Of a stretch of 36,809 bases of DNA, positions 1 to 36,809 are shown in pieces. The DNA lies in assembly GCF_004153545.1 (NCBI RefSeq), contig NZ_SDVA01000024.1, forward strand, positions 1 through 36,809. The letters run 5' to 3'. The notes beneath the pieces are model-generated. The model did not search any database, was not told the origin of the DNA, and saw only the letters and a program-made list of their open reading frames with translations. The stretch is from Serinicoccus sediminis. Lineage in GTDB: Bacteria > Actinomycetota > Actinomycetes > Actinomycetales > Dermatophilaceae. How positions within the stretch are numbered: position 1 is the stretch's first letter; every line of letters begins with the position of its first letter. The translations under genes were made by a program, and so were the position numbers.

Positions 1-1
1 C

Positions 2-1174
2 AGCCTGGAGTCCGCGGCGGCCGGCGAGCTGGCCGCGCGACGCCGCGCCGCCGAGCGTCGCGAGCGCCGCGCCCGGGAGCGGGCAACGGCGCAGGCGGTG
101 GGCGTGGGGGCGGCATACCTGCTGGAGCGCTGCGAGCAGGTCCTCGCCGCCGTCACGCAGGAGCGCGAGCGGGGGCGCGCCGAGCAGGCCGAGCGCGACC
201 AGGCGCTGGCCGCGGCCCGCCAGCGGGCCCGCGAGCTCGCCGACGACCTGCGCGACCCCACCGACTCGGTGCACGCCGACGAGATCGCCCGGGCCGAGCA
301 GCGACTGCGCATCGAGGCGCTGCAGGCGCGCTCGGTCGACGAGCTGGGGGTGTCGCCGGAGACGCTGGTGGAGGAGTACGGCCCGCACCTGCCGGTGCCG
401 CACATCCCCGGTCCTGACGACCCCGCGCCGGACGACCCGGACGCGGAGGCGCCGGAGCCGCAGCCCTTCGTCCGCGAGGTGCAGGACAAGCGGCTGCGCC
501 GGGCCGAGCGGCAGCTGGCCCAGCTGGGCAAGGTCAACCCCCTCGCGCTGGAGGAGTTCGCGGCGCTGGAGGAACGGCATACCTTCCTCACGGAGCAGGT
601 GGAGGACCTGCGGCGCTCCAAGGAGGACCTGCTGGAGATCGTCCGGTCGGTGGACGAACGGGTGGAGCGGGTCTTCACCGAGGCGTTCCACGACACCGCG
701 GCGCAGTTCGAGCGGGTGTTCTCGCGGCTCTTCCCCGGCGGTGAGGGGCGCATCACCCTGACCGACCCCGAGCACATGCTCACCACCGGCATCGAGGTGG
801 AGGCGCGGCCCCCGGGCAAGAAGATCAAGCGGCTCTCGCTGCTCTCCGGCGGCGAGCGCTCGCTCACCGCCGTGGCGCTGCTCGTCGCGATCTTCAAGGC
901 CAGGCCGAGCCCGTTCTACATCATGGACGAGGTCGAGGCGGCTCTGGACGACACCAACCTGGGGCGCCTCATCACGCTCTTCGAGGAGCTGCGCGACTCC
1001 AGCCAGCTCATCGTCATCACCCACCAGAAGCGGACCATGGAGATCGCCGACGCGCTCTACGGCGTGTCCATGCGCGGCGACGGCGTGACCACCGTCGTCA
1101 GCCAGCGGATCAAGGACGTCGCGGCCGACGGCGTCGAGCAGCCCACCCGCGACCCCGAGCCGGCGCCGGCGTGA
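2..1174 (+). CDS. smc: Chromosome segregation protein SMC, C-terminal part (5' end outside window)
   Basis: This is the C-terminal part of an SMC ATPase, which with ScpA/ScpB compacts and separates chromosomes. The reading frame is open from the window edge, so the N-terminal Walker A head, hinge and first coiled coil are missing. What remains starts in arginine/glutamate/alanine-rich coiled coil. It then reaches the C-terminal head: the ABC signature LSGGERS is encoded at about 842-862, and the Walker B segment FYIMDEVEAALDD begins at about 914. A D-loop and a switch histidine (ITHQKRTME) follow. A proline/acid-rich insert lies between coil and head (about 405-470). The stop overlaps the GTG start of the next gene (GTGA), suggesting translational coupling. 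Identity is seen directly; only the missing 5' part limits the call. Confidence 0.96.
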   Translation, partial: SLESAAAGELAARRRAAERRERRARERATAQAVGVGAAYLLERCEQVLAAVTQERERGRAEQAERDQALAAARQRARELADDLRDPTDSVHADEIARAEQRLRIEALQARSVDELGVSPETLVEEYGPHLPVPHIPGPDDPAPDDPDAEAPEPQPFVREVQDKRLRRAERQLAQLGKVNPLALEEFAALEERHTFLTEQVEDLRRSKEDLLEIVRSVDERVERVFTEAFHDTAAQFERVFSRLFPGGEGRITLTDPEHMLTTGIEVEARPPGKKIKRLSLLSGGERSLTAVALLVAIFKARPSPFYIMDEVEAALDDTNLGRLITLFEELRDSSQLIVITHQKRTMEIADALYGVSMRGDGVTTVVSQRIKDVAADGVEQPTRDPEPAPA

Positions 1175-1677
1175 CCGTCGTCTTCGGCGGCGCCGCGTTC
1201 CCCGCCTACGTCATCGACTCCGAGACCCTGCGTGAGGAGCTGCTCGACGAGGAGGAGACCCGGGAGTGGGTCGAGGAGACGCCCGAGGACCCGCACGCGG
1301 TCGCGCTGCTGCGGATGCTGGGCGAGCTCGACGCGGCGCTCGTCACGGGTCAGGACCGTCTGCACGAGCGCGAGCCCGGGACCCCGGCGTGGGCGACGGC
1401 CGCCGTCCGCCTGGCCCACGTGCACCACTGGCGCGCGGAGTTCGTCGACGCGCACGAGCTGCTGGACGCCGCCGAGGAGGTGCTGGCCGACGACGAGGCC
1501 CGGACGGCGCTGGTCCACCAGCACCGCGCCAAGGCGCTCTTCGACGAGGGGCGGTATGCCGAGGCGCACGCGGCCGCCGCCCGTGCCCTGGAGCTGCGCG
1601 AGCGCACCGGGGACGCGGGGCTCGTCGCCTCGACGCGGCAGGCCCTGGACCGGATCGCCCGGGAGCTGCCGGCCTGA
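1171..1677 (+). CDS. Hypothetical TPR-like protein downstream of smc
   Basis: The 168-residue protein starts at GTG 1171, overlapping the smc stop. I recognise no named family. The C-terminal two thirds consist of paired amphipathic helices with a tetratricopeptide-like rhythm: helix pairs around residues 80-115 (LAHVHHWRAEFVDAHELLDAA) and 115-150 (HQHRAKALFDEGRYAEAHAAAARAL), the second matching the TPR pattern with G, Y, A and A at the usual places. The N-terminal 50 residues are acidic. There is no signal peptide or membrane helix, so it should be cytosolic. TPR modules usually mediate protein contacts; a link to SMC is only suggested by the overlap. It contains one copy of the GGTATGCC word at 1553-1560. 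Confidence 0.85.
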   Translation: MTVVFGGAAFPAYVIDSETLREELLDEEETREWVEETPEDPHAVALLRMLGELDAALVTGQDRLHEREPGTPAWATAAVRLAHVHHWRAEFVDAHELLDAAEEVLADDEARTALVHQHRAKALFDEGRYAEAHAAAARALELRERTGDAGLVASTRQALDRIARELPA

Positions 1678-1699
1678 GCCGACCGTGCCGAGCCGGCCG

Positions 1700-1801
1700 G
1701 GCCGTGCGTCCGGAGCGTGCGGACCGTGCGTCCGGAGGGTGCGGACCGTGCGTCCGGAGCGTGCTGACCGAGCGTCTGGACGGTGCGGACCGTGCGTCCG
1801 G
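1700..1801 (+). repeat. Tandem array of about five 22-bp units
   Basis: Direct repeats run back to back with a 22-base period at 1700-1721, 1722-1743, 1744-1765, 1766-1787 and a partial unit at 1788-1801. The unit is close to GACCGTGCGTCCGGAG followed by SGTGCG; the fourth unit is the most diverged. At three of the junctions the arms CGGAC and GTCCG flank CGTGC, making a small perfect inverted repeat. The array fills much of the space between the TPR-like gene and the next gene. It could be an array of binding sites, a structured 3' end, or a simple slippage product. Confidence 0.9.
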
Positions 1802-1878
1802 TGTGAGGCCGCTCACGATCCGTGCGACACGCCCAGGACACGCCGGGGACGTGTTCGGTCCACCGCGACCAGGGGCGG

Positions 1879-1884
1879 CACACT
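1879..1884 (+). promoter_or_regulatory. -10 element of a leaderless promoter
   Basis: CACACT lies six bases before ATG 1891. The same six-base spacing recurs before several other starts in this window, so transcription probably begins at or next to the start codon. Confidence 0.5.
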
Positions 1885-1890
1885 GGGCGC

Positions 1891-2322
1891 ATGCTTGCAC
1901 TTGTCCTGGCCATGCTGCTGTGTGTCGCCCTGGGCGCGGGGGTCGTGGGGTTCGTCATGATCGAGGCGCGTCGCGAGGGGCGGGGTGGGTTCTGGACCCC
2001 GGAGGGCGAGGAGCTCATCGCCGGCGCCCGCCGACGGGGCGAGCAGGTCCGCCACCGCGGCGAGCAGCTCGGCCGGTCGGCCGCCCAGCGCACGCAGGCC
2101 CTGCGTGACCGGAGGCAGGCCGCCACCGCCTCGGCCGCGTCCGGACCGACCGGGCAGCACGAGCCGGCCCCGGCCGCCGCGGCCCGGCCGGAGCCCACGT
2201 CCACCCCGGCGGGTCGGGTCGCCCCGCCGGCCGAGCACCGTGCGACGGACGAACGTCGTACGACGGACGAGCGTCGTGAGCCGGGCGAGGACGAGCACGA
2301 GGGATACCGCGCCGCCAGCTGA
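1891..2322 (+). CDS. Small single-pass membrane protein of unknown function
   Basis: The 143-residue protein starts with a hydrophobic helix (MLALVLAMLLCVALGAGVVG, residues 1-20) that serves as a membrane anchor, followed by a positively charged stretch (IEARREGRGG). A basic helical part follows (residues 50-75), then a low-complexity Ala/Pro/Arg/Glu tail. The expected topology is N-terminus in the membrane with the charged tail in the cytosol by the positive-inside rule. I chose ATG 1891 because a -10-like CACACT sits six bases upstream and the hydrophobic helix begins there; an in-frame start at 1822 would add an unlikely polar extension. No family is recognised. It sits between the smc block and ftsY. 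Confidence 0.75.
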   Translation: MLALVLAMLLCVALGAGVVGFVMIEARREGRGGFWTPEGEELIAGARRRGEQVRHRGEQLGRSAAQRTQALRDRRQAATASAASGPTGQHEPAPAAAARPEPTSTPAGRVAPPAEHRATDERRTTDERREPGEDEHEGYRAAS

Positions 2323-2369
2323 GCCGGTGGCCCCGGCGCTGTCGTGTCGGGGTGCCCTCCCTGTTCTGA

Positions 2370-2375
2370 GAGACT
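2370..2375 (+). promoter_or_regulatory. -10 element of a leaderless ftsY promoter
   Basis: GAGACT followed by six bases (GGGCCC) precedes the GTG start of ftsY, and no Shine-Dalgarno sequence is visible. The sequence from the hexamer to the start closely resembles that before the previous gene (ACTGGGC-N2-start). Confidence 0.5.
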
Positions 2376-2381
2376 GGGCCC

Positions 2382-3569
2382 GTGGGACCGATCAATGAGC
2401 TCTGGGAGATCCTGACCCTCGTCACCGTCGTGGTGCTCGGGGGTCTCGCGTTGCTGGTCGCGCTGGTGCGCGGTCGTGGTGGCGACACCGCGACCCTGGA
2501 CCGCGACGGCCGGACGGCCGGCGACGGCTCCGAGGGCGACGTCCTCGTCGAGGAGCCTCCCGCCCCGAGCGGTGAGGTCGAGAACCGTGGTGGCGGGGTC
2601 GCCGTCGAGGAGCCGGAGGCGCCCACCCCCACCCTGGAGCGGCCCGACTCGGCGCGCGGCCGGCTCCAGCGGCTGCGGGCCCGGCTGGCCCGGTCCAACA
2701 CCGCCATCGGGCAGGCGCTGCTGTCGCTGCTGTCCCGGGGCGGTCTCGACGAGCAGGCCTGGGAGGACGTCGAGGACACCCTCCTCGCCTCCGACCTCGG
2801 GGTGGAGGCGACCCAGGAGCTCGTCGACTCGCTGCGCACGCGGGTCAAGGTCGAGGGCACCAGCGACGTCCAGCAGGTGCGGCAGTGGCTGTACGACGAC
2901 CTGCTGCGGCTGGTGGACCCCTCCCTGGACCGCCGCATCGCGGCGAGCCGCTCCGCCGAGCACCCCGCGGTCATCCTCGTCGTCGGCGTCAACGGCACCG
3001 GGAAGACGACGACGGTCGGCAAGCTGGGGCGGGTGCTCGTGGCCGAGGACAAGGACGTGCTCTTCGGGGCGGCCGACACCTTCCGCGCGGCCGCGGCCGA
3101 CCAGCTGCAGACCTGGGGCGAGCGGGTCGGGGTGCCCACGGTCCGCTCCCACACCGAGGGCGCCGACCCGGCCTCGGTCGCCTACGACGCGGTCAGGGGC
3201 GGGGTGGAGGCCGAGGTCGACGTCGTGCTCGTCGACACGGCCGGCCGCCTGCACACCAAGCGCGGCCTGATGGACGAGCTCGGCAAGATCAAGCGGGTCG
3301 TGGAGAAGGTCGCCCCGGTGGGCGAGGTGCTGCTCGTCCTGGACGCGACCACCGGGCAGAACGGCATGCGTCAGGCCGAGGAGTTCGCCAAGGAGGTCGC
3401 CATCACCGGCATCGTGCTCACCAAGATGGACGGCACCGCCAAGGGCGGCATCGTCGTCAACGTGCAGCGCAAGCTCGGGGTGCCGGTCAAGCTCATCGGC
3501 CTCGGCGAGGGCCCCGACGACCTGGCGCCGTTCGACCCGGAGGCCTTCGTCGGGGCGATCGTCGGCTGA
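2382..3569 (+). CDS. ftsY: Signal recognition particle receptor FtsY
   Basis: FtsY is the membrane-associated GTPase that receives ribosome-SRP complexes and passes nascent membrane proteins to SecYEG. The 395-residue protein has an N-terminal hydrophobic segment (about residues 10-29), as in many actinobacterial FtsY proteins, then an acidic/proline linker to about residue 85. The N domain and GTPase G domain follow. The P-loop GVNGTGKTTT starts at residue 202. DTAGR (G3) and TKMDGTAKGG (G4 and following) are intact, and the end matches the usual LIGLGEGPDDLAPFD closing motif. The GTG start at 2382 follows a -10-like hexamer by six bases. It is clustered with smc and ffh, a common arrangement. 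Confidence 0.97.
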   Translation: MGPINELWEILTLVTVVVLGGLALLVALVRGRGGDTATLDRDGRTAGDGSEGDVLVEEPPAPSGEVENRGGGVAVEEPEAPTPTLERPDSARGRLQRLRARLARSNTAIGQALLSLLSRGGLDEQAWEDVEDTLLASDLGVEATQELVDSLRTRVKVEGTSDVQQVRQWLYDDLLRLVDPSLDRRIAASRSAEHPAVILVVGVNGTGKTTTVGKLGRVLVAEDKDVLFGAADTFRAAAADQLQTWGERVGVPTVRSHTEGADPASVAYDAVRGGVEAEVDVVLVDTAGRLHTKRGLMDELGKIKRVVEKVAPVGEVLLVLDATTGQNGMRQAEEFAKEVAITGIVLTKMDGTAKGGIVVNVQRKLGVPVKLIGLGEGPDDLAPFDPEAFVGAIVG

Positions 3570-3600
3570 CCCGCGCCGACGCGTCGGGCACCGGGGCTCC

Positions 3601-3622
3601 CTGCGGTGACGCACCACCGCAG
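3601..3622 (+). terminator. Hairpin between ftsY and ffh, possible terminator
   Basis: CTGCGGTG (3601-3608) pairs perfectly with CACCGCAG (3615-3622) across a six-base loop, 31 bases after the ftsY stop. No T-tract follows, which is usual in high-GC actinobacteria, so terminator function is an inference from position. Confidence 0.5.
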
Positions 3623-3653
3623 CGGGGCGACGCCGCGCCGGCGCACCGGCACG

Positions 3654-3659
3654 TATCCT
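3654..3659 (+). promoter_or_regulatory. -10 element of a leaderless ffh promoter
   Basis: TATCCT fits the actinobacterial TANNNT -10 pattern and lies seven bases before the GTG start of ffh. It suggests that ffh has its own transcript after the ftsY hairpin. Confidence 0.6.
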
Positions 3660-3666
3660 TGGGCGG

Positions 3667-5298
3667 GTGTTCACCAGCCTCTCCGACCGCCTGACGCAGA
3701 CCTTCCGCAACCTCAAGCGCAAGGGCACCGTCACCGAGTCCGACCTCAACTCCACCGTCCGTGACATCCGGATGGCTCTGCTGGACGCCGACGTGGCGCT
3801 GCCGGTGGTCAAGGAGTTCACCGGACGGATCCGTGAGCGGGGGCTCGGCGCGGAGGTCCACCAGGCGCTCAACCCGGCCCAGCAGATCGTCAAGATCGTC
3901 AACGAGGAGCTCGTCGCCATCCTCGGCGGCCAGACCCGCCGGCTCAACCTGGCCAAGAACCCTCCGACCGTCATCATGCTGGCCGGTCTGCAGGGCTCGG
4001 GCAAGACGACCTTCGCGGGCAAGCTCGGCAAGTGGCTGGCCGACCAGGGGCACACCCCGCTCCTCGTCGCCGCCGACCTGCAGCGCCCCAACGCCGTCAC
4101 CCAGCTCGAGGTGGTCGGTCAGCGCGCCGGTGTCCCCGTCTTCGCGCCCGAGCGCGGCAACATCTTCGGCCACGACGCGGCCCTGGACTCGGGGGAGGGG
4201 ACGCGCTCCTTCGGCGACCCCGTCGACGTGGCGGTGGACGGCGTCGAGGAGGCGCGGCGCAAGAGCCACGACGTCGTCATCATCGACACGGCGGGCCGAC
4301 TCGCGGTCGACGTCGACCTCATGCGGCAGGCGCACGACATCCGGCTGGAGACGCAGGCGGACGAGGTGCTCTTCGTCATCGACGCGATGATCGGGCAGGC
4401 GGCCGTGGAGACGGCCAAGGCCTTCGCCGACGGCGTCGGCATCACCGGGTCGGTGCTCTCCAAGCTGGACGGCGACGCGCGCGGTGGTGCCGCGCTCTCG
4501 GTGGCCACGGTGACCGGGCAGCCCATCCTTTTCGCCTCCACCGGGGAGGGCGTCAAGGACATCGAGCTGTTCCACCCCGACCGGATGGCCTCGCGCATCC
4601 TCGACATGGGTGACGTCCTGACCCTCATCGAGCAGGCCGAGCAGGCTTTCGACCAGGCGCAGGCGAAGGAGATGACCCGCAAGTTCCTCTCCGACGAGGA
4701 CTTCACCTTCGACGACTTCCTCGAGCAGATGTCGGCGATCAAGCGGATGGGTTCGCTGAAGCAGATGCTCGGCATGATGCCGGGGATGCAGGGCATGAAG
4801 GCGCAGCTGGACTCCCTGGACGAGCGCGAGTTCGACCGGGTCGAGGCCATGGTCCGGTCCATGACGCCGCTGGAGCGCGGCCACCCCAAGATCATCAACG
4901 GCTCGCGGCGAGCCCGGATCGCCCGCGGCTCGGGCGTGAGCGTCGGCGAGGTCAACCAGCTCATCGAGCGCTTCGGCGAGGCGCAGAAGATGATGCGCCA
5001 GCTCAAGAAGGGCGGCGGCATGCCCGGTATGCCGGGGATGCCCGGCATGGGTGGCGCCGGCGGGGCCAGGAAGGGCAAGGCCCCGCAGCGCAAGAAGGGC
5101 AAGTCGGGCAACCCGGCCAAGCGCGCCCAGCAGGAGCGGGACGCCGAGGCCAGGCAGCAGGCGGCGCGGGAGAAGTCCTTCGAGAGCGCCTTCGGGGCGG
5201 GGGCGGCCGGGGCCGACGACGCCGCGGAGGGACAGGACCTGTCCGGGCTGAAGCTGCCCCAGGGCTTCGAGAAGTACCTCGACGGCGGCAAGGGCTGA
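3667..5298 (+). CDS. ffh: Signal recognition particle protein Ffh
   Basis: Ffh is the protein subunit of the bacterial signal recognition particle: it binds 4.5S RNA and signal sequences and docks to FtsY. The 543-residue protein has the N domain (residues 1-90) and a G domain with P-loop GLQGSGKTTF starting at residue 107. It also has DTAGRL, a TGSVLSKLDGDARGG guanine-binding region, and a methionine-rich M domain (about 325-455) with the QMLGMMPGMQ finger-loop type motif. After the M domain comes a repetitive GMPGMPGMPGMGG stretch and a basic tail, ending in a segment (LKLPQGFEKYLDGGKG) that is common in actinobacterial Ffh. The gene for 4.5S RNA is not in this window. GTG 3667 is the start that begins the family's usual MFTSLSDRL N-terminus. 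Confidence 0.97.
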   Translation: MFTSLSDRLTQTFRNLKRKGTVTESDLNSTVRDIRMALLDADVALPVVKEFTGRIRERGLGAEVHQALNPAQQIVKIVNEELVAILGGQTRRLNLAKNPPTVIMLAGLQGSGKTTFAGKLGKWLADQGHTPLLVAADLQRPNAVTQLEVVGQRAGVPVFAPERGNIFGHDAALDSGEGTRSFGDPVDVAVDGVEEARRKSHDVVIIDTAGRLAVDVDLMRQAHDIRLETQADEVLFVIDAMIGQAAVETAKAFADGVGITGSVLSKLDGDARGGAALSVATVTGQPILFASTGEGVKDIELFHPDRMASRILDMGDVLTLIEQAEQAFDQAQAKEMTRKFLSDEDFTFDDFLEQMSAIKRMGSLKQMLGMMPGMQGMKAQLDSLDEREFDRVEAMVRSMTPLERGHPKIINGSRRARIARGSGVSVGEVNQLIERFGEAQKMMRQLKKGGGMPGMPGMPGMGGAGGARKGKAPQRKKGKSGNPAKRAQQERDAEARQQAAREKSFESAFGAGAAGADDAAEGQDLSGLKLPQGFEKYLDGGKG

Positions 5299-5333
5299 GG
5301 GGCGGGCAGGTCCGGCCGGTCTGTCGGCGCCCC
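5299..5333 (+). terminator. Imperfect hairpin after ffh, possible terminator
   Basis: Directly after the ffh stop, GGGGCG (5299-5304) can pair with CGCCCC (5328-5333). The enclosed bases can form a second short stem with wobble pairs. No T-tract follows. Confidence 0.4.
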
Positions 5334-5337
5334 GTGG

Positions 5338-5343
5338 CACAGT
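5338..5343 (+). promoter_or_regulatory. -10 element of a leaderless promoter for the M4 peptidase
   Basis: CACAGT lies exactly six bases (GAGGCC) before ATG 5350, repeating the layout seen before the genes at 1891 and 2382. Confidence 0.45.
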
Positions 5344-5349
5344 GAGGCC

Positions 5350-6498
5350 ATGACGGGGACACGCTGCACGATCATCCCGGGCTACCTGCTGGCCCGTATC
5401 GCCGAGGCCGAGCCGCAGCTGGCGTCGGCGATGGAGTTCACGCTGCGCGACAGCGCGGACACGCGGGGTCGGCGCGAGATCGAGGCGACCCGCTGGCCCG
5501 GGGGCCACGCCCCGCTGCAGGGCGGCATCATGCCGCCGACCATGCCCGCCCCTGGCGCGGCCACCAGCACCGTCCCGCGCCCCGGCGACCTGTCCGGCGT
5601 GCTGCCGGAGCAGGCCTCGCCCGACCGCCGGGTCCACGACGCCGAGGGCGGCACCGCCCTGCCCGGCCGCCTCGTGCGGACCGAGGACGACCCGCAGACC
5701 GGCGACGGCGCGGTGAGCCAGGCCTACGACGGGCTGGGCTCGACCTGGGACCTGCTGGCCCGGGCCTACGGGCGCGACTCGCTGGACGGCGACGGGCTGC
5801 TCCTGCGCGCCACCGTCCACTACGGACGCGACTACGCCAACGCCTTCTGGGACGGCCGCCAGATGGTCTTCGGCGACGGGGACGGGGTCTACTTCACCGG
5901 GTTCACCCGGAGCCTGGACGTCATCGCCCACGAGCTGGCGCACGGGCTCGTGCAGTACACCGCCGGCCTCACCTACGTCGGCCAGTCCGGGGCGCTCAAC
6001 GAGTCGGTGTGTGACGTCGTCGGGTCGCTCGTCAGCCAGCGGGTGCGGGACCAGGTCGCCACGGAGGCGGACTGGCTCGTCGGCGCCGACCTGTTCACCG
6101 ACCGGGTGCAGGGGGTGGCGCTGCGCTCGATGGCCGCCCCCGGGACGGCCTACGACGACCCGGTGCTGGGCCGGGACCCGCAGCCGGCACACCTCGACGA
6201 CTACGTCGACCTGCCGCACGACGCCGACCACGACAACGGGGGCGTCCACATCAACTCGGGCATCCCCAACAAGGCGTTCCACCTCTTCGCGACGGGGCTC
6301 GGCGGGCGGTCGTGGGAGCGTGCCGGCCAGGTCTGGTACGACACGCTCGCCACCCGGGGTCGTCTCCCGCGGGACGTCGGTTTCGCCGGTTTCGCCGCCG
6401 CGACGCTGGTCTCGGCGCGGGAGCGGTACGCCGAGGAGCCGGAGGTCGTCGACGCGCTCCTGCAGGCGTGGGCCGGGGTCGGCCTCGAGGTGCCCTGA
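5350..6498 (+). CDS. Protealysin-like M4 family zinc metallopeptidase, no signal peptide
   Basis: This is a thermolysin-fold neutral metallopeptidase. The zinc motif HELAH is at residues 194-198, with the third ligand in GALNES (Glu218), followed by an Asp four residues on as in GxxNExxSD motifs. The transition-state histidine is in NGGVHINSGIPNKAF (His300). At 382 residues it is much shorter than secreted thermolysins, and the N-terminus (CTIIPGYLLARIAE) has no signal peptide. A short propeptide of about 50-100 residues precedes the catalytic domain. This is the architecture of protealysin-like peptidases, which are made in the cytosol. Such genes often neighbour a small inhibitor gene (emfourin); here the next gene is a DNA glycosylase, so I see no partner. 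The substrate is unknown. Confidence 0.92.
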   Translation: MTGTRCTIIPGYLLARIAEAEPQLASAMEFTLRDSADTRGRREIEATRWPGGHAPLQGGIMPPTMPAPGAATSTVPRPGDLSGVLPEQASPDRRVHDAEGGTALPGRLVRTEDDPQTGDGAVSQAYDGLGSTWDLLARAYGRDSLDGDGLLLRATVHYGRDYANAFWDGRQMVFGDGDGVYFTGFTRSLDVIAHELAHGLVQYTAGLTYVGQSGALNESVCDVVGSLVSQRVRDQVATEADWLVGADLFTDRVQGVALRSMAAPGTAYDDPVLGRDPQPAHLDDYVDLPHDADHDNGGVHINSGIPNKAFHLFATGLGGRSWERAGQVWYDTLATRGRLPRDVGFAGFAAATLVSARERYAEEPEVVDALLQAWAGVGLEVP

Positions 6499-7079
6499 TG
6501 GCGGCGCGGTTCACGCGGGCCGAGCTCGACTTTTTCCGCGGTGCGCACGTCCCGGACCTGCTGCCGGGGCCTGACGGCCCGCCGCTGCGGCTGCTCTTCG
6601 TGGGCATCAACCCGGGCCTGTGGACGGCGGCGACGCAGACCCACTTCGCCCACCCGGGCAACCGGTTCTACCCCGCCCTGGAGCGGGCGGGCATCATCGG
6701 CCGGCCGGTCGACCCCGCCGCGGGGATGAGCGCGGAGGACCGGGACCACCTCCTGCAGCGGGGGATCGGCATCACCAACCTCGTGCGCCGTGCCAGCGCC
6801 CGGGCCGACGAGTTCACCCCGGAGGAGCTGCGCGAGGGGGCGACGCGGCTGGCGCGGACGGTGCGTCGGGCCCGACCCGCGGTGGTCGCCGTCGCCGGGA
6901 TCACGGCATACCGCGGGGCGTTCGGGGCGCGAGGGGCGGCGGTGGGCCGTCAGCCCACCGACCTGGAGGGTGCCCAGCTGTGGGTGGTGCCGAACCCCAG
7001 CGGGCTCAACGCCCACGAGACCGTCGACTCCCTGGCCCGGGCCTACGCCGAGCCCGCCCGGGCGGCCGGCCTGCGGTGA
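6498..7079 (+). CDS. mug: Mismatch-specific uracil/thymine-DNA glycosylase, Mug family
   Basis: The protein would remove uracil, or ethenocytosine-type lesions, from mispaired DNA as the first step of base excision repair. The 193-residue sequence carries both family motifs: GINPG at residues 36-40, in the loop that positions the catalytic water with Asn38, and NPSGLN at 166-171, the intercalation loop. The size matches Mug/TDG proteins of about 170-200 residues. ATG 6498 shares its first base with the stop of the peptidase gene (TGATG), so the two are translationally coupled. One GGCATACC word lies in it at 6905-6912, encoding Ala-Tyr with a rare GCA codon. Family assignment is firm; substrate preference is not visible. 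Confidence 0.92.
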   Translation: MAARFTRAELDFFRGAHVPDLLPGPDGPPLRLLFVGINPGLWTAATQTHFAHPGNRFYPALERAGIIGRPVDPAAGMSAEDRDHLLQRGIGITNLVRRASARADEFTPEELREGATRLARTVRRARPAVVAVAGITAYRGAFGARGAAVGRQPTDLEGAQLWVVPNPSGLNAHETVDSLARAYAEPARAAGLR

Positions 7080-7173
7080 GCCGGGCGACGTGAAGCCTGC
7101 GGGGGGACGGCGCCGGTGGTGGGGCCGTGGCGGACCCGGAGGCGCGCAGCCGCGCCTCGTTGACCGTGACGCG

Positions 7174-7812
7174 GTGCGGGCTGTCTCGCTGACGACCGCC
7201 CGTCGCGAGGCCCTGCTGGCCGAGCAGGCCTACGAGGAGGGTGTCCGGGCGGCCCAGAACCGGCTGACGCGGGCGGGCGAGGACCCGCTGGTGCAGGAAT
7301 TGGACGGGTGGCGGCTCGGGCGGCAGACCCTGCGGGCCGACGTGCGGGAGCGGGTCCTTCTGCCGACCACGCGCTTCGACCTGCTGATCTCCGGCACACC
7401 TGTCTGGATCGCGCAGACGGTCGACGCCAGCGCCGAGGGCGAGCCACCGGACCGGCGGGTGCGCCCCCGGCTGGACGACCGACGACGCGTCCGCCTGAGG
7501 GTGCACGATCTCACCTGGCAGGAGGAGCTGGGGGTGCCGGCGGAGCTCCTGGACGAGGCCGAGCGGTTCGTCACGTCGGGCCGGTCCGTCGTCGGAGCGC
7601 TCGCCCGGGCCAGGACGGACCGGCAGCGCCGCATCACCGCGGCGCTCCAGGAGCTGGAGCGAGCCCGCCACGACCGTCGGCGGCTGGAGGTGGCGTGGAT
7701 GACCGTCGAGGACCTGGAGGGCGCCTGGCCGCTGCCTCCCGACCTCCCCCTCGTCACCCGGCGGGAGGACGGCCCGGACGTGCCTGCAGAGGACCCCACC
7801 CGCGACGGCTGA
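7174..7812 (+). CDS. Hypothetical protein, about 212 residues
   Basis: I recognise no family. The frame shows the strong third-position G/C bias of real genes here. The protein has a helical N-terminal part (ARREALLAEQAYEEGVRAAQNRL), a central mixed region with VLLPTTRFDLLISGTPVWIAQTVDA, and a C-terminal coiled-coil-like part rich in Arg and Glu (about residues 145-185). There is no membrane helix or signal peptide. The start is uncertain: GTG 7174 is the one I prefer, while GTG 7090, 11 bases after the mug stop, would add a low-complexity Gly/Arg/Trp segment. Neither has a clear ribosome binding site. It probably belongs to the M4 peptidase-mug transcript. It converges with the GNAT gene. 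Confidence 0.65.
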   Translation: MRAVSLTTARREALLAEQAYEEGVRAAQNRLTRAGEDPLVQELDGWRLGRQTLRADVRERVLLPTTRFDLLISGTPVWIAQTVDASAEGEPPDRRVRPRLDDRRRVRLRVHDLTWQEELGVPAELLDEAERFVTSGRSVVGALARARTDRQRRITAALQELERARHDRRRLEVAWMTVEDLEGAWPLPPDLPLVTRREDGPDVPAEDPTRDG

Positions 7813-7856
7813 CCGGTCGGCCCAGGGCCCGCAGGACGAGACGTCCGCCGGCGGCC

Positions 7857-8561
7857 TCAGCGCCCGAGGTCGGCGCCGTGCTCGCGCCGTGGCTTCCACA
7901 GCTGCTCGCTGGCGACCGGCAGGAAGCCGCGGCGCAGGAAGAACCGCAGCGAGCGCGCGTTGCCCGGCGTCACCGACGCGAGCACGACCTCGCCCCGTGG
8001 CAGGCGGCCCAGGACACCCTCGAGGAGCGTGGCGGCGTACCCGTCCTCGGCCTGGATGCCGACCTCCGGCAGTCCGCCGATACCCCGCGAGAGGGTGGCC
8101 AGGGAGGTGACGTCCGGGTCGGGCAGGCCGTAGACGTCGACCTCGGTGCGCCACTCCCCGGCGTGCGCCGCCCGGTCGGTCAGCGCGAGGTCGGACCGGG
8201 GCACGAGCGGCCCGCCGGCCCCCGTCCCGTGGCCGACGAGGAGCGCGTCGAGGACGCCGATCGGCCCCCCACCGGCCAGCGCCAGCGTCGTGCGCGGCTC
8301 GTGCGCCCCGCCGAAACCGTGCACACCCAGGCCGGCCAGGTGCCCGTCGCTGACCTCCTCCCCGACGACCATCACCGCGTGGCCGGTGAAGGCGATGGCC
8401 CCCTCGACGCCGTCCTTCCACGACGCCGCGCGGGAGAACCCACCGTCCGGCTCGGGGAACCGACCCGCCGCGGCGTCGCGCAGCATCGCTCCGAGGTCCA
8501 CCCGCGGCACGTGCAGCGGCTCGCGGGCGGGACCGGTGGCGGGGGAGGGGGCGCGGGACAC
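7857..8561 (-). CDS. GNAT family N-acetyltransferase
   Basis: The C-terminal 80 residues have the GNAT fold pattern: a strand with GEVVLASVTPGNARSLRFFLRRGFLPVASEQLW, in which NARSLRFFLRRGF is the typical helix and strand near the acetyl-CoA site. The first 150 residues are less typical and include GAMLRDAAAGRFPEPDG and a strand IAFTGHAVMVVG, so the protein may hold a substrate-binding extension. It is 234 residues from GTG 8561. That start is chosen because TAGACT, a good -10 hexamer, lies eight bases upstream and the frame above it is not protein-like. The substrate cannot be told. It is transcribed divergently from the amidohydrolase, with 66 bases between the starts. Confidence 0.75.
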   Translation of the reverse strand: MSRAPSPATGPAREPLHVPRVDLGAMLRDAAAGRFPEPDGGFSRAASWKDGVEGAIAFTGHAVMVVGEEVSDGHLAGLGVHGFGGAHEPRTTLALAGGGPIGVLDALLVGHGTGAGGPLVPRSDLALTDRAAHAGEWRTEVDVYGLPDPDVTSLATLSRGIGGLPEVGIQAEDGYAATLLEGVLGRLPRGEVVLASVTPGNARSLRFFLRRGFLPVASEQLWKPRREHGADLGR

Positions 8562-8569
8562 GAGGGAGG

Positions 8570-8575
8570 AGTCTA
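8570..8575 (-). promoter_or_regulatory. -10 element of a leaderless promoter for the GNAT gene
   Basis: TAGACT on the minus strand is eight bases before GTG 8561. It is the best match to TANNNT in the divergent region. Confidence 0.55.
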
Positions 8576-8587
8576 CGGACCTGCGGA

Positions 8588-8593
8588 TACGGT
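8588..8593 (+). promoter_or_regulatory. Possible -10 element for the amidohydrolase
   Basis: TACGGT fits TANNNT and lies 34 bases before GTG 8628, leaving a short leader with the ribosome binding site AAGGAG at about 8615. The GGCATACC word at 8600-8607 lies in that leader. Confidence 0.35.
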
Positions 8594-8627
8594 GGGCACG
8601 GCATACCGGCGACGAAGGAGACGCGAC

Positions 8628-9710
8628 GTGAGCGCACCCGTGCTGCACATCCAGGGCCAGGTCCTCGTGGGACCCGAGGAGGTGCTGAGGGAGGTCTGGG
8701 TCGTCGACGGCCGGATCAGCCTCACCGCGCCGGCCGGTCGGGAGGCCGAGACGGTCCGCGGGTACGCCCTGCCCGGGCTGGTCGACGCGCACTGCCACGT
8801 GGGCCTGGAGGCGCAGGGAGCGGTCGACGACGCCCGGGCGGAGGAGCACGCGCTCACCGAGAGGGCGGCGGGGGCGCTGCTGCTGCGGGACGCCGGGAGC
8901 CCGGCGGACACCCGGTGGGTGCAGGACCGGGAGGACCTGCCCCGGCTCATCCGGGCCGGGCGGCACATCGCGCGGACGAGGCGCTACATCCGCAACTTCG
9001 CCTGGGAGATCGAGCCGGAGGACCTCGTGGCCTACGTCCGGCAGGAGGCGCGGGCCGGCGACGGGTGGGTCAAGCTCGTGGGGGACTGGATCGACCGGGA
9101 GACCGGGGACCTCAACACCTGCTGGCCGGTGGACGTGCTCACCGAGGCCATCGCGGCGGCGCACGAGGAGGGGTCCCGGGTGACGGCCCACTGCTTCGCG
9201 GAGCAGTCGCTCGTCGACTTCGCGGCCGCCGGGACCGACTGCATCGAGCACGCGACCGGTCTGGTCGACGACACCATCGACGCCTTCGCCCGGCAGGGCA
9301 TCGCCATCGTGCCGACGCTGGTCAACATCGACAACTTCCCCGGGTTCGCGGACGCCGGGCGCGGCAAGTTCCCCACCTACGCCGACCACATGATGGACCT
9401 CTACGCCCGCCGTCACCAGACGGTCGCGAAGGCCCACGAGGCCGGCGTCCCCGTGTACGTCGGCACCGACGCCGGAGGGCAGCTGCCGCACGGCCTGGTC
9501 GCCCGGGAGGTCGAGGCCTTGACGCGGGCCGGTATGACGTCGCTCGAGGCGATCGGCGCCGCCACCTGGGCGGCCCGGGACTGGCTGGGGCGGCCGGGCA
9601 TCGCGGAGGGCGAGTCGGCCGACCTGGTCGTCTACGCCGAGGACCCCCGGGAGGACGTACGGGTGCTCTCCGACCCCGCCCACGTCATCCTGCGGGGCCG
9701 GGCGTACTAG
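8628..9710 (+). CDS. Metal-dependent amidohydrolase (imidazolonepropionase-like)
   Basis: This is a hydrolase of the amidohydrolase superfamily, acting on an amide or similar bond with one or two metals. The 360-residue protein shows the N-terminal beta-strand region, then HCHVG (metal-binding HxH), WVKLVGDW with the lysine that can be carboxylated, AHCF and IEHATG with the next two histidines, and GTDAG with the final aspartate. The C-terminus closes the beta sandwich (GESADLVVYAEDPREDVRVL), the usual end in this family. GTG 8628 follows a clear AAGGAG ribosome binding site. The substrate is not predictable. It stands alone: the GNAT gene is divergent and malate synthase is convergent. Confidence 0.88.
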   Translation: MSAPVLHIQGQVLVGPEEVLREVWVVDGRISLTAPAGREAETVRGYALPGLVDAHCHVGLEAQGAVDDARAEEHALTERAAGALLLRDAGSPADTRWVQDREDLPRLIRAGRHIARTRRYIRNFAWEIEPEDLVAYVRQEARAGDGWVKLVGDWIDRETGDLNTCWPVDVLTEAIAAAHEEGSRVTAHCFAEQSLVDFAAAGTDCIEHATGLVDDTIDAFARQGIAIVPTLVNIDNFPGFADAGRGKFPTYADHMMDLYARRHQTVAKAHEAGVPVYVGTDAGGQLPHGLVAREVEALTRAGMTSLEAIGAATWAARDWLGRPGIAEGESADLVVYAEDPREDVRVLSDPAHVILRGRAY

Positions 9711-9766
9711 GCCGGCCGCCGGCACGCCCCGCGCTCTCGGGCGGGCCTGTCCCGCACCGGCTGGGG

Positions 9767-9780
9767 GTCGCCCGGGCGAC
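9767..9780. repeat. 14-bp perfect palindrome between convergent genes
   Basis: GTCGCCCGGGCGAC is self-complementary and lies between the ends of the amidohydrolase and malate synthase genes. It could contribute to a two-way terminator, or be a chance product of high GC. Confidence 0.4.
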
Positions 9781-9794
9781 CTGGACCGCCACGC

Positions 9795-11375
9795 TCAGGC
9801 GGCGCCGCTGGGGGCGGTCTGCCACTCGTCGTCCTGCTCGCCGACCTGCAGCAGGACCTCGTAGGCCCGCTGGGAGAGGAAGGCGGGCGGCTCGGCGGCC
9901 ACGACCGAGTCGCGCAGCAGGGTGACCGCCTGCTCCAGCAGGTCCTCCCGGGCGCCCCGGCGCCGCAGCAGCGCGACCTCGTCCTCGAGCATCCGGTCCA
10001 GCAGCAGCTCGGACATGGTCGGCCCCTCGGCCAGCCGCTGGCCGTGGCTGAGCCACTGCCACAGCTGCATCCGGTTGAGCTCCACGGTGCCGAAGTCCTC
10101 GATGTGCCCGGCGATGACCGACGTGCCCTCCCCGGCGAGCCACCCGGTGAGGTAGCTCAGGGAGGAGCGCAGCGCGGTGCGCACCCCGGTGAGCGTCGAG
10201 GCGCCCGGGATCGAGCTGACGTCCCGCAGGGCGACCGGGTCCGGTGTCGCGGCGAGGGCGGGATCGGCCTCCTCCCAGGCCCCCTCCCGGCGCAGCCGGT
10301 CGCGCTCCTCGAAGGGCGCGCGGGCCACCGGCACCATCCCGGGGTGCACCACCCAGGCGCCGTCGAAGCCCTGCTTGGCCTCCCGTGCCTTGTCCCGGTG
10401 CACGCGGGCGTGGGTCATCGCCATGGACTCGTCGAACGGCCCGCTCGCCGCCAGGGCGATGGGCCCGCCGATGGCCTGGACCCCCCGGCGGTGGCACACC
10501 CCCACGATGAGCGAGGTGTAGCTGCGCAGGAAGCGGGTGTTCATGGTGAACGCGTCCCGGTCGGGCAGCAGGTGGTCGCTGCGGGTCCCGTAGGTGCGCA
10601 GGTGGGAGAAGATGTAGTCCCAGCGGCCCGCGGCGAGCCCGGTGAGCCGCTCCCGGAGGGCGTGGACGATCTCCTCGAGCTCGTAGGTCGCCTGGACCGT
10701 CTCCACGAGCACGCTCACCCGGGTGCAGCCGTGCGGCAGCCCGAGGAGCGACTCGGCCCGGGTGAGCAGGTCGTCCCACCAGGCCGCCTCGGCGGCGGTC
10801 TCCAGCTTGGGCAGGTAGAGGTAGGGCGCCGTGCCCCCGGCGAGCAGCGTGCGGCCGCACCGGGCCAGGAAGGTGAAGGTGTCGACCGTGGACGCGCTCG
10901 CGGCGGCACCGTCGACCTGCAGGTGCGCCTCGCCCAGGTGCAGCCCCCGCGGCCGCACCATGAGGGTGGGCACCCCCGGCTGGGCGTCACCGGTGCGGGT
11001 GGCCGCGACGTCCTCGATGGCGCGCTGCGCCGCAACCAGCCGGGCCGACGTCGGCACGAGCATGTCCTCGAGGTCGGCCACCCACACGTCGGCCCGGGAG
11101 GCCAGCGCCGCGGTCGCGTGCTCGGTGGTGGCCGGGGTCGCGAGCTCGACGAGGCGGTAGGTCAGGTCGTCCGGGGGAGGGGCCACCCGCCACGAGTCGT
11201 CCGCGCGCAGGTGGGCGGTCCGCGGCGAGGGCGCCAGCTCCGCGCCGGCCCGGACCGCGCGCGACTGCTCCTTGCGGGCGCGCAGCAGCTCGGCGCGGGC
11301 CGGCGCGGTCTCGGTCACCAGCCGGCGCAGCAGGTCGGCGGTGGGCTCGTCCAGCAGAGCGGCGGGGTAGTCCAT
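9795..11375 (-). CDS. aceB: Malate synthase A
   Basis: Malate synthase condenses glyoxylate with acetyl-CoA to malate, the second step of the glyoxylate shunt. The 526-residue length matches the A isoform rather than the roughly 720-residue G isoform. Recognisable segments are ATPATTEHATAALASRADVWVADLEDM, which carries the acidic region; LYLPKLET; the GRWDYIFS motif with the metal-binding and catalytic surroundings; and FDGAWVVHPGMVPVA near the acetyl-CoA site. The start is ATG 11375, preceded by purine-rich GAGACGAGGACGAG. It lies 80 bases downstream of aceA on the same strand and is probably cotranscribed with it. Many actinobacteria use malate synthase G, so the A form is worth noting. Confidence 0.95.
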   Translation of the reverse strand: MDYPAALLDEPTADLLRRLVTETAPARAELLRARKEQSRAVRAGAELAPSPRTAHLRADDSWRVAPPPDDLTYRLVELATPATTEHATAALASRADVWVADLEDMLVPTSARLVAAQRAIEDVAATRTGDAQPGVPTLMVRPRGLHLGEAHLQVDGAAASASTVDTFTFLARCGRTLLAGGTAPYLYLPKLETAAEAAWWDDLLTRAESLLGLPHGCTRVSVLVETVQATYELEEIVHALRERLTGLAAGRWDYIFSHLRTYGTRSDHLLPDRDAFTMNTRFLRSYTSLIVGVCHRRGVQAIGGPIALAASGPFDESMAMTHARVHRDKAREAKQGFDGAWVVHPGMVPVARAPFEERDRLRREGAWEEADPALAATPDPVALRDVSSIPGASTLTGVRTALRSSLSYLTGWLAGEGTSVIAGHIEDFGTVELNRMQLWQWLSHGQRLAEGPTMSELLLDRMLEDEVALLRRRGAREDLLEQAVTLLRDSVVAAEPPAFLSQRAYEVLLQVGEQDDEWQTAPSGAA

Positions 11376-11455
11376 CTCGTCCTCGTCTCGTCGGGAGGGG
11401 CCGCGGGCGCCCGACGGCCATCGGTGCGGGTCGTCGGGCGCCGGGGCAGCGTCGA

Positions 11456-12760
11456 TCAGTGGAACTGCTCGGACTCGGTGGAGCCGGACAGGGCCGTCGT
11501 CGACGACTCGGGGTTGACCGCGGTGCTCACCGCGTCAAAGTACCCGGTGCCGACCTCGGCCTGGTGCCGCACGGCGGTGTAGCCGGAGGGCGCGGACGCG
11601 AACTCCGCCTCCTGCAGCTCGACGTAGGCGCTCATGCCGCTGCGGGCATACCCCTGGGCCAGGGTGAACATCGAGTGGTTCAACGCGTGGAAGCCGGCCA
11701 GGGTGATGAACTGGAAGGCGTAGCCCAGGTCGCCCAGCTCGTCCTGGAAGGCGGCGATGTCGGCGTCCGACAGGGCCGCCCTCCAGTTGAACGACGGGCT
11801 GCAGTTGTAGGCCAGCTTCTGGTCCGGGAAGTCGCGGTGCAGCTCCTGGGCGAACTCCCGGGCGAGCCCCAGGTCGGGGGTACCGGTCTCGACCCAGATG
11901 AGGTCGGCGTAGGGGGCGTAGGCCTTGGCGCGGGCCAGGACCGGTTCGATGCCGTTGCGGACCCGGAAGAAGCCCTCCGACGTGCGCTCCCCGGTGGTGA
12001 ACTCCTGGTCGATCTCGTCGACGTCGCTGGTCAGCAGGTCGGCGGCCAGCGCGTCGGTGCGGGCGATGACGACCGAGGGGACACCCAGCACGTCGGCCGC
12101 GAGACGGGCCGAGCTCAGGGTGCGGACGTGCTGGCCGGTCGGGATGAGCACCTTGCCGCCCAGGTGGCCGCACTTCTTCTCCGAGGCGAGCTGGTCCTCC
12201 CAGTGCACCCCGGCGGCACCGGCCGCGATCATCGACTTCATCAGCTCGAAGACGTTGAGCGGGCCGCCGAAGCCCGCCTCCGCGTCGGCCACGATCGGCA
12301 CGAAGTAGTCGGTGCTCGTGTCGCCGTCCATCCAGGCGATCTGGTCCGCGCGCTGCAGCGCGTTGTTGATGCGACGCACGACCGCGGGCACCGAGTTGGC
12401 CGGGTAGAGGCTCTGGTCGGGGTAGGTCTGGCCGGCCAGGTTGGCGTCGGCGGCGACCTGCCAGCCGGAGAGGTAGATCGCCTCGAGCCCGCCCTTGACC
12501 ATCTGGACGGCCTGGTTGCCGGTGAGGGCACCCAGCGCGCGGGTGAAGGGCTTGGTCTCCAGGGCCTCCCACAGCCGCTCGGCCCCGCGGCGGGCCAGGG
12601 TGTGCTCCTCGACCACGGAGCCGCGCAGCCGCACGACGTCCTGCGCGGTGTAGCGCCGCTCGACACCGGACCAGCGGGGGTTGCTCCGCCAGTCCTGCTC
12701 GATCTCCAGCGCCTGGGCGGCGGCCGGGGTGGTCTCGGTGGGCTGGGTGGTGATGGTCAT
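11456..12760 (-). CDS. aceA: Isocitrate lyase
   Basis: Isocitrate lyase splits isocitrate into succinate and glyoxylate, diverting carbon from the decarboxylating steps of the TCA cycle during growth on acetate or fatty acids. The 434-residue protein contains the catalytic signature KKCGH at residues 195-199 with Cys197 as the general base. It also contains [12 protein letters not shown] and YNCSPSFNW, all typical of the short bacterial form. ATG 12760 is preceded by GAGGAGAGGGG, a strong ribosome binding site. It is divergent from the RamB-like regulator with 120 bases between the starts, the arrangement expected for direct control. A GGCATACC word at 11645-11652 encodes Gly-Tyr-Ala with a rare TAT codon. 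Confidence 0.97.
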
Positions 12761-12844
12761 CGTCGACCCCTCTCCTCGGTACGGCGACTGCGGGTGTGCC
12801 CACCACTGTCCCGGCGTGGGTGAGGCAGCGGAACGGAGCAGCGC

Positions 12845-12874
12845 TGTCAAGAACCGCCGATCTTTCGCTATCGT
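12845..12874. promoter_or_regulatory. Divergent aceA/ramB promoter region with shared -35-like element
   Basis: On the plus strand, TATCGT (12869-12874) is a -10 element six bases before ATG 12881, giving a leaderless regulator transcript; TGTCAA (12845-12850) lies 18 bases upstream of it. On the minus strand the same six bases read TTGACA, a perfect -35 pointing toward aceA, although its -10 region is weak. A regulator bound here could control both genes. Confidence 0.45.
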
Positions 12875-12880
12875 GGAGGT

Positions 12881-14437
12881 ATGCCGTCCTCCGCCGGTCG
12901 CGTGCTGCCGTTCCGCCCGTCCGAGCGCCTGGACGGCACCGACACCGGGGCCGCGGGGTCCGCCGACCCGGTCGCGGTGGGGCGCCGTCTGCGGCACGCG
13001 CGGCGCGAGGCCGGGATGACCCTGGCCACGCTGGCCGCCCGCACCGGGCTGTCCGCGTCGGCCCTGTCGCTCATCGAGAACGGCCGCAGGGAGGCGCGGG
13101 TGTCCACCCTGGAGCAGCTGGCCGGGGCGCTGGGGGTCGAGCTCATGGCGCTGCTGGCCGGCGGGCCGCCGAGCAGGCGCGCCGCGCTGGAGGTCCGGTG
13201 GGAGCGGGCGCAGCGGGCCGAGGGCTTCCAGACGCTCGGCATCCCGCCGGTCCGGGTGGGTCCGGGCCTGCCCGACGACGCCCTGGAGGCTCTGGTCGGG
13301 CTCTACGAGAGCGTCGTGGGGCTGCAGCAGCAGCGGGCCGCGACCCCGGAGTTCGCCCGCCTCGCCAACGCCGAGCTGCGGGCGCGCATGCGTGCGGCCG
13401 GCAACTACTTCAGCGAGATCGAGGCGGCCGCGGCCGGGCTCGTGGGGCGGGCCGGGCATACCCGTGGGCCCGTCTCCCGGGAGGTCGTCGAGCGGGTCGC
13501 CCGGCACGTGGGCTTCGAGGTCGTCACGGTGCCGGACGTCCCGGCGTCGACCCGCACCGTCACCGACCTCGCGCACCACCGCATCTACCTCCCGGCCAGC
13601 GGCGCGCACGACCCCCGGGCCGCGGCGCTGCAGGCGCTCGGGCACGTCGTGCTGGGCCATGAACCGCCGCGTGACTACGCCGAGTTCCTCGCCCAGCGGG
13701 TCGAGATCAACTACTTCGCGGCCGCCGCCCTGATCCCCGAGAGCACCGCCGTCCCGCTGCTGCGCCAGGCCAAGGTGGACCGGGACATCGCGGTGGAGGA
13801 CCTGCGGGACGCCTACGCCGTGTCCTACGAGACCGCGGCCCACCGGTTCTGCAACCTCGCCACCGAGCACCTGGACCTGCAGGTCCACTTCATGCGGACC
13901 AGCGCCGACGGCGTCATCTACAAGGCCTACGAGAACGACGGGGTGCGCTTCCCGATGGACGCCTCCGGCGCCATCGAGGGAGCCCGGGTGTGCCGCTCCT
14001 GGACCGCGCGGGTGGTCTTCGACCGGCCCACCGGGGAGGTCTACCACCAGTACACCGACACCGGGCGGGGGACGTACTGGTGCACGGCGGTCGCCGAGCC
14101 CACCTCCGCCGGCCTGTTCTCGGTCAGCGTCGGCGTGCCCTACGACCAGGTGCGGTGGATGCGGGGACGGGACACCCGTGAGCGGCGGGTGTCCCGCTGC
14201 CCCGACCCGCGGTGCTGCACCCGGCCGCCGGCGGACCTCGCGCGGGAGTGGGACGGGCAGGTCTGGCCCAGCGCGCGGGCCCACTCCCACCTGCTCGCGG
14301 TGATGCCCCCCGGGGTCTTCCCCGGCGTGGACGACACGGAGGTGCTCCGCTTCGTGGCCGAGCACGCGCCCCGACCGGACGGGCCCGGTCGGGACGAGGG
14401 CGCGGATCCGGCGCCGACGACGGATGTGGCACAATGA
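12881..14437 (+). CDS. RamB/ScfR-type XRE transcriptional regulator of acetate metabolism
   Basis: The 518-residue protein has an XRE helix-turn-helix at residues 31-95 ([20 protein letters not shown] and [10 protein letters not shown]). A long middle part follows, ending in an IrrE-like segment with [10 protein letters not shown]. The C-terminal domain has the cysteine-containing sequence CPDPRCC and is typical of the short-chain fatty-acid regulator family. In Corynebacterium, RamB of this architecture binds next to aceA and aceB and represses them in the absence of acetate; the divergent position here fits the same role by inference. The ATG start lies inside a GGTATGCC word (12878-12885), and a second copy is at 13455-13462. 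The -10 element TATCGT is six bases upstream, so the mRNA is probably leaderless. Confidence 0.93.
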
Positions 14438-14569
14438 AGGCGTACCCATCGGCGGTCGGCCCTCTCACCGTGCCCTGATGTGTCCATCGCTGCCGCGGTG
14501 CCGTGCGTGTTCATCCCCACGCGGTCCCCGGCGCACACCACAGACAACTCATGAGGAGACACCGCACAC

Positions 14570-15079
14570 GTGGCTGTCAAGATTCGCCTGAAGCGCATGG
14601 GCAAGATCCGTGCACCGTTCTACCGCGTCGTCGTCATGGACTCCCGCGCCAAGCGCGACGGCCGGGCGATCGAGGAGATCGGCAAGTACCACCCCACCGA
14701 GGAGCCGTCGCTCATCGACATCGACTCCGAGCGTGCGCAGTACTGGCTCGGCGTCGGCGCGCAGCCGACCGAGCAGGTCGCCGCGCTGCTGAAGATCACC
14801 GGTGACTGGCAGCGGTTCAAGGGCGAGCCGGGTGCCGAGGGCACGCTGAGGGTCCGCGAGCCCAAGGCGGACAAGAAGGCGCTCTACGAGGCCGCCCTGG
14901 CCGCCTCCGACGGTGAGGACACCTCGGGCGCCACCACCCAGCGCCGCAAGAAGTCGACCAAGGCCGACACCGCCGCGCAGGACGCGACCGCCCCCGCGGC
15001 CGACACCGAGGGCTCGGCGGCGGCCGCCGGCACCAGCGACGAGCCGGCCGAGGGCGGCGCGCAGGCCGACGAGGCCTGA
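14570..15079 (+). CDS. rpsP: 30S ribosomal protein S16 with long C-terminal tail
   Basis: S16 is an early-assembling 30S protein. The core ([22 protein letters not shown] through about residue 90) is canonical. At 169 residues the protein is about twice the length of Escherichia coli S16. The extra 75 residues form a low-complexity tail of Ala, Thr, Asp, Glu and Lys with a basic RRKKSTK patch, as seen in several actinobacteria. GTG 14570 follows GAGGAGA with a spacing of about 13 bases. A leader of about 130 bases separates it from the regulator gene; I find no clear riboswitch there, though CACAAT at 14430-14435 could be a -10. It heads the rpsP-khpA-rimM-trmD cluster. Confidence 0.97.
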
Positions 15080-15081
15080 GC

Positions 15082-15324
15082 ATGCTCGAGGAAGCGCTGG
15101 AGCACCTGGTCAAGGGCATCGTCGACCACGACGGCGACGTGGTCGTGCGCACCAAGAACGCACGGCACGGCGACATCCTCGAGGTCCGGGTGCACCCGGA
15201 GGACCTGGGTCGCGTCATCGGTCGCCGCGGGCGCACCGCGAGCGCCCTGCGCACCGTCGTCGGTGCCCTGGCCGGTGGCGAGAAGGTCCGCGTGGACATC
15301 GTCGACACCGACCGGGCCCGCTGA
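15082..15324 (+). CDS. khpA: KH-domain RNA-binding protein KhpA
   Basis: The 80-residue protein is a single KH domain. Its nucleic-acid-binding GxxG loop is GRRG in LGRVIGRRGRTASALRTVV, with flanking helices and strands in the usual order and length for KhpA (about 75-85 residues). KhpA binds many RNAs, usually as a partner of KhpB/EloR, and affects cell elongation and translation in Gram-positive bacteria. Position between rpsP and rimM is the classic one. Its start is two bases after the rpsP stop, so translation is coupled. It ends before a strong hairpin. Confidence 0.95.
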   Translation: MLEEALEHLVKGIVDHDGDVVVRTKNARHGDILEVRVHPEDLGRVIGRRGRTASALRTVVGALAGGEKVRVDIVDTDRAR

Positions 15325-15345
15325 GCCCGACCCCCAGCACCACCT

Positions 15346-15381
15346 CGACCCGCCCGGACGCCGCAGCGCCCGGGCGGGTCG
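15346..15381 (+). terminator. Perfect 12-bp hairpin between khpA and rimM
   Basis: CGACCCGCCCGG (15346-15357) and CCGGGCGGGTCG (15370-15381) are exact complements around a 12-base loop. With no T-tract it may be a partial terminator or an RNA-stabilising stem setting rpsP-khpA apart from rimM-trmD. The rimM ribosome binding site lies just downstream at about 15398-15404. Confidence 0.6.
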
Positions 15382-15407
15382 CTTCGTCCACCGGACCGGA
15401 GGAGACC

Positions 15408-15923
15408 ATGAGCCAGACCTTCGTCGTCGCCCGCGTCGGCAAGCCGCACGGCCTCCGGGGCGAGGTGACCGTGCAGGTGCACACGGACGACCCTGCGGGT
15501 CGTCTCGTGCCCGGCACCAGCTTCGCCACCGACCCGCCCCAGCGCGGCCCCCTGACCCTCGTCTCGGTCCGGCAGCACCAGGGCACCTACCTGCTCGGTT
15601 TCGAGGGACACCCCGACCGCACGGCGGCTGAGGCGCTGCGCGGCACCCGGTTGCTGGTGGAGGACGAGGCGGAGGAGGACGACGACGAGGGGTGGCGCGA
15701 GGAGGACCTCCTCGGCTTCGCGGTCACCCTGACCGACGGGCGGCCCGTCGGCGAGGTCGCGGCGCTGCACGTGCGCCCGGTCCAGGACCTGCTCGAGGTG
15801 CGGACGACGTCCGGGACCCTCGTGCTCGTCCCCTTCGTCGAGGAGCTCGTGCCCCGGATCGATGAGGAGGAGCGGACCGTGGTCGTGGACCCGCCGCCGG
15901 GCCTGCTCGAGCTGGGGGAGTGA
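15408..15923 (+). CDS. rimM: 16S rRNA processing protein RimM
   Basis: RimM binds S19 and helps mature the 30S head. The 171-residue protein has the N-terminal RimM domain ([18 protein letters not shown] and [10 protein letters not shown]) followed by a PRC-barrel domain starting near residue 100 ([17 protein letters not shown]) and ending with [15 protein letters not shown] and [12 protein letters not shown]. These are the hallmarks of the family, and the length is normal. ATG 15408 is preceded by GGAGGAGACC, a strong ribosome binding site. An acidic run ([16 protein letters not shown]) joins the two domains. The stop is followed at once by trmD. Confidence 0.97.
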
Positions 15924-15928
15924 GGGGT

Positions 15929-16645
15929 ATGCCGCTGCGCCTCGACGTCGTCACCATCTTCCCCGAGTACCTCGCCCCCCTGGAGCTGTCGCTCCTGGGC
16001 CGCGCCCGTCGCGAGGGCCTGCTGGAGGTGCACGTGCACGACCTGCGGGACTGGACCCACGACCGGCACCGCACCGTCGACGACACGCCGTACGGCGGCG
16101 GGGCGGGCATGGTCATGCGGCCCGAGCCGTGGGGGGAGGCGCTGGACGCCGTCTGCACCGCACTGCCGGGCCGCACGCCCCACCTCGTCGTGCCCGGCCC
16201 CGGCGGCGACGTCTTCACCCAGGACGTCGCGGCCCGGCTGGCGGCGCAGGAGGACTGGCTGGTCTTCGTCTGCGGGCGCTACGAGGGCATCGACGAGCGG
16301 GTCTACGACGAGTTCGCCGCGCGCTACCCGCTCAGCGTGCTCAGCCTCGGCGACTACGTGCTCAACGGCGGCGAGGTCGCCGTGCTCGCGATGACCGAGG
16401 CGGTGGCGCGGCTGCTGCCGGGCATGGTCGGCAACGAGGCCTCACTGCTCGAGGAGTCGCACACCGGGGGACTGCTGGAGTACCCCGTCTACACCAAGCC
16501 GGCCACCTGGCGGGGGCACGACGTGCCCGAGGTGCTCCTGTCCGGGCACCACGGCCACATCGCCGCGTGGCGCCACGAGCAGCGGCTGCGGCGCACCGCC
16601 GAGCGCCGCCCGGACCTCATGGCCCGCTACGAGGCCGACCGCTGA
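15929..16645 (+). CDS. trmD: tRNA (guanine-N1)-methyltransferase TrmD
   Basis: TrmD methylates G37 of tRNAs with SAM, preventing +1 frameshifting. The 238-residue protein begins [11 protein letters not shown], has [17 protein letters not shown], and carries the trefoil-knot SAM site in [11 protein letters not shown] and [30 protein letters not shown] follows, all diagnostic of SPOUT-class TrmD. I chose ATG 15929, which gives the family N-terminus and sits after GGGGGAGTGAGG; GTG 15920 would overlap the rimM stop and add three residues. The start codon lies inside a GGTATGCC word (15926-15933). The stop codon is buried in the long hairpin shared with serB. Confidence 0.97.
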
Positions 16646-16704
16646 GCTTCTGGACATGCGTTTCTGGGGCCCGCCCCCCAGAGACGTATGTCCAGAACGC
16701 TCAG
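16642..16704. terminator. Long two-way hairpin spanning both stop codons of trmD and serB
   Basis: A 22-bp stem (16648-16669 with 16676-16697, loop CCCGCC) has only two mismatches at the DNA level, and both are G-U wobble pairs in plus-strand RNA. After one bulged base at 16698 it continues for six more pairs (CTGAGC 16642-16647 with GCTCAG 16699-16704). The trmD TGA (16643-16645) and the serB stop (16701-16703 on the minus strand) lie in opposite arms and pair with each other. It is the obvious bidirectional terminator for the convergent genes. Confidence 0.85.
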
Positions 16705-17579
16705 GGGCGGACGATCTCGTCGTCGGCGTACCCCTGGAGGAAGATCACCGCCGTCAGGTCGCCGTGGTTGACCCGGACCGGGGCCTGACGTGCCACGGCG
16801 GGCTTGGCGTGCAGCGCGACACCCAGCCCCGCCGCCCGCAGCATCGGCAGGTCGTTGGCGCCGTCGCCGACCGCGACGACGTCCTCCGCGCCGATCCCCA
16901 GGCGGGCGCTGATCTCGCGCAGCGCGTCCAGCTTGGCCTGCTGGCCGACGACCGGCGGCACGACGCGGCCGGTCAGCCGGCCGCCGTCGACCTCGAGGGT
17001 GTTGGCGCGGTGCTCGTCGAAACCGAGCCGCTGCGCCACGACCCGGGTGAACAGGGTGAAACCTCCGGACACGAGCGCGGCATACCCCCCGGCGGCGGCC
17101 ATCGTCGCCAGCAGCTCCGGGCCGCCCGGCGTCAGCGTCACGCGCTCGGCGAGGACCGTGTCCACGACCTCGACGGGCAGGCCGGCGAGCAGCCCGACCC
17201 GCTCGTGGAGCGCCCCGGCGAAGTCGAGCTCGCCGTTCATGGCGCGCGCGGTGATGCCGGCGACCTGCTCGCCGACGCCGGCGTGGGCCGCCAGCTCGTC
17301 GATGCACTCCTGCTGGATCATCGTCGAGTCCATGTCCGCCAGCAGGACCCTGCGCCGTCGGGGTCCGTCGGGCTGTTGCACCACGTCGACCCCTCGCCCC
17401 TGCCAGGTCGCCCACAGGTCGTCGTCCACCCGCAGCCGCCCGTCGACGGGCACCTCGACGGCCGACCCCGGGCGCAGCCACCGGGGCTCGCCGCGGGCCG
17501 CCGTGCCCGCGACCTCCTCGACCACCGCGTCGGTGAGGTGTCGGGCGCTCGGGTCGCTCAGCAGCGTCAGGACGGGCAC
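16701..17579 (-). CDS. serB: Phosphoserine phosphatase SerB
   Basis: SerB performs the last step of serine synthesis, removing phosphate from L-phosphoserine. This HAD-superfamily protein of 292 residues has motif I DMDST at residues 82-86 (nucleophile Asp82), motif II Ser171 in SGGF, the motif III lysine near 216, and motif IV GDGANDLPM from residue 238. The cap includes the conserved Glu of the QQECIDELA segment. The N-terminal 75 residues correspond to the regulatory extension of SerB proteins, but I cannot confirm an ACT fold by eye. GTG 17579 follows the -10 hexamer TAGCAT by six bases, so the mRNA is probably leaderless. Standing alone in a translation cluster is not unusual for this gene. 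Confidence 0.95.
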   Translation of the reverse strand: MPVLTLLSDPSARHLTDAVVEEVAGTAARGEPRWLRPGSAVEVPVDGRLRVDDDLWATWQGRGVDVVQQPDGPRRRRVLLADMDSTMIQQECIDELAAHAGVGEQVAGITARAMNGELDFAGALHERVGLLAGLPVEVVDTVLAERVTLTPGGPELLATMAAAGGYAALVSGGFTLFTRVVAQRLGFDEHRANTLEVDGGRLTGRVVPPVVGQQAKLDALREISARLGIGAEDVVAVGDGANDLPMLRAAGLGVALHAKPAVARQAPVRVNHGDLTAVIFLQGYADDEIVRP

Positions 17580-17585
17580 GGCCCC

Positions 17586-17591
17586 ATGCTA
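17586..17591 (-). promoter_or_regulatory. -10 element of a leaderless serB promoter
   Basis: TAGCAT on the minus strand matches TANNNT and lies six bases before GTG 17579. No ribosome binding site is present. Confidence 0.6.
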
Positions 17592-17663
17592 GGCGGCGCG
17601 GAGCGCGGGCGAGCCGGCTCCTCCGGACACCCGGCCGCGACGCCACCGGGCGTCGGTGCCGAC

Positions 17664-17691
17664 TTGGAGCGCGCGCACGCCCTCTGGCACA
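17664..17691 (+). promoter_or_regulatory. Probable rplS promoter
   Basis: TTGGAG (17664-17669) and CACACT (17686-17691) are spaced 16 bases apart and precede a leader of about 170 bases to rplS. The leader contains a tight hairpin, CCCCTG (17733-17738) with CAGGGG (17742-17747). A long leader before a ribosomal protein gene can carry autoregulation, but I recognise no known leader family. Confidence 0.45.
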
Positions 17692-17868
17692 CTGGATCCT
17701 TGCGTCCCGGCGTCCGCGCCGAGCAGCCCGTGCCCCTGCCACAGGGGGAGCGTGCGGGTGGTGCCGACCGGAGACCACACCACGACGACCGTGCCACGCC
17801 AGCCTGAGCGCCGGCGCGGGCCCGACACGCCGCGGGTGACCTGTGGCACCCACGAGCAGGAGAGCACC

Positions 17869-18252
17869 ATGCACAAGCTTGCCGATCTCGACGCCGCGAG
17901 CCTTCGCAGCGACATCCCCGACTTCCGGGCGGGCGACACCGTCGACGTCCACGTGAAGGTCATCGAGGGCAACCGCTCCCGTGTCCAGGTCTTCAAGGGC
18001 GTCGTCATCCGCCGTCACGGTGGTGGCCTCGGCGAGACCTACACCGTCCGCAAGGTGTCCTTCGGCGTCGGCGTCGAGCGCACCTTCCCGCTGCACTCCC
18101 CGAACGTCGAGAAGATCGAGGTCGCGAGCCGCGGCGTCGTGCGCCGCGCCAAGCTCTACTACCTGCGCGACCTGCGCGGCAAGGCCGCCAAGATCCGCGA
18201 GCGCCGCGACAGCGTCCCGGCCGCGAAGGGCCGGTCGGGCGGCCAGGCCTGA
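17869..18252 (+). CDS. rplS: 50S ribosomal protein L19
   Basis: L19 sits at the interface between the 50S and 30S subunits. The 127-residue protein is canonical: [55 protein letters not shown] and [21 protein letters not shown] short basic tail follows. ATG 17869 follows CAGGAGAG with good spacing. It has its own promoter and is closed by a strong terminator, so it is likely transcribed mostly on its own, while lepB begins a new unit. Confidence 0.98.
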
Positions 18253-18265
18253 GCACCACCCGCTG

Positions 18266-18311
18266 ACGATCCCCCGCCCGGCCCCGGCCGGCGGGGGATC
18301 GTTCTGTTCTC
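18266..18311 (+). terminator. Intrinsic terminator after rplS
   Basis: ACGATCCCCCGCC (18266-18278) pairs perfectly over 13 bp with GGCGGGGGATCGT (18290-18302). The stem is followed by TCTGTTCTC, the most T-rich tail of any hairpin in this window, which makes it the most convincing classical terminator here. Confidence 0.85.
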
Positions 18312-18368
18312 AGCGACCAGGGTTAGGGTCGGGGCGGCCACATACTTCGGACGACAGGACGACGACCG

Positions 18369-19118
18369 GTGAGCGAACCCACCCGGGAGAGGGGCGGCTC
18401 CTCCGACGAGGGCACCCCGGAGCCGGACCCGCGGCCCTCCCGCACCGGCGGCCTCTGGGCGGCGGTCAAGGAGATCGTCACCATCGCCGCCACCGCCCTG
18501 GTCATCTCCTTCCTCATCAAGACCTTCGTCGCCCAGGCGTTCTGGATCCCGTCGGGCAGCATGGAGCAGACGCTGGTCTACGGCGACCGCGTCATGGTCA
18601 GCAAGGTCAAGGCCGGACCGCTGGCCGTCGACCGCGGTGACGTGGTCGTCTTCGAGGACCCGGGCGGCTGGCTGCCGCCGGCGCAGCGGGTGGACCGGGG
18701 ACCGGTGGTCAACGGCGCGCTGCGCACGCTGGAGTTCGTCGGGGTCGCCCCGTCCTCCCAGGGCAACCACCTCATCAAGCGGGTCATCGGGCTGCCCGGT
18801 GACACGGTCGAGTGCTGCGACGACCAGGGACGGCTCCTCGTCAACGGCGAGCCCCTGGACGAGGACTACGTCTACCCCGGCGACGAGCCCAGCACCACGG
18901 ACTTCTCGGTGACGGTGCCGGAGGACCACATCTGGCTCATGGGCGACCACCGGTCGAACTCGCGCGACTCACGCGCCAACGACGACGGGACCGGTCAGGA
19001 GGGGGCGGTGCCGCTGGACGCCGTCGTCGGGCAGGCCGTGGTCCTGCTCTACCCGTTCGACCACTTCGACTGGTTCACCGTCCCGGACACCTTCGCCGAC
19101 GTCCCGGACGCGCCGTGA
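18369..19118 (+). CDS. lepB: Signal peptidase I
   Basis: LepB cleaves signal peptides of exported preproteins at the outer face of the cytoplasmic membrane. The 249-residue protein has a charged cytosolic N-terminus of about 30 residues and one membrane helix at about 34-56 ([20 protein letters not shown]). The catalytic Ser64 lies in [10 protein letters not shown] and the general base Lys137 in [12 protein letters not shown]. The closing [11 protein letters not shown] box is present. GTG 18369 is favoured by the following MSEPT and by the short distance from a possible promoter (CATACT at about 18352). The stop overlaps the rnhB start (GTGA). It begins the run of coupled genes that ends with the M23 peptidase. 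Confidence 0.96.
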
Positions 19119-19840
19119 GCACCGCGACCTCCCGTCGCCCCGCGCAGCGACCCAGCCTGCGGGTGGAGCGCACCCTGCAGCGTGAGGGGTATGCCGTGCT
19201 CGTGGGCATGGACGAGGTCGGCAGGGGTGCCCTGGCGGGTCCGGTGAGCGTGGGGGTCGTGGCGGTCGACGCCTCCTGCCGGACCGCGCCCCAGGGGGTC
19301 AAGGACTCCAAGCTGCTCACCGCGGCCGCCCGTGAGCGGCTGGTGCCGCGCATCCGCCGCTGGGCGGTGGCCCACGCGGTGGGGCACGCCTGGCCGCAGG
19401 AGATCGACGACCTCGGCATCATGGCCGCGCTGCGCCTGGCGGGGGAGCGGGCGCTGGCCGGGCTCGGCACCACCCGGCCGGACCTGGTGCTGCTCGACGG
19501 CAACCACGACTGGCTGACCGACCCGGCACGGACGGGCCTGCTCGGTCTCCTCGAGGGCCCTCCCGGTCCCCCGGTGCGCACCATGGTCAAGGCCGACCTG
19601 CGCTGCTCCTCCGTCGCGGCGGCGTCGGTCCTGGCCAAGGTGGAGCGGGACGGGCTCATGGTGCAGGCGGCGACCGAGGCACGGCACGCCCCGTACCTGT
19701 GGGACCAGAACAAGGGCTACGCCGCCCCCGAGCACCAGGACGCCCTGCGCCGGCTGGGGCCCAGCGAGTGGCACCGGCGCAGCTGGAACATCGCCGCGGC
19801 GGCGACCGTCGTCGCGGGCGAGGAAGGAGTGACACCATGA
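19115..19840 (+). CDS. rnhB: Ribonuclease HII
   Basis: RNase HII nicks at ribonucleotides in DNA and removes RNA from RNA-DNA hybrids. The 241-residue protein has the catalytic [12 protein letters not shown] motif (Asp33-Glu34), the third acidic residue in VLLDGNHDW, and the conserved [21 protein letters not shown] helix region with its aspartate. The C-terminal [14 protein letters not shown] segment is also typical. GTG 19115 overlaps the lepB stop, and its own stop overlaps the DUF2469 start (ATGA). A GGTATGCC word at 19188-19195 encodes Gly-Tyr-Ala just before the active site, using a TAT codon. Confidence 0.97.
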
Positions 19841-20157
19841 GCGCGGAGGACCTGGAGAAGTACGAGACCGACGCCGAGCTGGCGCTCTACCGCGAGTACC
19901 GCGACGTCGTCGGGCTGTTCACCCACGTGGTGGAGACCGAGCGCCGGTTCTACCTCGCCAACGAGGTCGACGTGCAGGTCCGGACGGGGGACGGCGAGAC
20001 CTGGTTCGAGGTCACCCTCACCGACGCCTGGGTGTGGGACGTCTACCGGCCGGCCCGCTTCGTGAAGAAGGCACGGGTCATCACCTTCAAGGACGTCAAC
20101 GTCGAGGAGCTCGCCAAGTCCGACCTCGACGTCAAGGGCCTCACCGACGGTCGCTGA
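19837..20157 (+). CDS. DUF2469 family protein
   Basis: The 106-residue acidic protein matches the actinobacterial DUF2469 family, found almost always right after rnh[42 protein letters not shown] and [25 protein letters not shown]. It has no membrane segment or known active site. Its function is unknown; strict conservation and linkage to rnhB and yraN hint at a nucleic-acid role, which is inference only. ATG 19837 overlaps the rnhB stop and is preceded by AGGAAGGAG, an excellent ribosome binding site. Confidence 0.93.
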
Positions 20158-20286
20158 CCCACCCGTCCACACCCTCCGACCGGTCGCCCGGTCGTCCACA
20201 GCCGGCCGCCTGCGCCTTGCGGCGGTCCGGCACCCGGCGTTGGCTGGGGGTGGCCGCCGACGACGGTGGTCGGTGAGGAGGGGGAG

Positions 20287-20664
20287 ATGGACGACGGGGG
20301 TATGCCGTGGGCTACGGCTCGGGCGGTGGGTGACCGGGGGGAGGACCTCGTGTGCACCTACCTCGAGGGGCTCGGCTGGGCGGTGCTGGACCGCAACTGG
20401 CGCTGCCCGGACGGGGAGCTGGACGTCGTGGCGCGGGATGGTGAGCAGCTGGTCTTCTGCGAGGTGAAGACGCGTCGCTCGACCCGCTTCGGCGAGCCGG
20501 TGGAGGCGGTGGGCCGGGACAAGGCGCACCGTCTGCGGCGGCTCGCCTGGGCCTGGCTGGAGGCTCACGGGCAGCGGGGCGCGGCCTTCCGGATCGACGT
20601 CGTGGGCCTGCTGAGCCCGCCGGACGGTCCGCCCCGGCTCACCCACCTGCAGGCGGTCGCCTGA
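20287..20664 (+). CDS. yraN: YraN/UPF0102 family nuclease-fold protein
   Basis: The 125-residue protein has the restriction-endonuclease-like core of UPF0102: RGEDLVCTYLEGLGW, NWRCPDGELDVVA with the conserved E-x-D, and LVFCEVKTRRS with the E-x-K. It is thought to be a nuclease related to Holliday-junction resolvases, but the biochemical role in actinobacteria is unsettled. I chose ATG 20287 because GAGGAGGGGG lies right before it; ATG 20302, inside a GGTATGCC word (20299-20306), is an alternative that would remove five residues. Its stop overlaps the comM start (TGATG). The 129 bases before it hold a small GACCGG/CCGGTC hairpin and nothing else I can name. Confidence 0.93.
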   Translation: MDDGGMPWATARAVGDRGEDLVCTYLEGLGWAVLDRNWRCPDGELDVVARDGEQLVFCEVKTRRSTRFGEPVEAVGRDKAHRLRRLAWAWLEAHGQRGAAFRIDVVGLLSPPDGPPRLTHLQAVA

Positions 20665-22193
20665 TGGCGCTCGCGCGGACCCACGCGGTGACGCTGAGCG
20701 GGGTCGACGGACGGCTGGTGACCGTGGAGGCGCAGGGCGCCGACGGGCTGCCAGCCACGGTGATGACGGGGCTCGCGGACAGCGCCTGCAAGCAGGCACC
20801 GGACCGGGTGCGCCCGGCCCTGCGCAACTGCGGCATGCCCGTCCCGCCCCGTCGGTGGACCATCAACCTCTCGCCGGCGGGCGTGCCCAAGGCCGGCAGC
20901 GGTCTGGACCTGGCCATCGCGGTGGCGATGATGGCCGCCGAGGGGCACGTGACGCCCGCCGCGGTCCGCGGGGTCGCGCACGTCGGTGAGGTGGGGCTGG
21001 CCGGTGACGTCCGCCCGGTGCCGGGCGTGCTGCCGATGACCCTCGCGGCGGCGTCCGCCGGCGTCGACGAGGTGCTGGTGGCCGCCGACGCGGCGCGGGA
21101 GGCCGCGCTCGTCGCCGGGGTGCGGGTGCACCCGGTGCGCTCGCTCGTCGACGTCCGTGCCTTCTACCTCGCCCGGGCCCAGGGCGAGGAGCTGCACCTC
21201 GACCTGCCGCCGACCGCACCGGCGCCCCCCGACCCGGCCCCGGACCTCGGCGACGTCGTCGGGCAGGCGGTGGCCCGGCAGGCCCTGGAGATCGCCGCCG
21301 CCGGCGGTCACCACCTGCTCCTCGTGGGTCCGCCGGGTGCCGGCAAGACCATGCTCGCCGAGAGGCTGCCCGGCATCCTGCCCGAGCTGGACGCCGACGA
21401 CGCGCTCGCGGTGACCGGCATCCACTCCGTCCTGGGTGTCCTGCCCTCCGGGGACCGGCTCGTGACCCGCCCGCCCTTCGTGGCTCCCCACCACACGGCG
21501 TCCACGGCCGCGGTGATCGGTGGCGGGTCCCGCCTCATCCATCCCGGTGCCGTCTCGCGGGCCCACCGGGGGGTGCTGTTCCTGGACGAGGCCCCGGAGT
21601 TCCGGCGGGACGTCCTGGACGGGCTGCGGCAACCGCTGGAGTCGGGGGAGGTGCTCATCGCCCGGGCCGACCGCCACGTCCGGCTCCCTGCCCGTTTCCA
21701 GCTCGTCCTCGCGGCCAACCCGTGCCCGTGCGGGGGTGCGGGAAGCCGCTGCGTGTGCCCCCCGTTCCGGAGGACGGGCTACCTCGGGCGGCTCTCCGGG
21801 CCGTTGCTGGACCGGGTCGACCTCAAGCTCACCGTCAGCGCGGTCACTCGCGGCGACCTGGCCCTGCCCCCGGGCGAGCCCTCGGCGGTCGTCGCCGGGC
21901 GGGTGCTGCAGGCGCGGGAGCGCCAGCGGGAGCGGTGGAGGTCCGCGCCCTGGACGCTGAACAGCGAGGTGCCGGGTGCCGTGCTGCGCGAGCAGCCGTG
22001 GCGCCTCGGCCCCGCCGAACGCCGACCGCTGGAGCGGGCCATGGACAGGGGAAGCCTGACGCTGCGCGGGCTGGACCGCGCGCTGCGGGTCGCCTGGACC
22101 CTCGCCGACCTGCGCGGCGCGTCGCGTCCCGACCTCGACGACGTGACCCTGGCGCTGGACCTGCGGACCCCGAGCGGGGTGAAGGTGGCATGA
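20664..22193 (+). CDS. comM: YifB/ComM family Mg-chelatase-like AAA+ ATPase
   Basis: ComM is a hexameric helicase that drives branch migration during natural transformation in species that take up DNA; homologs are widespread also in species not known to be competent. The 509-residue protein has the N-terminal Lon-protease-like subdomain (to about residue 180). The AAA+ core follows, with Walker A GPPGAGKTML from residue 222, Walker B VLFLDEAPEF and sensor NPCPCG with the zinc-type cysteines (CPCGGAGSRCVCPP). The C-terminal Mg-chelatase domain ends SRPDLDDVTLALDLR. It overlaps yraN and dprA by one and four bases, so the three are translated together. Confidence 0.95.
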   Translation: MALARTHAVTLSGVDGRLVTVEAQGADGLPATVMTGLADSACKQAPDRVRPALRNCGMPVPPRRWTINLSPAGVPKAGSGLDLAIAVAMMAAEGHVTPAAVRGVAHVGEVGLAGDVRPVPGVLPMTLAAASAGVDEVLVAADAAREAALVAGVRVHPVRSLVDVRAFYLARAQGEELHLDLPPTAPAPPDPAPDLGDVVGQAVARQALEIAAAGGHHLLLVGPPGAGKTMLAERLPGILPELDADDALAVTGIHSVLGVLPSGDRLVTRPPFVAPHHTASTAAVIGGGSRLIHPGAVSRAHRGVLFLDEAPEFRRDVLDGLRQPLESGEVLIARADRHVRLPARFQLVLAANPCPCGGAGSRCVCPPFRRTGYLGRLSGPLLDRVDLKLTVSAVTRGDLALPPGEPSAVVAGRVLQARERQRERWRSAPWTLNSEVPGAVLREQPWRLGPAERRPLERAMDRGSLTLRGLDRALRVAWTLADLRGASRPDLDDVTLALDLRTPSGVKVA

Positions 22194-23299
22194 GGCACGA
22201 GGAACGTCGCGCCCGCGTCCTGCTGTCCCGGCTGGCCGAGCCCTACGACGAGCGGGTGCAGCAGGTGGTGGCCGAGCACGGGGTCGAGGCGGTGGTGGGG
22301 TACGCCCTGCGTGACGGCCGGGCCCCCGGCGGGGTGGACCTCGCGCGGCTCGCCACACGGGTCGAGCGGGCGCGCTCGGTCGACGACGAGCGCATCGCGG
22401 GCCGTCTGGGCGCCCGCATCCTCGTCCCGGGCGACCCGGAGTGGCCCGACGACCTGGACCAGCTCGAGCACCCGCCCTGGTGCCTGTGGGTGGCCGGCCC
22501 CGGGGACCTCGCCGCCCTGGCCGAGCGCAGCGTGGCCGTCGTCGGGGCGCGCGCCAGCACGGCCTACGGCGACCACGTCACCGCCGGTCTCTGCGTCGAC
22601 CTGGTCGCCCGGGGGTTCACCGTCGTGTCGGGAGCCGCCTTCGGCATCGACGCGACCGCCCACCGTGCGACCCTGTCGGCCGACGGGTCGACGGTGGCGG
22701 TGCTGGCCGGCGGGGTGGACGTGCCCTACCCCCGGGCCAACACCGAGCTCATCGACCGCATCCGCCGGACCGGTGCGCTGGTCAGCGAGACGCCCCCCGG
22801 TGGTGCGCCGGCCCGCATGCGGTTCCTCGCCCGCAACCGCATCATCGCCGGCGTGGCCCGCGGCACGGTGGTCGTGGAGGCCGGCCTGCGCTCGGGGGCG
22901 CGCTCGACGATGAAGTACGCGCGCGACCTGGGGCGGCCGGTCATGGCGGTCCCCGGGTCGGTCGAGAGCCTCCTGTCGCAGGGGTCGCACGCGGAGATCC
23001 GGATGGGCGCGGAGCTGATCACGGACGGTGCCGAGGTGGCCGAGCTGGTGGGCCGTATCGGGGACGACCTCGCCCCGCCCAAGCACGGCCCGGTGCAGGT
23101 CGCCGACGGACTGCCCGAGGACCTGCGACGGGTGTGGCAGTGGCTGCGGCCGCGCTCCTCCAGCGTCGTGGACGAGGTCATGGCGCGGTCGGGCCTCAGC
23201 CTGCGCGAGACCCTCGGCGCCTTGCGCCAGCTGGAGCACCAGGGCCTGGCGGAGGAGCTGCTCGACGGGTGGCAGCGTCGCCCGACGGGGGCGCGATGA
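22190..23299 (+). CDS. dprA: DNA-processing protein DprA
   Basis: DprA loads RecA on incoming single-stranded DNA in transformation; it is also kept in species not known to transform. The 369-residue protein has an N-terminal helical (SAM-like) region to about residue 75, then the Rossmann-like core: SVAVVGARASTAYGDHV, VVSGAAFGIDATAHRATL, TVAVLAGGVDVPYPRANTEL, SETPPGGAP, FLARNRIIAG and MAVPGSVESLLSQGSH. It closes with a winged-helix DML1-like domain at about 305-360. It starts at ATG 22190 inside the end of comM, and its stop overlaps the M23 gene start (ATGA). Family assignment is certain; whether it acts in uptake here is open. Confidence 0.97.
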   Translation: MRHEERRARVLLSRLAEPYDERVQQVVAEHGVEAVVGYALRDGRAPGGVDLARLATRVERARSVDDERIAGRLGARILVPGDPEWPDDLDQLEHPPWCLWVAGPGDLAALAERSVAVVGARASTAYGDHVTAGLCVDLVARGFTVVSGAAFGIDATAHRATLSADGSTVAVLAGGVDVPYPRANTELIDRIRRTGALVSETPPGGAPARMRFLARNRIIAGVARGTVVVEAGLRSGARSTMKYARDLGRPVMAVPGSVESLLSQGSHAEIRMGAELITDGAEVAELVGRIGDDLAPPKHGPVQVADGLPEDLRRVWQWLRPRSSSVVDEVMARSGLSLRETLGALRQLEHQGLAEELLDGWQRRPTGAR

Positions 23300-23982
23300 G
23301 ACGCGGGGGCGGCCCGTCGGGCCCGGCGTCGCGGCGGGGACCGCGGGCGGGGCACCCGCCCGGTGGGCCGGTGGTGAGACCGGGGGAGCGTGCCCGGCTT
23401 GTGGCGACGGCGTGCGTCCTGCTGGTGGTCCTGATGCTCGGTGGCACGGGGACACCGGTGGCCGTGGCAGACCCGCGCGGACCGGTGCCGGACGGCTCGG
23501 GCGCCTGGGTGTCCGCGTGGCTGGGGGTGCGCGAGCGCCCGCCGGCCACCACGCAGGACCGTCGCCGCACCGCCCTGTGGGGGTGGCCCCTGGCGGGCAC
23601 CCCGCGGATCGTGCAGGGCTTCGACCCACCCCAGGAGAGGTGGGGCCGGGGCCACCGGGGCCTCGACCTCGCCGGCGTGGCCGGGGAACGGGTCCTGGCC
23701 GTGGACGACGGTGTCGTGACCTTCAGCGGGGAGGTCGCCGGCGTGGGCGTCGTCAGCATCACCCATGTCAGCGGTCTGCGCAGCACCTACCAGCCGGTCG
23801 AGGACCGGGTGCCCCGTGGGTCGCGGGTGGCCCGGGAGCAGCCGCTCGGGCGACTGGCGGCCGGTGGGCACTGCCCGGTCCACGACTGCCTCCACCTGGG
23901 CGCGGTGCGCGGCCGGGACGGCTACGTCGACCCGACCCCCCTGCTCCTGGGGGTGGAGCTGTCCCTCCTGCCGGTCCGGTGA
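23296..23982 (+). CDS. M23 family (LytM-type) peptidase, exported
   Basis: This exported peptidoglycan-peptidase-like protein has a basic N-terminus and then a hydrophobic export segment around residues 35-58 (LVATACVLLVVLMLGGTG and AVA-DP as a possible cleavage site). The LytM fold follows, with the first zinc motif HRGLDLAG (H-x3-D). The second motif reads PVHDCLHLGA: the position of the first histidine of the usual HxH is a cysteine (C-L-H). This form is, as far as I recall, common in actinobacterial members of this neighbourhood. It may still bind metal, or be an activator rather than an enzyme. ATG 23296 overlaps the dprA stop. It ends the lepB-to-M23 run and converges with xerC. Confidence 0.9.
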   Translation: MRRGGGPSGPASRRGPRAGHPPGGPVVRPGERARLVATACVLLVVLMLGGTGTPVAVADPRGPVPDGSGAWVSAWLGVRERPPATTQDRRRTALWGWPLAGTPRIVQGFDPPQERWGRGHRGLDLAGVAGERVLAVDDGVVTFSGEVAGVGVVSITHVSGLRSTYQPVEDRVPRGSRVAREQPLGRLAAGGHCPVHDCLHLGAVRGRDGYVDPTPLLLGVELSLLPVR

Positions 23983-24027
23983 CGACGCCCGTGCTGCTCG
24001 CCCGACCGCCGCACCACGTCCGCGGCC

Positions 24028-25002
24028 TCACGCCCGCGGGTGAGCCTGCTGGTAGGCGGAGCGCAGCCGCTCCAGCGAGACGTGGGTGTAGATCTGGGTC
24101 GTCGCCAGGCTCGCGTGCCCCAGCAGCTCCTGCACGGTGCGCAGGTCTGCACCACCCTCCAGCAGATGGGTGGCGGCGCTGTGCCGCAGCCCGTGCGGGC
24201 CCAGGGGCGGCGTGTCGGGCAGGTGGGTCAGCAGGTCCTGCAGGGTGGAGCGGACCTGCCGCTGGTCCACCCGCCGTCCGCGCCGTCCCAGGAAGAGCGC
24301 GGGACCCGACTCGGCCGTCACGAGGCACGGTCGACCACCGTCCAGCCAGGCGGCGGTGGCCACGGTCGCGGGGTCACCGAAGGGCACGATGCGCTCCTTG
24401 TCGCCCTTGCCGAGCACCCGGGCGGTGCCCTCCCGGAGGTCGACGTCGTCCACGTCCAGCCCGGTCAGCTCGCCGACCCGCATCCCGGAGGCGTAGAGCA
24501 GCTCCAGCATGGCCCGGTTGCGCAGGTGGACCGGGTCCTCGTCGTCGGCAGCGACGGCCGCCAGCTCCATGAGGGCACCGGCCTGGGGGGCGCGCAGCAC
24601 CCCGGGCAGGTGGGCGTCCTTGCCCGGGGCGAGCAGGCGCAGCGAGGGGTCGGTCGCCAGACGACCGGTGCGCTGGGCCCACCGGAAGAAGGTCTTGGCA
24701 CTCGCCGCGCGGCGGGACACGCTGGAGCGTGCGGCCCCGCTGCCGCCCAGACCGGCCAGCCACGCCCGCAGGTCGGCCAGCCGCACCGCGGCGGCCTCCG
24801 GCACCCCACGCCCGGACAGGAAGGCGTCCAGAGCCCTCAGGTCGGCGAGGTAGGCACGCACGGTGTGGGGCGAGCGGCCCTTCTCGACCCTCAGGTGCTG
24901 CGCGAAGTCCACCAGCAGCTGGTCGTCGAGGACGTCAGGGCCGTCCGCCTCACCGGGCCGGTCGTGGTCCGGGGGCGCGCTGGGCGAGGCGTCGGGCGGC
25001 AT
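24028..25002 (-). CDS. xerC: Tyrosine recombinase XerC
   Basis: XerC with XerD resolves chromosome dimers at dif. The 324-residue protein has the N-terminal SAM-like core-binding domain (residues 25-115) and a catalytic domain. All catalytic residues are visible: Arg175 (SGMRVGEL), Lys199 or 202 (GKGDKER), His270 and Arg273 ([10 protein letters not shown]), His296 ([10 protein letters not shown]) and the nucleophile Tyr305 (IYTHVS). The start is ATG 25002, 13 bases after the aminotransferase stop, so the two probably share a transcript. The start codon lies inside a GGCATACC word (24998-25005). Family and activity are firm; XerC rather than XerD is inferred from its position next to the dprA region and rpsB. 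Confidence 0.94.
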
Positions 25003-25015
25003 ACCACCGAGCCTG

Positions 25016-26179
25016 TCAGGCGCTGCCGAGGCGCTGCAGGCGGCGCGCCGCCTCCCGCAGCACGTCGTCCTGCTTGCAGAAGGCGAAGCGCACCAGGCTG
25101 CGCACCGGCTCGGGGTCCTCGCAGAAGACGGAGACCGGCACGCCGACCAGGCCCAGCTCCTCGGGCATGCGCCGGCAGAAGTCCACCGCGTCCTCCACCC
25201 CGTGCCCGGCCAGGTCGGCGATGACGAAGTAGCTGCCCTGGCACGGGCTGACCGGTACACCGACCTCGTCGAGCGCCTCGACCAGCAGGTCCCGCTTGTC
25301 CTGCAGCTGCCGGGCGAAGCCGTGGAAGAACGCGTCCGGCATCCCGAGCCCGTGGGCGACCGCCGGCTGCACGTGCGTCACCCCGACGAAGGTGAGGAAC
25401 TGCTTGACCGCCGCGACCGCGTCCACCAGCTCGGCCGGGCCGCTGACCCAGCCGGTCTTCCACCCGGTGAGCGAGAAGGTCTTGCCCACGGAGGAGATGG
25501 TCAGCGTGCGCTCGGCCATCCCGGGGAGGGTCGCGATCGGGGTGTGCCGGTGGCCGTCGAAGACGAGGTGCTCGTAGACCTCGTCGGACACGACGACCAG
25601 GTCGTGCTCCCGGGCGACCGCGGCGACCCCCTGGAGCTCGGTGGTGGTGAAGACCTTCCCGGTCGGGTTGTGGGGGGTGTTGAGCACGAGGACGCGCGTC
25701 CGGTCGGTGACGGCGGCGCGCAGCGCGTCGAGGTCGAGCCGCAGGTCGGGGAAGCTCAGCTGCACGCTGCGCCGCACCCCGCCGGCCATCGCGACCGCGG
25801 CGCCGTAGGAGTCGTACGACGGCTCGATGACCAGCACCTCTTCGCCAGGTTCGACGAGCGCGATGAGGGAGGCCGCGATCGCCTCGGTCGCGCCGACCGT
25901 GACGAGCACCTGCGTCTGCGGGTCCAGGGGTATGCCGTACCACCGCTCCTGGTGCTCGGCCACCGCCTCGCGCAGCACGGGGAGGCCACGGGCCGGGGCG
26001 TACTGGTTGAGCCCGTCCTGCAGGCCGCGCGCCGCCAGGTCCCGCATCTCCTGCGGCCCGTCGGTGTCCGGGAAGCCCTGCCCCAGGTTGACCGCGTCGA
26101 ACTGCAGGGCGCGCTGGGTCATCTCCGCGAAGACGCTGGTGCCGAAGGGCTGGAGTCGCTGCACGAGGGGATCGCTCAT
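25016..26179 (-). CDS. Class I/II PLP-dependent aminotransferase (DapC-like)
   Basis: This 387-residue fold-type I aminotransferase has [13 protein letters not shown] near the N-terminus, [10 protein letters not shown], the PLP-contacting [11 protein letters not shown] (Asn), [12 protein letters not shown] (Asp and Tyr), and the Schiff-base lysine in [16 protein letters not shown]. The closing arginine is in VRFAFCKQ. It most resembles N-succinyldiaminopimelate or kynurenine/glutamine-type transaminases; sequence alone does not settle the substrate. It is led by a leaderless promoter, with TACCGT six bases before ATG 26179, and is followed by xerC. A GGTATGCC word at 25929-25936 forces an ATA codon for Ile in a Gly-Ile-Pro. 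Confidence 0.9.
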
Positions 26180-26185
26180 CGGGCC

Positions 26186-26191
26186 ACGGTA
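26186..26191 (-). promoter_or_regulatory. -10 element of a leaderless promoter for the aminotransferase-xerC unit
   Basis: TACCGT on the minus strand lies six bases before ATG 26179, with no ribosome binding site. Confidence 0.6.
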
Positions 26192-26220
26192 GCGATTCGT
26201 CCGCGGGCCGCCTGCTGCCG

Positions 26221-26226
26221 TATCCT
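26221..26226 (+). promoter_or_regulatory. Probable -10 element for rpsB with a 200-base leader
   Basis: TATCCT fits TANNNT. Transcription from here would give a leader of about 205 bases before rpsB. The leader contains two overlapping 14-bp perfect palindromes, GCGCGAATTCGCGC (26269-26282) and CGCGCCCGGGCGCG (26278-26291). I recognise no known S2 leader RNA. Confidence 0.45.
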
Positions 26227-26268
26227 CGGACCCACGTGCGTCTCGTCCTGCCCTCGGGCCGGTGCGAC

Positions 26269-26291
26269 GCGCGAATTCGCGCCCGGGCGCG
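26269..26291. repeat. Two overlapping 14-bp palindromes in the rpsB leader
   Basis: The palindromes share five bases, so any two hairpins or two protein dimers using them would exclude one another. The first contains GAATTC, an AT-rich core that stands out in this sequence. Confidence 0.6.
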
Positions 26292-26438
26292 ACCGGAGCA
26301 CACCGCATACCTCGTCGGTAGGCGGCTCGTCACCGGTGGCGCACCCCGCGGTCCCGCGTCCGTGCCATCACGGTCGTGGGTGGGGAGCGTCCCCGGGCCA
26401 GGACACAACTGCCATCGAGAAGAAAGCGAGACCACGGC

Positions 26439-27407
26439 ATGGCCGTCGTCACCATGCGCCAGCTCCTGGAGAGCGGCGTCCACTTCGGGCACCAGACCCG
26501 TCGCTGGAACCCCAAGATGAAGCGCTTCATCATGACCGAGCGCAACGGCATCTACATCATCGACCTGCAGCAGTCGCTGACGTACCTCAACGAGGCCTAC
26601 GACTTCGTCAAGCAGACCGTCGCGCACGGCGGGTCGATCATGTTCGTCGGCACCAAGAAGCAGGCTCAGGAGTCCATCGCCGAGCAGGCCACGCGGGTCG
26701 GGATGCCCTACGTCAACCACCGCTGGCTGGGCGGGATGCTCACCAACTTCCAGACCGTCTCCAAGCGCCTCACGCGCATGAAGGAGCTCGAGGAGATCGA
26801 CTTCGACGACGTGGCCGGCAGCGGCCGCACGAAGAAGGAGCTCCTCATGATGCGCCGCGAGTACGAGAAGCTCGCCAAGACGCTGGGCGGCATCCGGGAC
26901 ATGCAGAAGGTCCCCTCGGCCGTCTGGGTCGTCGACACCAAGAAGGAGCACCTGGCCGTCACCGAGGCCCGCAAGCTCGGTCTGCCGGTCATCGCGATCC
27001 TCGACACCAACTGCGACCCGGACGAGGTCGACTACAAGATCCCGGGCAACGACGACGCGATCCGCTCCGTCACCCTGCTGACCCGCGTGGTCGCGGACGC
27101 CGTCGCCGACGGTCTCATCTCGCGCTCCGGTGGCAGCAGCGCCACCTCGGGCGAGGAGGCGGCCGCCAACGAGCCGATGGCCGAGTGGGAGCGCGAGCTG
27201 CTCGCCGGCGCGGAGGAGTCCGAGCCCACCGTCGGTGCCGAGCAGGCCACGTCGGAGGACAAGGTCACCGCCGAGGCCCAGGCCCAGGCCGAGGAGACGC
27301 AGGCCGCCGACACCGCGGCCGAGACCGCCGAGGCGACCGAGGCCGCGACGGAGACCGCCGAGGCCGGCGACACCGCCGAGGCGACCGCCGAGACCACCCA
27401 GTCCTGA
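26439..27407 (+). CDS. rpsB: 30S ribosomal protein S2 with acidic C-terminal tail
   Basis: S2 is one of the last proteins to join the 30S subunit and is needed for S1 function and mRNA binding. The core is canonical: [60 protein letters not shown] and [26 protein letters not shown]. At 322 residues it is about 80 longer than Escherichia coli S2. The extra part is an acidic tail built from imperfect [12 protein letters not shown] repeats, a low-complexity region seen also in other actinobacteria. ATG 26439 follows GAGAAGAAAGCGAGACC. It is followed at 34 bases by tsf, the universal arrangement. Confidence 0.98.
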
Positions 27408-27441
27408 CCCGCACCCTTCACGAAGGAGCAACCAAGCACTC

Positions 27442-28269
<828 letters not shown>

Positions 28270-28297
28270 CGCCAGCCCGAGCTCGGCTCGCCACCGA

Positions 28298-28338
28298 CCG
28301 GAAGGCCGGGTCCCGCACCGCGGGACCCGGCCTTCCGG
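28298..28338 (+). terminator. Perfect 19-bp hairpin after tsf
   Basis: CCGGAAGGCCGGGTCCCGC (28298-28316) and GCGGGACCCGGCCTTCCGG (28320-28338) are exact complements with a three-base loop. The tail (CGTCTCACGG) is only weakly T-rich. Position and strength make it the terminator of rpsB-tsf. Confidence 0.85.
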
Positions 28339-28391
28339 CGTCTCACGGGGCCGAGGTGGTCGGCCGGAGCCGGGGGAGGCAGGATGAGGCG

Positions 28392-29279
28392 GTGCCTGCC
28401 GATCTGAGTGCCGAGCTGGTCGCGGTGGTGACCGCCGTCCACGGCGACCGCCCGCTGGTGCTGATGTCGGGCGAGCGCCTGCGGCTGCCGGCAGGGCCGC
28501 TGCAGTCGGAGCACCGGTCGATGCAGGCCGGCCTCAGCGCCTGGGTGGAGCAGCAGACCGGGCACCGGCTCGGCTACGTCGAGCAGCTCTACACCTTCGC
28601 CGACGGCGACCGCGGGGCGCGCAGGGCCATCTCGGTCTCCTACCTCGGCCTGACCCGTACCGAGGGCGGGCCGCTGTGGCACGACTGGTACGCCGTGTTC
28701 CCCTGGGAGGACCACCGACCCGCCCGGACCGGACGCACCTCCGGGGCAGGGCTGGTGGAGCAGACCCTCGCACCCCTCCTGGCGACGTGGGTGGACGACG
28801 CCCCCACCGGCGAGCGGGCGTCCCGCCGGCGGCGCGTCGACATCTGCCTCGGCCTGGGCGGCCGGTCGTGGGCCCCCGAGCTGGCCCTGCAACGCTACGA
28901 GCTGCTCTACGAGGCCGGCCTCATCCCCGAGGCGGGCGCCGCCCGGGTGCCGGGGGACGCCATGGAGTCCGACCACCGCCGCATCCTCGCCACGGCGCTG
29001 TCCCGGCTGCGGGCCAAGATCCAGTACCGCCCCGTCGTCTTCGAGCTCATGCCGCAGACCTTCACCCTCGGCCGGCTGCAGCGCACCGTCGAGGCCCTGG
29101 CGGGGCAGCGGCTGCACAAGCAGAACTTCCGTCGCCTGGTCACCGGGCAGGAGCTGGTCGAGGAGACGGGTGAGGTCTCGTCGGACACGGGTGGGCGACC
29201 TGCCCGGCTCTACCGCTTCCGGCACGCCGTCATGGACGAGCGGCACGTCGCGGGGACCAAGCTGCCGGTGCTGCGCTGA
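28392..29279 (+). CDS. NrtR-like transcriptional regulator: degenerate Nudix domain plus winged helix
   Basis: The 295-residue protein has a Nudix-like fold in the first 190 residues, but the Nudix box (about residues 35-58) is degenerate. Where a hydrolase would have REUXEEXGU, this protein reads [11 protein letters not shown], so it lacks the catalytic glutamates. The stretch after it, GYVEQLYTF, is typical of NrtR-family proteins. The C-terminal domain (about 205-265: [33 protein letters not shown]) is the DNA-binding winged helix of that family. NrtR proteins sense ADP-ribose or related nucleotides and usually control NAD synthesis genes, none of which is nearby. GTG 28392 is preceded by GATGAGG. 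Its place between tsf and pyrH is unusual. Confidence 0.82.
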
Positions 29280-29370
29280 GCGGCGACCCGGGCGGCCCGC
29301 GCGATCGCCGCACCCGGGCGCGTGTGGCAGGATCGAGCGACCGCCCAGCCTCGATCCCAGGAGGACACCC

Positions 29371-30144
29371 ATGACCACGACGGCGCCCGCGCAGCAGACC
29401 CGGACGAGCCAGGATCTGCCCTCCGCGCACCCGGGACGGGCCCGCCGCGTCCTGCTCAAGCTGTCCGGGGAGGCCTTCGGCGGAGGCCACGTCGGCGTCG
29501 ACCCGGACGTCGTCAAGGGCATCGCGCACCAGATCGCCGACGCCCACCGCGCCGGGGTCCAGATCGCCGTGGTCATCGGTGGGGGCAACTTCTTCCGTGG
29601 CGCCGAGCTGCAGCAGCGCGGCATGGAGCGGGCCCGCGCGGACTACATGGGCATGCTGGGGACGGTGATGAACTGCCTGGCGCTGCAGGACTTCCTCGAG
29701 AAGGAGGGGGTGGACACGCGGGTCCAGACCGCGATCACCATGGGGCAGGTCGCCGAGCCCTACATCCCCCGCCGCGCCATGCGGCACCTGGAGAAGGGCC
29801 GCGTGGTCATCTTCGGCGCGGGCGCCGGGATGCCGTACTTCTCCACCGACACCGTCTCGGCGCAGCGGGCGCTGGAGATCAAGTGCGACCAGGTGCTCAT
29901 GAGCAAGCACGGGGTGGACGGCGTCTACACCGCCGACCCGCGTACCGACGACCAGGCCCGCAAGCTGGACGAGCTGACCTTCTCCGACGCTCTCGTGGGC
30001 AACCTGCGCGTCGTCGACGCCGCCGCTTTCAGCCTGTGCATGGACAATGACCTGCCGATGCTGGTCTTCGGCATGGACGGCGAGGACTCCATCACCCGCG
30101 CGATCAAGGGTGAGAGGATCGGGACACTCGTGACGGCGGACTGA
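29371..30144 (+). CDS. pyrH: UMP kinase
   Basis: PyrH phosphorylates UMP to UDP, feeding pyrimidine nucleotide and cell-wall precursor synthesis. The 257-residue amino-acid-kinase-fold protein has [23 protein letters not shown], the [17 protein letters not shown] region, the GTP-binding-type [12 protein letters not shown] loop, and [15 protein letters not shown] roughly 25-residue polar N-terminal extension ([16 protein letters not shown]) precedes the fold. ATG 29371 follows CAGGAGGACACC, a strong ribosome binding site. It leads the pyrH-frr-cdsA-rlmN group. Confidence 0.98.
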
Positions 30145-30200
30145 CCGCCGCACCGCTACGGACCTGCCGCACCACGACATACCAGCAAGGAGCACCCACG

Positions 30201-30767
30201 ATGTCCGAGGTCGTCGAGATGGCCCTCATGGAGGCCGAGGAGAAGATGGACAAGGCGCTGGAGGTGGCGCGCGAGGACATGGCGTCCATCCGCACCGGCC
30301 GTGCCCACCCCGGCATGTTCAGCAAGCTCCAGGTCGACTACTACGGGGCGCCGACCCCGCTGCAGCAGCTCGCCAGCTTCAGCATCCAGGACGCCCGCAC
30401 CGTCCTCATCACGCCCTACGACAAGTCGGCGATGAAGGACATCGAGAAGGCCCTGCGGGAGGCCGACCTGGGCGCCAACCCCAGCAACGACGGCAACGCC
30501 ATCCGCATCGTCATGCCGCAGCTGACCGAGGAGCGCCGGCGCGAGTACATCAAGCTGGCCCACACCAAGGGCGAGGACGCCAAGGTCTCCGTGCGCCACG
30601 TGCGCCGCCACGCCAAGGACGTCATCGACAAGGCCGTCAAGGACGGTGACATCGGGGAGGACGACGGCACCCGCGGGGAGAAGGAGCTCGAGGCGCTCAC
30701 CCGTCGGCACGTCGAGGTCGTCGACGACATCCTCAAGCACAAGGAGGCCGAGCTGCTCGAGGTGTGA
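30201..30767 (+). CDS. frr: Ribosome recycling factor
   Basis: RRF with EF-G splits post-termination ribosomes. The 188-residue length and the sequence are canonical: [79 protein letters not shown] and [17 protein letters not shown] 30201 is preceded by AAGGAGCACC. It lies 56 bases after pyrH and 28 before cdsA in the common order. Confidence 0.98.
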
Positions 30768-30795
30768 GCAGCTCCGCCCCGCAGGAACGATCTCG

Positions 30796-31656
30796 ATGAC
30801 CGAGCCGACCACGCGGCGCGCGGCGCGGGCCGCCGGGCGTCCGGCGGCCGGGCGGACCCCCCGTGCGGGCCGGGATCTCCCGGCGGCCATCGGGGTCGGC
30901 GTCGGGCTCGTCCTCGTCATCCTCGCGAGCCTGGTGTTCTGGAAGCCCGCGTTCGTCTACCTCGTGAGCGCCGCGGTGCTGGTGGGCGTCTGGGAGCTGG
31001 ACCAGGCGCTGCGCAGCGGACGGGTGGACCCGCCCCGCGTGCCGGTCTTCGCCTCCGTCGGCCTCGTCCCGCTCGCCTACTACGGTGGCGCCGACGCCCT
31101 GGCGGTCGGTTTCGCCGCCGCGACGGCTCTGGTGCTGCTGTGGCGCAGCGTCGGCGCGCCCCGGGACGCCGCGCGGGACGTCGCCGCCGGTGTCTACGTC
31201 GTCGCCTACGTCCCGCTGCTGGCCGCCATCACCTCGCTCATGCTGGCGCAGCCGGACGGCGTCGGGCGGATCATCACCTTCATCCTGGTCACCGTGGCCT
31301 CGGACACCGGGGGGTATGCCGTCGGCGTGCTCCGTGGGCGCACCCCCATGTCGCCCTCGCTGTCGCCGAAGAAGTCCTGGGAGGGCTTCGCCGGGTCGGT
31401 CGGCACCAGCGCGGTGGTCGGCGCCGCGTGCGTGGTGCTGCTGCTGGACGGGGCGTGGTGGGCGGGCCTGGTCGTCGGTGCCTTCGCCGCGGCCTTCGCC
31501 ACCGTGGGCGACCTGGCCGAGTCGGCGATCAAGCGCGACCTCGGCATCAAGGACATGGGCAGCATCCTGCCCGGGCACGGCGGGGTGATGGACCGGCTGG
31601 ACTCGCTCGTGGTGACCGCACCCGTCTGCTGGGCGCTGCTGCACGTGCTGGTCTGA
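30796..31656 (+). CDS. cdsA: Phosphatidate cytidylyltransferase CdsA
   Basis: CdsA makes CDP-diacylglycerol from phosphatidic acid and CTP, the precursor of all phosphoglycerolipids. The 286-residue protein has a basic cytosolic N-terminus of about 33 residues followed by several membrane helices. The family signature runs from SPKKSWEGFAGSVG through SAIKRDLGIKDMGSILPGHGG to MDRLDSL, with the conserved Asp residues. ATG 30796 lies 28 bases after frr. A GGTATGCC word at 31313-31320 encodes Gly-Tyr-Ala with a TAT codon. Membrane integral; assignment firm. Confidence 0.96.
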   Translation: MTEPTTRRAARAAGRPAAGRTPRAGRDLPAAIGVGVGLVLVILASLVFWKPAFVYLVSAAVLVGVWELDQALRSGRVDPPRVPVFASVGLVPLAYYGGADALAVGFAAATALVLLWRSVGAPRDAARDVAAGVYVVAYVPLLAAITSLMLAQPDGVGRIITFILVTVASDTGGYAVGVLRGRTPMSPSLSPKKSWEGFAGSVGTSAVVGAACVVLLLDGAWWAGLVVGAFAAAFATVGDLAESAIKRDLGIKDMGSILPGHGGVMDRLDSLVVTAPVCWALLHVLV

Positions 31657-31665
31657 AAACCCTGC

Positions 31666-31671
31666 GACACT
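31666..31671 (+). promoter_or_regulatory. Possible -10 element before rlmN
   Basis: GACACT is nine bases before ATG 31681, and the intervening GGGAGGG may serve as a ribosome binding site. It resembles the other ACACT elements in this window. Confidence 0.3.
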
Positions 31672-31680
31672 GGGAGGGCC

Positions 31681-32856
31681 ATGACGACGCAGCTCCCCAC
31701 CCCGACCGCAGACCGCCCCGCCCCCGGCCAGCTCACCTTCCGGGCCCCGCGCCGGGGCAAGGCCCCCACCCATCTCGCCGACCACGACCTGGCCGGGCGC
31801 AAGGAGTGGGCCACCGAGCTCGGCATACCGGGCTTCCGCGCCGACCAGGTGAGCCGGCACTACTTCGAGCGGCTGGTGACCGACCCCGACCAGATGACCG
31901 ACCTGCCCAAGGCCGGCCGGCAGGAGCTCGTCGGGGGCCTGCTGCCCACCCTGCTCACCCCGGTCCGGACGCTGTCGGCTGACGACGGCGCCACGCTCAA
32001 GCAGGTGCACCGGCTGCACGACGGGGCCATGGTCGAGTCGGTCCTCATGCGCTACCCGGGGCGGGTGACGATGTGCATCTCCAGCCAGGCGGGGTGCGGC
32101 ATGAACTGCCCGTTCTGCGCCACGGGCCAGGCCGGGCTCACCCGCAACCTGTCGACGGCGGAGATCGTCGAGCAGGTCGTCGCCGCCGCGCGGGCGCTGC
32201 GGCACGGTGAGCTGGCCGGGGGAGAGGACGAGGGCGGCGCCGCCGAGCAGGTGCGGGTCAGCAATGTGGTCTTCATGGGCATGGGCGAGGCGCTGGCCAA
32301 CTACAAGGCGTCGCTCGCGGCGATCCACCGGCTCATCGACCCGTCCCCGCACGGCCTCGGCATGTCCGCGCGGGGTGTGACGATGTCCACGGTCGGCCTC
32401 GCGCCGGCCATCGACAAGCTGGCGGGGGAGGGCCTGCCGGTCACCCTGGCCCTGTCGCTGCACGCGCCGGACGACGAGCTGCGGGACGAGCTGGTGCCGA
32501 TCAACACCCGCTGGAAGGTCGACGAGGCCCTGGACGCGGCGCGCCGCTACTTCGAGGCCACCGGCCGCCGGGTGTCCATCGAGTACGCCCTCATCCGGGA
32601 CATCAACGACCAGGCCTGGCGGGCCGACCTGCTCGGCGAGAAGCTCAACGCCCGCGGTCGTGGCTGGGTGCACGTCAACCCCATCCCGCTCAACCCCACG
32701 CCGGGGAGCAAGTGGACCGCCTCCCGCCGCGGGGTCGAGCAGCAGTTCGTCGAGCGGCTGCTGGCGCACGGCATCCCCACGACGGTGCGCGACACCCGCG
32801 GCTCCGACATCGACGGCGCCTGCGGGCAGCTCGCCGCGACCGCCGACCCCTCCTGA
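31681..32856 (+). CDS. rlmN: Dual-specificity RNA methyltransferase RlmN
   Basis: RlmN is a radical-SAM enzyme that methylates C2 of A2503 in 23S rRNA and of A37 in some tRNAs. The 391-residue protein has a helical N-terminal domain and the radical SAM motif C-x3-C-x2-C at Cys139, Cys143 and Cys146 ([10 protein letters not shown]). GMGEALANY binds SAM. A further cysteine near residue 382 (DGACGQLA) is the acceptor of the covalent adduct. ATG 31681 is 24 bases after cdsA. A GGCATACC word at 31822-31829 makes Gly-Ile-Pro with a rare ATA codon. The usual next gene dxr is not found in the window. Confidence 0.96.
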
Positions 32857-32868
32857 CGGTCCGGGCGA

Positions 32869-32902
32869 CCTCGCCGGGGTGCCCGTGAGCGCCGCGGCGA
32901 GG
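32869..32902. terminator. Weak hairpin between convergent rlmN and the LOG gene
   Basis: CCTCGCCG (32869-32876) pairs with CGGCGAGG (32895-32902) across an 18-base loop, 12 bases after the rlmN stop. It could end both transcripts. Confidence 0.4.
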
Positions 32903-32910
32903 GGCTCGGG

Positions 32911-34116
32911 TCAGGCGAGGAGGTCGGCCGCCTCCTGCACGGTGTCGACCAGGTGCAGGGCGCTGACCATGGGCCGTCCCTCGGCGAGCGCCTGCAGCAG
33001 GGGCCACACCGGTAGGTGCGTCGTCCAGTGCTCCCGGCCCACCAGGACCAGGGGCGCCGGTCCGGCCTCGGCGTCCACGCCGTAGTAGAGCCGGGTCGCC
33101 ATCTGGAAGACCTCCTGCACGGTGCCGGCCGCCCCGGGCAGGACGACCAGGCCGTGCCGGGACTGGGCCAGCAGCAGGTCCTCGCGCAGCGCGTTGGAGA
33201 AGAGCTTGGCGACCAGCTGGCCGAAGGCGTTCGGCGGCTCGTGACCGTAGTACCAGGTCGGGATGCCGACGCTGCGCAGCCGGCGTGGCGCGCCGCCGGC
33301 GCCGGAACCGTCGCGCAGACTCAGCGCGGGTCGCACCCAGGCCGCGATGTCGGGCGCGAAGTCCGGCACCCGCGCCAGGGTGTCCAGGGCGTGCGCCAGG
33401 AGCTCCTCGTCGGCGGCCCAGGCGCCCAGGTTGGCCGCCTCCATCGCCCCCGGGCCCCCGCCGGTCAGCACCACGCCGCCCGCCTCGGCCAGCCGGTGCC
33501 CCAGCAGGGCGGCCGCCGCGAAGTCGGGGGTGCCCCGCCGCAGGGCGTGGCCGCCCATGACGCCGACCACCCTGCGCCCGTCCAGGGCCGCGACCAGGGC
33601 GTCCGTCATGGCGTCGTCGTGGATGGCGCGCAGCGCGGTGACGTAGGCGTCGTGGCGGACGGTGGCGTCCTCGAACCAGCGGTAGGCCCGGGCGTCCGGC
33701 GTCCCGTCGTAGCCACGCTCCTCGAGCCCGGCGTAGAGCTCCCGGGGGGTGTAGAGGTGGGCCCGGTAGGGGTCGATGGGGGCGTGCGGCGCCGCCGGGA
33801 AGACGAGGGCCCCGGCCCGGCGCAGGTGCGCCTCGACCTCGGCGTCGAGGCGGCCGCCCAGGACGACGAGGTCGGCCAGGTCGTCACGGGCCAGCAGCAG
33901 ATCCCGGTCCGTGGTGAGGTCCAGGCCCTGGACGCGCAGCGGGGGGAGCGGGCCCTCGGCCGCCAGCCAGCGACGCCAGGTCGCGGCGTCCTCCACCTCC
34001 CGGTCGTCCGCGCAGGGTCGCGGCTCGACCCGGCGGTAGCGCACCTCCGCCGACCCACCGGCACCGACCGGCCGGTCGCCGACCTCCTCGCTCACCGGGT
34101 GCTCGCGCTGCTGCAT
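32911..34116 (-). CDS. LOG/TIGR00730-type Rossmann-fold protein with N-terminal extension
   Basis: The C-terminal two thirds show the LOG (lysine decarboxylase-like) fold: VVGVMGGHALRRG, VVLTGGGPGAMEAANLGAW and VVLPGAAGTVQEVFQMATR. LOG enzymes release adenine-type bases from nucleoside monophosphates; their bacterial role is often unclear. The usual PGGxGTxxE motif appears as PGAAGTVQE, so one glycine is replaced. At 401 residues it is about twice the length of simple LOG proteins; the first 150 residues (DREVEDAATWRRWLAAEG, LVVLGGRLDAEVEAHL) form an extra domain that I cannot name. ATG 34116 follows TAGGGT by eight bases. Confidence 0.85.
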   Translation of the reverse strand: MQQREHPVSEEVGDRPVGAGGSAEVRYRRVEPRPCADDREVEDAATWRRWLAAEGPLPPLRVQGLDLTTDRDLLLARDDLADLVVLGGRLDAEVEAHLRRAGALVFPAAPHAPIDPYRAHLYTPRELYAGLEERGYDGTPDARAYRWFEDATVRHDAYVTALRAIHDDAMTDALVAALDGRRVVGVMGGHALRRGTPDFAAAALLGHRLAEAGGVVLTGGGPGAMEAANLGAWAADEELLAHALDTLARVPDFAPDIAAWVRPALSLRDGSGAGGAPRRLRSVGIPTWYYGHEPPNAFGQLVAKLFSNALREDLLLAQSRHGLVVLPGAAGTVQEVFQMATRLYYGVDAEAGPAPLVLVGREHWTTHLPVWPLLQALAEGRPMVSALHLVDTVQEAADLLA

Positions 34117-34124
34117 ACCCAGCG

Positions 34125-34130
34125 ACCCTA
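34125..34130 (-). promoter_or_regulatory. -10 element of a leaderless promoter for the LOG gene
   Basis: TAGGGT on the minus strand fits TANNNT, eight bases before ATG 34116. A GGGTATG near-copy of the repeated word covers the start. Confidence 0.5.
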
Positions 34131-34232
34131 GCCCGCGCCCCCGGGCGGCCCCCGACCGCCGCCCGTCGCGCGCGGGCGACCGCCCGGCGACCAGCCCTGG
34201 CGCGGCGCCCCCGCGGGGTGTGTGATGGCGTC

Positions 34233-36149
34233 ATGAGCGACGACGCCACGACGCAGCAGGCCTACCGCGAGCAGGTCGCCTCGAGCCTCTCCGACCCTGC
34301 GGCCTTCTGGGGGCAGGCGGCAGGGGCCATCGACTGGATCCGACGGCCCCGGGAGGTGCTGGACGCCTCGGGCGCCCCGTTCTACCGCTGGTTCCCGGAC
34401 GGGACCCTCAACGTCTGCTACAACGCCCTGGACCGGCACGTGGTGCACGGCCGGGCCGACCAGACAGCGCTCGTGCACGACAGCCCGGTCACCGGCACGC
34501 TGCGCCGCTACACCTACGCCGAGCTGCTCGACCTGGTGGCGCGGTTCGCCGGCGTGCTGCGTGACCTCGGCGTGGGCAAGGGCGACCGGGTCGTCGTCTA
34601 CCTCCCCATGGTGCCCGAGGCGGTCATCACCATGCTGGCCTGCGCGCGCATCGGGGCGGTGCACTCGGTCGTCTTCGGCGGATTCGCGCCCGCCGAGCTG
34701 GCCGCCCGCATCGAGGACGCCCGGCCCACGGTCGTCGTCTCCGCCAGCTGCGGCATCGAGCCGAACCGCGTGGTGCCCTACAAGCCGATGCTCGACGAGG
34801 CCATCGCGCGCTCGGCGCACCAGCCCGACCACTGCGTCATCCTGCAGCGCGAGCAGCTGACCTGCGAGATGGGGGAGCGGGACCTCGACTGGGCCCGGCT
34901 GATGCATCCGGACGCGGTGGCCCCGGCCGCCTGCGTGCCCGTGGAGGCCACGCACCCGCTCTACGTCCTCTACACCTCCGGCACGACCGGGCGCCCCAAG
35001 GGCATCGTCCGGGACAGCGGCGGGTATGCCGTCGCCCTGCGCTGGTCGATGACCCACCTCTACGGGGTGCAGCCGGGGGAGACGTGGCTGTGCGGCTCCG
35101 ACGTCGGCTGGGTGGTCGGACACTCCTACATCGTCTACGCGCCGCTGCTCACCGGGGCCACGACGATCCTCTTCGAGGGCAAGCCAGTCGGCACGCCGGA
35201 CGCCGGGGCCTACTGGCGGATGATCGCCGAGCACCGGGCGGTCGCCGCCTTCACCGCCCCGACGGCGATCCGGGCGATCAAGAAGCAGGACCCGGAGGCG
35301 AGCCTCGTCGGTGACCACGACCTGTCCTCGCTGCGCGCGCTCTTCCTCGCCGGCGAGCGCCTGGACCCGGACACCTGGCGGTGGGCCTCCGAGCACCTCG
35401 GGGTGCCTGTGATCGACAACTGGTGGCAGACCGAGACCGGGTGGCCCATCGCCATCAACCCGGTCGGACCGGACGGTGCCCTCCTCGACATCCGCCCCGG
35501 CAGCCCCGGGCTGCCGACTGCGGGCTACGACGTGCGGGTGCTGGACGAGCGCGGGCAGGAGGTGCCCGCGGGGACCGAGGGGGCGATCTGCCTGCGGCTG
35601 CCGCTGCCGCCGGGCACGCTGCCGACGCTCTGGCAGGACGACGAGCGCTACGTCTCCTCCTACCTGTCCGCCTACGACGGCTACTACCTCTCGGGGGACG
35701 GGGGCTACCTCGACGAGGACGGCTACGTCTTCGTCATGGGCCGCACCGACGACGTCCTCAACGTGGCCGGCCACCGGCTCTCGACCGGTGCGCTGGAGGA
35801 GGCCCTGGCGGGGCACCCCGCGGTCGCCGAGTGCGCCGTCATCGGTGTGGCCGACGACCTCAAGGGGCAGGTGCCACGCGCTCTGGTCGTGCTCAAGTCG
35901 GGCGCGGACCCGGACGCGGCCGGCGAGCGGCAGCTGCAGGAGGAGCTGGTCGCGCGGGTGCGGGCCGAGGTCGGCCCGGTGGCCTCGCTGCGCCGGGTGG
36001 ACGTCGTCGACGCGCTGCCCAAGACCCGCTCGGGCAAGATCCTGCGTCGGACGATGCGGCAGATCGCCGACGGCGACACCCCCATGGTGCCCTCGACGAT
36101 CGAGGACGTCGGCGTCCTCGACGAGCTGCGGCCCGTGCTGCGGGGATAG
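34233..36149 (+). CDS. prpE: Propionyl-CoA synthetase-like acyl-CoA synthetase
   Basis: This ANL-superfamily enzyme makes acyl-CoA from a short-chain acid, ATP and CoA; by length (638 residues) and sequence it is closest to PrpE (propionyl-CoA synthetase) and its acetyl-CoA synthetase relatives. Motifs in order: VVYLPMVPEAVITMLACARIGAVHSVVFGGF; the P-loop YTSGTTGRPKG; the substrate-pocket NWWQTETGWPI; GDGGYLDEDGY; and the C-terminal PKTRSGKILRR with the catalytic, acetylatable lysine. ATG 34233 is six bases after a weak -10-like TGTGAT (34221-34226). A GGTATGCC word at 35023-35030 sits next to the P-loop. Propionate rather than acetate as substrate is inferred, not proven. Confidence 0.88.
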   Translation: MSDDATTQQAYREQVASSLSDPAAFWGQAAGAIDWIRRPREVLDASGAPFYRWFPDGTLNVCYNALDRHVVHGRADQTALVHDSPVTGTLRRYTYAELLDLVARFAGVLRDLGVGKGDRVVVYLPMVPEAVITMLACARIGAVHSVVFGGFAPAELAARIEDARPTVVVSASCGIEPNRVVPYKPMLDEAIARSAHQPDHCVILQREQLTCEMGERDLDWARLMHPDAVAPAACVPVEATHPLYVLYTSGTTGRPKGIVRDSGGYAVALRWSMTHLYGVQPGETWLCGSDVGWVVGHSYIVYAPLLTGATTILFEGKPVGTPDAGAYWRMIAEHRAVAAFTAPTAIRAIKKQDPEASLVGDHDLSSLRALFLAGERLDPDTWRWASEHLGVPVIDNWWQTETGWPIAINPVGPDGALLDIRPGSPGLPTAGYDVRVLDERGQEVPAGTEGAICLRLPLPPGTLPTLWQDDERYVSSYLSAYDGYYLSGDGGYLDEDGYVFVMGRTDDVLNVAGHRLSTGALEEALAGHPAVAECAVIGVADDLKGQVPRALVVLKSGADPDAAGERQLQEELVARVRAEVGPVASLRRVDVVDALPKTRSGKILRRTMRQIADGDTPMVPSTIEDVGVLDELRPVLRG

Positions 36150-36199
36150 CCCGCGCCGTCGCCTGTGGACAACCCGGGCCGGCTGTCGGCCGCGGGGCC

Positions 36200-36205
36200 T
36201 AGCCT
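36200..36205 (+). promoter_or_regulatory. Possible -10 element before the WXG-like pair
   Basis: TAGCCT fits TANNNT and lies 50 bases upstream of ATG 36256. The leader includes GAGGGGG as ribosome binding site at about 36242-36248. Confidence 0.35.
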
Positions 36206-36255
36206 CGGGGGTAGTCGGGTGACCGTGCCCGGCGGGACACCGAGGGGGTGCACGC

Positions 36256-36576
36256 ATGGGGTATGCCGTGCGCGTGGACGGCGACCACCTGGACGTCGCG
36301 GCCGGGGAGCTGACGGGTGCCGCCGAGGCGCTGGAGGGCGCCGCCGAGGGGGTCGCCCGGGCGCTGGGCGCGGTCGCCGCCGGCGGCGGGGGCGGTCTGC
36401 TGGCCGGAGCGGCGCAGGACGCCGCCTGGCGGTGGCGCAGGGGCCTGCGCCAGGTCGCCGCTCACGGGAGGACGCTCTCCGTCGCGCTGTCGGAGGCCCG
36501 CTCCGACTACGTCGAGGTGGAGCGGCTGCTCACCGGTGGGTGGGCGAGGGGCCCCCGGACGGGGCTGGTGCCGTGA
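36256..36576 (+). CDS. Small helical protein, possible type VII secretion partner
   Basis: The 106-residue protein has an N-terminal beta-like start (MGYAVRVDGDHLDVAAGEL) followed by two long alanine-rich helices separated by a glycine run (about residues 52-60), then WRWRRGLRQVAAHGRTLSVALSEARSDYVEVE. Size and helix-turn-helix plan match WXG100-like or ESX-type substrate partners, and the initial residues resemble those of actinobacterial type VII targets. There is no true WxG at the turn, so this is a structural suggestion only. The stop overlaps the next start (GTGA), so the two proteins are made together. The start covers a GGTATGCC word (36260-36267). Confidence 0.6.
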   Translation: MGYAVRVDGDHLDVAAGELTGAAEALEGAAEGVARALGAVAAGGGGGLLAGAAQDAAWRWRRGLRQVAAHGRTLSVALSEARSDYVEVERLLTGGWARGPRTGLVP

Positions 36577-36809
36577 GCGGCACCGTCCTGGCGACCCTGC
36601 CCGAGGAGATGGAGCAGGCCGCCCGTCTGCTGCGCGAGGCGGGCGTGCAGATCGAGGCAGCCGCGGACCGGGTGCTGCGCAGCGCCCCCGACCCCTCGGG
36701 GTGGTCCGGGCTGGCCGCGCTGCAGGCCACCGCGCGGGTGGTGGCCGTGCAGCGGCTCGCCCGCGCCGCGGCGGCCCCGCCCCGGGAGGCGGCCGCGGCC
36801 GTGCAGGAG
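36573..36809 (+). CDS. WXG100-like helical protein (3' end outside window)
   Basis: The reading frame begins at GTG 36573, overlapping the previous stop, and is still open at the window edge after 79 codons. The visible part is helix (LPEEMEQAARLLREAGVQIEAAADRVL), then a turn with a W-x-G (SGWSGLAALQ), then a second helix (RVVAVQRLARAA). This fits the WXG100 plan. It could be a small ESX-like protein or the start of a larger type VII substrate such as a polymorphic toxin; the sequence needed to decide is beyond the window. Confidence 0.6.
   Translation, partial: MSGTVLATLPEEMEQAARLLREAGVQIEAAADRVLRSAPDPSGWSGLAALQATARVVAVQRLARAAAAPPREAAAAVQE

What the first reader, a model, noticed from the sequence alone, without database searches (positions are those of the whole stretch)
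112..36267. A strongly over-represented DNA word, GGTATGCC, is scattered through the window on both strands
I count 19 exact copies (10 in one orientation, 9 in the other), with consensus GGGTATGCCGT. A simple composition model at roughly 73% GC gives about one expected copy. Inside genes the word falls in all three frames, encoding G-Y-A or R-Y-A, A-Y, G/R-H-T, G-M-P and G-I-P. It accounts for nearly every TAT and ATA codon I can find, in genes that otherwise avoid them. This means selection acts on the DNA, not the protein. The related palindrome GGCATGCC is not enriched (about two copies), so the asymmetric form matters. Possible roles: uptake sequence, nucleoid-protein or segregation site, modification-enzyme target, or recombination signal.
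Basis: partly seen in the sequence, partly recalled or inferred. Interest (0 to 1): 0.8.

Follow-up and report, generated by a model that had tools for sequence, protein, structure and literature searches.

The report
Family-wide strand-aware genomic DNA word
A short DNA word is repeated over a thousand times in this actinobacterium and up to several thousand times in its relatives, and copies on the same DNA strand avoid each other within about 1,000 bases, which points to a self-recognition tag for DNA exchange or repair in a Gram-positive group.

Summary
In detail: 19 GGTATGCC in the window (10 +, 9 -; 0.3-0.6 expected). The genome, an Ornithinimicrobium by its Ffh, holds 1,363 copies. The better core is GTATGCCG. 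Of 149 genomes of its family, 85 have at least 300 copies (maximum 4,724) and 54 have fewer than 150. None of 183 genomes from 18 other families of the order shows it. Two related genera lack it and carry another word, CGAAGGGGG, at similar density: dialects.

New here: copies on the SAME strand exclude each other up to about 900 bp (132 pairs against 290 expected), while copies on OPPOSITE strands ignore each other (341 against 314). This held in each of four genomes. The same test gave nothing for a Haemophilus-type USS sample and a weaker effect for a Neisseria DUS sample.

Best reading: a DNA-uptake/transformation mark read on one strand, in a monoderm (about 0.5). Main rival: a Chi-like signal for a helicase-nuclease other than RecBCD (about 0.22). 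No reader protein was found: comEA/comEC, Tad genes and RecC do not separate word-rich from word-less genomes, which weakens both.

The parts
112..119 (-). word copy GGTATGCC
576..583 (-). word copy GGTATGCC
1553..1560 (+). word copy GGTATGCC
   Evidence: kept as GTATGCC in 1 of 2 aligned relatives
5026..5033 (+). word copy GGTATGCC, in the C-terminal part of ffh
6905..6912 (-). word copy GGTATGCC
8600..8607 (-). word copy GGTATGCC
11645..11652 (-). word copy GGTATGCC; TAC synonym in G199, G208, G145, G127
12878..12885 (+). word copy GGTATGCC overlapping the ATG of an ORF with HTH_3 and Peptidase_M78 domains
13455..13462 (-). word copy GGTATGCC
15926..15933 (+). word copy GGTATGCC near the start of the tRNA (guanine-1) methyltransferase gene
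17079..17086 (-). word copy GGTATGCC; TAC synonym in G104, G199
19188..19195 (+). word copy GGTATGCC; TAC synonym in G119
20299..20306 (+). word copy GGTATGCC, in UPF0102 gene
24998..25005 (-). word copy GGTATGCC
25929..25936 (+). word copy GGTATGCC, inside an aminotransferase gene on the other strand
31313..31320 (+). word copy GGTATGCC
31822..31829 (-). word copy GGTATGCC, inside the RlmN-like radical SAM gene
35023..35030 (+). word copy GGTATGCC
36260..36267 (+). word copy GGTATGCC
20664..22193 (+). ComM/YifB-type gene (Mg_chelatase, ChlI); context only, a transformation-linked family by general knowledge
21722..23299 (+). open frame holding DprA (DNA_processg_A at residues 229-434); true start probably near 22190 (inference); context only

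Best explanation
GTATGCCG (sub-dialect GGTATGCC in Ornithinimicrobium) is a self-DNA mark for genetic exchange: a short asymmetric word that raises the chance that DNA of the own kind is taken up or recombined during natural transformation, and which therefore multiplies in the genome by molecular drive, as DUS and USS do in Neisseriaceae and Pasteurellaceae. Unlike those, it appears to be read on one strand. I propose that the word sets which single strand is processed or imported (or where it is nicked) and that two words on the same strand closer than about 900-1,000 bp interfere, for instance by cutting the usable single strand too short, while words on the other strand belong to a separate substrate. 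Shown: the enrichment, its family limits, the second word in two genera, DNA-level conservation in close relatives, strand balance, same-strand exclusion with opposite-strand independence, near-absence from one prophage, and that comEA, comEC, Tad genes and dprA exist.
For: 1,363 copies against 18 of the reversed word; 85 of 149 family genomes with at least 300 copies, equal on both strands (85,944 and 86,103 in total). Density 1 per 1.1-2.1 kb in four sampled genomes (976 GTATGCC in 1.557 Mb), like DUS (about 1.1-1.5 kb, matching conversion-tract length; passages of PMC2397512) and USS (about 1 kb; passages of PMC7811141). No polarity. Convergent pairs under 50 bp in excess (18 against 8.9), several with extended complementary arms, like DUS terminators. 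Only 2 copies in the 40.4 kb prophage stretch where about 19 would be expected at the sample's density. A second word in g38 and g39, 11 of 149 genomes with 1,265-1,939 copies, where GTATGCCG is 7-41, grouped together at 99/98 and nested among word-rich genomes in a ComEC tree: dialect switch. The word lost in single species of word-rich genera (G069 in g26, G125 in g36), easier for competence than for an essential repair signal. ComEC in 145 of 149, T2SSF (Tad-type) in 146 of 149; dprA and a comM-type gene lie in the window. Same-strand exclusion: 132 pairs against 290 within 900 bp, opposite 341 against 314.
Against: No experiment shows uptake or even competence in these species. ComEA and ComEC matched in 20 of 20 compared loci, 7 of them from word-less genomes, and Tad genes are near-universal, so the machinery does not track the word. 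No receptor was found; PilM-type pili are in only 5 of 149. The exclusion pattern is not what an orientation-blind double-strand receptor predicts (opposite-strand copies should repel too), nor one-sided coverage (divergent pairs should repel: 163 against 157). The USS sample shows no orientation effect and the DUS sample a weaker, shorter one, so the arrangement is not simply that of known uptake sequences. The second word shows the exclusion weakly or not at all (36 same, 51 opposite, z -1.6; G037 alone 15 and 15). More distant relatives keep few of the window's copies (G199 2 of 10, G145 1 of 7, G127 1 of 6; controls 0.33-0.42), although G145 and G127 hold 899 and 1,865 GTATGCCG.
Confidence: 0.5

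Rival explanations
1. Chi-like recombination signal: a helicase-nuclease other than RecBCD (AdnAB would be the candidate in actinobacteria; from general knowledge) reads the word on one strand from one direction and switches from degradation to recombination. A second word in the same orientation soon after is redundant; words in the opposite orientation serve the opposite DNA end.
For: It predicts exactly same-orientation redundancy with opposite-orientation independence for both convergent and divergent pairs. Known Chi words differ between lineages (general knowledge), so dialects fit.
Against: No replication polarity, which E. coli Chi has (general knowledge). RecC, part of the Chi-reading enzyme of E. 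coli, is in 27 of 85 word-rich and 29 of 54 word-poor genomes. Complete loss in single species beside word-rich sisters is odd for a repair signal. AdnAB and AddAB were not searched for. I did not test whether Chi itself shows the exclusion.
Confidence: 0.22
2. Another strand-specific chromosomal function: a nicking, priming, modification or nucleoid site acting about once per kilobase per strand, unrelated to gene exchange.
For: Even, strand-wise spacing; strand counts more equal than chance in the 20 kb samples (P of so low a chi-square 0.015, 0.003, 0.07, 0.07).
Against: Patchy presence within one family and within genera g26 and g36 is unexpected for a core chromosomal function; if sites were nicked in the chromosome, close opposite-strand copies should be avoided, and they are not.
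Confidence: 0.16
3. Mutational or repair bias: a site-specific enzyme turns neighbouring words (for example GGCATGCC or GTACGCCG) into this one without selection or drive.
For: GGCATGCC is depleted in word-rich genomes (26 against 102 in G000) and GTACGCCG falls to 3 against 8.9 in G068.
Against: GGCATGCC is also low in some word-less genomes (G083 0 against 10.5, G069 2 against 6.4). The deficit of GGCATGCC in G000 is far smaller than the excess of the word (26 against 94 in both-strand counts, about 34 palindromic sites, against about 263 extra words). A mutation process would not know whether the last word on the same strand lies within 900 bp.
Confidence: 0.05

Closest known systems
DNA uptake sequence (DUS) of Neisseriaceae
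   Same: Short asymmetric word, about one per 1-2 kb on both strands, no polarity, inverted pairs as likely terminators, dialects between genera, low in a mobile element.
   Different: Gram-positive high-GC host without PilM-type pili in most genomes; same-strand exclusion reaching about 900 bp with a 1:2 to 1:3.5 same:opposite ratio, against 72:102 in the DUS sample, where it is visible only under 500 bp; no receptor known.
Uptake signal sequence (USS) of Pasteurellaceae
   Same: Density, both strands, two word types within one family (passages of PMC12616744).
   Different: No orientation effect in the USS sample here (24 same, 21 opposite) and none on uptake in H. influenzae (passages of PMC1939737).
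Chi sites (RecBCD/AddAB)
   Same: Asymmetric octamer read on one strand from one direction; would give same-orientation redundancy.
   Different: No replication polarity; no link with RecC.
KOPS and similar FtsK/SpoIIIE orienting sequences
   Same: Short asymmetric overrepresented words.
   Different: Those are replichore-polar; this word is balanced in each 20 kb sample.
HIP1 of cyanobacteria
   Same: Family-wide, unexplained overrepresented octamer.
   Different: HIP1 is palindromic, so it cannot have strand-specific spacing (HIP1 sequence from general knowledge).

Membership tests
DNA uptake sequence (DUS/USS) | Asymmetric word of 8-12 bp, strongly enriched genome-wide, about one per 1-2 kb | tested here: met
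DNA uptake sequence (DUS/USS) | Both strands, no replication polarity | tested here: met
DNA uptake sequence (DUS/USS) | Inverted pairs, some as terminators | tested here: met
   convergent pairs under 50 bp 18 against 8.9; complementary arms seen; termination itself not tested
DNA uptake sequence (DUS/USS) | Depleted from recently acquired DNA | tested here: met
   one prophage only: 2 in 40.4 kb
DNA uptake sequence (DUS/USS) | Competence machinery in the carriers | tested here: inconclusive
   present but equally in word-less genomes; comEC of the window's own strain is split by a prophage
DNA uptake sequence (DUS/USS) | Word raises uptake of DNA by the cell | not testable with these tools
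   needs an uptake or transformation assay
DNA uptake sequence (DUS/USS) | Cognate surface receptor (ComP- or ComN-type minor pilin) | not tested
   no receptor search by homology was run; PilM_2 only in 5 of 149 genomes
DNA uptake sequence (DUS/USS) | Orientation of copies relative to each other does not matter (seen in the USS sample; a usual rather than a defining feature) | tested here: not met
Chi site | RecBCD reader in the carriers | tested here: not met
   RecC in 27 of 85 word-rich genomes; other helicase-nucleases not tested
Chi site | Orientation bias with replication (as in E. coli) | tested here: not met
Chi site | Word stops degradation and stimulates recombination | not testable with these tools
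   needs biochemistry
KOPS-type orienting sequence | Replichore polarity | tested here: not met
HIP1-type palindrome | Palindromic octamer | tested here: not met
   GTATGCCG and GGTATGCC are not palindromes

The most novel reading that the evidence does not exclude
A third, and the first Gram-positive, lineage with a genome-wide self-DNA recognition word and dialects, whose reader works on one strand: each strand carries its own self-avoiding array with a spacing floor of about 0.9 kb, the signature of a single-stranded unit of DNA transfer or repair written into the genome.
Probability: 0.45. Interest if true: 0.9.

Novelty: new variant of a known kind. Interest (0 to 1): 0.82.

Why it matters
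The strand-specific spacing offers a direct, sequence-only read-out of the physical unit (about 1 kb of one strand) on which an exchange or repair process acts, and can be tested at once in Haemophilus, Neisseria and E. coli Chi with complete genomes.

Tried and rejected
Replication polarity: rejected. An early impression of polarity in G081 and G105 came from the order in which places are listed, + strand first, and was dropped.

Gene association: ComEC 145 of 149, T2SSF 146 of 149, PilM_2 5 of 149, RecC 60 of 149; none separates word-rich from word-poor genomes. ComEA/ComEC loci of 20 genomes: matched in all 20, ComEC in one frame in 19.

Substitute words in word-less genomes: G083 and G069 have none of like strength; in G088 a GTCGAGTAGGTGC-type repeat is clustered (16 copies of GAGTAGG, all in one of four 20 kb stretches) and not a dialect.

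Hypermutation from GGCATGCC: the deficit is too small and also occurs in word-less genomes.

Codon context as the cause of the exclusion: among 7-mers of like abundance the word ranked 2 of 851, 1 of 491, 3 of 554 and 2 of 339 for lowest same-strand share; ahead of it were overlapping sub-words and one unrelated, less paired word each in G119 and G068. Two control words in G000 and one in Janibacter showed no exclusion. The TAC synonym GTACGCC showed none in G000 (9 same, 7 opposite) but is too rare in the other genomes.

Rows dropped: sites closer than 60 bp to another were left out; USS and DUS loci were reduced from 120 to 74 and from 120 to 87 by removing near-duplicates. These USS/DUS loci come from provirus contigs found through inverted word pairs, so they are not a fair sample of chromosomes; contig hosts were not checked.

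Literature: searches found no report of this word or of uptake words in actinobacteria in the held library (preprints and most subscription papers absent). Karlin 1996 was not held, so what it says about USS+ and USS- spacing was not checked.
Full report
What was checked. The window holds 19 exact GGTATGCC, 10 on + and 9 on -, against 0.28 in dinucleotide shuffles and 0.57 by a second-order Markov model. Its Ffh protein (3667-5298) is 87% identical to that of Ornithinimicrobium tianjinense, the best of the loci returned, and the genome holds 1,363 copies (698 + 665), against 18 for the word read backwards. In 758 kb of that genome the count is 277 against 14.2 (order 2) and 14.4 (order 3); orders 4 and 5 give 131 and 272, but they contain the word's own hexamers and so cannot test it. 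A within-gene synonymous-codon shuffle leaves 37.6 of 281 copies in the genome sample, 3.6 of 16 in the window, 18.1 of 120, 11.4 of 123 and 15.3 of 100 in three relatives (crude gene calls).

The true core. In Janibacter sp. HTCC2649 (340 kb in 17 evenly spaced samples) GTATGCCG occurs 242 times against 6.1 expected, and 241 of 245 GTATGCC are followed by G, with no strong preference before it. In the window's genome a G precedes in 283 of 385 and follows in 329 of 385; in another Ornithinimicrobium (G119) G follows in only 100 of 163. So the core is GTATGCC(G) with sub-dialects. Information beyond positions 1-10 is slight.

Distribution. Among 149 genomes of the family (53 genera) GTATGCCG ranges from 7 to 4,724 copies; 85 genomes in 31 genera have at least 300, 10 have 150-299, and 54 have fewer than 150; genera g26 and g36 hold both extremes. 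The reversed word is also raised in some rich genomes (ratio down to 2.5 in g16), so the excess there is smaller. Of 198 genomes drawn from the order, 183 belong to 18 other families; none exceeds 167 copies, and that one has 184 of the control. Named outsiders (Arthrobacter, Kocuria, Nocardioides, Streptomyces and others) are near control for GGTATGCC, as are Mobilicoccus and Kytococcus inside the family.

A second word. Two genera without the first word (g38, 3 genomes; g39, 8 genomes) carry CGAAGGGGG 1,265-1,939 times, against at most 80 in the other 138 genomes and about 11-34 for the control in those 11. A tree of ComEC from 20 genomes groups g38 with g39 (99/98) inside a clade otherwise made of word-rich genera and the word-less g2 (root by midpoint only; one gene, which can itself be exchanged). 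I read this as one dialect switch and several losses. In G144 the second word occurs in 149 places in 234 kb as GAAGGGG, with hairpin pairs and near-equal strand counts.

Conservation. Aligning the window to nine congeners, exact GTATGCC is kept at 14 of 17, 16 of 17, 12 of 15, 12 of 14 and 6 of 8 aligned copies in G206, G139, G119, G104 and G047, against 0.49-0.63 for other 7-mers with three A/T. In more distant congeners this is not so: G208 5 of 9, G199 2 of 10, G145 1 of 7, G127 1 of 6 (controls 0.33-0.42), although G145 and G127 are word-rich by the core: positions turn over. At 11645, 17079 and 19189 the changed copy in at least one relative uses the TAC synonym.

Strand-specific spacing. 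This is the new finding. For GTATGCC in four genomes (77 stretches, 1.557 Mb, 976 copies), pairs on the same strand within 900 bp number 132 against 290 expected (0.46; bins 0.18-0.71), rise to 0.89 at 900-1,000 bp and about 1 beyond; opposite-strand pairs are 178 (convergent) and 163 (divergent) against 157 each. Shuffling strand labels over fixed positions gives z of -5.0, -5.4, -3.5 and -4.2 for G000, Janibacter, G119 and G068. Among 7-mers of like abundance the word ranks 2 of 851, 1 of 491, 3 of 554 and 2 of 339 for the lowest same-strand share. The same test on Haemophilus-type USS (184 single copies, 74 loci) gives 24 same and 21 opposite, and on Neisseria DUS (384 single copies, 87 loci) 72 and 102 (z -2.4, seen only below 500 bp); both samples come from provirus contigs. 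The second word gives 36 and 51 (z -1.6), so the exclusion is not established for it.

What the spacing says. A receptor that binds duplex DNA in either orientation should make opposite-strand copies redundant too; they are not. A tract extending one way from each copy should make divergent pairs redundant; they are not. A process that treats each strand as its own substrate fits: either a strand-specific step of transformation (choice, nicking or import of one strand, with interference between close copies on it), or a Chi-like signal read from one direction. I put transformation at about 0.5 and Chi-like at about 0.22.

Side evidence on competence. The window itself carries a ComM/YifB-type gene and dprA. 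In this strain comEC is split by a stretch of 40.4 kb with a serine recombinase, terminase, portal, capsid and tail genes holding 2 copies of the word, where the sample's density would give about 19. The word-less G069 has its ComEC match in two frames, while six other word-less genomes compared have it in one.

Known kinds. DUS and USS share density, strand balance, inverted pairs and dialects (passages of PMC2397512, PMC7811141 and PMC12616744; part 1 of 3 of PMC2346458). Orientation had no effect on uptake in H. influenzae (passages of PMC1939737). The 2025 statement that only Neisseriaceae and Pasteurellaceae are known for motif-specific uptake is in PMC12616744. That Micrococcus luteus is transformable by an Flp-pilus-dependent route was seen only in a search listing.

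Noticed in passing
G000:C46:68541-108976 (L129-L131): A siphophage-like prophage with a serine recombinase splits comEC of the window's own strain; no direct repeat of 12 bp or more was found at the two junctions.
   Followed up: partly
G095:C158:130641-131348, G117:C6:461781-462485: In these genomes the best Competence-domain match also begins at profile position 29-30, as in the prophage-split comEC of G000; comEC may be a recurrent integration site.
   Followed up: no
L179 (G069:C1:102000-116000): comEC of the word-less G069 matches in two reading frames with a change near residue 600; could be a sequencing error.
   Followed up: partly
L166 (G088:C1:1000001-1020000): 16 copies of GAGTAGG within a longer conserved repeat (about ACGGTGGTCGAGTAGGTGCGGAGCG), 8 per strand, clustered in one 20 kb stretch.
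   Followed up: no
window:12881-14437: ORF with HTH_3 and Peptidase_M78 (ImmA/IrrE-like) domains whose ATG lies inside a word copy.
   Followed up: no
window 20158-23299: UPF0102, ComM/YifB-type and DprA genes in a row, a transformation-linked neighbourhood.
   Followed up: no
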